Shown here in pieces: positions 1 to 64,000 of a stretch of 64,000 bases of DNA. The notes below the pieces were generated by a model, which saw only the letters and a program-made list of their open reading frames with translations, had not been told where the DNA came from and did not search any database. Position 1 is the stretch's first letter. Each line of letters begins with the position of its first letter. The stretch is from contig NC_092804.1 of assembly GCF_040954645.1 (NCBI RefSeq), forward strand, positions 88,711,717 to 88,775,716. Reading direction: 5' to 3'. The stretch comes from Diabrotica undecimpunctata. Taxonomy: Eukaryota; Arthropoda; Insecta; Coleoptera; Chrysomelidae. The translations under genes were made by a program, and so were the position numbers.

Positions 1-1
1 A

Positions 2-300
2 CATTCTTCAGATCAACCTGTCAACATTAAAAAAGTATCGAGTCTACTTTTTGAATGCAACATTACCGAAGGAGCCTTCTACGAGTACAGATCTGCGCAC
101 ACCATTCTATATTTTCCGATAAGTGTTATCCTGGTTTTTCTATAAGCGAACGTCCCCATAATCCTATATACATACCAGTAAGCAACAGCATACGTGAAAT
201 TACCAAAATTGCCGTTAGTGTAGTCGATCAAGAATTAAGACCCGTCAACTTTAGAGGGGAGGAAAGTACGCTGCATTTGAATTTTAAGGAAACTATATAG
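2..300 (+). pseudogene. Polinton-type minor capsid (penton-like) C-terminal remnant
   Basis: The end of a virion-type protein runs in from the left edge of the window. Two reading frames are used: one to about position 115, then the frame open from 55 to the stop at 298-300. The second frame contains SISERPHNPIYIPV and ends NFRGEESTLHLNF. From memory, this resembles the C-terminus of proteins next to the capsid gene in insect Polinton-like elements. The capsid-like gene follows directly. The name 'penton-like' is inferred from position; no structure was compared. The N-terminus lies outside the window. Confidence 0.45.
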
Positions 301-486
301 ATGGGTTTAATTATAAAACAAAACTCTACACATCAATATCCATTAGTCTCACGCAAATCCTACAAGCGACTTGACGTATCTGCTGTCAATAAAGCTTTTC
401 TTGTTTCCATTGGATTAAAGTTGAAGGATGTCAAAACGTCAATACATTCGACGACAGGTTCAGGAACTTCAACCACCTATTTTTGA
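301..486 (+). CDS. small conserved-looking ORF between penton-like and capsid-like genes
   Basis: A 61-codon ORF starts right after the preceding stop. Its segment NKAFLVSIGLK resembles the NRRFLQSLGFK segment read at about 29550-29605 in the large Polinton-like element, just upstream of that element's capsid gene. The shared position and motif suggest a real small gene, or the tail of one, rather than a chance ORF. It overlaps the start of the capsid-like frame at 428. No function is recognised. Confidence 0.3.
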   Translation: MGLIIKQNSTHQYPLVSRKSYKRLDVSAVNKAFLVSIGLKLKDVKTSIHSTTGSGTSTTYF

Positions 487-1648
487 CATTTTATAAAAAC
501 CTCTGTTAGACAATACTATTAGAAAAGAAGAATTTTGGACATATACACCATACATCAAGCCATTTAATAATAGCGACGTTGTCGAGTTTATAATAAATCA
601 ATCAGATGCATTTTTTGCAATACACGAAACACTTTTGGAAATTAAGAAAAGTATAAAGAAAATGGGTAATGGAACTGTTTCTCTTGCACCGAATGTTGGA
701 GCCTTCTTCTTTGATAAATGTACATATATCCCAAGTTCACACTACATGGAAATAGTTCGAGGTCCAGGCGTAGTTAGCACTATTCGCAGTTTGTTATGTT
801 ATACTCCTGAGGATTCCAAGTTTCTCAGTACTGCAGGATGGAACTATCCGAATAATCCACATTTATCTGGGGACAGCTTTAGTTTACTGATTCCGATAAA
901 ACATATTTTCAGCATTTTCAACGATTACAATAAACTAACCTATGGCCGTCAAGTGTTTTGATTTGTTCGAGCACGTAATGATAGAGACTGTATTTTAGTG
1001 AAAGAACCTAATACCACAACAACAACAACAACAGTATCTCTAACTGTTACTAGCATGGAACTCAAGGTCAAGCATGTCTTTCCCAATGATGATGTGAAAA
1101 TTGAATTAATGACTCCAATTAAGAATAATAGGCCGATAATTATACCTTTCCGTAAATGGGAGCTTAATGAACTGCCTTCACTTACGGCAGGATCTCGACG
1201 TGAGATATGGAGTGTAAAAACAACTTCAGCTATTGAACGTCCACGCTATGTCATTGTAGCTTTTCACACTTCCAAACGCGATGACATTCACGCTAATTCA
1301 ACGTTACTCGATCACATTAGAATGTCAAGCATACGAGTGGTTATTAATGGGGAATATTGGCCTTACGAGAGAATGCAATTAGATTTTAATAAAAATGACT
1401 ATGCTATAGCTCACTATAACTATACCGAATTATTTCCTAGTTATGCCCATTTGTCAACAAAACATCCCATATTGGATTATCAGGCTTTTAACAAATATGC
1501 TTTGTTTACGTTCGACTTCTCCAAACAGGATAATACTTCATTTAGATCAGGAACTGTTGATGTTAAGTTGGAAATCGAAGCAGATGAAGGTTTTCCAGCA
1601 GGCACTCGAGCGTACTGTTTAATTGTTCACGACAGTCTACTCGAATAG
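428..1648 (+). pseudogene. Polinton-like capsid gene (double-jelly-roll-like), copy 1
   Basis: A single frame from the ATG at 428 to 1648 is interrupted by only two in-frame stops, TAA at 494-496 and TGA at 959-961. The C-terminal 200 residues match the gene at 29615-30850: both have a WSV(K/R)T segment, then IERPRYVIVAF versus IETPRHIIVAF, then YWPYERMQLDF versus RYPYNDLQLDF, and both end ...AYCLI.H. I recall this family as one annotated 'double jelly roll-like', meaning a major-capsid candidate of insect Polinton-like viruses. The N-terminal part is more divergent. The copy is an old paralogue, not a recent duplicate. Confidence 0.65.
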
Positions 1649-1733
1649 TTCCCTCTAACTGAAGTTGTCAAAAATATAATTTAAAAAGATTAAATAAGTT
1701 GAATGAAGAGTTAGTAGCAGACAAGCAGTCATC

Positions 1734-1964
1734 ATGAGAATAGCGTTCGTAGACATTCAGGGATTCACCGTAGATGGGTGATTTGTGCCTAAAGAGCTTA
1801 TCATTGCAATTGGACATAAACGATGTCATTATATATTTACGTCTCCACAACCGTTTGCTACATTGAGTAATCAAGATAAGAAGACTCCTGCGTACTTGGA
1901 GAAAAACGTTCATGCTCTTCACTATTCTAATGGGGATGTTGAATATTCCAAAATGAACACTTGA
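1734..1964 (+). pseudogene. 'DIQGF' protein remnant, copy 1 (unknown function)
   Basis: The frame begins with residues resembling VDIQGF and PKEL, matching IDVQGF...VKEL of the gene at 31082-31528. An in-frame TGA at 1779-1781 breaks it after 15 codons. The frame then stays open to 1964 but diverges and stops early. It lies 85 bp downstream of the capsid-like gene, in the same order and orientation as in the large element. The D-x-QG-F start followed by K-E-L is reminiscent of RNase-H/exonuclease-like folds, but that is speculation. Confidence 0.5.
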
Positions 1965-1984
1965 ACTGTATGACTGACCTTTTA

Positions 1985-2860
1985 ACTAAACATGTAAAGT
2001 ACAGTCAGTAAGCTATTGCTTATAAAGATCATTGCCAATTTGACACTAACTTCACTTATATTGATTACATATTACCCCTAAATTACCTCAGCATTCAGAA
2101 CTATGTAATATTGGTAAAGTGGTATATTCTTGCTAGATAAATTAGGCATTCTTCCCTTTTTTGCGGACTACAACCCATTTTTACACAAAAATATCTATTT
2201 TAGCATTTAAATATTTATTTTAAGATAACCTATCCAGAATTATATGTAGTACACAAATAAAACCAGAAATAAAATAAGAAAGAAGCTACAAGATATCGTT
2301 AAACAATAGATGGAAGAAATAAAACAAGTTCATATTAATCGGATTCTTAAATAAAACGTATAAAGACATACTAAGATTAACACAATGCATTAGGAAATGT
2401 ACGCATATGAAAAAAACATCCAACTTGGTAATGAAATCCTTTTGTATCTATAAAGCTATTTTTAGAAAAGCACGTACCTACCGAAAACAGAATGATAACA
2501 AAAAAAGGAGTCCGTATAAACCGTTTAGAATATACGCTGAAAATATACGGCTTAATCGCATAGTTGCCAAACTATCAGAGCTTACTTAAACCGATATACT
2601 TATGGTTCCAATATACAGTGAAAAAGATCTGAACGACCCCTATAATATATACACGTGAACTAAGCGATATACATTCATGACACAGGGGTACTTATGGGCT
2701 CTACAAAATTTTTAAAAGTTATGAAACTATGCATGTTAACGAATCGACAGAGCCAATATTAGGGAATGGTCAAGTGAGCTTCGTATATCGGTGTCCACTT
2801 GACCACGGAGCTCACTGGAACCTTAATTTTAACATGGGCGGAGTCCACTTTATGCCGTAG

Positions 2861-2870
<10 letters not shown>
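1985..2870 (+). repeat. interspersed repeat family A, copy 1 (5' part)
   Basis: This stretch aligns by eye, in the same orientation, with 55444-56372. Shared landmarks are 'aaagtacagtcagtaagcta' near the start and 'gtccacttgaccacggagct' followed by 'tttatgccgtaga' near the end. Both copies run into a (TA)n tract. The 60-codon ORF at 2407-2589 lies inside and is broken in the other copy, so it is not annotated as a gene. Confidence 0.7.
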
Positions 2871-3142
<272 letters not shown>

Positions 3143-3199
3143 CGTCTAACAATTGGAAGTCCATACATTACCAATATACCGACAACTCGACGTCCAGCA

Positions 3200-3233
3200 A
3201 CAATCGGACGTCCGTATACGGACGTCCGATTGT
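3200..3233. repeat. 34-bp perfect palindrome
   Basis: The sequence acaatcggacgtccgta is followed directly by its reverse complement, with no loop. Related 'ggacgtcc' and 'aatcgg' words recur around it (3190, 3432) and near 7745. Confidence 0.8.
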
Positions 3234-3683
3234 AATCCATAGAAAATTCGACTTTCCTGACATACACAAACATGTTAAATAAATTTTAGGTGGCTCTGAT
3301 ATTGACGCCAAAATGAAATTTTCATGGTATTATACGTATACTATTAGTTCAATAAAATATCTTGCGCCACTATCATTTTAAAATATACATATCATTATGT
3401 TAACATAATATACTTCTCCCCATTTCATCGACAATCGGCCGTCCAAAAAACTGGCAACAAGGTAAGTGACTGGTTTATTGCAAATATGCTGTTAGGTATA
3501 ATATTTTTTAGTTATTGAGATACAATATGATCGGAAGGTTATTTCCAGCTGAATATGTAAGTTGTAATGTTTCAGATGTTTTGTAAGTTCTAATAAAATA
3601 AATATTTACAGTATCACTGTACTTCAACCAATGACAGAAACTTGAAAAAAAGTAACTGGTTCTGTAATAAACCACTATCCCCT
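3234..3683. other. gap without recognisable gene
   Basis: AT-rich intergenic or repeat DNA. No ORF or family signature was recognised. Confidence 0.5.
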
Positions 3684-3958
3684 ATAAAAAGAAGAATGTA
3701 CGTAATTTATTTAATTCAAATACGTTTTACTACTATCAGAAAACGGAAAAAAATTAATATTTGAGAAGTAAACATTGCTTTTCGCTTAAATTCAATGTTC
3801 AAGCTGCCACTCACCTGTCTCTTGGAAGTTTGAACATTTAATTTATGCGAAAAGCAATGTTTATTTTTGAAATAAACATTTTTTTTCTGTTTTATAATAG
3901 CAGTAAAATGTATTTTGAATTAGACAAATTACATACACCCTTCTTTTTGTGTAGATTA
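3684..3958. mobile_element. hairpin MITE, about 275 bp
   Basis: Two arms of about 130 bp are imperfect inverted repeats. The left arm reads aaaaagaagaatgtacgtaa and then an interval with ttttactactat. The right arm, reverse-complemented, reads aaaaagaagggtgtatgtaa and then ttttactgctat. The arms meet around 3820. There is no coding capacity. This is the structure expected of a foldback, non-autonomous DNA element. Target duplication was not resolved. Confidence 0.7.
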
Positions 3959-4049
3959 ATTTAATTAATTTTTTTTTGACACCCTGTATAAATAATTATG
4001 TCAATGTTTATATTACTTAATAGAGAATCAATTACGTCATCACACCTGG

Positions 4050-4856
4050 ATGGATGACGTCACTAGTATGATAAATATGCCAAAAAATCATAATTTAAAA
4101 ATAAAAATCTACTTGGTTCGGGATTTTTCCTTAAAGTCGCCGGTTTACGAAATAATGAATTTATTCTATTTGACTTTAAAGGGTAAAGGTGTACCAGTAC
4201 TGTTTAGTTGTGATGTGCAAGAACAAATAGAAACATTGCTTAAGTTTCGTGATAATTTCGTAGGTTCTAAAAATTGTTATCTGTTTGGTAATCCAGGAAC
4301 AATCGAACCAATAGTGGGCTATAAAGTTTTAAAACAATTTGCTAGTGAGTGTGGAGCTAAAAATAGTAATGCACTATCGGCAATCAGACTAAGAAAACAT
4401 TTGGCTACATTGTCACAAATTTTTTCTATGACTGATCAATATGTAGAACAATTGTCAAGTTTCATGGGACACACTCCCGGAACACATAGGGGTTCTTATA
4501 GACTACCTGATGACGTTTATCAAACCTCAAAGAGTACAAAACTTTTTTTATTAATGGAGCAAGGTTTAGCAGCAGAGCACAAAGGTAAAAGTTTAAATGA
4601 AATCAAGATAGATTTAAAGGACGATCTCCTAGCAGCAGAAAATGTAGAAGATCGCGAAGATAATATGGAAATGGTAGTTTCTGCTGACGTACCTAAAGAA
4701 GGCGAACATAAATCGAAGCAACAAAAACAAAAAAGAGTTTTAATTAAATGGACGGAGGAACAAAAACAGGTTGTCCTTTTATTTTTTAAGGATCATATAA
4801 AGAAAAAAAGACCACCCAAAAGGATAGAAGTGGAACAACTCAAAGAAAAACATTAA
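4050..4856 (+). CDS. Crypton-like tyrosine recombinase, 3' part
   Basis: The 268-codon ORF contains a tyrosine-recombinase catalytic C-terminus. IRLRKHLAT (Arg/His box) is followed by SSFMGHTPGTHRGSYRLP, a GH box with a Tyr about ten residues later as the probable nucleophile. The preceding GVPVLFS and KFRDNFVG segments resemble Crypton-derived ORFs of insects and fish. The C-terminus (IKWTEEQKQVVLLFFKDHI) looks like a small helical DNA-binding tail. An in-frame TAA ends the ORF, but the same frame continues for about 25 further plausible residues, so the stop may be a nonsense mutation. The N-terminal region of a full recombinase is missing, so this is probably a truncated element. Confidence 0.6.
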   Translation: MDDVTSMINMPKNHNLKIKIYLVRDFSLKSPVYEIMNLFYLTLKGKGVPVLFSCDVQEQIETLLKFRDNFVGSKNCYLFGNPGTIEPIVGYKVLKQFASECGAKNSNALSAIRLRKHLATLSQIFSMTDQYVEQLSSFMGHTPGTHRGSYRLPDDVYQTSKSTKLFLLMEQGLAAEHKGKSLNEIKIDLKDDLLAAENVEDREDNMEMVVSADVPKEGEHKSKQQKQKRVLIKWTEEQKQVVLLFFKDHIKKKRPPKRIEVEQLKEKH

Positions 4857-5299
4857 CAGCTACTTAGCAATAAGAATTGGCTAAAAATTAAATTGTTTAT
4901 ACACAACACTTACTCTCAAAAATAAAATAAAGCATTATGTATTTAGACTATATGTAAGTACTTGAGAAAAAATTTAAGTTTTTAATGCACCATATGTTTA
5001 TAAATAAATTGTTTATTTTTGCAATTTGTCTTTTTTCTGCGAACTTTAATATTTAATACAAATAAAAAAAGAAAACAGTTATTAATGTATTAAGGCAGCA
5101 AAGAGAGAGTTTTTATCATGAATGTGAAATGTAATAAAACAAATATTTATAAGAAGATATGGGCCGAGATGCATGTTAGCTTTTTTAAATGACAAAATTG
5201 AAAAAAGATTTAGGTTAATGTTGAAAAAAAATAGAAACTGTTCAACTGTCACCTAGTGGCTAGTGTAGTATTGTTGCCAAGGTCTAAACTATGTTTTAT
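4857..5299. other. gap: 3' flank of the recombinase ORF
   Basis: AT-rich. It contains AATAAA-type words (for example around 4923) that could serve as polyadenylation signals. No other gene was seen. Confidence 0.4.
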
Positions 5300-6890
5300 A
5301 CTTACTTAATCCTAAGCCTTTTTACGTTTGATGTACGATGGCTGGAGTTGAGATCTATTTCCTTGCCTCCATTGTTTCCTATCGTGTATTAAATTTCCAA
5401 ATTTCTCCCATGCCATTCCATTCGTTGCAGCTTCTTTTCTGATTCCGTCTATCCCTCTTACTCTTGATCTTTCTTTCTTATCTTTCCCATGCATTTGTTT
5501 CCAGTCTTTCTCATTTTTTCATTTATTTCTCTATCCAATTAAGCGTTTTCGTCTATGATTGATCCCAGATATTTGTTTCTCATCCAATCTTATTTTATTT
5601 GCTTTTTTCGTACTAGCAATAATCAGAGTTTTTGGTTTTGTAGTGTCACTTTTCATATTCCTTGATGTTTGCCAATAATGCCATGTCATCTGCAATCATT
5701 AGTTCAGTCAGTTGTGTTTGTTTTCGTCTAGATATTCAATTTTTTATTTCCTCATTCAATACTAGTGAAAATAGTAGAATAATACACAGCCCTGCTTGAC
5801 TTCTTGCCTTATAATAAATTCCTTAGGTTTTTACGATATTGGCATTAATTTTGTACAATACATATATTTTAATACTTTTGCTGAATTTTTGTCTACTCCT
5901 CTTTTCATATGTCTTCTCTTCGTATTCTGTCAAATGCATTCTCCAGATCTACGAAACGTATGTGTTTGTCGTTATTCTTGATAACTAGTTTCTCACTCGC
6001 TTCTCTGATAGAGTATATGAGGTCTTCTGTGCTTTGATTCTGTTTGAATCCACATTGCCTATCTTACAGCTAGAACACTTAACAGGGCAGTAGTAGAATA
6101 TTGGTGGTATTATGGCTGTTTCCTACCTGTTGGTACTTTTGTCTTTTTCATTATTTCATAGATTAATTCAGCTATTCTAAAATTTCTAAATGTCCTTTTC
6201 TTCCTGCGTATTTTATCACATCCGCAGTGATGTTATCTTTAGGTACCTGATAATTTGATATTTTACTCTTTTTATTGAGTCTTCTGTTTAATATTCTTTT
6301 ATGAGTACCATGATTTTTTCTTATTTTGTAATTTCTTCCTCCTCTTATTCTGGTGTGTCTGTGTATGTTAGTATGCTCGTCGAAATACTTTATCCATCGT
6401 TCTACTATTTTCTATTTTTCTCTTATTATTTTTCCAATTTTTTCTTTTACGTTTATCATCGTATATTTCCTTTCTGTTTTATTTGTTTAAGCTAGAGATT
6501 AATTTTTAATATTCTCTACATATTCAGACTAAAAGTCTCCCATGATTTTTGTTTTGTTTTTTATTGCTATTTTCAGTTAGTTTCGCTTTTTTTGTATAGG
6601 TACTTCATAATATTCAGGGTTTTAGCAATTTTTTCATTTGTGTTTGTTTCTTACTTTTATACTTACTTTCTCTGTCCGCCATATAATTTTTTCACATTAT
6701 TATTTCTCACCTTCATTTTACCACAACTTTCCTCTACCTCTGTCAGTATTTCATTTTTAAGACGTTTCCATTTTTTTATGCTTTTGTTTTGTTCTTTATC
6801 GTTTAATGTAGTACCTATAATTTCTTAATATCTCTTTGAACAATTTTTCTTCCATAATCTACAGTTGTATTTTTTTCTTCTGGCATCAGT
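5300..6890 (-). pseudogene. non-LTR retrotransposon reverse-transcriptase remnant
   Basis: The minus strand shows an ordered but heavily frameshifted reverse transcriptase. From high to low coordinates: VERWIKYFDE (about 6400), CGFKQNQSTEDLIYSIREA and FVDLENAFDRIR (about 5940-6060), then LTELMIADDMALLA with the catalytic ADD (about 5670-5720), and a C-terminal segment resembling EIDLNSSHRTSNVKRLRIK near 5310-5360. This order fits an insect RTE/Jockey-type ORF2. Plus-strand ORFs in this interval are shadows. No endonuclease part was recognised. Confidence 0.65.
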
Positions 6891-6954
6891 GCTTTGATTT
6901 TAAATTTTTTTAAGATTATAGAAAACCAAATTTTTCACATCTTATACAGGAAAT

Positions 6955-7312
6955 ACTAGTTAGCCCTCTATAGTTCGACGTTCTATAATCCGACATGCTC
7001 GATAGTCCGACATTTCCCGTAGATCCAAGAACAAGCAATGACAGACTGTTTACGTAAAAACGCAAAAGCATAACATATAGAAATATAGTATATATATTTT
7101 TTTGTTTATTTTTGTTAACAAAAATGCACGTTTCATTTCCACATAAACCTAACAGATTTTTCATATAACACTGTACCTAAATGTCTTGTGGCCTACTGCT
7201 AGCAAAACAATGCCAAAAATTGGAAAATTGTCAAAAATTTTCGTATTCCAGACATTTCCGGCAATCCTTTATTTCTTCGGTCCCATGTCGGATTATTAAG
7301 ACTCAATTGTAG
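6955..7312. mobile_element. pogo/Tigger-like non-autonomous element
   Basis: Both ends carry repeated 'ATAATCCGACA'-type words: 'tctataatccgacatgctcgatagtccgacattt' at the left, split here only to show the motif. At the right end, read on the minus strand, 'taataatccgacatgg' is followed by 'ggattgccggaaatgtc'. This tandem-in-TIR arrangement is typical of jerky/Tigger elements. No transposase ORF is present. Confidence 0.5.
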
Positions 7313-7777
7313 TAATAAAAAGGTTTTTATATTTAATGGTAAAAAAATATGATCACATAAATGTCAAGTATGAATTATAAAAATTTATTTAGATAAAAAG
7401 TAACCCTTTTAAATTTAGATGTCTGTATAAATACTCTTTTAGACTTTACAACGAACTCAATCAATTAATCAATAATTGTAAAATTTTTATCTTGTTCAAA
7501 AAGAACTTAAACCGGAGATAAATAGGTACTCTCAGATCGTAATACAATACTCGACAACACTGTTGGAGTTCAGATTGGTCTGAGAATGTAAACAAATATT
7601 CACTAAGGACTTCCGATAATCGTACAACTAAACTAAATGTATATCAATAGGCCGTACTAGTAGAACTAGGAGTTGTTAGTAGAACGAACGGTCGTCATTT
7701 TGATAGAAAAGTGAAACATAATTTTAATATACAGGGACTCGGACGTCCAACTCTCGTTTTTTATAAGGACTTCTGAT

Positions 7778-7779
<2 letters not shown>
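7313..7779. other. gap without recognisable gene
   Basis: No coding frame was recognised. 'ggacgtcc'-type words recur at about 7740, echoing the palindrome at 3200. Confidence 0.4.

Positions 7780-7844
<65 letters not shown>
7780..7844. repeat. (TA)n microsatellite
   Basis: Pure TA tract bordering the left side of the hairpin element at 7846-8518. Confidence 0.95.
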
Positions 7845-7845
<1 letters not shown>

Positions 7846-7848
<3 letters not shown>

Positions 7849-8514
7849 GTGATTATATCGACCAAAAAATAATTTATAAATTTGTAGGAAATATCAGGTA
7901 TAGTGGTCTATAATAAGAATCTTTGTTTTTTCTAAGACTCAATATTTCGCCATTTATTTTATAGCTTCATCAGGAGTAAACTGTAAAACAATTAGAACAT
8001 TACAAACAAATGATGTACAAATAGATTTAAAAAAACCCTCACAGAAATTAAAAGATTTCACAAATAGAACTAACTTTGAAGTATGTAAACTTTTGAATGT
8101 CAAGATTAAACTCTCCCAAGCACGTTCCCTATAGCAATACGATAAAAAAATTAAAATTACTTCAAATGTACACATAAAAACAACTTGTTATTAAGGTGAG
8201 TGTTAGCTATTTGGAATATTTATTTGGCACAGACTGACAACTACAAAAGTAGATTATTGCTTGAGATGTATGACATAAACAAAAATAAAAACACTTTAAA
8301 TTATAAAACAGACAGTGAAAAGTTAAGTAACATTATATTGTAATGTATTGAACAAAATTTATAAATATTCAAAATAGCTAACATTCACCTTAATAACAAC
8401 TAACTAATAATTCATCAAAGAAATATCATTCTTCTAACGTTTCTTTTATTTTATTGTTTGTCTACATTTGAAGTAATTTTAATTTTAGGAGAGTTTAATC
8501 TTGACATTCAAAAG

Positions 8515-8518
<4 letters not shown>
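7846..8518. mobile_element. foldback element between two (TA)n tracts
   Basis: The segments 8086-8225 and 8366-8519 are inverted repeats with indels. 'ttttgaatgtcaagattaaa' and 'aaattacttcaaatgta' on the left recur reverse-complemented on the right, as does 'ttattaaggtga(g/a)tgttagct'. The outer left part carries a hammerhead-like motif (7945-7973) that has no partner on the right. The ORF at 7954-8175 lies in the repeat and is not a credible gene. A truncated Penelope-like or foldback element is the likely origin. Confidence 0.55.
7945..7973 (-). ncRNA. hammerhead-ribozyme-like core 1
   Basis: On the minus strand CTGATGA (7967-7973) is followed by A and a 5-bp stem GCTAT/ATGGC (7961-7965 with 7949-7953), then GAAA (7945-7948). 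Flanking ACTC before the first box can pair with GAGT after a UAUU, giving stem I with almost no stem III. That is the layout described for type-I hammerheads of Penelope-like elements. Folding was done by eye only; activity is unknown. Confidence 0.5.

Positions 8519-8601
<83 letters not shown>
8519..8601. repeat. (TA)n microsatellite
   Basis: Pure TA tract abutting the right arm of the foldback element. Confidence 0.95.
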
Positions 8602-8604
<3 letters not shown>

Positions 8605-8619
8605 CTCTTTCAAGGCAGA

Positions 8620-9125
8620 AGTCCTCTCTTGCTTTTTATATATGCTGGCCGAATGTCATTTTGTCGTCGAATATTATTAATAGATATTTTGCCTTTTTCT
8701 GCGGTATTAGATCAGATCCTCTGAAAGTTTACGTCTTTAAGGTTCCCGGTCCCCTCCAGATAATTATTTTATACTTTTCTATAGCTAATTTTAAATCGTT
8801 TTCCTCTATTCATTGCGCGGTTTTTTCCATAGCTTTTAATCTTTTCTATTGCTAATTTTAAATCGTTTTCCTCTATCCATTTCGCGGTTTTTTGTCATAG
8901 CTTTATTTATTTTACTTATAACGCCCCAATTCATGTCGTCTTCGATAAGTAGGGCTAGCTCGTCTGCGTTTGCTATTGCCCTTACTCCTTATGTTCTATT
9001 TACTTCTAGTACCCCATTGTATAAGATATTCCATAAGATGATTCCTAGGACCGACTCTTGGGGTACTCCAGCAGTCATTCTCATCTTATTCTACTTGATA
9101 ATGCATACGCTTCTTTCCGATAGAT
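8620..9125 (-). pseudogene. R1/I-like reverse-transcriptase fragment
   Basis: On the minus strand the phrase GVPQESVLGIILWNILYNGV (about 8990-9070) is a classic reverse-transcriptase box. It is followed by ADELALLIEDD, a degraded Y/A-ADD catalytic box, and then by segments like KAKYL and FDDKMTFGQH (about 8640-8700). Frames shift several times. Plus-strand ORFs here are antisense artefacts. Confidence 0.6.
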
Positions 9126-9126
9126 A

Positions 9127-9705
9127 GTCCTTTATTCTTCTTCTTCTTCAGGTACCATCTCCGCTACGGAGGTTGGCAATCATCATAGCTATTTTAATTT
9201 TTGAGGCAGTAGCTCTAAAAAGTTGTTTTGAGCTGCATCCAAACCATGCTCTCAGGTTCTTGAGCCATGAAATTCGTCTTCTTTCGATGCTTCTTCTGCC
9301 ATCTATCTTTCCTTGCATTATGAGTCGCAGGATGCCATACTTCTCGCCCCGCATCACATGTCCGAGATACTGTAGCTTTATTTCTTTAATTGTAAGTTCA
9401 ACTTCCTTCTCTTTACCTATTCTTCTCAGTACTTCATTGTTCGTAACTCTATCTACCCAGGAAACCCTCATAATTCTTCTATAGGTCCACATTTCAAAGG
9501 CGTTAAGTCGTCTCATTGTGTCTAGATTTAACGCCCATGATTTCACTCCATAGTATAGTACACTGTATACGTAACATTTTGTTAGGCGTACTTTAAGAGC
9601 TAATGAGCTAAAGAGCTCTAACTCCCACATTTTAAATGGTTCTTCTAAGCCGAATCTCTTGACACTGTTTCGCTGTATTCTGGAAAATGTTGTGAAGGTA
9701 CCCAC
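9127..9705 (-). pseudogene. RTE-like retrotransposon C-terminal fragment
   Basis: A 185-codon minus-strand ORF contains CYVYSVLYYGVKSWAL, FEMWTYRRIMRVSWVDRVTN, LQYLGHVMRG and SWLKNLRAWF. These are the usual post-catalytic C-terminal motifs of a common insect non-LTR family. A closely similar fragment lies at 59063-59580. It abuts the ORF2 linker of the I/Jockey-like element at about 9706, so this is a nested or chimeric insertion. The protein is incomplete: the RT catalytic core is absent. Confidence 0.7.
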
Positions 9706-10815
9706 TATTACCCACTGTGGGGATATTTTCTTATGAAACTCATCTAGCCAGTTGGATTCTGGATCTATTGGAATCTTGTTGGACAGTTTGCGGTTTTTAA
9801 AAACGTTTACTTTCTTCCATACTTCACTGATTTGTGTTTTTGAATTTAGACTTTCGCAGTATTCTACCCAATTCTGTTTATTCTTTTGTTTGAAGAGTTT
9901 TTTTGCGACAGCATCAAGTCTCTTAAATTAAACTAAATTATTTCTTGTAGGATCTTGTTTATATTTTCCATATGCAATTTTTCGGTTATCAGCGGCGGTT
10001 TTGCAACTTTAACACCACCATTGGTTCGAAATTCGTCTCTTATGTATTCCGTTAGATAAAAACTTTGGTATTGCTAAATTGGCTGCTTTATTAATGTTTG
10101 CTATTAGAGTTTGATAGTTTCCAGGATAATTTTCAGCTTTTAGTACAGATGTGTATAATTTCCAATCGACCTTGTTAAGATTCCAGATCTTGTAACAGTT
10201 TTGAGTTGGAAATGAAGTTATATGATCTGTTTCCATGTTAATGATAATCGGAAGATGATTGGATCCATGAGGGTCTTGTAGGATTCTTCAAGTAAAAAAT
10301 TTTGAAATATCTTGTGTACAAAAGGTTAAGTCAATAGCGGATGGACTCTTACTAGTTGCTAACGTGGGCGATCCATCATTCAGACATATCAAATTACAAT
10401 GATCAATACATTCTAAAAGTTTTTTACCATAGCTGTCTTTAATTTTACAGCCCCATGCGATACTGTGGGAATTAAAATCCCCACCAATAATAAACGGTTT
10501 AGGTACGTCTTTAAAGAATTCCAACCATTGACTTTCAGATGTCTTGTTCTTTGGTTCAATGTAAACTGACTCAATATTGATGGGATTTTTACCTCGGAAA
10601 ATTTTAACTGAAATACAGTTATGAGTGAAAGGATATCTATTTTTAAGATTTATTTCTACGTATCTTAAGTTTGATTTTAATAAAATGGCAGTTTCACCAT
10701 ATTCGTCTGCCCGATCTGATCTAAAGCAATTGTAACCTTTAAAATTATAATAGTATTTTGATTTAAACCACGTTTCTGAGAGCAATGCTATGGAAATATT
10801 ATTGAAGTTATACTT
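9706..10815 (-). pseudogene. I/Jockey-like element ORF2: endonuclease domain and linker
   Basis: The minus-strand frame 10288-10815 is an apurinic-type endonuclease: ALLSETWF near the start, then FIIGGDFNSHSIAWG (catalytic GDFN-H) and SAIDLTFC. The linker continues through 10009-10236 and to about 9720 (for example NWLDEFHKKISPQWV), with frame breaks. The N-terminal end is separated by an inserted element (10816-11740) from its first codons near 11755-11845. Reverse transcriptase is missing, being cut off at the junction with the RTE fragment. Confidence 0.7.
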
Positions 10816-11728
10816 CTATACGCGCGCTCCACGTTGGAAATTTGCATGGGAGTGAATCTGTGAAATCATTACATATGTAAGATAATGAGTAAGAGAGAGA
10901 CAGAGGATATATTTTCTCTCTCTTCCTCTCTCGAATATAAAAATGTTCCTTTTATAATTTAATATTATATATATTATATAAAGATATATATACATATAAT
11001 ATTATACATGTAATAAAATATTTATTAATGTTATTATTTATGTGATATGTTTTGCATTATTTATTAAATGTTCATAATTATATTAGTCTTTTGTATTTCA
11101 GAATAATAATCTCAATAAATCACTGTATGATCCAGAACTGTCAATTTTGAAATACATTTTTGTTATGTCCTCGGTAGTATAGTAGTCAGTATCCCCGCCT
11201 GTCACGCGGGAGACCGGGGTTCGATTCCTAGTCGGGGAGGACTTTTTTATTAATATTATTACATTATTGTCATTTTTAAATACTTATGGATATTGCATTT
11301 TAATTTGTAATTATTGATTGTACCGATTGTAATTTGTATTGTATTATTATATGGAATTATGTTGCACTGTATTGTAGTGTATTTTTTTTATGTATATTAT
11401 TGTCATTTTTAAATACTTATGAATATTGCAGTTTAATTTGTATTGTATTATTATATTAATAACAAAATAAACAATGAATTTTACTGCAGAGTATGTGTAA
11501 AAAAATTTTTGCATTCAACTCCTTTCATACATATATGAAAATAAAAATATACATTTTCATCAAAATATTGATTCAATCCTTTATTGTTAGTAAGTTGTTA
11601 TTAATTCTGTTTCTCTTTCTGCTATGCTTTACCTATAGAATTACATAATATGTAATGATTGTGCAGATTGACTCACAAATAAATTTGTAACGGCGAATGC
11701 GTGTATAGAAGTGTAACTTCCACCGGCA
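10806..11728. mobile_element. TIR element, about 0.9 kb, carrying a tRNA-Asp sequence
   Basis: The ends are imperfect inverted repeats about 75 bp long. The left end reads aagttatacttctatacgcg, and near position 10860 it has gtgaaatcattacatatg. The right end on the minus strand reads aagttacacttctatacacg, then gcacaatcattacatatt. It splits ORF2 of the I/Jockey-like element right after that ORF's first ~30 codons. It contains tRNA-Asp and two copies of an AT-rich 'tttttaaatacttatg(g/a)atattgca' segment (about 11270, 11405). No transposase was seen. Exact borders and target duplication are uncertain. Confidence 0.5.
11168..11239 (+). tRNA. tRNA-Asp (GTC)
   Basis: A cloverleaf can be drawn. The acceptor stem TCCTCGG pairs with TCGGGGA. 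The D arm is GTATAGTAGTCAGTAT. The anticodon stem-loop is CCCGC-CTGTCAC-GCGGG with anticodon GTC, and the T loop is TTCGATT. The T-stem 3' strand (CCTAG) has a mismatch against CGGGG, and acceptor pair 7 is G-T. Both suggest a slightly degraded copy. A TTTTTT tract follows within five bases, as in Pol III terminators. It sits inside a TIR element, so it may be a transposed or pseudo-tRNA. Confidence 0.85.
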
Positions 11729-11749
11729 GTCCCACTGGACTGCCACACC

Positions 11750-11845
11750 CATTTTTTTTATACAGCAAATATTCTAGATTTACTTTATTAGCTACTGCTG
11801 AACAACAGTTCCATTGCAGCAAATTTATATTTGCGTTTGTGTCTG
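11750..11845 (-). pseudogene. I/Jockey-like ORF2, N-terminal codons
   Basis: On the minus strand the frame reads LLQWNCCSAVANK...NLEYLL, the typical 'QWN-R-S' opening of a non-LTR endonuclease. It overlaps the end of ORF1 and is cut by the TIR element, continuing at 10815 with NISIALLSETWF. Confidence 0.6.
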
Positions 11846-13359
11846 CGAATTTGAAGACAAGGTATGGTTTACGTGTTTACTAATTAATTCCACTATTTCA
11901 GATTTTGATACATCGAAATTGTTTGTTTGTTTTATATTACTTATAATATTAAGAACTACTTCTAAAACTAAACGTATTGTTGCATTTAATTCCTCCGATT
12001 GTAATTTTACTCCAACTGAGTTTTTTAAATAATGTTGACTATTAAAAATTCCCACTGAGACAAAAGAGGTGTTTGGTTGTGTAAGTATTTCTTTTCTTGA
12101 AATTTCAATGGGATCAGGGCTGGTTGGTCTGTGCCTTTTGTTTGGGTTTGAAGTTGTAGGAGAAGAAAACATATAATTAGTAAAATTGTTATTATAGGAT
12201 TTATGTTGTACATTGTGGGACTGTGAGTACTGATGTTGAGAGGAATGATACTGTATTGTACTAGAAGGGGTAGGTCTAGATTGAAGCCGTTGGGAATAAT
12301 TTGTCGAGTATATTTGACCACGTTCCATGACAGAGGTATTATGAGCGACTATGTTTGTGTACGTACTTCTTGGGACCTATTTATTTGCATCAAAGACATT
12401 AATATTGCAAGAGCTCATGGTTTTCTTTACAATTTTTTGTCTTTTAAATTCTGGACAAGCAGACAAATTAGTAGTAAGATGATTTCTTTGACAGTTAAAG
12501 CAGCGTGGTATGTAATCTGAATTATTACAATTCTGTGTAGTATGGGAGTCCTGATATTTTCTGCATCTTGGTTTACTTCGACACTGACCTCCCAGGTGAC
12601 CAAAACGGAGGCAGTTATAACATAATAATACTTTCTAGTTATACGTCTCTACTTCCTTGATAACTTTATTAATACAAATATAATTTGGTAGGATTTTTGA
12701 TTTGAAAATAACAATGCAAGACTTTGTGGGTACATATTCTACTATTTTACCTTCATCCGTAATTTTTTCTACTTTACGTTTTATTCTTTTGACATTAGAT
12801 ACTTCAAAAGTGCAATGTTGATCAAATTGTCTTATTTTATCTTTTATGTACGCCTCCGAAAAACCTTTTTCTATATCTCTAATAATACCTTGTCTATGAA
12901 GAATGAATTTTTTGATATACAATACAAAGTTATTTTTAACAAAAATGTTTTCGTTTTTATTATTTATTCGAAAATTTGCTGATTTATAATCCTTTAACTT
13001 GATTCTAATCCTATTTCGACCTATAAAATCGATACTAATAATATTATTGTATATCTTCGGAAAGTTAGAAAGAATTATATCTCCCATTTTAAGTGCATTT
13101 AATTTACCTTTAAATTCGACCGAATTATTCTCAACATAAATATGATACGGGCCTAAATCAGTACTTGCGTACAAAAACACCTCTCTTTCTTTCGATGCGT
13201 TATCGATGCTCATTGTTGTTGTTTGTATATCATTTGAGGTGTCAACTCTGCACCTGGGAAGATATCCATACTTACACATTCACCAAAAACTATATTTTTT
13301 TGACGTATATCTGGGGGTGCTGGGTCGTCTGGGGGTTTCCCTCTGACTAACTGGTCCAT
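11825..13359 (-). pseudogene. I/Jockey-like element ORF1 (gag-like, zinc knuckles)
   Basis: The ATG is at 13357-13359, with a proline-rich opening (MDQLVRGKPPDDPAPPD). A frame shift near 13260 leads into the 12635-13279 frame, which carries a long RRM-like region. Next come CCHC zinc knuckles in another frame (about 12380-12635): CYNCLRFGHLGGQC, a second knuckle with one Cys lost, and CFNCQRNHL. The C-terminal part is the 11825-12328 frame, rich in Ser/Asn/Gln. Together this is an ORF1 nucleic-acid-binding protein with at least two frameshifts. Confidence 0.7.
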
Positions 13360-13660
13360 TTTATTTTTCTTAACTCACTATCTAATTTTATTTTTACACC
13401 AAATTTGAACAATTATAAAACACAATTTTTAAACGAATACCGTTTAATTTCGATTCGCTTTGTCGATAGACACGTCCGATTTGTAGGTGAACTAGAACGC
13501 GACTGTGAATAAAGATGTAATTAGTGACTTAAATAACAGTATTTTTGAATAAAATATTTGAAAAATTAAGTTTCTTTTATTATCAATATGCATATCACAA
13601 TGTGTTAAAAACAAGTCGCGATTAATGATATCATCGTTATTTTTAGAACAACGTTTCAAA
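13360..13660. other. gap: 5' UTR side of the I/Jockey-like element
   Basis: No gene was seen. The stretch probably includes the 5' end of the element read on the minus strand. Confidence 0.35.
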
Positions 13661-13750
13661 GCTAAGTTAGTCGAGTGATCTAGGGCTTTGTAACATTGTT
13701 TTGAAATTTTGAAAATAAGCTATAGACCATTGGTTCGAATCTCTCACATT
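13661..13750 (+). repeat. tRNA-like (Leu/Ser-type) Pol III head, possible SINE
   Basis: 'tagtcgagtgatctagggc' resembles an A box, and 'ggttcgaatc' is a good B box 50-60 bases downstream. A long variable region between them would fit a class-II tRNA, but the stems are not convincing, so this is more likely a SINE head or pseudogene. Confidence 0.35.
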
Positions 13751-13879
13751 GCAATGTCTTGGACCATTCAACCAACTTCGCTTTTTTAATTTTATTGCAA
13801 AGAAATAAAACATTTTTTTCTTATAACTTTTTTTTGCATGTATCTTAATGCTAAGGAAATAAATTAAAACAGGAGAGTT

Positions 13880-14015
<136 letters not shown>

Positions 14016-14081
14016 AACTCTTAAATATTGGGGAAATCTGCAAGAAATACTCTAATGTGTATCAATTGTTTCGCCGAACGT

Positions 14082-14114
14082 TTTCGCCAAAGAGAATTAA
14101 TTTGGCTTCTTCAG
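14082..14114 (-). ncRNA. hammerhead-ribozyme-like core 2a (left palindrome arm)
   Basis: Mirror copy of the motif at 14814-14846, reading on the minus strand. Confidence 0.5.
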
Positions 14115-14813
14115 GGCTGAAAGAGAATAAATTATAATTAGCTACCATATATTATCTATTAAAACATTATTGATCTTACCGTAACTTAGAATTGTAGAGT
14201 TAGAATATTAAAAAACTTTGCTAGTAACATAGTGGTGTTTTTTGTTACTATGTGCAAAAAAAAGTTTTTTATAAGAATTGAAATGTATGGTAGCTTCGAA
14301 CTTGACACGTAAAGGCTTACCCAAGGTTAATCGAAAAACCCAATGCAACTACATTTAAAAGGAGGTAATTCTTTGAAATGTCGGCAATAACTAAATTTTG
14401 ATTTTAAATAGTTAAAAGTGAGGTTCTGTTTAAGCCAGAACGCAAGCGCTGACAACTTCATTATAATTGAAGTTGTCAGCGCTTGCGTTCTGGCTTAAAC
14501 AGAACCTCACTTTTAACTATTTAAAATCAAAATTTAGTTATTGCCGACATTTCAAAGAATTACCTCCTTTTAAATGTAGTTGCATTGGGTTTTTCGATTA
14601 ACCTTGGGTAAGCCTTTACGTGTCAAGTTCGAAGCTACCATACATTTCAATTCTTATAAAAAACTTTTTTTTGCACATAGTAACAAAAAACACCACTATG
14701 TTACTAGCAAAGTTTTTTAATATTCTAACTCTACAATTCTAAGTTACGGTAAGATCAATAATGTTTTAATAGATAATATATGGTAGCTAATTATAATTTA
14801 TTCTCTTTCAGCC

Positions 14814-14846
14814 CTGAAGAAGCCAAATTAATTCTCTTTGGCGAAA
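14814..14846 (+). ncRNA. hammerhead-ribozyme-like core 2b (right palindrome arm)
   Basis: CTGAAGA is followed by A, the six-pair stem II GCCAAA/TTTGGC (14822-14827 with 14837-14842) and GAAA (14843-14846). GCC just before the first box can pair with GGC after ACGTTC, placing a UUC cleavage triplet exactly where a type-I hammerhead with minimal stem III would have it. AACGTT is itself palindromic, as in ribozymes that work as dimers. Folding was by eye. Confidence 0.55.
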
Positions 14847-14912
14847 ACGTTCGGCGAAACAATTGATACACATTAGAGTATTTCTTGCAGATTTCCCCAA
14901 TATTTAAGAGTT

Positions 14913-14917
<5 letters not shown>

Positions 14918-14956
<39 letters not shown>

Positions 14957-15273
14957 AAATCTAATTACATACATGTTTTGGGAAAAATTATAATTAAATG
15001 TTAGTTAAAAATTTAACATAACGATAGGTCAATCTAACATAGTCTGGCTAATTGGTTCTCGCCAAAGCCATAAATTCCACGGAAAAAAAACATAACGATA
15101 TAAATGTTAGTACACAATTATTATTATTTACATAAACAAGGATAGTAATGAACAATTTTTCCTTTTAATATTTTAATTTGTTTGTTGTAAAGTTGTTTTT
15201 TGCACAAAGTGAATAATTATTTTTAAAAATATCAATTTTAGTATCTACATCGGAATCATCAAATCGGGTATGT
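14918..15273. other. gap: (TA)n tract then AT-rich DNA
   Basis: TA tract to 14952, then no recognisable gene up to the polymerase remnant. Confidence 0.5.
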
Positions 15274-17330
15274 TTAGGCAGCTTTTATCACTTCTTCATA
15301 CGCATCATCACAGTATAATTCATAGACAAAGCTGTCGGTATCCATGTACATTAGCTTACACTTATCTGTTCCCATTTTCGGCAGCATATAAGTGTAATGA
15401 AAATCATACATAATAGTTTTCGATAAATCTAAAATTGCTTGGCCTAGAAACAGAGGTTTACTAAGCGTTATTTCAAGCTTTTTTAATTCGATAACTATAA
15501 GATTTTCTTCCAAAATTGTACGACTAGGGAACCGAATACAAGAAATCAAGTTTGCGGCACCATAGTGACCTCCCCAAGATTTCACGATTCTGCAAATACA
15601 GTGTTTTTTTATATTTTCCATCGTCTTCGCAAACACAGCATTATTCATTAACTTAAAAAGATTTTAGCTCGATATATGGCTTCAACCAGGCTACCTGTTT
15701 AAATTAAAAAATTTTATGAATTTTCGTTAATTTTAATCCTAGTTAGCATTTGCTTTAAATTTTTATAGTGAACAGTGTATTCTTTTTTATTAGTAATTGT
15801 TGTCATTAATTTCGGCAATTTTAATCTGCCGGGCGGTACACTGCGTTCGGCGGCAAACGGAAAATCTTTGTGTTTATCCTGGATATGATAGATCAACTTG
15901 AAGAATATACCCTACGTCAGAGTCATCGGCTATTGATGTTACATCAAACGATGTGAAATAATCAACCCGTTTGAACCCGCTGTAGGGTAAAAGTTGCTTC
16001 ATGGCAAAACCACACAAATTGTTAACATTTAGGTACATAAGGTACTTGGATGGTTTTTTAGGATCGTATTCAGACATATATTTATTGTTGGCTTCTGTAC
16101 ACCGGTTGCTACACACCAAAATTCCACCTCTTATGGCGTTTTCGTAAAACATCACCATGTCTGGATCCTTTAGTAGTTCTAATCTACACCCGGTATACTT
16201 GAGCATACAGTCCCATGTATATCCGGGCATAGTATAGTACCACGCAGGATCTAGTTCGTATGTCAAAAAACATTTTCTTTGAAATTGTTCGAAAACGTCC
16301 GCAAGAAGCAGAATATCTGTTTTTAAATAAATATCAGAATATTCCCCCAAAGTTTTAATATTAAAATTCTGCCAAATTGATTGCGCATGAGCATACTTCT
16401 CATCACTTGTATTTTCATCGTTTAATTTATTGTAAAATTTTTCAATTGAGGACAAAGCTGTAAATTTTCCGTAAAATTTTCTTTTATGAATCTACTCAAA
16501 TTGAAGCTAATTCATCAAGAGAAGTCCCCATAAATCGAAAAGAGTCTATAAATCGTAATTTAATGTTATTTTCATCTGAATGCAGCGTAACGAAGATATA
16601 TTTATCTTTGTTGATGGGATGTACACTCAAGTGACCTTTTTTTTTCATAAATTTGAAATCATAAAATGTGAGTCATATCCAGAGAGGTTATGAAATATAA
16701 TAGGCACTACAAACAACTTTCTAAAGTTAGGTCTCTAACAATTATGTCCTTCATTAAAAAACTTACTACAAATATGACATGATGTTGCCTTACATGTATC
16801 TGGTTTTTCAGTCATAGGCACTTTCTCTTTATTTTCGAATTAACAAATTTTGAAACGTTCATCATACGCTCCGCAAACCAATCCATACAATCTTCACCTC
16901 GATAGCTATCGAAATAAGAAATACTGTCATCATAAGAACATTTTACATAGTTACCTGCGCTATACGGAACGTGTTTTTGATATTTTAAAGTTTTATTAAC
17001 ACAATTTTCATTAAAATATTTCAACTGACATTCAAAATCTGCATAAACGACATAGGGAGTAGTTTGCTTACATTATCATATTTAGGAAAGTTAATTTTAT
17101 ATTTATTTAATTTAGAACACAATTTTTCATGCTCAACTAATTTATTTTGCTTGTGAACATAATTCATACATCTATCGCAAATAAATTTTTTGTGATTATT
17201 ATTATTTAATTGACTACTAACCAGACGCGAAAGATTTTTAATCCAACAATAGTGGTATTTAATCTCTTCGTTACAGTCATCATCAACTGGTGGAGTATCA
17301 TAATCATTTAAGCGCGGATAATATTTATTT
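15274..17330 (-). pseudogene. Polinton-type DNA polymerase B, decayed copy
   Basis: On the minus strand the order is N- to C-terminal. HYCWIKNLSRLVSSQL and a CxxC...H...C finger (about 17160-17270) come first. A degraded exonuclease region (16460-17050) follows, then exonuclease motif-III-like YSDIYLKTDILLLADVF and WDCMLKYTG...IRGGILVCSNRC (15874-16455). A DFPFAAE.SVPPG segment (about 15840) is next. Last is YMDTDSFVYELY (polymerase motif C with both Asp) in 15274-15648. At least four frame breaks and deletions are present, and motif A is degraded (LNVNNLCG). It lies outside the TIRs of the large element and belongs to an older insertion. Confidence 0.75.
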
Positions 17331-17809
17331 TAAATTAAAAGTAAATTGACATGTTTGTCTAGCTTATTTTCCGTTAATCTATCAGTACTACAGTATCAGT
17401 ACTAAACTAAAATTATCATGTGCGTCTGCTAGTTAAATAGTCATTGCCGTTGTGACGTAATAGCATGCTTGCATGCATGAGACGCCCACACGAAATAGTG
17501 TTATAATTTTCTCAGTAAACACATCTACAGCGTTTATTAGTCATTGCCGCTGGAAATAAGTGCATGATACTCGCACGGAAAATATATAAAATGTTAAAAG
17601 GTATGCACTGCTGTTTCCGGGTGATATCACTCGATAGCAAACTACATTAAACATATTTTCTTTAGTAATAATATTTGTATACATAATTTGTATCCCGTAC
17701 TTGAATTTTTAACAACAATATTTATAAAAAGAAAGTAGAAATAATAAAATAATTAGTAGAGGATAATATACATGCTACTTAATATTCTTTAAAATCATTC
17801 TCAACGAAG
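17331..17809. other. gap upstream of the MMP-like gene
   Basis: Contains two 'agtcattgccg(t/c)tg' repeats (17438 and 17539) and a 'gcatgcttgcatgcatg' palindromic word (about 17463). Promoter elements were not identified with confidence. Confidence 0.4.
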
Positions 17810-17926
17810 ATGTTGAAGGGAATAGACGTATTAGTTTTTATGCTAACGTTCACAAGCGTGTTTTGTAACGATTTCTCTAAAAAAGACGCTATTGTATACC
17901 TAAAAAAGTATGAACAAAATATCGAT
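17810..17926 (+). pseudogene. MMP-like gene, 5' part (signal peptide and start of propeptide)
   Basis: The ATG at 17810 opens a hydrophobic signal peptide (VLVFMLTFTSVFC) and then KKDAIVYLKKYEQN. That matches the first helix of an MMP propeptide, where a peptidoglycan-binding-like fold begins 'A..YL..YGY'. The frame is interrupted exactly at the ATCGAT target site by the left TIR of the Polinton-like element. It resumes in the same phase at 37529. The apparent continuation of the ORF to 18043 is read from element DNA. Confidence 0.7.
17921..17926. repeat. target-site duplication, left copy (ATCGAT)
   Basis: Six-base duplication, identical to 37523-37528. Six bases is the usual length for Polinton/Maverick integration. 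The site is itself a palindrome. Confidence 0.85.
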
Positions 17927-18000
17927 AGTAGATGTATATTGTACCTCCAAAATGAGGAGGAGAGACACCTGGCAGTCTGGACAACATCCGGTTTTATATC
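17927..18000 (+). repeat. left terminal inverted repeat
   Basis: 74 bp matching the reverse complement of 37449-37522 with about three differences by eye. It begins with AG, as Polinton termini do. Related motifs ('acctggcagtgaacatccgg') continue to about 18085. Confidence 0.85.
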
Positions 18001-19374
18001 TGCAAAAAATGAGGAGATCTATGACCTAGACACCTGGCAGTGAACATCCGGTTTGATATATATCCCGTGTGCAAAAAATGACCAGCAGGATATTGATTAT
18101 TAAACAATAATTTTAAATGAACTTTTATTCTGGATGGCTGAATTGGACATTAAATAGCCGCAAAAAAATTATTTTAATTTGTACAATTAAGTATAAAAAA
18201 TAAATTACAAACTACATTATCGATAAACATTGATTACTAAACAATAATTTTAAATAAACTCCTTTTCTAGTGAGCTGGATTGTCACAAGGCATGTTAATT
18301 GTATAAAGTAGTTATTCCCGCCAAATATGAAAAAATAATTATTCTCATACTCAGACGGAAATGCAAAAACTATCTACCCGTTCCCAGTGTATAGAGAGCT
18401 CCTTATGTTGCTTAAAAAGTTTGTTTTTAGACAAACATTGCCGGCAAATGAAATGCAATATCCAGTCATATGTTGAGTGACATTTGGCGTAACCACGGCT
18501 TGTTATTACGGAGCATAAAAAATTCATGGTGAATGTATGCAGATATAGCAAGCACGGGACAGGGGCGTCCTAAGATATATTTTGATTTAATAAACCTTTT
18601 AAGCAATCAATTTATGTATTAATATTTTTTAGGACAAAATTGTTTAAAATAACCATGTATAATAAGGTCAACGTTCGCATACGTTGTTTCTGTCTTTTAA
18701 ATCAAACTTATTGAAAAATTATTCAATACAATTTTTTAGCTACATTTTTATTATAATCGCTTGCATGCATTTTTCAATTATTTGGGTATGCTTAAAAAAT
18801 AATCTCTATGACTCAGATATTTATAAAGTGTCCATTAATACATATTTTCAAATAATTGTCAAAAATACTGAAACTAGGCAAAACTGTTTTTCCTTAATAA
18901 CAAATGAGATAAAACAAAAAGAGTAACACATGATATTGAATAGTGTGGGAATTCATTTCTTGGATGCAAATTGCTAGAAAACAGTTGTCGTAAAACATAA
19001 AAGACGTGGGACATAATTAAAAATTTTAACTGAACCCCACACATACTGTGAGAAAATAACAAACACAGTTGGTGGTATTTTTTGTAAAAAATTAAGAGAC
19101 TATGCAGAAACATAAAACGCATAGACTGTGAGAAGAAAAGACATATGGATAATGTTTTTGCAAAAAACAGATATGGATTCAATTCCCACAGTTTCTTAAA
19201 ACAAAGCTTTATTTCAATGGAGGGGTACAAAGCTTACAAACCAAGAGAAACGCAATATGGGCGTGGTGTAGCTATCCCATTGGTTGGTTCCCCCCCGGGG
19301 TTGTACTAAGAAACGGGTGGGATTTTAAAGATTTATAGGACTGATTATCTCCACTCTTTCTCAGTTAACTATTA
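18001..19374. other. left non-coding region of the provirus
   Basis: Contains TIR-related words to about 18085, two copies of an 'acaataattttaaat(g/a)aact' segment (18104, 18244) and AT-rich DNA. ORFs of 60-118 codons here show no recognisable motif, and I do not call them genes. Confidence 0.45.
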
Positions 19375-19418
19375 GTTTTATTAAAATTAGTTCGTACAAG
19401 TTCTGTCTATATTTCAAA
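19375..19418 (+). promoter_or_regulatory. repeated upstream segment of paralogue 1
   Basis: 'attaaaattagttcgtacaa' followed by gttctgtc lies just before the ATG. The same segment precedes paralogue 2 (20075-20102) and occurs inverted at 20896-20935. It is a candidate promoter or transcription-start element; only the repetition is observed. Confidence 0.4.
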
Positions 19419-20057
19419 ATGAAAGTCAAATTTCCAGTACCTGAATGTTCGAAATCAAGTGCAAAAATTATTTCCCATTTTAAAATGTCCCCAAGTGGAA
19501 AAAAATTTACCGAAGTGAAGTTAACCAGTGACAATCGGGGAAAATTTAACGGGATTAACCTAAATTGTCACCGACCCATGGAATATAAGCAATTTGAGCA
19601 GCAAGTTATGGTTTCATCCACCCCAATAATCGACCCAAAATACGATACTGTATCGTCAAAAGATGAAGAAGACCAAGAAGAAGAACAAAAAAAACAAATA
19701 GGTAATGTGTCAAATCTTATTCAAAGTGAGGATTTTATTGGAAGTATGGAAGAACAACAACTCCAAGCTGAAAAAACAGAAGACAACCTAAATGTTACCA
19801 CAAATTATGATAATATTGAGAAAACCGCTAAAACTATAGATGAAGAGTATGAGAGACTAATACAAACATTTGTAACTGAAAATACTCGTTATTTGGAAGA
19901 AAATCAGAGTCAACGACAATTGCTACTTAAGAAAATTAGTGATTACGAGAAAAAACGCGACATTGCGCAAAAAAGTTTGGACAGAGTAAATAAAAACATT
20001 GGCGTATGTAATCAAATTTTGACATCGATCTTAACCTGTAAACCGATGGAGAAATAG
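19419..20057 (+). CDS. uncharacterised coiled-coil protein, paralogue 1
   Basis: An intact 212-codon ORF. The N-terminal 70 residues are basic and Ser/Lys rich (MKVKFPVPECSKSSAKIISH). A Glu/Asp-rich middle follows, then a C-terminal predicted coiled coil of about 80 residues (EYERLIQTFVTENTRYLEEN onward). There is no known domain. It is duplicated in tandem at 20112-20745, including upstream DNA. It is one of the few frames in the provirus with no lesion. A structural or core-like role would be a guess. Confidence 0.6.
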   Translation: MKVKFPVPECSKSSAKIISHFKMSPSGKKFTEVKLTSDNRGKFNGINLNCHRPMEYKQFEQQVMVSSTPIIDPKYDTVSSKDEEDQEEEQKKQIGNVSNLIQSEDFIGSMEEQQLQAEKTEDNLNVTTNYDNIEKTAKTIDEEYERLIQTFVTENTRYLEENQSQRQLLLKKISDYEKKRDIAQKSLDRVNKNIGVCNQILTSILTCKPMEK

Positions 20058-20111
20058 TGTGGCTATTAGTTTCATTAAAATTAGTTCGTACAAGTTCTGT
20101 CAAGTGTAAAA

Positions 20112-20745
20112 GTGAAAGTAAAATTTTCAGTACCTGAATGTTCGAAATCAAGTGCAAAAATTATTTCACATTTTAAAAAGTCCCCAAGTGGAAAAAAATG
20201 TACCGAAGTGAAGTTAACCAGTGACAATCGGGGAAAATTTAACGGGATTAACCTAAATTCCAGTTTTACCGAAGGAGATTTTAGTTTTCACCGACCCATG
20301 GACTATAAGCAATTTGAGCAGCAAGTTATGGTTTCATCCACCCGAATAATCGACCCAAAATACGATACTGTATCGTCAGAAGAAGAAAAACAAATAGGTA
20401 ATGTGTCAAATCTTATTCAAAGTGACGATTTTATTGAAAGCATGGAAGAACAACAACTCCAAGCTGAAAAAACAGAAGACGACCTAAATATTACCACAAA
20501 TTATGATAATACTGAGAAAACCGCTAAAACTATAGATGAAGAGTATGAGAGACTAATTCAAACATTTGTAACTGAAAATGCTCGTTATTTAGAAGAAAAC
20601 CAGAGTCAAAGTGCAACTTAAGAAGATTAGTGATTACAAGAAAAACGCGATAAAGTGCAAAAAAGTTTGGGCAGAGTAAATAAAAACATTGGCATATGTA
20701 ATCAAATTCTGACATCGATCTTAACTTGTAAACCTATGGAGGAAT
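20112..20745 (+). pseudogene. uncharacterised coiled-coil protein, paralogue 2 (decaying)
   Basis: About 90% similar by eye to paralogue 1. The ATG is replaced by GTG at 20112, and a deletion near 20608 shifts the frame, ending the ORF at 20621. The original reading continues in another frame to about 20745. It retains an extra segment SSFTEGDFSFHRPM that paralogue 1 lacks, so paralogue 1 has a short internal deletion relative to it, or this is an insertion. Confidence 0.7.
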
Positions 20746-21410
20746 AGTGTGGATTGCAGTGATAAGAACAATATACAGTTTTATTTTTATATTTGATTGT
20801 AAATTGTTTGTTTAACTATGTAAATTAATAACATTCTGCTTATTGGTTTATTTAGTTAAAGAAACATATTCTAAAATGAAAATTTTACTTTTATTTTGAA
20901 ATATAGACAGAACTTGTATGAACTAATTTTAATAAAATAACATTTTAAACATATTTTTTTGTTTTTTTTTCAACAGACTTCTTTTCTTTGTTTTCTAGCA
21001 GACAAATTACAAAATAAAGCCAACATTTTTGTTAACTTTATTTTGTATTTTATAGGAAACAATTTTGCAAATAATGACCTAATAAAACTCTAATGATATC
21101 TAAAACTCTTACCTAAGAATTACATATATATATATATTCCAATAGTTAATCGATTACACACAAAAACACAAATTAAATTATTTATATAAGTACACTAAAC
21201 AATCACTAAACTTTGCCAGACGCGAAAATTATGTCTTTTAACCGATATTCAAACAAAGACTGCATTTAAAAATAGATTTGATGAACGATGCTGTGCTGCT
21301 TGGTAAAGACACATGAAATTAAAAATAGAATTTTAACACCATAAACGGGCTAAAATTTTTTTAGCTAAATTAATAATTGATTTAAAAATTATTTCTCATT
21401 GTATTGATGA
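20746..21410. other. gap; inverted copy of the paralogue promoter segment at 20896-20935
   Basis: AT-rich. At 20896-20935 the reverse complement of the 19375-19418 segment occurs, without a gene attached. Otherwise nothing was recognised. Confidence 0.5.
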
Positions 21411-22945
21411 AAGTTAAGAGAAGATATTTTGAAATCATAAGGTACAAGTATAGGTCTAGTTAAAACTTGGAAAAAAAATTTTAAGTAATAATTTTTAACA
21501 GGGTAGTTCACCCCTATCCATAAAACTTTTGTCAAAACAATACAATGTTGCACATCAATTAATAGGCAAAAAAAATAACAAAATCAAAGAGTGTAACGTT
21601 TTTGTTTAAAATTTAATACAAGGGGGTTAATTCGTTTTTTTATTTGCACCTAAATAAATTATTTTACACTTTATTTATGAAAACTAAGAGAAGATATTTT
21701 GAAATCGTATTGTACAAGTACAAGTCTAGTTAAAACTTGAAAAAAAAATTTTAAGTAATAATTTTTACCGGGGGTAGTTAACCCCATCCATAAAACTTGC
21801 ATCAAAACAATACAATGTTGCATATCAATCAATAGGGAAAAAAATAACAAATTCGAAAATGTGTAACGTTTTTGTTTAAAATTTAATACAAGGGGGTTAA
21901 TTTGTTTTTTTTATTTGCTCCTAAATAAATTATTTTACACTTTATTTATGAAAACTAAGAGAAGATATTTTGAAATCGTATTGTACAAGTACATTAAAGT
22001 AGCATTAAAGGAAGCGGCTACAAAAATGGGTTTAATAATAAACACCAACAAAACAAAATACATGAAAATAGGTACGCAACCACAAACACTACGGCCACTT
22101 GTTATAGAAAATGACGTCATCGAAGCAGTTAACGAATTTGTATACCTGGGAACGCTCGTCAATACTGAAAATGACACTACCGCAGAGATAAACCGCAGAA
22201 TTTGCACGGCTAATAGATGCTATTTTGGGCTTAATCTCCTTTTTAAATCTACAGTTATATCAAGAAATACAAAAGTAAAACTCTACAAAACAATAATACG
22301 CCCAGTCCTAACATATGGTTCAGAAACCTGGACTTTAACAAAAAGCAATGAAAACATGTTAGGATGTTTCGAAAGAAAAATACTAGGGCGCATCTATGGA
22401 GCGGTAAATGAAAATGGTGTCTGGAGAAGACGATACAACTTCGAACTCTATAGGATATACCAGGAACCAGATATCGTAACACACATAAAGATAGGACGTC
22501 TGAGGTGGGTAGGCCATGTAATGCGGATGGAGCAAACCGACCCAGCTAGAAAAACGCTCCTTGATAGACCTATTGGTCAAAGAAGAAGAGGAAGACCCAG
22601 AACAAGATTCCTAGATAACATAGACCAAGATATGAGAAATATGGAAATACGTGCTTGGCGGAGGAAGGCGATGGATAGGGACGACTGGAGAAAAATTCTT
22701 GGGGAGGCTAGGACCCACACAGGGTTGTAAAGCCAAAATGATGATTGTACAAGTACAGGTCTAGTTAAAACTTGAAAAAAAAATTTTAAGTAATAATTTT
22801 TACCGGGGGTAGTTAACCCCATCCATAAAACTTGCATTAAAACAATACAATGTTGCATATCAATCAATAGGGAAAAAAATAACAAATTCGAAAATGTATA
22901 ACTTATTTGTTTAAAATTTGTTCAATACAAGGGGGTTATTATTTT
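21411..22945 (+). repeat. three tandem ~270-bp repeats, third interrupted
   Basis: Units start at about 21411, 21681 and 21952 with 'aagagaagatattttgaaat' and contain 'gggtagtt(c/a)accc' and 'aatacaagggggtta'. The third unit is split by an RTE fragment (21994-22744) and resumes at 22745. Repeat content is AT-rich and non-coding. Confidence 0.8.
21994..22744 (+). mobile_element. 5'-truncated RTE-like retrotransposon insertion with 13-bp target duplication
   Basis: The segment is flanked by identical 'ttgtacaagtaca' at 21981-21993 and 22745-22757. The interior ORF (to 22730) is the C-terminal part of a non-LTR reverse transcriptase: GLIINTNKTKYM, VNEFVYLGTLV, PVLTYGSETWTLTK, GRLRWVGHVMRM and RRGRPRTRFLD. 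It ends about 15 bp before 'aaaatgatga', the short microsatellite-like tail typical of RTE elements. The reading frame is intact over 240 codons, so the insertion looks recent. It postdates the provirus. Confidence 0.85.
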
Positions 22946-22981
22946 TTTTATTAATTAAAAGGGAATGAAATTAAAACCTTT

Positions 22982-23455
22982 TTATTGTTGTAGATTTATA
23001 TTATTACAAACAATACAATATTTGGATAAACAGTAAATATACAAGTTTTTATTGCAACACATACAAATATGTGCACTCAAATCACTGACCTTTCCACTTG
23101 AATGTTCTGTGGGGACATATGATGGCACTCCGCTTACAGTCTCAAAAAAACAAGAAGGACAAAGACTTGTGTTGTCAATCACATAATAATATTCTGTTTT
23201 ACATACTGGGTAACCGGTTTCATATGACAGAAATCGCACGTTGTTCACATTGTTCAGTTTGTTCTCTACCTCCGCGGAATCCGTATCTAAAACTTCACTG
23301 TCTTCCATGTCTGATAAATTCTCAGTAGATACCGAAAAAACAAAACTTCCATCAGTGGAGACATTGTCACTATCTTCAGCTTCATATGGCGCTATGGGAT
23401 CCAAAAGATTTACGTCTGCTTCAACCATTTCTTGGTTTTCATTTTCTAGCACCAT
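22982..23455 (-). CDS. acidic protein with Cys-rich (zinc-binding) C-terminus
   Basis: 157 codons. The N-terminal half is acidic and Ser-rich. The C-terminal half has paired cysteines: VCKTEYY, CPSCFF, HICMCCNKN and CLSKYCIVCNN. The spacing suggests a treble-clef or RING-like zinc site, but it does not match a canonical RING. It lies between the tandem repeats and the internal TIR-like repeat and is transcribed leftward. No lesion was seen. Confidence 0.45.
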   Translation of the reverse strand: MVLENENQEMVEADVNLLDPIAPYEAEDSDNVSTDGSFVFSVSTENLSDMEDSEVLDTDSAEVENKLNNVNNVRFLSYETGYPVCKTEYYYVIDNTSLCPSCFFETVSGVPSYVPTEHSSGKVSDLSAHICMCCNKNLYIYCLSKYCIVCNNINLQQ

Positions 23456-23520
23456 TTTGATATTATCACAAAGATTATAAATGCACCAGTTTATATATTT
23501 TCAAGTAGTATAAAGAGGGG

Positions 23521-23890
23521 GGTTAGTGCCATCTGCTCTTTACATCTAAAAATAGCTCAAGGGTCAATTAACTGGATATCCGTTAGTCTAGACAGTATCC
23601 TGTCTAAAAATAACTCAAGGTTAATGAACAATATCTAAAAATAGCTGAAGGTCAGCGACCTGAGCATCTGGTGTGTCTAGACAATATTTGGTCCAAAAAT
23701 AACTCAAGGTTAAAGACCTAGACATCTGGTAGTGAACATCCGGTTTGATATATACGTTATAAAATGAGGAGGAGGTCAATGACCTGTTAGTCCAGATAAC
23801 ATTTAGTAATAGGGTGGGGGGAATATATGATATATTGTGTGCAAAATGAGGAGGAACATCTGGCAGTGTGGTAATAGTGGACAGAGTAGG
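23521..23890 (+). repeat. internal copy of the terminal-repeat motifs
   Basis: Contains 'aaaaataactcaaggttaa' and 'gtgtgtctagacaatat', plus 'gaacatccggtttgatata' and 'aaaatgaggagga'. These are the same words as in the right terminal region (reverse-complemented) and the left TIR. Its orientation matches the left end. Confidence 0.75.
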
Positions 23891-23931
23891 GAGGGTAGAA
23901 AAACGTGTATAAGAACCCGAGACTTGCACAC

Positions 23932-24676
23932 ATGGATCATAATTTCAAAATGAGTGCTACATTTCGAAACGTATTTTTGGGTGAACGCCGGTTTTACCTG
24001 AACCCATCGAACTCAAAATTTGTTTCTGTTTGTCTAGCACATGAATTAAATTTTGAACCGGTAGTTGTTATCAGTGGTAACAAACAAGATCGGGTTTTAT
24101 TTAGTGAACCTGAGTGGTTGAACTTTTTATCACATAAATGTGCAATTGACAGTTTTATGGCAGGGAATCCCCAACAATTGATTCACGATGGTAAAATACA
24201 ACTAGAGTTCATGCAACTACCCCACATGTCAGTTGTGAAAGTTACCAATGGCGAGTCACAGATAATTTTGGGTGCAAACTCCATTGCATCGCTGTGGATA
24301 ACACTTCCAATAATTAACTACCATTTGGAAATTTTGAAAAAGGAAAACTTTATCAGTTCCTTTAAAATACTAAAGACGGGAATTTATTCAAATAATGCAA
24401 TTGAAACTGGGCTGAAAATAATGGAACCAATAAAGAATATACATAGAGCAACTTATGGTATGGCGCTAGAGTTAATTCATAGATATCCAGAGCTACTTAA
24501 TGATCAAATTTAATGAAAATGTTTGTATTCACTACATTGAAGCAACTTGTTCGTGCAGAGCGAGGTACTGGGAGTTTGTGGCTGCTGACAGAGTAAGATT
24601 TCAACGAAGGATAAAAGAACTTGCTAAAATTATTAATCCTGTATTAGACGTAAGCCATAGAAATAAATACATGTAA
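23932..24676 (+). pseudogene. uncharacterised provirus protein (possible PC4-like fold)
   Basis: The ATG at 23932 (or 23950) starts a frame open to 24513. The run NSKFVSVCLAHELNFEPVV and the later EPEWLNFLSH faintly recall a PC4-type single-stranded DNA-binding domain; this is weak. Just before the stop, the +1 frame continues with coding-like sequence (IHYIEATCSCRARYWEFVAA...) to the TAA near 24676. A single frameshift near 24505 therefore probably truncates the protein. It is followed by the BIR frame. Confidence 0.45.
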
Positions 24677-24820
24677 AAAATTGAATATATTAATTTACCA
24701 CACTTTCCCCTTCCACTACAGAAATAAATTATTTAAGTTATATGTAGCAGAATATCTTTTAAAAACTAATAGTCACTATGTGTCTAGAAGATAAGTCAGA
24801 AACTGAATAATTTTTATTGA

Positions 24821-25237
24821 AGGTTATCCACATTTAAAAACTGGAGGGGATTGGTTCCTTCGGTTGAGTTAGCAGTATATGGATTTTATTATCTACAAAA
24901 AGAAGATATTGTAAGGTGCTTTTGGTGTCATGTAGAAATTTATAATTGGTTATTTACTGATGATGTTTATAAAGAACACATCAAATTCAGTCCAAACTGT
25001 AGTTTTGCACAAACAATTTACTCCAAATTTTCCAAGTGCCAGAAAAATTATAAATCAACACCAGACGTGAAAATCGAAAACAAATTTCCTAAGTATCAGA
25101 TTAGTAAAGACATAAAAACCAAAAAGAGTCAACTAACAAGAAATACAAATTTATATCTAAATGTGCTTCTCAGTTTGATGCATTTTGTCTTTTTGTTATT
25201 GAGTATTTACATAAGTAAAAAAGAATGTAAAATATAA
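24821..25237 (+). CDS. BIR-domain (IAP-type) protein with C-terminal membrane segment
   Basis: The open frame contains one complete BIR repeat. STFKNW begins its first helix, GFYYL precedes the metal site, and RCFWC, then EHIKFSPNC give the CxxC-x16-H-x6-C zinc ligands. IAP-family BIRs bind caspases or IAP antagonists; many insect viruses carry such genes. There is no RING. Instead a hydrophobic stretch (LLSLMHFVFLLLSIYI) ends the protein. No ATG precedes the BIR: a TGA lies at 24818-24820, so the 5' end is lost, frameshifted or spliced. Confidence 0.75.
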   Translation, partial: RLSTFKNWRGLVPSVELAVYGFYYLQKEDIVRCFWCHVEIYNWLFTDDVYKEHIKFSPNCSFAQTIYSKFSKCQKNYKSTPDVKIENKFPKYQISKDIKTKKSQLTRNTNLYLNVLLSLMHFVFLLLSIYISKKECKI

Positions 25238-25413
25238 ACCAATATTTAGATGTAAACAAAACTGTGTGCATGTTTAATTATTTAGCCTATTATATAAAAA
25301 AAAATAAAACATTTTTTTGTAAAAAACAGTTTTTATTTTAATACTATAATACATATTTTTTATTAATCCATGAATTATGTGTAAAATCCATCCCTAACCA
25401 TTTCACAAACACC
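25238..25413. other. convergent intergenic region
   Basis: AT-rich spacer between the rightward BIR frame and the leftward integrase. Several AATAAA-like words could end both transcripts. Confidence 0.4.
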
Positions 25414-26270
25414 TTATTGCCCTTTTTTTTTCAATACCTTCTCCACCAAGTAGACATCAGGGTACTGGGTTTTCCTTAATTCTTCGCTGTAAAACGCTCC
25501 TTGAATTTCTTCTTTGCGTGAATCTTCTAATAAGTAAGTCACTGGATTTATCTGCTTGACTTTTCTTATTTTAAAAATCTCATTTGTCCAGTTGGGCAAA
25601 TAACCCTTAGTAAACAAATTTCTATATCTCGAAATTCGGACGTGATCACCAACTTTAAATTTATGTTTCCTGGGGTCAATGATTTTAAGGTAATTATATG
25701 CAGTTATATTCTTGGCATTCTTTTCATTAACTTTGCTAGGAATGGCACCTGTAGTCGAATGTTTGGTATTATTGTATTTTTTACTATATCAGAAAGATTA
25801 TTCACCCATTTGTGAGTCCCCTGCAAGCTGAACTGCCTCCACAACATCGATTTTATTGTTCTGATTACTCTCTCAGCAAAGGAGGCTTTTAAATTCGAGA
25901 ATGTGCTGTAGTGTTTAATACCATGTGACTTCATAAGTTCATGAAACTGAGAATTGTAAAACTCTTTACCCAAATCTGTTTGAAGGTTTTTTGGTGGCTT
26001 CTTCATTTGATTTAAAATTTTTTTCATGGCTTTAGTAATTTCAGTCCCTGTTTTTCTTTTAACAGGTTCGGCCCACACAAATTTACTAAACGCAATAATT
26101 ACAATGAGAATATATTGGTATCCATTATTAACTTTGGCATAAGGAATCATTATAGCTAAATCTGCTTGAATCAGATCGTTTAATCCTTTGATGATTACAT
26201 GTCTCCGTCTAAAATTTTTTTTTGCCGGTTTATGCAGTTCATGTACGACTTGTGATTTAATGTTTGACAT
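25414..26270 (-). pseudogene. retroviral-type integrase (DDE) of the Polinton-like element
   Basis: The catalytic core shows all three acidic positions: QADLAIMIPY (D), NLQTDLGKEFYNS (D) and LKASFAERVIRTIK (E). This is the rve-type integrase typical of Polintons. A 1-base indel near 25790 shifts the frame. The C-terminal part (YNYLKI..., KFKVGDHVRIS, GYLPNWT) continues in the second frame to 25414 and resembles the SH3/chromo-like tail. The N-terminal zinc domain is not visible. The enzyme would insert element DNA with 6-bp duplications, matching the ATCGAT seen here. Confidence 0.8.
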
Positions 26271-26667
26271 ATTTTTCTAAAGGACAACGAAGGGTCATAT
26301 ATACCACAAAATTCGAATCTTTATCTAATTTAAAAGAAATTATATCACCTTGAAAAATCTTTACTCCTGGTAGCTGCTCATATTTATACTCTGTATTTAC
26401 TGATTTCGAGGTTATCATTACTTCTCCACTTGAAACATTAATTTGCACATTGTCAATAGTACCACTTAGTGTAAATTGATATGAAAATAAACCACTATCC
26501 AATATATAATATTCTTTGTTCAGATTTGTTGCTTTTGTTCCTTTGAAAGTTAATACACATTTACTATAAAAAGAAGAAGGATCACACACAAAATATAATG
26601 GATGGGAAGATGAATCAGGAGTTTGAAAATTGTTTAAAAAATGACTTCCAAATCTATTTATAGGCAT
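26257..26667 (-). CDS. uncharacterised Polinton-associated protein (MPINRFG family)
   Basis: 136 intact codons starting MPINRFGSHF, a start I recall from insect Polinton ORFs. It is mostly beta-strand-like with alternating polar residues (GTIDNVQINVSSGEVMI). It overlaps the integrase start by 14 bases and touches the next upstream gene at 26667, so these are probably co-transcribed leftward. A small virion protein (for example a fibre or cement type) is possible but unproven. Confidence 0.5.
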   Translation of the reverse strand: MPINRFGSHFLNNFQTPDSSSHPLYFVCDPSSFYSKCVLTFKGTKATNLNKEYYILDSGLFSYQFTLSGTIDNVQINVSSGEVMITSKSVNTEYKYEQLPGVKIFQGDIISFKLDKDSNFVVYMTLRCPLEKYVKH

Positions 26668-27818
26668 TACTGTATTATACCACCTTCTCGAAGTTCTTCA
26701 ATTATAGATATAATTTCATTCACGTGTCCGTCGTTACCCGCAGCTTTTGAAGCTACTAGCAGTCTCAATCTATCTATGAGCTCATTAAAATCATCGAAGT
26801 ATTTATACTCTAATTGCTTGGCACTATATTTTTTGAAAAGCGCACCACCCTTTGTTTTTAAATTTTTAGCTAAGTTTCGGGTAACAGTGCCTTTTGCTAA
26901 ATTTCCGGGGAGTGAACTTAAACGACTTCTAAATGGTTGGGGTCTCGTTTCCAAAGCTGGTTTAATAATAAAATTATATTTATCCTTTATTTTTGATGGA
27001 ATACTTTTTATAGGCAATTCTGGGTTGTGGTTTCTATAAATTGCATTTGTTCTACGTAAAATATCAATATACTCATTAACATCTGTTTTTTTAAACGATT
27101 GGGGGTTTACTTTAAATAGTAACTCATAAAGACCTGGCGTTCCCTTCTATCTTATATTATTAATAATTAAATCAGCTCCATCAAAATCAATTAAGGAATT
27201 TCCAATAGAAAATTTTTCAGTTTCCAAGTCATGATAAACCCCTAAGTCATGATCGAAATCACCTTTTGTGTCTTCGATGTTAGCTTTAATATATTTCTTT
27301 GGCAATGGTGAAGTATAATTCTCATAAAATTGATTCATTATATCTGGATTAGTGATCATCTGATTAAATTCTCTAAGCGTATCCTCAAAATATCGATTAA
27401 TATTATCATCCGTGGTATTCGTTTGTTCTTCTGACTCAAAAGTTTCTTCTGGTTGTGGTGTGAATACTTCTTCCGTTGGAATAATAGATTCATCTCCAAA
27501 ATTAGTAGGTGTTTTTGACCCCTCAGGGAGTATACTTGTATTTGGGGAAGAAAAGGCTAAACGATAATTAGATTTTCGCATTTTATACCTTTTTGGTGAG
27601 CCTAATTTCAATGGCTTTTGAAACGAATACTCTGGTTCTTGTTTAATAGATGGAGCGGTTTCTAGTTTATGCAAAAGTTCATTAAGTGGTTGAGTAATTG
27701 GTTTATAATTTTTTTCTAAAGCAGACTGAGACTGAACTATGTCATGTTTTAAACTACGATACTTTTTCTTTAAAGCTTGTCGTGATAAAAGCAGTTTTCG
27801 CGTAACTTTGGGATCCAT
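26667..27818 (-). pseudogene. uncharacterised Polinton-associated 383-codon protein, one nonsense codon
   Basis: The ATG at 27818 opens a helical N-terminus (MDPKVTRKLLLSRQALKKKY). An acidic middle region follows, then a single in-frame TAG at 27147-27149. The same frame immediately continues with KGTPGLYELLFKVNP and runs on to 26667. The GTPGLYELLF block is, from memory, conserved in insect Polinton proteins. Only that stop breaks the frame. Position between ATPase and integrase suggests a structural or morphogenesis role. Confidence 0.6.
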
Positions 27819-27839
27819 TGTGTATTCTAAACCCCGTTT

Positions 27840-28523
27840 TTACAGCCTTATATACTTATCGAACCCACAGCGATATCGACCCATTGATTTGGAAGAGTCT
27901 TTATCAATGACTATAAATCCATATCTGTCTTTCCAGCAAAATGAGCATAAATCTTTAAACTGTGGGAAAGTCATATCAATGTTTACGTGGTCATCAAAGA
28001 TATGTTTTAAATTTGTAAAGTCCTGTTGAAAAACTACGAGTAAATTAGAATTATCTCTAATTAATTGTTTTGAAATTGCACTATATGTTTGACATTAATA
28101 AAAGCAATCTAAGTGTTTGTGTCTTCCGTAACAATAATAATTCTGTATAATTTGTTGATCACGGGATGGAATATCATCAAAAATAACTACCGAATTCTCT
28201 TTAATATCATCTGGAGGTGGTACATTGGATGAGTCATTATATTCTTCATAGCCAATTTCCTTTATAGGTTCAATTAAGCTTCGTAAGTACGTATACTTTG
28301 GTTGATACAACGATTTGGAATATAAATAAATATTTTCAAATCTAAGACCATTTGGATGTTCAATTAAAGACAATAGTGCGTTAGTCTTGCCGCAACCACT
28401 TGGTCCAACAATTAAAACCCTTTTGACTCCATTAAAAAGATAACTATGTTTTACTTGAAGTTCTTTGGTAATATCATCGTGGTTTGTAATGGGAAGAGAG
28501 AGTTTTTGTGGTTCAATTTTCAT
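27840..28523 (-). pseudogene. FtsK/HerA-type (A32-like) packaging ATPase, one nonsense codon
   Basis: Start chosen at the Met of MKIEPQKLSLP (28523), although the frame opens at 28568. Walker A is VLIVGPSGCGKTNALLSL and Walker B is NSVVIFDDI. An in-frame TAA at 28095-28097 follows KHLDCFY. The same frame then continues with the conserved-looking tail (IRDNSNLLVVFQQD, NLKHIFDDHV, YGFIVIDK) to the stop at 27840-27842. These ATPases drive genome packaging into capsids. The gene diverges from the PLA2-domain gene across a (TA)n spacer. Confidence 0.75.
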
Positions 28524-28567
28524 TGTGAAAAATGAGTTAAAAATTTCGGGTATATATAGCCCTAACA

Positions 28568-28568
<1 letters not shown>

Positions 28569-28620
<52 letters not shown>
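28569..28620. promoter_or_regulatory. (TA)n spacer between divergent viral genes
   Basis: About 50 bp of TA separates the leftward ATPase from the rightward PLA2-domain gene. It must include or abut both promoters, and TATATA-type sequence is available on either strand. The regulatory role is inferred from position. Confidence 0.4.
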
Positions 28621-28621
<1 letters not shown>

Positions 28622-28630
28622 AGGCAGAGT

Positions 28631-29281
28631 ATGAAAATAAAACAAACTACTAAAAGAAAAGGCTGTGGGTTATTAAACTCACTCATTAACAAACTTCCTC
28701 TAGAGCTACATCTTCCAGGATATTCATATTGCGGACCAGGAACTCGTTTACAACAAAGATTAAAGCAAGGGGATAAGGGAATCAATAAACTAGACGAAGC
28801 TTGTAAACAGCACGATATTAAATACTCTAAAAATACTGATTTATTAACCAGACACGAAGCGGATAAGATTTTAGAAAACAAAGATTGGGATATTGTAAAA
28901 TCGAAAGAGACCCCATTTGGAAAAAAAGCAGCCGCTTGGTTTGTTACAACAGCTATGAAAGGAAAACGTAAATTGGGAATGGGCCTTAAACGCAAAAAAG
29001 GCGGTTCCCTTCGTAAAAAGACAAATAAAAAAAAACGAGTGATTAAAACACCTAAAAAAGGAGGATTTTTACCACTACTTTTACCTTTATTAAGCGCGCT
29101 TGGGACTGTTGGGGGGATGGGGGCGGGAATTTACAACGCTATTGGAGATGCAAAAGCTAATCGAATGAGTCTTGAAGAACAAAAACGCCATAATCTTGCC
29201 ATGAAACAGAAAGGCAAAGGATTGTATTTAAGACCGTATAAAGGGTATGGATTATATTTAAAACCTTACTCAAAAAACTAA
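28631..29281 (+). CDS. phospholipase-A2-domain virion-type protein with GLYLxPY tail
   Basis: An intact 216-codon ORF. Residues 25-80 form a parvovirus-type PLA2-like domain: LPGYSYCGPGT (calcium loop) and LDEACKQHDIKYS (catalytic His-Asp). Very basic stretches follow (LKRKKGGSLRKKTNKKKR), then a Gly-rich hydrophobic segment and a terminal double motif GLYLRPYKGYGLYLKPY. A PLA2 domain on a virion protein is known from parvoviruses and Polinton/adintovirus elements; the tail recalls core-type proteins. This is one of the few lesion-free genes in the element. Confidence 0.75.
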   Translation: MKIKQTTKRKGCGLLNSLINKLPLELHLPGYSYCGPGTRLQQRLKQGDKGINKLDEACKQHDIKYSKNTDLLTRHEADKILENKDWDIVKSKETPFGKKAAAWFVTTAMKGKRKLGMGLKRKKGGSLRKKTNKKKRVIKTPKKGGFLPLLLPLLSALGTVGGMGAGIYNAIGDAKANRMSLEEQKRHNLAMKQKGKGLYLRPYKGYGLYLKPYSKN

Positions 29282-29309
29282 ACCTTCGTCATCACGCTTT
29301 AACAAATAA

Positions 29310-29490
29310 AAATATAATAAAGTATGGTAAAACATTACCATATTTTAGAGGTGTATTCATGAGAGATACGTTACCTAAAAATATTCATAAAAACGAATGT
29401 GGTGTTAACTACAGGTAATGTGCAGGTAAACTAATTGACTTTGGAGGAGAAGAAGTTACGGTTAATCTACATCTTAGAAAACGTATATAA
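29310..29490 (+). pseudogene. fused remnant of adenain-like protease start and penton-like end
   Basis: One frame reads KTLPYFRGVFMRDTLP...NECGV, which I recall as the N-terminal region of the Polinton cysteine protease. It then passes a stop at about 29416 and continues with GKLIDFGGEEVTVNLHLRKRI, which parallels the C-terminus of the penton-like gene at 2-300. A deletion has probably removed most of both genes and joined the ends. The protease catalytic residues are gone. Confidence 0.45.
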
Positions 29491-29614
29491 TGGTTCTAGT
29501 TTTTTCTCACATACCAAAAACATATATAAGGAGATTACCTTCTAAAATAATAACATCATCTAATCGTCGCTTCTTACAATCGTTAGGATTTAAAGTCCTG
29601 GTATAAGGGAAATT

Positions 29615-30850
29615 CTTCATGTTACTGGTCAACCTTTTAATGACAACACCATTGAAGAATATCAGTTTCACACATATCAACCATACATTCCTGGACAGTT
29701 GGGTTATAACGATGAAATACGTATTCCTATTCAAGATCTAGATGCATTTACATACCCCGGAAATAGTTATCTTTATATCGAAGGACGTTTACTCACGCAT
29801 GATAATAACATACCAAAAAAATTAAAATTTATTAATATTAGTATAGCTTTCATGTTTCGCGAACTACGCTACGAACTAAATGGGGTAGTAGTTGACTCAG
29901 TACGTGATGTAGGATTAGTATCCAGTATTAAAAACTATCTTAGTCTTAACGAAAACCAAAGCTTGCAATTAGAAAACGCTGGTTGGTTTCCAAAAATGAG
30001 TAGAATGGAAACCAATAATGAAGTTCCCAAAAACAGTGTGTTGGTGGATTCAAATGGAAACTTTAACGTGTGCATACCTTTAAGACTCCTATCAGGATTC
30101 TTTGAAGATTTCAGGAAAATTATTATGAACATGAAACAAGAATTAATACTAATTAGATCAAATGATGATATTAATGCTGTAGTCAGCATAGATGAAAGCG
30201 AACGACCAAAAATTGATATTAGTAAATTATATTGGGAGGTTCCACATATAACACCGAGTATACGAGAACAGATACGACTTAACAAGATTTCACATACAAA
30301 TCAAGAATTACCTATCAAATTTCGCTCTTGGCAAATGATTGAATATCCTGCTCTAAACAACTCTACCCGCCATACGTGGTCTGTGCGCACTAGTACGAAA
30401 ATAGAAACACCTCGTCACATCATTGTTGCTTTCCAAAATAACAGAAAATCGAAATTAACAAAAGATATGAGTAAATTTGATCATTGCACTTTAAAAAATA
30501 TTAAAGTATTTTTAAATTCTGAAAGATATCCCTATAATGATCTACAATTAGATTTTAAAACAAATAGATTTGCGAAACTTTATGAAATGTTTGGCAATTT
30601 CCAAGAAAGTTATTATCATATGGTGCTGAATCAACCAATATTTAATCCTTATGACTTTAAAATGATTGCACCACTGGTACATATTGACTGCTCTCGACAA
30701 AAAGAAGTAATTCAATCAGGATCTGTGGTGTTACGTATAGAATTTGAGACAGATGAGCCAACAACCTCTAATATCTCCGCTTATTGTCTGATATTACACG
30801 AGAAAGAATTTACATATAATCCCTTAACTAAAATAGTAAAACAATTATAA
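29615..30850 (+). pseudogene. Polinton-like capsid gene (double-jelly-roll-like), copy 2
   Basis: Over 400 codons. No ATG lies at the start: the frame opens after a TAA near 29592, and an earlier segment (FLQSLGFK) is in another frame. Diagnostic segments are IPGQLGYNDEIRIPIQD, GNSYLYIEGRLLT, FRELRYELNGVVVDSVR and AYCLILHEKEF. I recall the YIEGRL family as double-jelly-roll-like, the major capsid candidate. The body of the gene is free of stops, unlike copy 1. Its C-terminal half matches copy 1 across about 200 residues. Confidence 0.7.
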
Positions 30851-31081
30851 AAAATATTGATATTATTAGATGGACAGGTTGGCTTTTTAATATATTTTTA
30901 TAATGAGATAGGTATTAAGATTTAATTACATCTAATGAGAGACTTTTCCGTATGAGGTCAGAAGTACATTATGTATGAAGATGGGTGGCCGCTATAGCAT
31001 TATATGTGAACCTCTCACATGCGCATGACTGAAATTGTTTTATAAATGCAAGTTAGATACCATACAAAGACAGACTTTAAC
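30851..31081. other. spacer between capsid-like and DIQGF genes
   Basis: No gene. It may hold the promoter of the DIQGF gene. Confidence 0.4.
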
Positions 31082-31528
31082 ATGTGCTTAATAATAGATG
31101 TACAAGGTTTTAACACCGAGAAAAATAAATTTATCGTGAAAGAGTTGGCGACTTATGATGGCGAAAAAATTAGTCATTATTTTCTCAAACCTCCATATCC
31201 ATTGAGGTTGCCGAATCCAGAGTTTCATAAACAAGCTGTTTGGTTAATGAATAATCACCATGGTCTTAACTGGAATAACGGATTTACCCCGGTACATCAA
31301 GTTCATGATATTATTCGATACTTGACAAGTAATGTCGATATCGTTTATGTCAAAGGAAGAGAAAAGGCTCAATATATAAGAAAGTATAGTTTAGTACCAG
31401 TTATAGAGTTTGATGAACAACCAGCCTTGGAGATAATGGAGCCAAAATGTCCATACCATTTAAATAATAATAGTGTATGTGCTTTATCTAATGTATTTTA
31501 CTTATACAATAATTTTATTATGCAATAA
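31082..31528 (+). CDS. 'DIQGF' protein, copy 2 (unknown function)
   Basis: Start chosen at MCLIIDVQGF because copy 1 starts at the same place; an in-frame ATG exists at 31046. About 148 codons, intact. It includes KFIVKELATYDGE, a HYFLKPPYP box and WLMNNHHGLNWNNG. The pattern of an early acidic residue in a strand (IDVQGF) plus later His and Asp residues is compatible with an RNase-H-like nuclease fold, but I cannot support that further. The conserved position after the capsid gene in two elements argues for a virus-related role. Confidence 0.55.
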   Translation: MCLIIDVQGFNTEKNKFIVKELATYDGEKISHYFLKPPYPLRLPNPEFHKQAVWLMNNHHGLNWNNGFTPVHQVHDIIRYLTSNVDIVYVKGREKAQYIRKYSLVPVIEFDEQPALEIMEPKCPYHLNNNSVCALSNVFYLYNNFIMQ

Positions 31529-31611
31529 AATTTTTTTTTCTTACATAATGTTTTATTTAAGCAATAAAAATACCTTATTAAAAAATAATACTTTATTAAT
31601 AATTACTACAT

Positions 31612-32068
31612 TCAAACAATATAGTTGTTATCTAAATTTTCCAATGCAAACCTACATAAACGACAACTTAAACGACAACTGGATTGAGCAGGGGCGAATC
31701 CTTCTAGCTCTGTTCTCCATTCGGGGCGATTGAAGTGTATAAAACACGGAATTCTAATCTGTACTTTAAAATCCTGAACCACTTCGACGGGTAATTTATC
31801 CCAGGACCGAAGAATTTCATATGGTGACACATATTTTCTAATGTACGGTATGGTAAAGTTTTCCAACTCTGTTTTTGTAAACATGTACAACGGTTTTTGT
31901 GGGTGTTGATTCATTACAATTCTTTTCTGACAACATTCCATTATTGTTAAAACGGTTAATGTTTTTAAACACCAAGTCTATCCACTTTTGCTCCTCGACT
32001 TTAGAAACAAAAAATAGTCTATTTTCTTCTTCCGGTGAATAAACTCTTCCACTACGCAAGCACATCAC
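31612..32068 (-). pseudogene. uncharacterised Polinton-associated protein (LRSGR start), frameshifted
   Basis: The first frame (31838-32068) begins MMCLRSGRVYSPEEENR. A second frame (31612-31941) continues with FTKTELENFTIPYIRKYVSP, SWDKLPVEVVQDF and ends with a Cys-rich run (SCRLSCRLCRFAL). They overlap, and one indel near 31940 probably splits a single gene. I recall LRSGR-type openings from insect Polinton ORFs. Function is unknown. Confidence 0.4.
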
Positions 32069-32255
32069 TTATACTAAGTCGTGAAAAGTTTTTAAACATA
32101 CAAAGTTTATTTTGATATTCACTTTTTAATTGGTTAATACTTTTCTGTAACTCTTTAACATTCCTTGATTTTTTGTAAAATAAAATATCGCGTTTTATTC
32201 TTTTTATATCTGTATAAAACTGCTCAACTCGTTCACGTAACCTTCTTGAGTGCAT
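32052..32255 (-). CDS. small basic coiled-coil ORF
   Basis: 67 codons, strongly helical and basic (RIKRDILFYKKSRNVKELQK). It overlaps the start of the downstream leftward gene by 17 bases, which suggests coupled expression. Function unknown. Confidence 0.35.
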   Translation of the reverse strand: MHSRRLRERVEQFYTDIKRIKRDILFYKKSRNVKELQKSINQLKSEYQNKLCMFKNFSRLSISDVLA

Positions 32256-32657
32256 ACTGTTTACAATAATGAGCTTTCAGTACTCTTATATTCTCTCTAC
32301 TCTCATTGACACCGGATGCAGATGTGTTGAGATGCACTCCCCCCCATTCCTAACGGTATAGTAACACTAGACTGTTCCGCGTCAGGTCTAGTAAACTTTA
32401 TTAGCTGAAAGTCCTCCACTCAAACTAAAAAACTTGTCTTATTTGTCTTATTTGTCGTAAAATGTCTGGAACTAGACTTATTCCAATAAACTTAATATTT
32501 AAAGGGTGGAAATTGGTGTTTGAATTTTGTAAATTTTGTAGTGAGACTAAACCTATGGGATTATCTCATCGAAGAGTAGGTTATCGTGATGGATTAATGG
32601 AATCCCCACCACATAAATGGGACTCCCCACTCCCTTTGTTAGATTTACTATAAATAG
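32256..32657. other. gap with a doubtful 63-codon ORF
   Basis: A rightward ORF at 32462-32653 (MSGTRLIPIN...) shows no recognisable motif and may be chance. A C-run (32340) and GC-richer words lie here. A promoter for the membrane-protein ORF is expected in this stretch. Confidence 0.3.
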
Positions 32658-33161
32658 ATGCTCAAAATCTGTATAGAGATTATTAAGATGATATTATTAG
32701 ACTTTATTGTTTTACAAGCAATTGTAAGAAATCTGCTTTTAATCCAACAACCCATCAATGTCAGGGAAGTTTTTGTATGCTTTGAGAGTAATGGCACACT
32801 AAATGAAACATGGCCTCAGACATGGTCAAGAATGAAATCATATCCAGGAAACGATTTTTTACCAACTTTACAAGCTGAAATACCATTAAACAGCACTAAA
32901 TATAAATTGCGTTTTAGACATATGAGTGGTAGAAGCAGTGACTCCAAATGGTTGGAACTTTATAATGAAAGACCTAAGAAGGACACAGTCATATCTCCAA
33001 TATTTTATTATATAGCTTTATGTTCGACTTTTTCAATAATTACGGTATTAATAGAATTGTTTAAGGTTTTAAATAAAAAAATTTGTTTATATAGATGCGT
33101 TTTATTATTACAAATAAATATACAATTATTTTACACAATTTACAAGTATGAATCATATTGA
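32658..33161 (+). CDS. putative small membrane glycoprotein
   Basis: 167 codons with a hydrophobic N-terminus (MILLDFIVLQAIVRNLLLI). The central region has N-glycosylation-type sites (NGT, NET, NST), and a C-terminal hydrophobic segment follows (FYYIALCSTFSIITVLIELF). The layout suggests a secretion signal or anchor, an ectodomain and a transmembrane helix. Its last 22 bases overlap the 3' end of the convergent polymerase gene. No homologue was recognised. It could be an envelope-like or cargo protein, but nothing proves it. Confidence 0.4.
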   Translation: MLKICIEIIKMILLDFIVLQAIVRNLLLIQQPINVREVFVCFESNGTLNETWPQTWSRMKSYPGNDFLPTLQAEIPLNSTKYKLRFRHMSGRSSDSKWLELYNERPKKDTVISPIFYYIALCSTFSIITVLIELFKVLNKKICLYRCVLLLQINIQLFYTIYKYESY

Positions 33162-36100
33162 AAAGAATCAACCTGAAAAAATTCTTCAAGGGGGATCTTT
33201 TCTAAATCGGCTAATTCCGGGGTGTGTAGCAGCTCATTCCCAAAAATAATAAGATCATCTATAGTACCATTATGTGATTTAATTAAAAAATGCCCCCACG
33301 CAAGAGTTTTTACGTCACCGTTTATTACATAGCGTTTGTCATCCTTCGAAGATAGTGCCACTTTATTTCTAAGTTCCGTATATATGGTATGTAAATTAGA
33401 AACAAATACATACATTTTTCTAAAGATTACACCATCTTTTTTTACTAATAGTACATAATCACTCATTTGCAACTGTGTTTTGGTTACGTGTTTTGAAATG
33501 CCTTTTGCTTTTTGTATTATTTTATTTGCTTCTATGCAATAAGCTTTAGCACCTGTACCATAAAAACTTTTAATGGGTGTAGATGCAAATTCATCTTTCA
33601 TTTTTCCTAGTATTGAAGGTGTTTTCGGTATCCCGTGAATATTATCAGTTGGATAGTTGGAGGTGTCGAAATGTTCTATATTTCTTTTCATGTCCTTATA
33701 GAAATTAGAGGTATATATTTCCATAATCAGGGAGTCTGTGTCTGTGTATAACAAGTTTGCAGTTTCCCCATACTTCTTTTTTATATATCCATAATAAAAA
33801 TCATATATCACTGTTTTTGATAAATCTAAAATTGTAAATCCAACATAGAGAGGCTTATCGTAAACTATTTTGGTTTTACCCAAATGAACCGCAACCAAAT
33901 TTTCATTAAACACAGAACAAGACTTGAATTCTGGTTTCGAGATAAGTGTCCCAACGAATTTGTTTTTGTTTCCCAGCGAGTACAGAGGCGGATATCCTTC
34001 CTTTTTTCAACATTCTCCAAAGTTTCCCGAATATCGCATTATTCAGCAATTTAAAGAGATCCCGCTCAAACTCGTTTTTGGCTTTGTTTCTAAGTGATGT
34101 ATTTAGGTCAATATATTTTTTTAGCCATGGTGATTGCGAAAACTCTAGTATACGATGAATCCTTTTTAGTACCAGACCATACTTAAGATACTGTTTAAGA
34201 TTGCGATAATGGATAATGTATTTAGTTTTATTGTTGAGATTTGGTATAAGTTTAGGATATTTGCTTCCTGGTGGTACCATGCTTTCGGGGCAGAATGGCA
34301 TATCGTCCGCATATATATCAACATATAGCCTTTATTCGCATCATCCTCCACCGAAAAACAGTTAAAATTTTCAGCATCTGTTACCCATTTAAAATTTCCA
34401 TATGGAAGATATTGACACATGGCCGCACCATATAAATTTGCAGCATCTAGATATATGATGTAAGACTCGGGTTGTTGTGGATCATAATTGGGTAGATATC
34501 GATTATTTGCCACGGCTTCTCTTTTGCTACATTGTGCCACTCCTCCTCTTACTCCTTTCTTTAAAAAGTGTACCATGTCGACATCGGTAAGAAGCTCTAG
34601 TTCAATTTTGGTGTATCTTAACATAGCATCCCAACTTAATGCAGGAGCAGTTATGTAGTGACAAGGATCCAAATTGTATTCTTTGTGACATACTTTCCTA
34701 AAATTTTGAAAGACATCAGCCAATAATAAGACATCTGATATTAGGTACAACATAGCATAGTCACTCATAGATTTACAATCAAGTGTGTTCCATACATCAA
34801 TTGCTCTCGCATAATCTTCATCAGAAATGTGTTTGTTAGTTAGATTATTGTAGAAATTTTCTTTAGGTGGTAGTGTTTTTTCTTTAAGTCTGTCAAATCC
34901 ATCCATATATGAATAAGGAAACACACCCTTGTGTCTCACAAGTTCAAAGTGTTTAGTATCTGGGAAATACTTTTTAATTTCTTTACACTGCTCCGAGTCT
35001 AAAGTTGTGCTCAGAATATCCAGAGATTTTGCCAAAAATCTAAATGAATCAACAAATCTCAGAGTTATGTATTTATGTGGACCCCTTTTCGACTCTTCTA
35101 CGAGTATTTTTTTAGAAATTGTGATATATTTTTCTTTGGTCTGTGCAATTACTGACACTTGTTCACCAGTTGTTGAAAGCTCTTTAACAAAAAGATGACA
35201 ATCATAATTACTCATATTGTGAAAAAACACAGGTATTGTATTTGAGAGTTTGTAATTTATATTACATGAATTATGAGCGGGTCCAAGATATTTTGAAGTT
35301 AAATGATGATGATCTCTTACCTTATGATTAAAAGGATTAAATGGCTTCCCACACAAGTAACACTCGGTAGCGCTTTCATGTTCTTTAATTTCTTCTTTTG
35401 TTAACGGTGACATTGGTTTAATATGTTTAAGGTGATTGTTATATAGTTCATGTACTAAATCATCCAATTTCTGGATAAACACCTTTGGGGCATCCTTTCC
35501 TTCATAATTTATTAGTCTTGAGAGTGAATCGTCATAGCTGCATTTAAGATAAAATGCAAATGAATATGCTTGGTGTTCAGCTGTTTTAACAAAATATGAA
35601 TTTCCACTAAAAGGTTCGGTGCAGTCTATGGGCTTTAGCAAACTTTCAAAGTCCGCATATATAACAAATGGCACTGGTAACATTTTTTGAAAATTGATAA
35701 ATTTCAGTATATTTTCTGGTCCTATTTCACCAAGCTTATTAATTTTAGGTTGTGTTGTGGGAAGTTTTGTGTAAATATGTGAACAGTCGCTCTTTTGGTG
35801 ATTATTTAGGTTTTCTTCGCTAACAAAGAATTGTAGACATCCATCACATAAGTATCGTTTGCGATGGTTTTTTGTTTTTTGACTTCTTACAAGTCTCGAC
35901 ATGTCTAAAATCAGACAATAATGACTTTGTGTATCATTTGTGATAAGCAAAAGGTTCACATGAGTGGCATGGCGATTACTTGTAAAATACAGTGGCCCAA
36001 CTATTTAATATTGCCGTTTATTAGTTACAAAATTAGATTCTAGCCCATAAACATTTACTGAAATATTATTAAGAGTCTCAAACTTTTTAATGTCTTTTAG

Positions 36101-36844
36101 TTTCATCGGAAAGTCAATACCTTCAAAATTCAACAAAGTATCGTATGGTGGATACGATTCTGGTTTGGTTGGGTTACCAGAGGCAGGAAAAACAGCTGCA
36201 ATAACACTCCACGCAAAACACTTATTATCTTTGTTTTCTATATTTAAAATAGCGTGTTTTCTTGCTAAAGGTGTTGGGAGACGAATATACGTTGATGCAG
36301 AAATACTACTAAATTTGTTGATGTTAACATCTAAAAACATTATTTCCTGTAATACCCAATTTGAATCTTTCTCTTGAAATTCTGAGGCTTGTGTCATCAG
36401 TGCTTCCTTAAAATCAGCAAATGCTTCATCCAGTTCAGTGCTGATAGATATAATTTTATTGCGTGTGTTCATGGACTTGATATCTGATAGATTGGTGTCA
36501 GGTTTTAGATAAATAGCAAATATTTCAAAATTTACTTTAATCGTATTGTGCTGATGTAGATATTCACTCAAGATGCTTAAAAGTTTGGGTTTAACATCTT
36601 CTAAAAATCTATAATAATCCAGTTTCTTATCACTATTAAAACGATAAGATGCAATTCTGTTTTTAAACGCATGTGTCAATTTTGAAACAGTGCCATCTAT
36701 TACTTCCAAATTAAGCGGTCTTAATCTTTTTTTGGGAATATAATAATCCCCATTATGGTCATTATGACCATTCACATTTCTGTATTTACATGTTTTCATA
36801 TGTCGCGACAAGTTATCCGAGCGCGAAAACGATTTATTGCACAT
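33140..36844 (-). pseudogene. protein-primed-type DNA polymerase B of the provirus
   Basis: From the N-terminus at 36844: a C2H2-like finger (MCNKSFSRSDNLSRHMKTC), a Polinton-specific region, then an in-frame TAA at 36005-36007 with the same frame continuing. Next, a second finger (YLCDGCLQFFVSEENLNNH) and the 3'-5' exonuclease: VIYADFES, FFHNMSNYDCHLF and LISDVLLLADVF. Motif A is YLDAANLYGAAMCQYLPYG. A deletion or frameshift at about 34318 precedes the region with FERDLFKLLNNAIFGK (motif B). A further shift at about 33990-33906 precedes LLYTDTDSLIMEIY (motif C). At least three lesions exist, so the enzyme is not made as read. Confidence 0.85.
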
Positions 36845-36899
36845 ACTAACTACTGAGGAGCCCCCACCAATTTGCCTTAAATATGTTATGTGAATATTA

Positions 36900-37448
36900 A
36901 CCCCTCCATGTTATTTTAGACGATGGTAATCGAATGCTATTTTTAGACCGGATATTGTCTAGACACACCAGATGCCCAGGTCGCTGACCTTCAGCTATTT
37001 TTAGATATTGGTCATTAACCTTGAGTTATTTTTAGACAGGATACTGTCTAGACACGCAAGATGGCTAGGTCACTGACCTTCAGCTATTTTTAGATATTGG
37101 TCATTACCCTTGAGTTATTTTTAGATCGGATATTGTCTAGACACACCAGATGCCCAGGTCGCTGACCTCCATTTATTTTAAGATATTGGTCATTAACCTT
37201 GAGTTATTTTTAGACCGGATATTGTCTAGACACACCAGATGGTCAGGTCACTGACCTTCAGCTATTTTTAGATATTGGTAATTAACCTTGAGTTATTTTT
37301 AGACCGGATATTGTCTAGACACACCAGATGGTCAGGTCACTGACTTTCAGCTATTTTTAGATATTGGTCATTAACCTTGAGTTATTTTTAAACCGGATAT
37401 TGTCAAGCAGATGTACAGTTCATTAACCTCCTTATATTTTGCACACTG
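36900..37448. repeat. tandem ~120-bp repeats inside the right terminus
   Basis: About four and a half units of 'ttaaccttgagttattttta', 'gaccggatattgtctagaca', 'caccagatgg(t/c)caggtcactgacc' and 'ttcagctatttttagatattgg'. They extend the right terminal region inward from the TIR. The left end lacks this array, but related units lie inverted at 23521-23890. Confidence 0.9.
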
Positions 37449-37522
37449 GATATCAAACCGGATGTTGTCTAGACTGCCAGGTGTCTCTCCTCCTCATTTT
37501 GGGGGTACAATATACATCTACT
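37449..37522 (-). repeat. right terminal inverted repeat
   Basis: Reverse complement of 17927-18000 with about three mismatches. It ends ...ACATCTACT immediately before ATCGAT. Confidence 0.85.
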
Positions 37523-37528
37523 ATCGAT
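37523..37528. repeat. target-site duplication, right copy (ATCGAT)
   Basis: Identical to 17921-17926. MMP reading resumes in phase at the next base. Confidence 0.85.
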
Positions 37529-38985
37529 AATACTACAGATTTCTCTACTTTGTTAATTACCTTCCAAGAAAGGTATAATTTGCCAGTAGATAGATTGCTT
37601 AATAATGCAACAATAGAATTTATGCACCGTCCGCGTTGTCAACACAGTGATAACGAATTAAGAGTAAGTTCTCTATGGCAGAAACATCACCTGCGATAGT
37701 TATTTCCTCAAAAACAACGGTTGATGCACAAAAAGATGCAGAAATGGCTTTTCAGATGTGGCAAAATGTTTTAGACTTAACATTGACAATGGTTACAAAT
37801 CCTACTCTAGATCCTCCTGATATTACCATAGCTATGGCTAGAAAAACTCAGTATTTTAGATCAAATTGTATGGGTAATGATAAGTGTCCGAGTAAAGTAG
37901 GGCATGGTATTTTAGGACATTCATATTTTCCTGATCCCACCGGTACATGTAAAGAAATCCATTTAGATATCGACCAGTCCTGGCATTTTGGAAATGATTC
38001 TAATATACCCGAAGGCCGTACCAGTTTTCTTACGGTATTGGCTCATGAAATTGGACATGCTCTCGGCATTGGTCATAGTGATACTCCAAATGCTATGATG
38101 TATAGTATAATGTCTATCAGAATAAGATTACGGTTCTACATGATGATGATATAAATGCAGTACAATTTCTATATGGGGCTAAAAATAAAATAAATATGCC
38201 ACAATCCCAAGGCTTACAACACCAGCAACTACAAGACCTACAACGCGTAAGCAACCGATCGGACCAAGGCATACACCAACAACAGCTAGCTCAACAACGT
38301 CAAGACCTACAACTCGAAAGCAGCCGATCCTCAAAAATTTGTGTGACATTGTTCCCGATTTTATGTTTCTAGCCACTGCTCCAGAATTTTCAAATTACCG
38401 ATTATATATTGCTCATGATAAGTTTATATGGAAACTAGACTTGAAAGAAATGATTATTCCATCTCAACCTGAACTTCTTGCTGATTATATTCCTACAGAA
38501 TTACGTCAATACACTTTACAACACATTTTTCAAACAACAAATGGTGATTTGGTTACAGTTGTATCTCCAAACAAATATTTCTCAGCATCATTCCCTAGTA
38601 TTCTATTGATAATTTTCCACTGAATATACCCAATAAGGCTCACATCAATGCTATTTTTCAATCAAATGCTGGACGTTCCTATACATTTTATAATAATATG
38701 TCATATATAGAATTTTCTAATGATTTTACTAGCAAGTTACAGAGAGGACAGATAAAAGACATATGTCCTGGAATACCTGAAGATATTTCTCTAGCACTTC
38801 GATGAATTAATGGCCATATTTACTTTTTCCGTCAAAATACTTACTATAAATTTAATGAATTTACAAGAAAAGTTGTTATGGCTGGAGAATTTAGCACGAA
38901 TCTATTTGGAGTGCCCTGTCCAAACGAAAATATCTTACAACAATTAAAAACTCTAATATCTAAACTTGTATCTGTATATAATTAA
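37529..38985 (+). pseudogene. MMP-like gene, 3' part (propeptide, catalytic, hemopexin)
   Basis: The first frame carries the rest of the propeptide (FQERYNLPVDRLLNNATI) and a degraded cysteine switch (RPRCQHSDN). After a frameshift near 37695 comes the catalytic domain: TTVDAQKDAEMAFQMWQNV and VLAHEIGHALGIGHS (all three zinc His and the Glu), with the Met-turn NAMMY. A second shift near 38115 leads to DDDINAVQFLYGA and a Gln-rich hinge. Then come hemopexin-like segments (CDIVPDF..., DICPGIPED, INGHIYFF, YYKFNEFTRKV), with a TGA at 38803-38805 where Trp is expected. It ends at 38985. No introns are present anywhere. Confidence 0.8.
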
Positions 38986-39169
38986 ATTTTACTAGTAAAT
39001 AGATGTATTTTTGAATAATGAAATACTTTTTTTTGCTATACGTTGATTTTATCCACCCGGTATAATGTTTCGTTTTCGATAGTTTGGCGTGATTCATAAA
39101 TAAAAGAATGCAACAAAGCAGATTTTATGTCGCATTAGAATTTTTTAAATTATTGTAACATAAAAAAGC

Positions 39170-39300
39170 AAGTTAGATATTGGACAAGGAAGATTCATTA
39201 CATCAACCCAATATGATAAATGAATATAATCGACATATGAGAGCCGTCGATCTACTTGATAAGAAGTGGTGGCGGCTCCTTTTTATTCTAATGAAAGTTA
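39170..39300 (+). pseudogene. piggyBac-type transposase fragment
   Basis: The frame reads QPNMINEYNRHMRAVDLLDK, then KWWRLLFILM. The 'YN..M..VD..D' and 'KWW..LF' boxes are characteristic of piggyBac transposases, but the segment between them is deleted. Only about 40 residues remain. Confidence 0.5.
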
Positions 39301-40668
39301 AATATTTTGTCTTTTTTATTTTTAGGTAGATACATGTATAGGATTATAAAATATATAATTTGAAATCTTACTTTAAGGTAGGTAATTGCTAATTTTTCTT
39401 CTGGGCTTAGGCTATCACGCATTGATGTATCCTGTTTTCGTATGACATCTTCTATTTCACATAATAAAAAATTAAAAGAAGACACTGACATCCTGTAATA
39501 TTAAAAAAACTTGTCAGGATATTCTTTTAATTTGTTGTGTAAAAGAAATAATTTTCCATCTGTCTGTCTAGTCACTAGAACAGGGTGAATCCACCATTTC
39601 CGTTGTTTTTTAACCCTACGTCGACAGCACAATGCCAATATTAAAGCAACTTTTTGTTGAAATAATAGATTATCCATACTATATTATTGTATTATCGGTG
39701 TCAATTTATTTTACTTATTTATTTATTTATTTTATCTGCTATATACACGGACATTATATAAACGGACAAGATACCACTGATTGTAGTTGCTTCATATTAA
39801 CGCTCATGGAGCCACTACAAGACCAAAACGAGGCGATATGTGCGCTGTAAACTGTCGCTCATGGAGAAATGATTTTACTGCTTTACTGCCGCCGTAATTT
39901 TACTGCTACTACTAGCGACAATTTGTCGCTCGTGGAGCCATTATACGTTTAAAGCTATGAGACGACGGATCAAATCCCACATTTGGATTAAAATCGTCTT
40001 ATAGATAGTGGATAATATGTAGTTAAAAATAAAGTTAAATATAAAAATAATTTGCATGATCGTAAACTGTAACGTCACCTACGTCACACGTTCTCTCTCG
40101 CACTCATTGATTTTCCTATCCCGCACAGAACCGGCATGTCTAATCTACGTTTATATGATTTTATTTATACGAATATATACCTATATTGTATTAATATTTT
40201 ATACATTAGGAATTATATACATGGCGAGAGCCTCTAAAAAGAACGCCACAAGACTATAAGTCACAACAGCCATTTACACTGTAAAGTAGGTCCCGCTGCC
40301 ATGGGATGCAAACGGCCTATATTTGCGTCGTTTACTTTTTCAATAAATACATAAATATTATCAGAATACAAAAATGACTTATCGATATTAATGTTTTGAG
40401 TTTTTCTTTGGAATGATACCTATCGCCGTCTGGACAGACTGGCGTTCGTCCTCTCTGCTACTGTTATTAATATCTTGCACTAAAATGTTATTAATATTTT
40501 AAAAATCGTCCACTTTGTCCCCCCCCTTCTCAAGCGGAATTGCCTTTTTTAATTTTTATTACACTTATCACTCACTTGTAAATAAATGACAAAAATCTGA
40601 CTTATCGTAATCTTAGTAATTTACACAAAGGAGTCACAATATTAACGAAATCATCAATTTTGTTTTAG
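39301..40668. other. gap without recognisable gene
   Basis: Small ORFs at 39632 and 40056 are hydrophobic or low-complexity and unsupported. The 3' end of this stretch is a credible intron end (pyrimidine-rich, tttag) before the mu-crystallin-like exon. Confidence 0.45.
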
Positions 40669-41023
40669 CTGTTGGCCTAGGAAGAACACATCACAGTGAG
40701 TTAGAAGAGAAATTATATTATCATGCTGACGTCTACATTGACCACTGGGAGGGTGTAAATAGTGAACTATCTGGATTGGCTAAACTGATTGAATTTAAAG
40801 GCGAAGTTGGAAAAGTTATTATGAATCAAATAACCACTGAAGATATAAATCGCATAACAGTGTTTCAAAGCTTAGGTAAACTTTTATTTCTGAATTATAA
40901 TTTTTTTGTTTTATAGAGATATTTATAATTCAAAAGGTTGGTGTTTTAGGTATGGCCATCGAAGATTGCGCAATGAGTCGCTTAGTTTATGATTTATACA
41001 TTAAAAAACAGAAAAGCTTTTGA
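40669..41023 (+). CDS. mu-crystallin / ketimine reductase-like gene, last two exons
   Basis: Exon 40669-40875 encodes VGLGRTHHSELEEKLYYHA, VYIDHWEGVNSELSGL and FKGEVGKVI...ITVFQSL. Exon 40950-41023 encodes GMAIEDCAMSRLVYDLY and a stop (TGA 41021-41023). The 74-bp intron has GT...AG borders and phase 1, and the upstream acceptor (tttag before 40669) is also phase 1. This matches the C-terminal quarter of the ornithine cyclodeaminase/mu-crystallin family, NAD(P)H-dependent imine reductases. Upstream exons are not in the 1.7 kb before it. They may lie beyond the inserted elements, or this may be an exon relic. It is the only plausible host gene in the window. Confidence 0.7.
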
Positions 41024-41514
41024 AATAAGTCTTTGTATGATTTATGAATAAATGTTATGGGTACCTATTTGTATTAATTTTTTTGTAAACTTAGTGAGGC
41101 AAGTTTTTGCACCTACCTCAATATTCAATTTATATGAATTAAATCAAAACACTCAGATAAAACGTACAAATTCGTCAATTTAAAAATTAGAATATTATGT
41201 TAAATTAGACTAAGGTTAGAATATTATTTATAGTTTAGGATAATATTTTCGTTATTAGCCTATAGATATGTTCTTACCTACCCTACGAAATCACGTACTA
41301 AGGTAATTAGTGGTTATAATTATTGTTGTTGGAAAAAATGGGTGTAGCAACAAAAGTGACAACTTTAATAGGCGGATCACGGAAACATCTTCGATTTGAA
41401 GAAAAATTTTTAATTTCACTTAATATAAAAATTTATTTAAAATAGTTATACTATGGATTTTCTTACTTTTTTTTTGTTTAATTTAGATTTTTATTAGCTT
41501 CCATATATTTATAG
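41024..41514. other. 3' flank of the mu-crystallin-like gene
   Basis: AT-rich; 'aataaa' at about 41045 could be its polyadenylation signal. No further gene was seen. Confidence 0.4.
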
Positions 41515-42890
41515 ACAATGCGAAAAGCTTGGGTTCGTTCGGAAAAATGTTCACATGAGATGTTTTTTGCATAATCACTTTCATGAAATAAGCAATAATA
41601 CGGTTCAAGAGGTCACCCAGGCGAAAAGTTGTTCAAATTTTTAACAATTTTTTTTTGGTAAATTGTAACAATCAATTTTTTCGGACCTGATAATGTTTTT
41701 TTAATTTTTGGATCATTCTAAATAAAATAGGTCTTGTGTAGTGTTTATGTAAACTTGATAATTTTCGAGTTATAAATAATTTAAAACTGAGAAAAAGGCA
41801 ATATTAAGATTTTCAAGGCTCAAAAACATGTAAAAAATATTATTTTTGAGTTCATCAAGGATCTAAATTCAAGTTCAAACCTTGTTCTATCATTTTTCGA
41901 TAAGTATTTTGGGTCTATTTTATTATAAAACATTATATGTTTATGACAGGACGGGCGCTCGGGCTGCGGCGTGCGCTAAGGGAGAGAAACAAGATCTAGG
42001 GCACACATTTTTGCTGGTTTAAATCCACATTCTACATGACCGCACATGCCATACGCGCTTCATTATCGATTAAAAAAATAGTTTAACAGTTCTTTATGCA
42101 CCAAATGCATAAATACACACAAAATATATGTATCTTTACACACAAAATAGGTATATATTTTTTGTAGGTGCACTAAAATAAAAAGTAAAATGGTTTTATT
42201 TTTATATTATGTCAAGTGAAAAATAAAACCTTGTATGTACATCCATCTCTCGGACCAGAAGCCCTCTGGCTAGATTATGTTACGCTTTGGGCGTAATAGC
42301 ACCCTTAATGCATAAATAACTATCAAATAATTGTTTTTTAATTTAATATAAAGCGCATATGGCAGGGCGGGCGCTTATTTGTACAATAAAAATTTAAACC
42401 GGCAAAAATGGGTGCCCTAGATCTTGTTTCTCTCTTTCTTGTATACGGCATAGCCCCAGCATCCATCCTGTCATATGCGTTTTATTAACGATTAAAAAGA
42501 ATGTTTTATAATAATATGGGGTCAAAATACTTATCGGAAAATCATAGAACAAGGTTTTAGCTTAAATTTAGGTTCTTGGTGAATTTAAAAATAATTTTTT
42601 TACTTGTATTTTCGTTATGTTACTAAATTATTTATAACCCGAAAATCATCAAGATTACAGAAAAACAGTAAGAGATTTATTTTATTTAGATGGATCTAAA
42701 AAATTAAAAAAAAATTCCGGGCCGAAAAAGTTTATTGTTACAATTTGTTAAAAAAAATGTTTTGAACAACTTTTCGCCTGGGCAACCTATTGAACCGTAT
42801 TTTGGGGTATCCCATGAAAGTGATTATGTAACAAAAATCTCATTGAAATATTATTCTGAACCAATCCGAGCTTTTCGCCTTGTCTATTAA
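41515..42890. mobile_element. large imperfect foldback element, 1.4 kb
   Basis: Both ends read TAGACAA(T/G)GCGAAAAGCT inward. The arms (about 41515-42035 and 42360-42890) match over roughly 500 bp with indels. Landmarks are 'aatcactttcatg', 'aggcgaaaagttgttcaaa', 'caaggtttt/gaacaaggtt' and 'gaaacaagatctagggca', each found reverse-complemented in the other arm. The central 300 bp is unpaired and non-coding. TA-rich flanks suggest a mariner-like mobiliser. Confidence 0.75.
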
Positions 42891-43399
42891 AATAACCATT
42901 AAATATTACTTTAGCGGTTTTAACATCACTATCTAGTATTTTATCTACTAGAATTGAGATTTGATAATTACATATACAACTACAATATTTCAATAGGGTG
43001 TTTACTTGAATCAAAGAAACTTATGTATTAAGTTTAACGGTTCTAGCAGTTGTTCAAGAAAAGTCAAGAATTTGATCAGAAGAAAAATATCCTTTCTTCC
43101 AAATTCAATAGTTTTCTTCGTTGAACCAACTGGATCTTAGGTACCTACCCAGTTTTAAGATTCTTCAAGAAACAGAATTTTGAACAATTTTGAACAGAAG
43201 GTTTAAGAATTAGGGAAAAAGAAGATTACATTATACTTCAATTTTTTAAAGTTTCTTTAATCTTTACACAAAAATCTTGCAAGTAAACCCTGCGACATGT
43301 TTGTAGTTTATTATAATAGGTATATAGAAAAGAAGACGAAAGTCAAGGAACACATGGAATGTCAATTGTGAATGTAGAAAGGTTTATTATTATTTCTCT
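42891..43399. other. gap without recognisable gene
   Basis: No gene. The right part may belong to an LTR-like segment repeated at 47478-47540. Confidence 0.35.
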
Positions 43400-43448
43400 G
43401 TTAGTTAAAAATACAAGTTGTATAAAGCTATAAAACTATATTTAATCA
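43400..43448. repeat. left copy of a ~55-bp flanking repeat around the R4-like element
   Basis: 'gttagttaaaaatacaagtt' followed by 'gtataaagctataaaactat' recurs at 47484-47540, directly beyond the other end of the element, with about two differences. Confidence 0.75.
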
Positions 43449-43975
43449 TTCCAGATTTAGCCTTACGGCTCACTCCCTCTAAGGGGAAAATTCAATCATC
43501 CCAGATACCTACAGTATCAAAAGGATTGAGCTCTGGTGGGACTCGTTCCGTGTCGAGGTGACTTGGTATGTTGAGTATATCCCAAAAATTTTCGTACACA
43601 TCTGGACGTAGCGAGGAGTACGGCTTTCTGCATGACCTTATAGTGATGTTCATTAAGACCCAGCTGTTTTATGTTCTCTAGAAGGTTTTTGGGAATATTA
43701 TTAATATTATCCCAGACTTAGCCATACGGCTCACACTCCCTCTAAGGGGAAAATTCACTCATCCTAGATACCTACGGTATCAAAAGGATTGAGCTCTGGT
43801 GGGACTCTTTCCATGTTATCTAGTCCTAGGTGACTTGGTACGTCGGTGTATATCCCAAAAATTTTCGCACGCATCTGGACGTCGAAAGTAGTACAGCTTT
43901 CTGCATGATCTTATATAGATGTTCATTTAGACCCAGCTTTTTATGTTTTCTAGGAGGTTCTTCGGAATGACTCCA
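43449..43975 (-). repeat. duplicated 3' end of the R4-like element
   Basis: 43449-43700 and 43712-43975 are direct copies: 'agccttacggctcactccct' versus 'agccatacggctcacactcc', and 'aaaaggattgagctctggtg' in both. A third, shorter copy is at 47380-47455, next to (ATT)n. This suggests successive insertions of the same family at its own 3' end. Confidence 0.7.
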
Positions 43976-46900
43976 GTGGGAGAAAGAATAATAGGTATCG
44001 TCTGGGTACTTTCCATTCTACATTGTCTCCTTATTTGTATTTCCAGATCTCCGTACTTGGCGATCTTTTCGTTGTATTTAACAAGTAGATAATTGTTGTT
44101 AGGTATCGCCACATCGATTAGCGTTGTTTGTCTTGTTAGTTTATTAACTAGAACGAGATCTGGTCTATTATGTGCTACAGTTTGGTCTGTGAGCAGAGTG
44201 CGATCCCAGTATAGCTTGTAGTTGTCATCCTGAAGCATACTCTCAGGAACGTATTGATAATATGGGAGATGGTTTGTTTGTAACAGTCCCAGTTTAAAAC
44301 CTATCTCTTGATGGAGAATCCTCCCTACTGAGTCATGCCGTTCCTTATATTCAGTTGCAGCAAATGACTGGCAGCCCCCGGTAAGATGTTGGATAGTTTC
44401 TTGGGTTTGGTATTGTGTCGTCTACTGCACAAATCGCGCGATGAAGAGTAGATGTCTGCAGCTGCACCTGAAAATAAGTTCGTAAATTAGTAATCTGTTT
44501 TTCTAATTGCTCGCTTATATCAATAAGTCCTTGTCCTCCTAAATACCGCGGTAATGTCGTTCTTTCTGCTGCACTTCGAGGATGATGTTTTGGTGCCTTT
44601 GTGAGGTGTGTTCGTACTTTTCGTTGAAGAGTTTCTATATCCGTTTTAGTCCACTAAGTAATCCCAAATGAGTAGCTAAGTGCGGAAAATGCGTAGGTGT
44701 TTAATGCCTTAAACAAATTTTTACTATTAAGATGTGAGCGGAGTAGCTGTTTTACTCTTCGTATGAACTCTGATGTTAATTCGATTTTCATTTGTTTATG
44801 GTCAATTTTCCGCGCTTGCTTTACTCCTAGATATTTATACATGCCATTTTCGCCCATAGCCTCGATGTTTTGGCCATTTTGCATATCGAATCCTCCGGGC
44901 TAAACCTTACCCTTGACTATATTTAGTACACGACATTTGTCTAACTCAAAGTGCATACTGATATCATTTAAAAAAGTTTCTACAGTTTTTAGCATTTGAT
45001 CTAAGTGATTTCGAGTAGAAGCCATTAGTTTCAAATCATCCATATACAACAGATGATTAAGCTTCGCCACTACAGTATTGTTGTTTTTAATGCTAAAACC
45101 TGGACAGTGGAGTAGCTGGTATAGTGGGTTCATCGCTAGATAGAACCACAATGGACTCAGCGAGTCTCCTTGGAATAGGCCGCGGTTAATTGCGATATTT
45201 TCCGTTTCGATATTGCTTTCACCAGGTATTTGGAGGTGAATTTTAGTCTTTCAATCTGTCATTATATGTCTTAAAAAGGTCACTATATTATCATCGACTT
45301 TATATATTCTTAATATATCTACTAGCCATTCATGCGGCACTCAGTCAAAGGCTTTTTTATAGTCAATAAAGACAGTGAATAGATTCCTTTTTTTGGTGTA
45401 AGCCTGGTTAGAAATGACTGAGTCGATAAGTTGTTCTTTGCAACCCATGGAACCCTTAGCGCATCATTTCTGTTGAGGTTCTATGATATTGTTTAGAGCG
45501 CAGTGTTGGTAGATACGCTGGGCTACACAGGATGTGACCAATTTATACAGAGTTGGAAGACACGTAATTGGCCGGTACTTGGCTGGATCTTGGGTATTAT
45601 TTTGATCCTTCGGTATTAAATAAGTTGTTCCCTGAGTTAGGAATGATGGTATTTCCTGCGGATTAGAAAGAACACGATTAATTAGTATTGATAAGCACTC
45701 ATGAGCACTCCAGAACTTCTTAAGCCAGAAGTTTTGAACTCTGGAACTCTTTTGAACTCTGGAAGGAGATTTCCAGTTATGAAGCTCTTTGATGATATTA
45801 GAGACTTCTTCTGTGGTGAAGGGTTCGTAGATAGTTGTACGGTAATATTGACAGCTGTGCGTCGTATCTTCTATCCATCCAGCATTGGTGTTAAGAGCAG
45901 CTGGTGTGGAAAGTTGATTTCCCCAAAACTCCTGAATTTCTTCTTGGTTTGGGTATGATTTATTGGCACTTTCGGTAGTGGAATTGAGTTTCCGATAGAA
46001 CGCCTTCTCGGCATGCTCAAAAAGCGCATTGTCACATTTCCGGCTGTTACTAACTTTGTACCTCCTTAGTCGTCCTGAATAAATGGAGAGTTTTTGTTTT
46101 AATGTATCCAGGCACTGTTTGGCTGTTGTTTTCTGGATCATATTGCGAGTGTCTTGCAGTACTTAGCATTAATTGATCAGATTTTTTAATGGGTTTTCTA
46201 CTTGTTGTTCCTCGTATATATTCTGTCATTTGACCAATGTCCCTACGCAATAATTCAATCTTGTTTAGAAGTCGTTTCTCCCAGGGTGCAACTCTGTTAT
46301 CTGTCCTTCCGGCATTGGCACCCCGTCGTGTTCTGATCTTAATTCCCATTACACTAGCTGTTGCTGTGGCAGCACAGTAAATAAGCATGTGCAAATATTC
46401 CAGCGTATGGGCTTCTACGACGTAATTGGGTAGGACTTCGGTATTCATAATTTGTAACAGAGCACCTAGTTTTTTAGAAAAGTTTCTTATTGCTAGCGGT
46501 GGTCTGCTAAGTGGATTTGTTCCATTAAACTCTTGTACAGCACGTGCCATTTCGCTTACCAGAGTATCGCGTAACTCGTTGTTGTCCTGTAGTGTATTAT
46601 CAGGTTGAGTTTCTTGTATGACAAGCTCAGGAATCTGCTCATGTATTTCATTAGGGACTTGATTCACATTTACCTCTTGATGATTAATCTCCCGTTCAAC
46701 TTCGCTTCTTCGCTTCTGATGGTTTTGCGTCTACTCTCTGAGATGATTGTTTCTTATAATTACACGGTATTGATCAGCAACTCGTTGTTCAGATACTTGA
46801 ATATCTGGGTACTCCCTGCAAAATTCGGCATAAAGATTTTTTCGATACCCGATCGTTTCTTGACCGAGGTTTGTCACCTGGTAATAGAAGCGCAAAATAT

Positions 46901-47195
46901 ATTCATTTATGGACGCAGTCCATTTCATACGCTGCCTCGGTCGTCCCGCTTGGGTGAGCGCCGGCTGATGTTCCAGCGCAGCACCTTCAGCGAGTGGAGC
47001 TCTTGGTATTGTTTGGCTCGCTTGTGGTCGTTCTTGTTGTTGTTGGGCTGTAGCTGATTGTATGACAGGGGCCCGCCTCCTCAGCACCCTGCCACCAACG
47101 TCCCGCATGTTGTCACGTCCAGCGCCGGCTCCAGACGTGCCCTGGCGATTCCCAGGCAGCGACCTTAAACACAAACTATTTAACTCCATTTTCAT
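43449..47195 (-). pseudogene. R4-like non-LTR retrotransposon with restriction-like endonuclease
   Basis: On the minus strand, a Myb-like N-terminal region comes first (46731-47195, KWTASINEYILRFYYQV) and then a linker (46050-46667). The reverse transcriptase follows (45464-46141: FTTEEVSNIIKELHNWKSP, GTTYLIPKD, YRPITCLPTLYK) and continues in 44654-45151 with HLLYMDDLKLMA, a Y-M-DD catalytic box. Next are a CCHC region (QHLTGGC...ERHDSVGRILH, about 44330-44400) and a restriction-like endonuclease (43927-44238: NRPDLVLVN...TLIDVAIP). RT plus a C-terminal endonuclease of this kind defines the R2/R4 group. Several frameshifts are present. Confidence 0.75.
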
Positions 47196-47379
47196 GGGTA
47201 TACATTTTATACCTACTGCCAGGTGTCAGTTTTTGTTCCACGGCAGGTATCCCTGCCACACTCTGGGTATCGGTTCTAAGAATACCCAGAGACCATCCTC
47301 CATTCGCAGGGGGCCGCATCTGATAGAAGAACTGACAAAAAACTCCCACAGGTTAGACCCATTATTATTATTATTATTA

Positions 47380-47470
47380 TCCAGATTTAGCCATATGGCT
47401 CACACTCCCTCTAAGGGGAAAATTCACTCAGATTGAGCTCTGGTGGGACTCTTTCTTTCTTAATCATTAT
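47380..47470 (-). repeat. third copy of the R4-like 3' end
   Basis: 'agccatatggctcacactcc' and 'attgagctctggtgggactc' after an (ATT)n run. It lies upstream of the main copy's 5' end. Confidence 0.65.
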
Positions 47471-47966
47471 TATTATATTATTATTTCCCTGTTAGTTAAA
47501 AATACAAGTTGTATAAAGCTATAAAACTATGTTTAATCATTTATATTCTTCCTCCACATCACACTAATTTGGCGACGAGGATGGGATCCGATCCCACGCG
47601 GGTTCAATAGTCGTCAAAAGACGACACGTGTCGTACTGTGTCTTCCATTTTAAGGTGTCAGTTGTCTTTTTGTATCAACTTAACCTATTTGTAGCTGTGG
47701 CCTCGCTTCTACTCAACACCTTTAGACGTGTTGTTTTAGAGAGAGGCACATCGCTTGATAAATTGGAGGTTTTGGTTAGAAAGAGATACAACTAAACCCA
47801 ACTGAACGGCAAAAGCGTTAAAAATTTAGGTTAGAGTTAGAGGTTTGTTTATATACAAACATCTTGTTTATATAATTAAAATCGTATAAGTAAAAAATTA
47901 GTATGGTGGAAGAAAACTCCGAAATAATTACTAATAAAGGTATTTGTTTATATTATATATAATGTA

Positions 47967-47995
<29 letters not shown>
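47471..47995. other. flanking repeat then LTR-retrotransposon-like leader
   Basis: The flanking repeat (47484-47540) is followed by 'ttggcgacgaggatgggatc' at about 47570, which resembles the primer-binding/leader region just inside an LTR of gypsy-type elements. No gag frame was found. A TA tract closes the stretch (47975-48007). Confidence 0.35.
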
Positions 47996-48012
<17 letters not shown>

Positions 48013-49440
48013 TCTAGCGGTTAATGTAAGCTCCGTTCTAAAACGGTAATATACTAACTCCAGTAGAATATACACCGTGTATATTATTATCTGCGTAGCG
48101 CTTTATGTAGACTCCGAGCAACACGTAGGATTAAGAACTCTGTAATAGGTTAAAACACTTTTGGGATCCGTATATATTTTTTCTCGTACACAACTAAACT
48201 CTTGCGATGTTGCCAATAATTTGATTAGTCGTAGACTTTCAAATTTTACAGCAGGTACGTTTTGGAACTTCAAATTTATTCTAATATCAATCAATTTACT
48301 CATCGAGAAATTTCACAAATACTTGGTTAATGTAGTTAAATATTTTATGGTGGTAATTTATATTACTTGCTTAAATTATTTTTAAACTTAAGTAGTGTAT
48401 ATTATAAACTTGGAAAAGGCAAGAGTTCATTTTTATTTATAAGTATTTTTTTTAAATGCGTTGGCACTGAAATATTTATTATATAAACGTACGTTCCGAT
48501 GTTTCGATTGCTACAGTTTATGACGTATAAAATATTTGTTTCATGAAGTAGTAAAATTTAAATTATAATAATTTATAAATCATTCTTAAAATTCCAATTT
48601 TTTACTGTCTAATTTCAATATTTCGATTTTTAAATGTAGGGAATTCAATATCCTATATACTATATTTTAGATACACATAAACACATGGATACACTTATGG
48701 CAGATACTAAAAGAAGAAATATTTCGGTACCTTAGGTTAACTTGATTCTCGGCAACATGTCTATTACAATTACATATAATATGTTCGGTCTTATTGTTTT
48801 AAATGCTTTGTTTTGTTGCTTGTACAAGCTAGGATTATTTTCAACTTTAACTAGTTGTGTTTTTGTATCTTTCGTTGTCAGTCATATCAAAATTTAATTT
48901 TTAATTTAGAAGTAAATTTATACATAATATTCTTTTTTCTCTCACTTGGTTTAAATATAGATCATTTATATTCTGCTTATTTATTTGTATTCGTAATACT
49001 TATTAACGTACGTAATAACGTACCAGTTTTTGCAAAAAGCAACAACGGGTACGAAAGATATCGGGTATCAGGGGTGGTATTTGTCAATCTAAATGCCACT
49101 TACGACATATTAAATTAGAGGACATTTCTCCAAAACCGGAGATATGTATATCTACAGAACAGAAGATTTTTCGTATCATTCAATGGTAAGATGAAGAACG
49201 CAGATGAATGGTCTCGCTTAAGGTAGCGTAATGGCACCTACACTGTATTACTTTCATGTAGACGATACATTGCACAACCAAAACTTTTGTTGCTGAAGTG
49301 AATAAAAATCTAAATGATGCCTTAAATATAATAAAAATAAACTACGAATTAATTTTAAGCCAAACCCCGAAAAATCTTAGGAGCGCTTCTTCAATTTTTC
49401 CAAGACAGGCGCTTTCACAAAACTGAATATCTAATCCAAT
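47996..49440 (+). repeat. repeat family A, copy 3 (3' part, with RT remnant)
   Basis: Matches 56398-57226 and then 63097-63770: 'gcatctagcggttaatgt', 'atacaccgtgtatattatta', 'cgtacgtaataacgtacc' and 'aaaagcaacaacgggtacga'. Near 49040-49115 it encodes GVVFVNLNATYDILN, which resembles the GVVFVDLS.AYDTV box of a Jockey-type reverse transcriptase. This copy is the uninterrupted site corresponding to the transposon insertion at 57227. Confidence 0.7.
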
Positions 49441-49477
49441 ATAAATCTAATATAATCTATAATCTAATATAAATACC

Positions 49478-50520
49478 TTTTTTTTTAACGCATCTACCAC
49501 GCAGGGGCATTAGCGTATTTAGATTAATGTTACAGTTGATACAAATAGTGTATATACATTAGTTTACAATTAATAATAATAATATGTATGTGTATTACAA
49601 TGTATGTTTTAAATCTTATGAAGAAGTTGACAGTCTTTAAGATAAGAAATTATTCTTTGGGTATCTGTATTTTCGTCTAGGGCAGTTGGGTATGCTATAT
49701 TTGAGTCGTTCACTGTTATATTTTGGACACTGTATAAAAAATGTTTTACCGTTAGAACACGGTTGCACACTTCACAAACTGGTTTATTTTTGCGCTGTAG
49801 TAAATAGTCATGAGTAAGTCGTGTATGGAAGATACGAAGACGGGTAAGTATCACATGCTCTCTTCTGTCTTTTATTTTTGGTTTCCAAAGATGTGAATGT
49901 TTGTTGACTTCGTATAGCCTTTATGGAGTGTTGTTCCAAGTTTGTTGCCATTTTTGAATTATTTTTTGTTTTAAGTATGGTTTTAAATCGTTTTGTACCA
50001 ATATCTTACATTCTTCGGACATCAGGTTAGTTGGTGCGTTTTTAGCTAGTTTATCTACAACTTCGTTACCTTCAATTCTGACATGAGAAGGCACCCATAA
50101 AAAATGAACTTGGATGTTCTTATTTGAAATGTTTTTAAGTTCTTTTTTAATAAGAAGTAGAAGTGGGTTGTCACAGTACAATTGAGTCAGTGAGGATAAT
50201 GAATTTAGAGAATCTGTGATTATTATACATCTTTCTTGGTTTTTGTTTTGTATTAACGATAGTGCTTTTAGAATTGCGAATAATTCAGCCGAAAAGATGG
50301 TTGTAATTGACCACAATTTGAAACTAACTGAGGTGTCTTCCGAATAAGTTGCTGCCCCAACTCTGTCTTCATTTTTTAACGCATCGGTGTATACGTTGTA
50401 GGTATTGCCATATATGTTTAATAGTGTATGAAACTTTTGTTTAATGACGGTTGATGATATCTCTGATTTTCTTAGGTTTGTTAGACTGATGTCGATAGCC
50501 TGAATAGATATTGTCCATTA
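49478..50520 (-). pseudogene. I-like element 3' fragment: RNase H and C-terminal domain
   Basis: On the minus strand YTDALKNEDRVGAA, FSAELFAILKAL, IIITDSLNSLSSL and FLWVPSHVRIEGNEVVDKLA give the four RNase H motifs. Then a frame break near 49900 leads to a C-terminal part (LTRLRIFHTRLTHDYLL, CEVCNRVLTVKHFL) with a zinc-like site. A run of T at 49479-49486 would be its poly(A) tail. The 5' part is truncated. Confidence 0.75.
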
Positions 50521-50976
50521 CGCAGAGTTATGGATTGAGGAGGTATCATAAGTTTTTGGAAATTGAAAATTTAATTTGGATAAGTATGATCGTATACGAA
50601 AGTAAAAAGGATGATCAATTTGATGTGTTTGTTAAAATTTATTTGTAAATCGATCAGCAAAAACGTTATGCACAACTGGATTATTTCGGTTTGATGACAC
50701 TGCTGCTGCATATGTTAGGCTTAGTGGAAAATATGAATTTTACTATAACAAAATATAAACAAACCATGAAAATTTGATGATTTGAAGGGAAAAAATGTCA
50801 AATTAGGCTAGAGCAATAACTGAAACAAAAGAATCAAGTGGGAATAATGTCGAATTAATTTGAAAAATTATAATACCAACATAAAAACAAAAATAAAAGA
50901 GGCTTTTTAAGAAAGAAAAATAAACACACTTTATTAAAAGAGGTAAAAGTAAAATGTTAAGAAAAAAAATGCTTAT
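50521..50976. other. gap without recognisable gene
   Basis: No gene or repeat family was recognised. Confidence 0.4.
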
Positions 50977-50991
50977 ATAAAATGAAGACCT

Positions 50992-51151
50992 GGGAATGAA
51001 AAGACGGGGTAGACCAAAGCTGAGGTGGATGGACAGATCGGAGTCGGCAACTGGAAAATGCAAGCGAGGGACAGAATAGAATGGCGTAGAAAGCTTGAGA
51101 AGGTCGAGGCCATCTAAGGGCTGTAGCACCAAGATGATGATGATGATGATG
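50992..51151 (+). mobile_element. 160-bp RTE 3'-end insertion with target duplication
   Basis: Flanked by 'ataaaatgaagacct' at 50977-50991 and 51152-51166. The interior reads KRRGRPKLRWMD-like at its start, includes 'aagggctgtagcaccaagat' and ends in (GATGAT)n. It is the extreme 3' end of the same type of element inserted at 21994-22744. Confidence 0.8.
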
Positions 51152-51166
51152 ATAAAATGAAGACCT

Positions 51167-51869
51167 AAAAGTTTGCCGGAGGGTTTGAAACAGATGTGAA
51201 AGAGGGCAAAAACCAAATCAAAGAATTGATTGAGATTAAGTACATCCCTAGAGAAGAATGAATAACATATCTCAGATAAATAAACGAAACAACAGAAACT
51301 GAGTATAACCTTGTAACTCCAGAAATATAATTAAATTAATTAACGCAAATCGTACGAACTGAAATATAAGAATCCATCACACAGGTAAAAAATAGAACCC
51401 CCATGAAAAAAATACAGTAGAGTATAACTACTTTTGTACTATAGTATTATGGTAAGAAGTTAAAAATCTAAATACCTACATAATTATATTACCGAAAAGT
51501 TAATAAAAACTTCTGTTCGTTACAGATAGAAAGCGTATATCAGAATGTATTATGAAAAATGTTGTTAATAATACAGTATGCAATATAATATAATGACAAG
51601 AATACTTTTATATCTTTGCTTATGGCATATTTTTGAAGCGAAGCTTCTATACTGACATTGTATTACTTTTTTCTCTCTACAGTAAAATGCTGAGGTGAGC
51701 GTCACGGAACTAGCGCCACAAGATGGCGTCGTGAAGACCGGCGGTTTCATAGAATAGCGGCTCTTGGCATCGATTCACTACTCTGGATCAATTCGTTTTT
51801 AGTCATCATATATTTACTCTAAAAATAACTAACAAAATATAGACATTAAATGAGAAGTAAAAATTAAAA
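51167..51869. other. gap without recognisable gene
   Basis: No supported gene. The minus-strand ORF at 50803-51216 is hydrophobic low-complexity read across the RTE tail. Confidence 0.4.
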
Positions 51870-52500
51870 GAATAATATGTCACTAAAAGACTTGATTTGT
51901 AACGATTATCAAAATTTAATAAAAGTTATAGATGTCATCCGATTAATAACAAAATTAAATCGTCTGTCAATAAAAAATGTGAAGAACAATTGGACAACAC
52001 ATAGTTTGGATTTAGAGGTGGATTGGGAACAAAAGATGAATTGTGCGCAATGGTGGTACTATTACAAAAATGCAGAGATTATAATGAAAACGTATTCATA
52101 TCTAATATAGATTTTCAAAAGTGTTTGACATAGTTCAACCTGGTAAGCCCATACATGCATTAAAACACATACACCTAGATACCAAGATATTAATTTAATA
52201 AAAAATCTACTAAAATCAAACAGCGGTCATGCGGGTGAAAGATAGTGAGACAAATCAAGCAGAAATTCAAAAAGGAGTCAGCCAGAGGTGTGTGTTGTCA
52301 CCACAATTATTTAATGTGTACTCTCAACTAATATTTTAGTAGACACTATGGGAAAGAAGTAAGGAATGGAGTGAGCATCATTAATAACATAAAATTTGCA
52401 GACTAAACCCCAATTATGACAGAAAATATTGACGATTTACAAATTCTTATAGAAATCATTAACAGATAAAGCAAAAAGATAGGACTAAACTAAACAGATA
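51870..52500 (+). pseudogene. RTE-like reverse-transcriptase fragment
   Basis: Consecutive pieces in shifting frames match one RT. A segment with YYYKNAEIIMKTYSYLI comes first. EIQKGVSQRCVLSPQLFNVY follows (about 52260-52320). The catalytic box then appears as INNIKFAD followed by a stop, replacing the second Asp (about 52380-52405), and TENIDDLQILIEIINR comes last. Heavily decayed. Confidence 0.65.
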
Positions 52501-53430
52501 ATAGTCAATGTTTACAAATAAGAAATTGAGTAGGGTTATTAGATTGAGATCGTCGAATGATATGTATGGTCGCAACTGCTATATGGGGTAGAAGCTGGAA
52601 CCCTGAAAGCCAAATCTGGAGTATTCTTAAAATTATTCTTAAAAGAATATCTAAAGTCAAATTTAACACGCTTCCACGCCTTGTAGTGAAATTTTGTTTC
52701 TTATTACGATACCGGATCCTGTAAAATTTTAAATACATTAAATTAAATCTCTCGTAAAATATAAAGCCTATCCCTTAGATTAAAATAACAAACTTCATAG
52801 TATTATGATATGTAGTATTGTGATAATGTGTAGGTGTCAGTATTCTTTTAAAAGAGATTTATAGGTTGGTATATCAATTTCACGGTTATGTGTCATACGG
52901 TTTCATCTTTCAAACAAACATTAAAAACCTTAAAAAGTTTCGTTTTACATACAATTAACACGTTGGCTCTGAAAATGACCTATAAATGTGCATTGTTAAA
53001 AATAGTATAGATTTATCAATTTAAAATGTTCTTTGTTGTCTTCCGATTATTTATCTCAATTCGTTCCTAATTAAGCACATGTTGTCCACAAGGTACCTCT
53101 CTCATTTTTTATCACTACTTTTTTTTACCTTTTGCCATAGTTTTCCTCATTTTCTTTATTCATATCGATTTCACTCATAACGAATATTGGGTATTTTATT
53201 GTTTCATGAAACTTTCTTATTATATGTCCGTATCATACAAGTTATCTAGTTATTATAGCGTATATAATGTCGTATGTTAATTCCATTTTATTTAACAACA
53301 AAATACTAAAAACTTTGTTTTCAAAACTTATACCAAATTAATTGTATCTTATCACTACAGCTGTTTCGGCAGAGTGCCTTTCTCAAGTCTCAAGTTTCTC
53401 GAATCCATCAATCATCTTTTGTATTTCTTA
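52501..53430. other. gap without recognisable gene
   Basis: AT-rich. Near 53350-53400 is 'ctgtttcggcagagtgcctt', a hairpin word of the kind seen at Penelope-like ends, but its hammerhead core is not intact. Confidence 0.4.
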
Positions 53431-54230
53431 TCAAGATTTTGAAGCAGCTGTGCTCCATTAGTCCATTTTTGTTGCTTTTTGTCACTGTTGCTCTTTTTTC
53501 TTTATTGTCATCATTACGTAGCGCTACAACACTGGGTGGGTCTTCGCTAACTACAACTTTTTTCCAAGTTGATCGATTTTCCACGAATCTTCAATGAAAT
53601 GTTAATTTTCTAAGATATGATTGGATGTTTTCTCTCCATTGTATACTGAGACACCCAAGTGGCATTCTTCTGTGCTAAGTTTCTTCCATATCAGTTTTAC
53701 AAGTTTGACATCTTGGCGTCTATGCATGTGTCCGATCTACCTTAAGCAATTTATTTTCCTGAACAATATCGTTATAAGAGCTTTCTTTATTCAGTATGTT
53801 CTTATTTTATACGGATTTGTAGTGATATAATAATGAGGTTAAAACATTTTAGAAGGATTATGCTCTGTATTTCTTTAATGACAATATTATTAACGGTGAT
53901 TATTGATCTAAGATATTTAAAGTATTCCATACTTTCGAAATTGTAGTTGTTGACTTTATTATTTTATCTAGATGTATTGAATTGCTCTCTTCTCTTGATC
54001 CGCTTGCATTTGGTTTTCATTTTGTTAATTTTAAGTAAAACAATTTTCGTACTCTCTTCGCTTTGTTAAAGATATCGTTTGCGGACGGGAGAGAGTTTCT
54101 TATGAGATCAATATCATTAGCGTATGCTAGGAGTGCTTTGTACCTTGATCCATTAATGGATTGCATCTTAGATATGCGTTATTTCTATTTTAGTAAGCTG
54201 TTCATTAATTTTTTGAATATTTAAATCGAG
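53431..54230 (-). pseudogene. non-LTR reverse-transcriptase fragment
   Basis: The minus strand contains YKALLAYANDIDLIRN (about 54100-54150), an A-Y-ADD box with one Asp replaced by Asn. Towards lower coordinates lie C-terminal segments such as GHMHRRQDVKLVK and STEECHLGVSVYNGE (about 53620-53740). Many frame breaks. Confidence 0.55.
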
Positions 54231-54454
54231 AATCAGTATTTATTCGACTGTTTTATAACACAGTTTCTTGGCGCCTATTTTAATCTCTGTTTTTTGGTTC
54301 GGTTATCATTATTACAAAGATTTTGCGGGATATCGACATAGGGAACTCGGTGGTATGTCATTAACGTTTACATAACCAACGTTCAAAAATTTTTCTTACT
54401 GTAAAGTCGTGACGATTTTACTAGAAAATATAGTGCTATTTAATAATAATAAAG

Positions 54455-54816
54455 TTCAAGCAACAATTCCTATATGCATTAACTTGGTACTGATATCTCT
54501 GCTCTCCGATCCCAGGTAGCAGTCAGGAAAACATTAAAACTGCTACACTTATGCTTCCTATAATCCAACGATTAGCCAGTTCAGGACTTTACGCCTTATT
54601 ATAGTACTGATATTGCTTCTTCCCCTCATAAGTGATGTAAGTAACAATTCCTATATGCATTAACTTGGTACTGATATCTCTGCTCTCCGATCCCAGGTAG
54701 CAGTCAGGAAAACATTAAAACTGCTACACTTATGCTTCCTATAATCCAACGATTAGCCAGTTCAGCACTTTACGCCTTATTATAGTACTGATATTGCTTC
54801 TTCCCCTCATAAGTGA
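54455..54816. repeat. 181-bp tandem duplication
   Basis: The two units (54455-54635 and 54636-54816) differ at very few positions (for example caggactt/cagcactt). Each contains 'gcattaacttggtactgata' and ends 'cccctcataagtga'. Non-coding. Confidence 0.9.
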
Positions 54817-55443
54817 ATATAATATTCAAGGAAGGTTTTGGAAATTTAATGGGAGTTTGTATGTTAGAATATTATTTCTCATTTCTCTGAGAAAGTGAAG
54901 AATATCTATTTGCTATCCGGTTTAATCCATAGATTAAATATTAGAATGCTATAGAATAATGCTACAAGCAGCAAAAAAAAGGTCTAATAGTCAGTAATTA
55001 GAAAACCAAATAAATGTTCTTTAACATACAAAAGAAAGGATGTAGAGTAGAGCATAACGTAACAATAAACCCATATAATTTTGAAAGATTGCAGCATTTT
55101 GGGTATCGTAGATAACGTTGTCACATAAGAAATAAAATGGAATATTCAGGTAACTAACTGATGTATATATAACCCTCATAACACTTTTAAATCCAAAAGT
55201 TTAATACGAATCCCCAAAATCAGGATATATACAATAGTGCTTAAACTAATGCTATTGACTGCATATATGAAGAGAACGCTGACAAAACAATGTAAGTAAA
55301 ACTCAGTGAACAAATCCCCTTCGTTGGCTCAGTGAAGATGTTCGTTCAGTTGTAATGGAAACACCAAATAATAGTAGATGACTTCTTAGATGACTTTGCC
55401 CTTCAAATCGCTCTTTTCTGAAGTGACAAGGTTTAATTATTTG
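54817..55443. other. gap without recognisable gene
   Basis: No recognisable gene. Confidence 0.4.
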
Positions 55444-56361
55444 AACTGAACATATAAAGTACAGTCAGTAAGCTATTGCTATTAAAAATCATTGCAAATT
55501 TGACACTAACTCCACTTATATTCATTACATATTACCCCTAAATAGAAGATAAAACATTCAGAAGTATGTAATATTGGTGAAGTGGTATATTCTTGTTAGA
55601 TAAATTAAGCATTCTTCCCTTTTTTGCGCATTACTACCAATTTTTAAACAAAAATATCTATTTAGCACTTAAATAGCTATTCTAAGATAAACTATCTAGA
55701 ATTATATATAGTACACAGACAAAACCAGAAATATAATAATAAAGAAACAAGATATCGTAAAACAGTATATGAAATAAAAGAAGTTCTTATTAATCGGATT
55801 CTTAAACTAAACGTATAAAGACATACTGACGTTAACAAAATACATTAGGAAATTTCCGCATTTGAAAAAATACATCCAATTTGGAAATGAAATCCTTTTG
55901 TATCCATAAAGCTGTTTTTAGAAAAGCACGTACCTACCAAAAACAGGTATTTGATAGTATACATATCTATTACATACTGTAATGCGTATGAATGATAACA
56001 AAAATAAAGAGTCCGTATGAACCGTTTAGAACATACGCTGGAAATATACGGCTTAATCGCCTAGTTGCCAAACTATCGGAGCTTACTTAGACCGATATAC
56101 TTATGGTTCCAATATACAGTGAAAAAGATCTGAACGACCCCTATAATATATACACGTGAACTAAGCGATATACATTCATGATACAGGGCTACTTATGAGC
56201 TCCACAAAATTTTTAAAAATTATGAAACTATACATGTTAACGAATCGACAGAGTCAATATTATGGAATAGTCAAGTGAGCTCCGTATATCGGTGTCCACT
56301 TGACCACGGAGCTCTTTTGAACCTGAATTTTAACATGGGCGGAGTTCACTTTATGCCGTAG

Positions 56362-56392
<31 letters not shown>

Positions 56393-57226
56393 GATCTAGC
56401 GGTTAATGTGGGCCCCGTACTAAAACGGTATTATACTAACTCCAGGAGAATATACACCGTGTATATTATTATCTGGGTAGCGCTTTATGTAGACTCCGAC
56501 CATCACGTAGGATTAAATGAACTCCGTAATAGGGTAAAACACTTTTGAGATCCGTATGTATTCTTCCCCGTACACAACTAAACTCCTCCGATGTTGCCAA
56601 TAATTTGATTAGTCGTAGATTTTTAAATTTTACAGCAGGTACGTTTTGGAACTTGAAATTTATTTAAATATCAATCAATTTAGTCATCCCGAAATTTCAC
56701 AAATACTTGGTTAATGTAGTTAAATATTTTATGGTGGTAATTTATATTACTTGCTTTAATTATTTTTAAACTTAAGTTAGTGTCTGTTATAAGCTTGGAA
56801 AAGGCAATTTTTATGTATTAGTATTTTTTTAATGCATTGACACTGAAAAATTTATTATATAAATGTACGTTCCAATGTTTCGATTGCTACGTTTTATGAT
56901 GTACAATATTTGTTTCATAAAGTAGTAAAATTTAAATTATAATAATTTGTAAATCAATCTTAAAATTATAATTTTTTACTGTCTAATTTCAATATTTCAA
57001 TTTTTAAATGTAGGGAATTCAATATCTTACCATAATACTTTAGTATGTAACTTGTAACAGATACTAAAATAATAAGGAGGCATAACACCTAATTTCGCTT
57101 TTAACTATAAATGTATCGTATAACGTAACGTAGCAATCAGTAGTGAGTCATTACTCAGATAAAATATTTCGGTGACTTTATGGTAATTTGATTATAGCCA
57201 ACATATCTATTACAATTATTATATAT
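55444..57226 (+). repeat. repeat family A, copy 2, part 1
   Basis: Matches copy 1 (1985-2870) up to the short TA tract at 56363-56392, then copy 3 (48008-48770). It is interrupted after 57226 by the DNA transposon and resumes at 63097. This copy shows that the two halves belong to one repeat unit of about 2.6 kb. Confidence 0.75.
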
Positions 57227-57560
57227 TCTGTCACTCCAGTGAATAAGTGGTTAAGTCGAATTTTTGCCAAAATGGGTTAAGTGCACAAATGAGGAAAGAA
57301 TGTGAACTCCGATGTTGTGAACAAGTAGTTAAGTTGTAAGCTGACTCTAGCCAAAGTTATACGTATGTGTATTTTTGGCCATCTTTAAAATTTATGTACT
57401 ATTTAGATTAACTCGACTTACCTAATAACATATAAAATAATGTCGTAGGAAATAAATGGTTAAATTAACCTGCCCAGTTATGACCAATAATCGTTTTCTG
57501 TGCTTAACAGGTTAAGTCGAGTTGACCTTTTTTGGACCAGTGTGCACAACTGGTTAACTA
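57227..57560. repeat. left TIR and subterminal motif repeats
   Basis: After the TIR, variants of 'gtgaataagtggttaagtcg' recur near 57315 (gaacaagtagttaagttg), 57450 (aaataaatggttaaatta), 57505 (aacaggttaagtcgag) and 57540. They may be transposase-binding sites. Confidence 0.55.
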
Positions 57561-58348
57561 TAATATAAGTTATTACATCACGACATTTTCTGGCTAATTT
57601 ACGATCCAAAGCAGATACCTTTGGATGAGCTACAACGTAGTTATACACTAGTCGTTAGATAGCGTTGTATGTACATTTATTGAATTATTAATTAACACTA
57701 TTCGGGGAAGTACACGCGCATATAACGATATTATTATCGAGGATAAATTAAAAATTTACATTCATTTTATTTTTACTCTGTGACTATACTATATTCGCCT
57801 AACAGAAAAGTAGAATATACAAACTAGGGACGCGTGATATATTCATTCCAAGTATCTAGAGATGCTGAAGAGGTATCTACTTGTTACAAAATCACTTATA
57901 CTGTAACTGATTATGTACAAAAACGTATCAAAAGTAACAAGTAGAAACTAACAAGTAACGACAATCTACACCTCTAAACAAAGACGCATAATTTGCAGTT
58001 TTAACAGATATGGATTCAGTAATCCTTACGAATCATATTTATGTCTGTTGAATTATATAAATATAATTTGTACTTTTAATAGCTCTATATATGTGTGTTG
58101 GTATATTTATAGTGTTGGTTTATAATTATAGTGTTATTTAAATAAACTTAGAACTGTGAACATTTTTAAGGTGTTTGCTGTTTTCTCTCAACTGAAGTAA
58201 GTAAATTTAATATTATTCTGACTCTATTACAATAATTATTATGATGATAAAAGGGTTGCAAGTGTGAGTCCATAATTGAACAAATATATTAAAAAGGTCA
58301 ATACTCACAATCTAATATTTACTTTCAAAGTTTTACAGAAGCGATCGG

Positions 58349-58392
58349 TTTCGAGGCTTACAATAGGGCCTCACACGAGGCCTCATCCTCAG
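58349..58392 (-). ncRNA. hammerhead-ribozyme-like core 3
   Basis: On the minus strand CTGAGGA (58386-58392) is followed by T, stem II GAGGC/GCCTC (58380-58384 with 58353-58357) and GAAA (58349-58352). GGGC before the first box can pair with GCUU after CCGAUC. This is the same minimal-stem-III layout as the other two loci. Confidence 0.45.
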
Positions 58393-58561
58393 GCCCAGCA
58401 AAGAGTTTGTTTTGTTAAAAAACAATAATATAGATATCGCCAATAAGAAGTTTTCCGCTTACATCCAGGGTACTGTCTGTCTTCATCTTTTCCTTTTGAC
58501 ACTATCATTGTAGTAAGGTGATATGTTGATCATTATATATGTACGACTCACTTCTCAAGTA

Positions 58562-58934
58562 ACTTTTAGCACTTGTGAATCAACATAAAAAACAGTATGA
58601 TAAATACATCATCGACGAAATGGCGAAAAGTCAAAATAAAATTGTTTTAAGATTGCCACCATATCACTGTGAGTTGAATCCCATAGAACTGATATGGGCA
58701 GATATAAAAAATTATGTAGCAGCTAAAAATACAACCTTTAAGTTTGCCGACATGAAAAATTTATTTGATGAAGCTCTATCCACCATAACTCCGCAAAAAT
58801 GGAAAAATTGTGTACAGCATGTTACCCAAAAGGTGGAACCAAAAATGTGGGAGTTAGATAATTTAGTAGAAGCCAGAGTAGATTCAATTATAATAAACCC
58901 TGACGATGATAGTACATCAAGTTTCTCAGAATAA
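58562..58934 (+). pseudogene. Tc1/mariner-IS630-type (DDE_3) transposase, 3' fragment
   Basis: The frame reads LALVNQHKKQYDKYIIDEMA, then LRLPPYHCELNPIELIWADI, the C-terminal 'P-Y-x-P-x-L-N-P-I-E' box with the catalytic Glu. It ends with an acidic tail. The N-terminal DNA-binding part and the first two Asp are missing: a TAA stops the frame just upstream. It is nested within the 5.9-kb transposon. Confidence 0.7.
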
Positions 58935-59062
58935 TATTTTGTACTAAGATTAAGTATTTGTGGATTAGGCCTACCGGGGAAACCACATAAAAAAAACGCA
59001 CCATTATCACTCTACCTCTATGGTGGTGTGGAAATGAGTTAGTTCTCTTCTTCTTGATGTGC

Positions 59063-59580
59063 CTATCGGTGACGAATGTTGGCGATCATCATGGCAATCT
59101 TCACCTTATCTCCCACAGCGCGGAAAAGCTGCATAGATGTTAAGTTGAACCAGGTTCTAAGGTTCTTCAACCAGGACGTTCTTCTTCCTGGAACCCGTTG
59201 TCCAAATATTTTTCCTAGCAGGATGGCTTGTAGAAGGGTATATCTGGATTCATTTCGCATAATGTGTCCAAAGTACTGTAACTTTCGAGATTTGATGGTG
59301 GTCAGTACCTCTTGGTTCTTCTTCATTCTTCTGAGGACCTCCTCATTGGTGACTCGGTAAGTCCACGGGATTTTAAGCATTCTCCGATATAGCCACATCT
59401 CAAATGCTTCCAATTTTCTGCACATATCTTCGTTCAAGGTCCACGATTCAACACCATAAAAAGAACAGAGAAGACGTAGCATCGCAGCATTCTTACTTTT
59501 ATACCAAGAGAGAGGTTGTGGCTCTTGAAGAAGGCCCCCATCCGGTTGAAAGTGGATCTAGCTTTTGATGTGGAAATGAG
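59063..59580 (-). pseudogene. RTE-like retrotransposon C-terminal fragment
   Basis: Same family as 9127-9705: FEMWLYRRMLKIPWTYRVTN, LQYFGHIMRNES, SWLKNLRTWFN and KIAMMIANI. A frameshift near 59470 separates it from upstream residues (FNRMGAFFKSHNLSLGIKV). It is nested in the 5.9-kb transposon. Confidence 0.75.
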
Positions 59581-60530
59581 TAGCAATGATAAATAAAAGA
59601 TACGAAATAATTCGAAATTACATAAACAAAATGGAATATTTTAAAAATGAAAAACTGTAACCCATTTTACTCATTGTACCTATGTACTTTTCCAGTACTT
59701 ATTTTTCGTAATTCGTTATTACTTATATGTAATAGTAAAAAGTTTTTTTCATCATTTTCAAAGAAAAAGTTTCGTTTTACATCCGCAAAGTATGTTCGTT
59801 TGTGCGTTGTCGCCTATGCAATACTTTGGGGACGATCTATCGATGGATTCATATATAGTTTTTTCTCCTAAATCAAAATCTGAAAGCGGCATTTTGATAT
59901 TTCGAACCATCTTCGACATAACCGGCATCAAAGTCAAAAATAGTGATGTCACAATTCTTCTAAATATACATTCGTTTCTGCTGACACAAATAAATGTTAA
60001 ATCGATATCGAAACGTCGACTTAATAAATTTTATTTATTAATGTTAATGTAATGTTAAATGTATAAGTCTATCTACCCTATAATTATGCATAAGTATTTT
60101 CCCAAACTTTTACACAAGAAGAGGTCTCTTTCTATATCATTAATGATAATATTATTACTTATTTCCAAATATTGGTCTTAAAGCGTAAAATGTATAAAAA
60201 CAACTGTCTCATTTTTTGCCTTTTGATTAATACCACAATTAACTAATGATGTGTGAATGACAGTTTACAAAAATATTATTTAAGTATACTTCTTTGAAAG
60301 ATTAATCATTGATTACTATTATTTTAACAGTAATCTTAAAAATTATAAATTAATTCATTTCAAATTCAGATGGTATAGGCTGCTAGAATCTTAATACAAC
60401 TCTGTACAATTATATAAACATCGGGTTTCGCGTGTTATGTGCATGCATTTGTTGACCGCTACTTTTCTGTTAAATGAATTTACTATAATAACATTATTTC
60501 TTCGTACTATTTCTGCATTCTGTTTAAAAT
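59581..60530. other. gap: 5' region of the transposase gene
   Basis: AT-rich, with no supported gene. It should include the transposase promoter. Confidence 0.4.
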
Positions 60531-62641
60531 ATGCATTCCCGGTCAATATTTTTGAGAGAATTAAAAGAAAAAGCTTTGTCAAAAAAGATTGTGCTGCCTG
60601 CTTTTGATTCAAACAAACTAAAGGACAATAATGATAGCGATTTAATGAAAGGTAAGGTACTTACTTAGATTTGTGCAAAACCTTTCTAGAACAGTTCTTT
60701 GTTTCAGATGTGGATGTCGCAAATACATCATCAGCTAGTAATATCGTTGCAGTTGACGTGCTGGAAGATTTCAGTTCAGATGATAGCATTGCTGATCCGA
60801 TTTATTTACCACAGCCTGGATATTCAAGCTCGTCAGATGAACGAAACTCCAACACTAAGCGGACGAAAAAAACAAATATGTGCCAAGAAGACAACAATGG
60901 AAGTAATTCATGTAACACTGAAGTTGTTGAGGTAAGAACTAATAATAATAAAAAAGATATTAAAAGAGGGAGATCCAGACGTCAGAGAGCCGAATGCAAA
61001 AAATTGAGAAATTTAGGAAAATCATATATAACCGAAAAAGGAAAAATAATTTCTGAACGAACAATGGGTACTTTAAAATCATGTAGAATGAAATGCAATG
61101 ACAGGATAACAGAAAATGATAAAAAAATTTGCTTCGAAAACTATTGGAATTTAGGAAGTAGAAACAAGAGGGCCAGTTACGTTGGTTCTTTAATAGAAAT
61201 AAATGATAAAAAGACTAAAAAAATAATATTAATCCAAAAAGACAGGTCATGCAGTTGCTCGTACCATTTAATAATTGATAAACAAAAAGTAAAAGTATGC
61301 CGAGATTGTTATCAAAAAATATTGGGCGAAACAAAAGGTTTTGTCCAATTAGTAATAGAAAAAAAGACCAATTCTGCAAGTGGTATAATACAAAAAGACC
61401 AACGAGGTTTAGCCTCGCCTCAAAGTAAATGCAGCTTAAAAGATTTGCAGGATGTCAAGTCCCATATTTTGTCATTCCCCAATTACGAGAGCCACTATTG
61501 TCGAAATCGAACTAATAAGAAATTTTTACCATCCAATTTGACTATTTCAAAAATGTTTGATTTGTATAAGGAAGGACGAGCATCTTCTGTTTGCCTAACT
61601 ATTTACACTAAAATCTTTCGTGATTTAGGTTTAGCTTTAAAAAAACCAAAGCAAGATACATGTCACAAATGTGACAATTTTAATGTACAAATTAAATTAT
61701 CCTCAGGAGAATATAAAACCCAATTAATAGCCGAAAGAGACGAACATCATAACATGGCTCAATTTGCTTATGAGCAGAAAAGTCGAGACAAGGCAATTGC
61801 TAAAGAAAATCAATCCAAAGGAGTTTATGCATTTGACTTGCAACAGTGCCTGCCTACCCCTTACCTTACAACCTCAGTTTCTTTCTACAAGAGGCAGCTG
61901 TGGAGCTTTAACCTCACGGTGCATGACATGGTAACAGACAAAGCAACTTGCTACTTGTGGGATGAAACCATATCTGGCAGGGGAGCTAATGAAATCGCCT
62001 CATGCCTTAATCATTTTTTAATACACTTGTCTTCTGAAAAAACAGAAGTAACATTTTATTCCGATACGTGTGGCGGCCAAAATAAAAATAACGTCGTTGC
62101 ATTAATGTTTCTTAATTTTGTGAATCAAAAGGCAAACCTGAAGATCAACCACAAATTTTTGGTTAGTGGTCATACCCATATGGAGTGTGATACTGACTAC
62201 TCCGTTATTGAAAGGGCCAAGAAAAAAACTAATTTAAAAATAAATCATCTTAACGACTGGGCACAGTTAATCAGAATTGCTAAACAAAAAAATCCTTTTG
62301 AAATTGTTATGATGTTGAAAGAGAATTTCTTCGATTTTAATTCGCTTGTGAAGAAACATGGCCCTTACATTATTAAAAAAATTGATAATGATGGCGAACG
62401 GTTTCTGTGGAAACCTGTCCAATGGCTTCAATATGCTCAAAGCGGCGGCCAAATTTCATTTAAGTGCTCATTAAAAGAAGAAGATCATTTCAAAACAATA
62501 AATTTTGCTCGTAGAGGACGTCCAACTATATTATTTAGTTTACCCAATATTAACAACGAATCAGTACCGATAGCAGCAGAAAAGAAAAAAGACTTATTGT
62601 CTTTATTGCCTTTAATAGATCCTTCATTCCATTCATTTTAA
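60531..62641 (+). CDS. putative DDE-type transposase, two exons, intact
   Basis: Exon 1 is 60531-60651 (MHSRSIFLRELKEKALSKK...). A phase-1 GT-AG intron (60652-60707, gtaagg...tttcag) joins it in frame to exon 2 (60708-62641), giving about 684 residues. The N-terminal half is acidic then basic (KRGRSRRQRAECKKLRN). A zinc-like cluster follows (RSCSCSYHL, VCRDCYQ, DTCHKCDNF). The C-terminal catalytic-type region has YAFDLQQCLPTPY, FYSDTCGGQNKNN and GHTHMECDTDYSVIE, which supply candidate acidic residues. This resembles an insect transposase family I cannot name securely (Sola-like is possible). After the stop, the same frame continues 28 acidic codons to 62726. AATAAA is at about 62771. Confidence 0.7.
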
Positions 62642-62839
62642 CAAAACCTGAAAACGAAAAACGATGTCGCCAATGATCCTGACCTGGAAGAATTGGATCC
62701 TGACGAAGATACACCAAATAATTCATAATAAATGTTTTTTAAACTGTTAAACTGTTTTTGTTAAATTTAAAATAAAGAGATATCCTTTTTTTATGTTTTA
62801 AGTCATTAAACCAAGAAATAAAATACACAGATTGGCTTA

Positions 62840-63096
62840 TTTTTATTAATATATTGATGTGAATAACTGGGTAAGTCGACGGTGAATAAATGGTTAAGTC
62901 TCATATCTCAGTATCCTAATCACTTAGTAGTTACAGAATGAGACCAATAATACATTTGTATTCTATCTAATTTTTTTGTAAATGTTTTAGCATTCTATCG
63001 TATAAAATCGATTTATGACATGTTGTCAAAACTTGTAACTCATCTCCTGAAAACTATGCAAAATTGACTTAACCACTTATTCACTGGAGTGACAGA
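62840..63096. repeat. right subterminal motif repeats and TIR
   Basis: 'gtgaataactgggtaagtcg' then 'gtgaataaatggttaagtct' near 62858-62902 are direct repeats of the TIR word. The inverted TIR occupies 63066-63096. Confidence 0.6.
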
Positions 63097-64000
63097 ATGT
63101 TCGGTTGTTTTAAAAAATACTTTGTCGCTTGTAAATTTTGTATCTTTCGTTATCAGGCATACGAGTATTTTATTTTTAATTTAGAAGTAAATGTATATAT
63201 AATATTCTTTTTTCTGTCACTTATTTTAAATATGGTTCACTTATATTCTTCTTGCTTATTTATTTTTATTCGTAATACTTATAACGTACGTAATAACGTA
63301 CCCGTTGTTGCAAAAAGCAACAACGGGTACGAAAGATATCAGGTATCAGGGGTGGTATTTGTCAATCTAAATGCCGCCTACGACACATTAAATTAGAGGA
63401 TATTTCTCCAAAAACTGTATGACAAACTGTAAACATCGTTTTATCCGCGTATATCTACAGAACAGAAGATTTTTCGTATCATTCAATGGTAATATGGAGA
63501 ACGCAGACAAACGGTCTCGCTTGGGGTAGCGTAATGGCACCTACACTGTATTACATTTACACAAATGATCAACAGATACCAGTAGATACTAGGATTTTCA
63601 TGTAGACCATACATTGCACAACCAAAAACTTTTGTTGCTGGAGTGGAAAAAAATCTAGTAGATGCCTTAAATATAATAAAAATGAACTACGATTTAATTT
63701 TAAGCCAAACCCCGAAAATCTTAGGAACGCTCCTTCAATTTTCCCAACACAGGCGCTTTCACAAAACTGAACATCCAATAGTGTGATGAAATCCTTGAAC
63801 TCTGAATTTCCTATAAATACCTTGTAGATAGTTTATATCGCACGTTGTCAATCACAGAATCTTGTTTAAAACTAAAAGGCAAACTAAGGACCAGAAATAG
63901 TATGCTCCGCAAGCTTGTCAGCTAAAAATGGGGCGCACATCCTTTCACCCTTAAAACGTAAATGCTTGCACTTTTCTTCTTGCTTAACTGTCTTTTTCCT
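63097..64000 (+). repeat. repeat family A, copy 2, part 2 (RT remnant)
   Basis: Continues the repeat beyond the transposon. It matches 48780-49440: 'cgtacgtaataacgtacc', then GVVFVNLNAAYDTLN. Then, in another frame, WRTQTNGLAWGSVMAPTLYY and IYTNDQQIPVDTR, which are typical Jockey-type RT boxes, and NFKPNPENLRNA. Degenerate; runs out near the window end. Confidence 0.65.

Follow-up and report, generated by a model that had tools for sequence, protein, structure and literature searches.

Polinton/Maverick elements were reportedly the subject of work by Kapitonov and Jurka in 2006. Those of animals may be transposons or particle-forming viruses. Polinton particles have not been observed, according to the available part of a later account (Barreat and Katzourakis, 2021, PMC8097293). 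That part describes Polinton/Maverick (adintovirus-like) elements with PolB, an rve integrase, an A32-like ATPase, a double jelly roll (DJR) capsid protein, terminal inverted repeats (TIRs) and perfect 6-bp duplications, all of which are shared by the beetle elements considered here. It also reports an (AGT)2 end motif, to which the tip AGTAGA found here comes near. In contrast, the TIR of the inner element described below is just 74 bp, and an MMP gene, found here in the outer lineage and in many relatives, is not mentioned in that part of the source.

A secreted-type matrixin is likewise carried by insect DNA viruses of the betabaculovirus (granulovirus) group, for whose MMP a role in crossing the basement membrane has been proposed (PMC4192325, in the part available). 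With respect to nesting, endogenous polinton-like viruses of cryptophytes also have mobile elements inserted in a viral gene; those nested elements encode reverse transcriptase, as far as the available portion of the report goes (PMC12220804), whereas here a Polinton lies within a Polinton. What is new is that Polintons carry a secreted-type MMP, a cargo encountered nowhere in the literature searched.

The window, 64,000 nucleotides of Diabrotica undecimpunctata contig NC_092804.1, contains a Polinton/Maverick element of 19,596 bp at 17927-37522. A sequence-only reading had proposed a Polinton-like element with both borders exact, which is borne out by the TIRs, the target duplication and the gene set. 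The left TIR (17927-18000, + strand, tip AGTAGATG) and the right TIR (37449-37522, - strand) are each 74 bp, short for such a repeat, and were confirmed as an inverted pair, identical at 71 of 74 positions, with the tips AGTAG...CTACT. They are flanked by ATCGAT at 17921-17926 and again at 37523-37528. The earlier claim of a 6-bp duplication needed evidence from elsewhere: ATCGAT is its own reverse complement, and from the window copy alone a target duplication is not provable; since six is a multiple of three, reading phase alone cannot separate 0, 1 or 2 copies of ATCGAT.

Both the palindrome and the inverted-repeat arms called by the program, which include ATCGAT, would fit a TIR of 80 bp ending in these six bases, with no target duplication. 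This is scarcely credible when other copies are considered. Perfect 6-bp repeats, all different, flank all six TIR-paired copies of the inner family that were examined, namely the window copy and five others in the same genome (ATCGAT, AAAATA, AACAGA, AATCCT, CAGAGC and CAAAAT); from base composition, two 6-mers would agree by chance in about 5e-4 of cases per copy. The five other copies start at AGTAGATG, and their flanking 6-mers match within copies and differ between them. At related MMP loci in the same genome (L113, L114 and L116) the two flanks of the insertion overlap by exactly six bases, which is the unoccupied site that an empty-site check was expected to reveal; ATCGAT occurs once at L116, and ATTGAT once at L114. 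The different perfect repeats and the 6-base overlap together remove both doubts about ATCGAT, and the reading without duplication is refuted. The suggested search of the genome with the TIR likewise showed that TIRs co-occur in further copies. Exact borders are in fact common among the TIR-paired copies, and the view that they are unusual did not hold. The flanks of the five other inner copies, about 200-300 bp outside the element, gave no match to Polinton or MMP queries, so nothing here suggests that Polintons are favored as targets.

The inner element encodes, on the minus strand, a PolB broken into overlapping frames (33140-36910; DNA_pol_B_2 at 1.2e-11 on 34169-35206, above the cut-off), which by its family would be of the protein-primed type, and a retroviral-type integrase in two overlapping frames (25414-26276; rve, PF00665, 2.7e-12). 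On the plus strand are the DJR major capsid protein (MCP; 29594-30850; PF21738, 2.1e-97), a PLA2-domain protein (28541-29281; PF08398, 1.7e-12) and a BIR (inhibitor-of-apoptosis) domain gene (24821-25237; PF00653, 1.7e-18). The A32-like packaging ATPase occupies a short frame (28095-28568, - strand) whose own match is weak and below the cut-off (2.3e-4, 21.1 bits against 22.8); it is 45-46% identical to the ATPases of L145 and L146, the latter a Pox_A32 match above the cut-off (3.9e-8), and an A32/FtsK-type ATPase can be counted among the genes of the element. Subterminal 89-bp tandem repeats (5.2 copies) lie at 36938-37404, with an inverted copy at 23586-23718. No adenovirus-type protease or penton was matched by Pfam among the inner frames searched, and none of the six TIR-paired inner copies holds an MMP among the matches listed. 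This is an ordinary Polinton, and its description as a decayed element is only partly apt: it is partly decayed and its capsid frame is still open.

The gene that it interrupts is indeed MMP-like. The 5′ piece (17810-17926, + strand) encodes a signal peptide and the start of a propeptide, and the 3′ piece (37529-38985, + strand) the rest of the propeptide with the PRCQHSD switch, the zinc site HEIGHALGIGH, a linker and a hemopexin-type C-terminus. As had been noticed from the sequence, the reading frame ends at the left ATCGAT and resumes in phase past the right one. The zinc site, linker and C-terminus are in other frames than the propeptide; 3′ of the insertion the gene is decayed, and its similarity to intact relatives hops between frames with several breaks. 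The longest catalytic frame is 37654-38154, and Peptidase_M10 is matched with E=4.1e-23 (Pfam). The features of the M10A family (signal, propeptide with cysteine switch, HExxHxxGxxH and hemopexin) are present in intact relatives, although broken in the window copy; the hemopexin match was above the cut-off in three of six MMP proteins scanned (Pfam). An ordinary intron at this position was rejected and insertion in the propeptide upheld, as relatives read straight through the site. Of the 35 stretches fetched, 29 have the two flanks side by side, which amounts to 26 of 32 distinct places (L142-L144 duplicate the places of L117, L129 and L119). This test relied on flank alignment; a strict motif search, whose pattern was too strict, matched at the empty sites of 2 of the 29 loci.

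The window also holds remains of a second Polinton around the MMP. A major capsid protein in two frames (479-1678, + strand) is 28.5% identical to that of the inner element. A broken PolB (15289-17394, - strand) is 50-70% identical to the PolB of L147, of which about 336 N-terminal residues have no counterpart here, and 90-92% identical in nucleotides to L150, where PolB is divergent to a related MMP (C8:81967185). Immediately upstream of the window are genes for integrase, ATPase and PLA2, in the same order. On the left the outer element is rearranged and meets an inverted duplication that has a TA repeat at its center; on the right, homology to relatives ends at 39064, with further common pieces to 40147. 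Comparison of the upstream stretches with the window gave no outer TIRs at E 0.01, and weaker matches were at chance level. With no TIR pair of its own found, the outer copy is a decayed Polinton relative as judged by gene content only.

The sequence-only reading implied an ordinary host gene. The MMP would then be a beetle gene, or a retrocopy, with a Polinton remnant as its chance neighbor, and what the inner Polinton broke would be a host gene. MMPs are animal genes, the outer TIRs were not located, and PolB was absent within the roughly 3-4.5 kb fetched upstream of three of the four closest MMP relatives (L148, L149 and L151), L150 alone having one; the 5 kb upstream of the MMP at L142 and L143 also gave no Polinton genes. 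Genome-wide, 150 MMP matches were scored of 277 candidates, and 97 of these have no PolB within 10 kb among the 150 listed of 825 PolB candidates. The other 53 do, in two strict geometries only, whereas random placement would give about 0.3 of 135. At C8:94182100-94190797 the order is ATPase, integrase, MMP, PolB, and Polinton genes thus flank the MMP on both sides. Moreover, MMP and PolB are both enclosed in six of 15 TIR-paired Polintons, those six being 17.6-18.2 kb long; the other nine have no MMP among the matches listed. Counts were identical with a short hand-picked list and with all 150 + 150 listed places. Perfect 6-bp duplications were found in eight of ten TIR pairs checked and four of six MMP-containing pairs, the two exceptions both being MMP carriers. 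A sharp common end lies downstream of the MMP in all four copies compared. The MMP-carrying family thus has PolB, rve integrase, ATPase, TIRs and the 6-bp duplication, with the MMP inside, the integrase, ATPase and PolB each having been read on different copies; in a 1106-residue PolB, Pfam missed the polymerase domain, which the C-terminal part alone reveals. For the MMP family as a whole the host-gene reading is largely refuted, and at this locus it is very improbable. The MMP is better seen as cargo carried by another Polinton lineage, older than the inner one.

A nested pair, in which a different Polinton inserted into an MMP gene carried by an older one, is therefore highly probable. Direct observations cover the borders and the duplication, the empty sites at related loci, the genes of both elements and the MMPs in TIR-bounded Polintons elsewhere in the genome. 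An older Polinton family, with members having an intronless secreted-type MMP beside PolB, would have inserted here and decayed; nesting suggests that this insertion was the earlier. Later a copy of another family, MMP-free in the copies checked, would have entered ATCGAT in the propeptide, doubling the six bases, presumably by means of its retroviral-type integrase, and splitting the gene.

The MMP lies at different positions in different Polintons, which points to more than one gain or relocation. In some database gene models (P0129, P0134 and P0147) the MMP is fused with other mobile-element sequence. Both observations, along with a dN/dS of 1.22 in one nearly identical intact pair (dS ~0.006), would suit captured cargo that hitchhikes without function. 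Such passive carriage seems unlikely: 94 of the 150 scored matches are in open frames of 490-570 aa and 12 have internal stops, dN/dS ranges over 0.25-0.38 across the four intact pairs that were informative, and the zinc motif and the PRC of the switch are retained in all eight intact frames. Pairs with the broken copy L141 gave 0.52-0.74.

Viral contigs scanned with the MMP piece and with the inner MCP gave no match; alignment A1 and MCP alignment A2 matched stretches, none a relative, and alignment A3 distant matrixins only, the best segment being at most 43% identical (80 of 155 matches). A granulovirus MMP relative, P0209, was found with E=2.8e-13 and 31% identity over 58% of the query; granulovirus MMP falls outside the 26-row tree group holding the cargo MMPs (100/100), on a very long branch that makes its placement unsure.

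By analogy, the MMP would be secreted and act as a protease on the element's behalf, its most likely task being to help particles or infected cells to cross the basement membrane. Models in Diabrotica and Acanthoscelides named MMP, stromelysin, matrilysin or hatching enzyme, where of this cargo type, may be mobile-element genes. Since a secreted extracellular-matrix protease is of no evident use to a nucleus-bound element, selection on the MMP cargo would indicate an extracellular stage. We tentatively suggest, at somewhat less than even confidence, that leaf beetles harbor a large, recently mobile Polinton group whose functional secreted MMP is kept by selection as arms-like cargo comparable to the baculovirus MMP, which would imply that these elements do not only transpose but also exit cells and travel through tissue in the form of virions. 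The many TIR-bounded copies with terminal repeats 97-100% alike make this idea testable by expression and particle searches.

The interruption of the MMP gene is an insertion. Its flanks (17810-17926 and 37529-38985) were aligned one by one to 35 stretches of the same genome (L113-L147), representing 32 distinct places, and lie adjacent in 29 of the stretches (26 of the 32 places). At L113, L114 and L116 the two alignments share exactly 6 bases, as in an unoccupied target, with a single ATCGAT in L116 and a single ATTGAT in L114; the empty MMP site that the sequence-only reading had proposed to look for is thus present at related loci. The flank alignments are separated by 1 base in 25 stretches and by 3 bases in L140, because the left alignment ends at 17916 or 17914 in these stretches. 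An intron as the cause of the gap is ruled out by the adjacency of the flanks in related MMP loci.

The 74-bp terminal inverted repeats (TIRs) previously placed at 17927-18000 and 37449-37522 are exact, with 71 of 74 positions identical between left and right. ATCGAT adjoins them at 17921-17926 and 37523-37528, leaving an inner Polinton of 19,596 bp between the two copies. This hexamer is a palindrome, so that here a target duplication looks the same as a longer TIR, and since a 6-bp change never shifts the frame, the border is not decidable from the window copy alone. The 6-bp duplication previously claimed could therefore not be read from that copy, but it is settled by copies elsewhere. The left 149 bp of the element gave 40 matches in the genome; 20 short stretches around other inner-type ends were fetched, ten of which made up five pairs, and the duplication was read in pairs only. 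The suggested TIR search thus yielded five further paired copies, all of which begin with AGTAGATG and are bounded by perfect 6-bp repeats, each different (AAAATA, AACAGA, AATCCT, CAGAGC and CAAAAT). With the ATCGAT copy, perfect repeats accompany six of six. TIR mismatches number 3 in the window copy and 2, 2, 1, 3 and 2 (plus 2 gap columns) in the others; in the copy on contig C1 terminal similarity extends along the entire 250 bp compared. The six copies are 18.8 to 35.6 kb long and include no MMP from the matches listed. Insertion would have involved a 6-bp staggered cut by the integrase, then repair, as is known for rve integrases of the Polinton group (PMC12220804; PMC8097293).

The inner element begins on the left with two related tandem frames of unassigned function (19329-20057 and 20085-20621; 76-81% amino acid identity), followed by a frame that we read as LINE-like (21867-22730) and frames at 22982-23500 (-) and 23899-24513 (+). 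Next come a BIR gene (+), the integrase (-), four small frames (-), the ATPase (-), a PLA2-domain protein (+), the capsid (+), a frame at 31046-31528 (+), two small frames (-), a frame at 32658-33161 (+), PolB (-), 89-bp subterminal repeats and the TIR. The capsid frame is open, and its product shares 91% identity with P0001, a 29-member cluster of Diabrotica undecimpunctata proteins; PolB and integrase are split into overlapping frames. The subterminal repeats (36938-37404) resemble, in our reading, degenerate TIR core sequence. An inverted copy at 23586-23718, 5.6 kb inside the left end, suggests that insertions have separated the left TIR from the original subterminal region on that side. 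By our reading, frames at 9148-10815, 45464-46730 and 49921-50517, like that at 21867-22730, have the look of LINE-type reverse transcriptase or RNase H; among them only 45464-46162 gave an RVT_1 match, weak and below the cut-off. A 661-aa open frame with DUF7869 (60656-62641) is perhaps another mobile-element gene.

The window also holds a second, divergent Polinton, with a capsid (479-1678) that shares 28.5% identity with its inner counterpart and a PolB (15289-17394) on the strand opposite to the MMP, which starts about 420 bp away. Upstream of the window lie an integrase, a 26667-like frame, an ATPase and a PLA2 gene, in the order and orientation of the inner element. The outer PolB shares 90-92% DNA identity with L150, which adjoins the related MMP of L116, and is 50-70% identical to the L147 PolB, which is divergent to an adjacent MMP; the first 336 residues of that L147 frame find no match in it. 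Directly upstream of the window (L109:1-8488 and L110:7075-10000, contig C2), the outer integrase-to-PLA2 half forms an inverted duplication with a TA repeat at its centre and arms of about 5.7 kb that are 88-95% identical where aligned. A near-perfect palindrome at 13958-14970 (503-nt arms, 98% complementary, 7-nt spacer) has a relative in L111.

We consider it very probable that these are nested Polintons, the MMP being cargo of the outer one and the inner copy having inserted into it. The nesting itself can be chance, as the 1.74-Gb genome offers hundreds of PolB candidates as targets and none of the other inner copies examined lies within a recognisable Polinton gene. The MMP catalytic piece was searched against the genome, and the best 150 of 277 candidates were scored. 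Open frames reach 490-570 aa in 94 of these and at least 450 aa in 100, with stops inside the matched stretch in 12. A PolB piece from L147 gave 151 matches, 150 of them listed (825 candidates, 150 scored). Among these listed matches, at least 53 of the 150 MMPs have PolB within 10 kb: in 40 it lies 3.5-4.4 kb to the 5' side and is divergent, and in 13 it lies 2.7-3.1 kb to the 3' side and is convergent. On contigs longer than 2 Mb, 48 of 135 MMPs lie near a listed PolB. In 200 runs of random placement, with the highest observed coordinate taken as an approximation of each contig's span, the average was 0.35 and no run exceeded 3. Polinton genes flank the MMP at C8:94182100-94190797: an ATPase, a 26667-like frame and an integrase precede it, in that order, and PolB follows. 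In L144 a PolB-like frame lies 3' of the MMP on the same strand; the 5 kb upstream of the MMP at L142 and L143 yielded no Polinton genes. A 28-residue PolB-like piece (71%) stands directly upstream of the MMP in L118, L120, L136 and L138. Two open MMP frames are head to head on contig C3 (matches at 58950296(-) and 58953005(+), 2.3 kb apart); tandem repeats separate them, and one has a PolB-like frame after it on the same strand.

Downstream of the MMP, similarity among four copies of one family breaks off sharply at a common end, ...CTATCTACT, beyond which they differ. This end gave 54 matches, 30 of which were judged pairable into 15 TIR-paired elements: at least six with MMP and PolB, three with PolB only and six with neither, among the matches listed, so that counts with either gene are lower bounds. 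Perfect 6-bp repeats bound eight of ten pairs read at base level, including four of six MMP carriers. That both exceptions carry MMP, and that roughly 3-4.5 kb of upstream sequence from three of four close relatives (L113, L114 and L115) showed no PolB, slightly lowers our confidence in the cargo reading and slightly raises that in a beetle host gene, or retrocopy, beside a Polinton remnant, which we still hold to be very unlikely.

MMP relatives occur in Diabrotica, Acanthoscelides obtectus (23 of the 120 proteins listed, by the names given), Phaedon, Psylliodes, Exocentrus and others. In a 37-row tree that samples no Mmp1/Mmp2-type genes of the beetle itself, 26 rows (own-genome and beetle sequences, unnamed contigs and one ant sequence, P0177) form a group (100/100) distinct from the MMPs of vertebrates, molluscs and granuloviruses, the granulovirus position being unsure owing to long branches. 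In three database gene models, pieces of MMP catalytic domain are fused to sequence from other mobile elements: P0129, with a start that we read as piggyBac-like, P0134 (PF13359) and P0147 (PF13843). Four intact pairs gave dN/dS of 0.25, 0.38, 0.31 and 0.28 (dS 0.36, 0.12, 0.06 and 0.07), a fifth, nearly identical pair 1.22 at dS of about 0.006, and ten pairs with the broken copy L141 0.52-0.74; distant pairs are saturated. PRC in the propeptide and the HExGHxxGxxH motif are conserved in all eight intact frames. In keeping with general MMP biology, the cargo MMP is probably secreted and kept inactive by its cysteine switch.

The literature searched, with subscription papers outside the search, contained no paper naming Polinton together with matrix metalloproteinase, or adintovirus together with metalloproteinase. 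By title, no paper naming Polinton and metalloprotease concerned Polinton cargo, nor did any title among the matches listed in wider searches concern MMP-type cargo; a 2024 preprint on animal virus gene transfer contains no MMP, hemopexin or metalloprote- term. The betabaculovirus MMP is thought, according to an excerpt of one paper, to take part in virus spread (PMC4192325). By analogy, the cargo MMP may aid spread between tissues.
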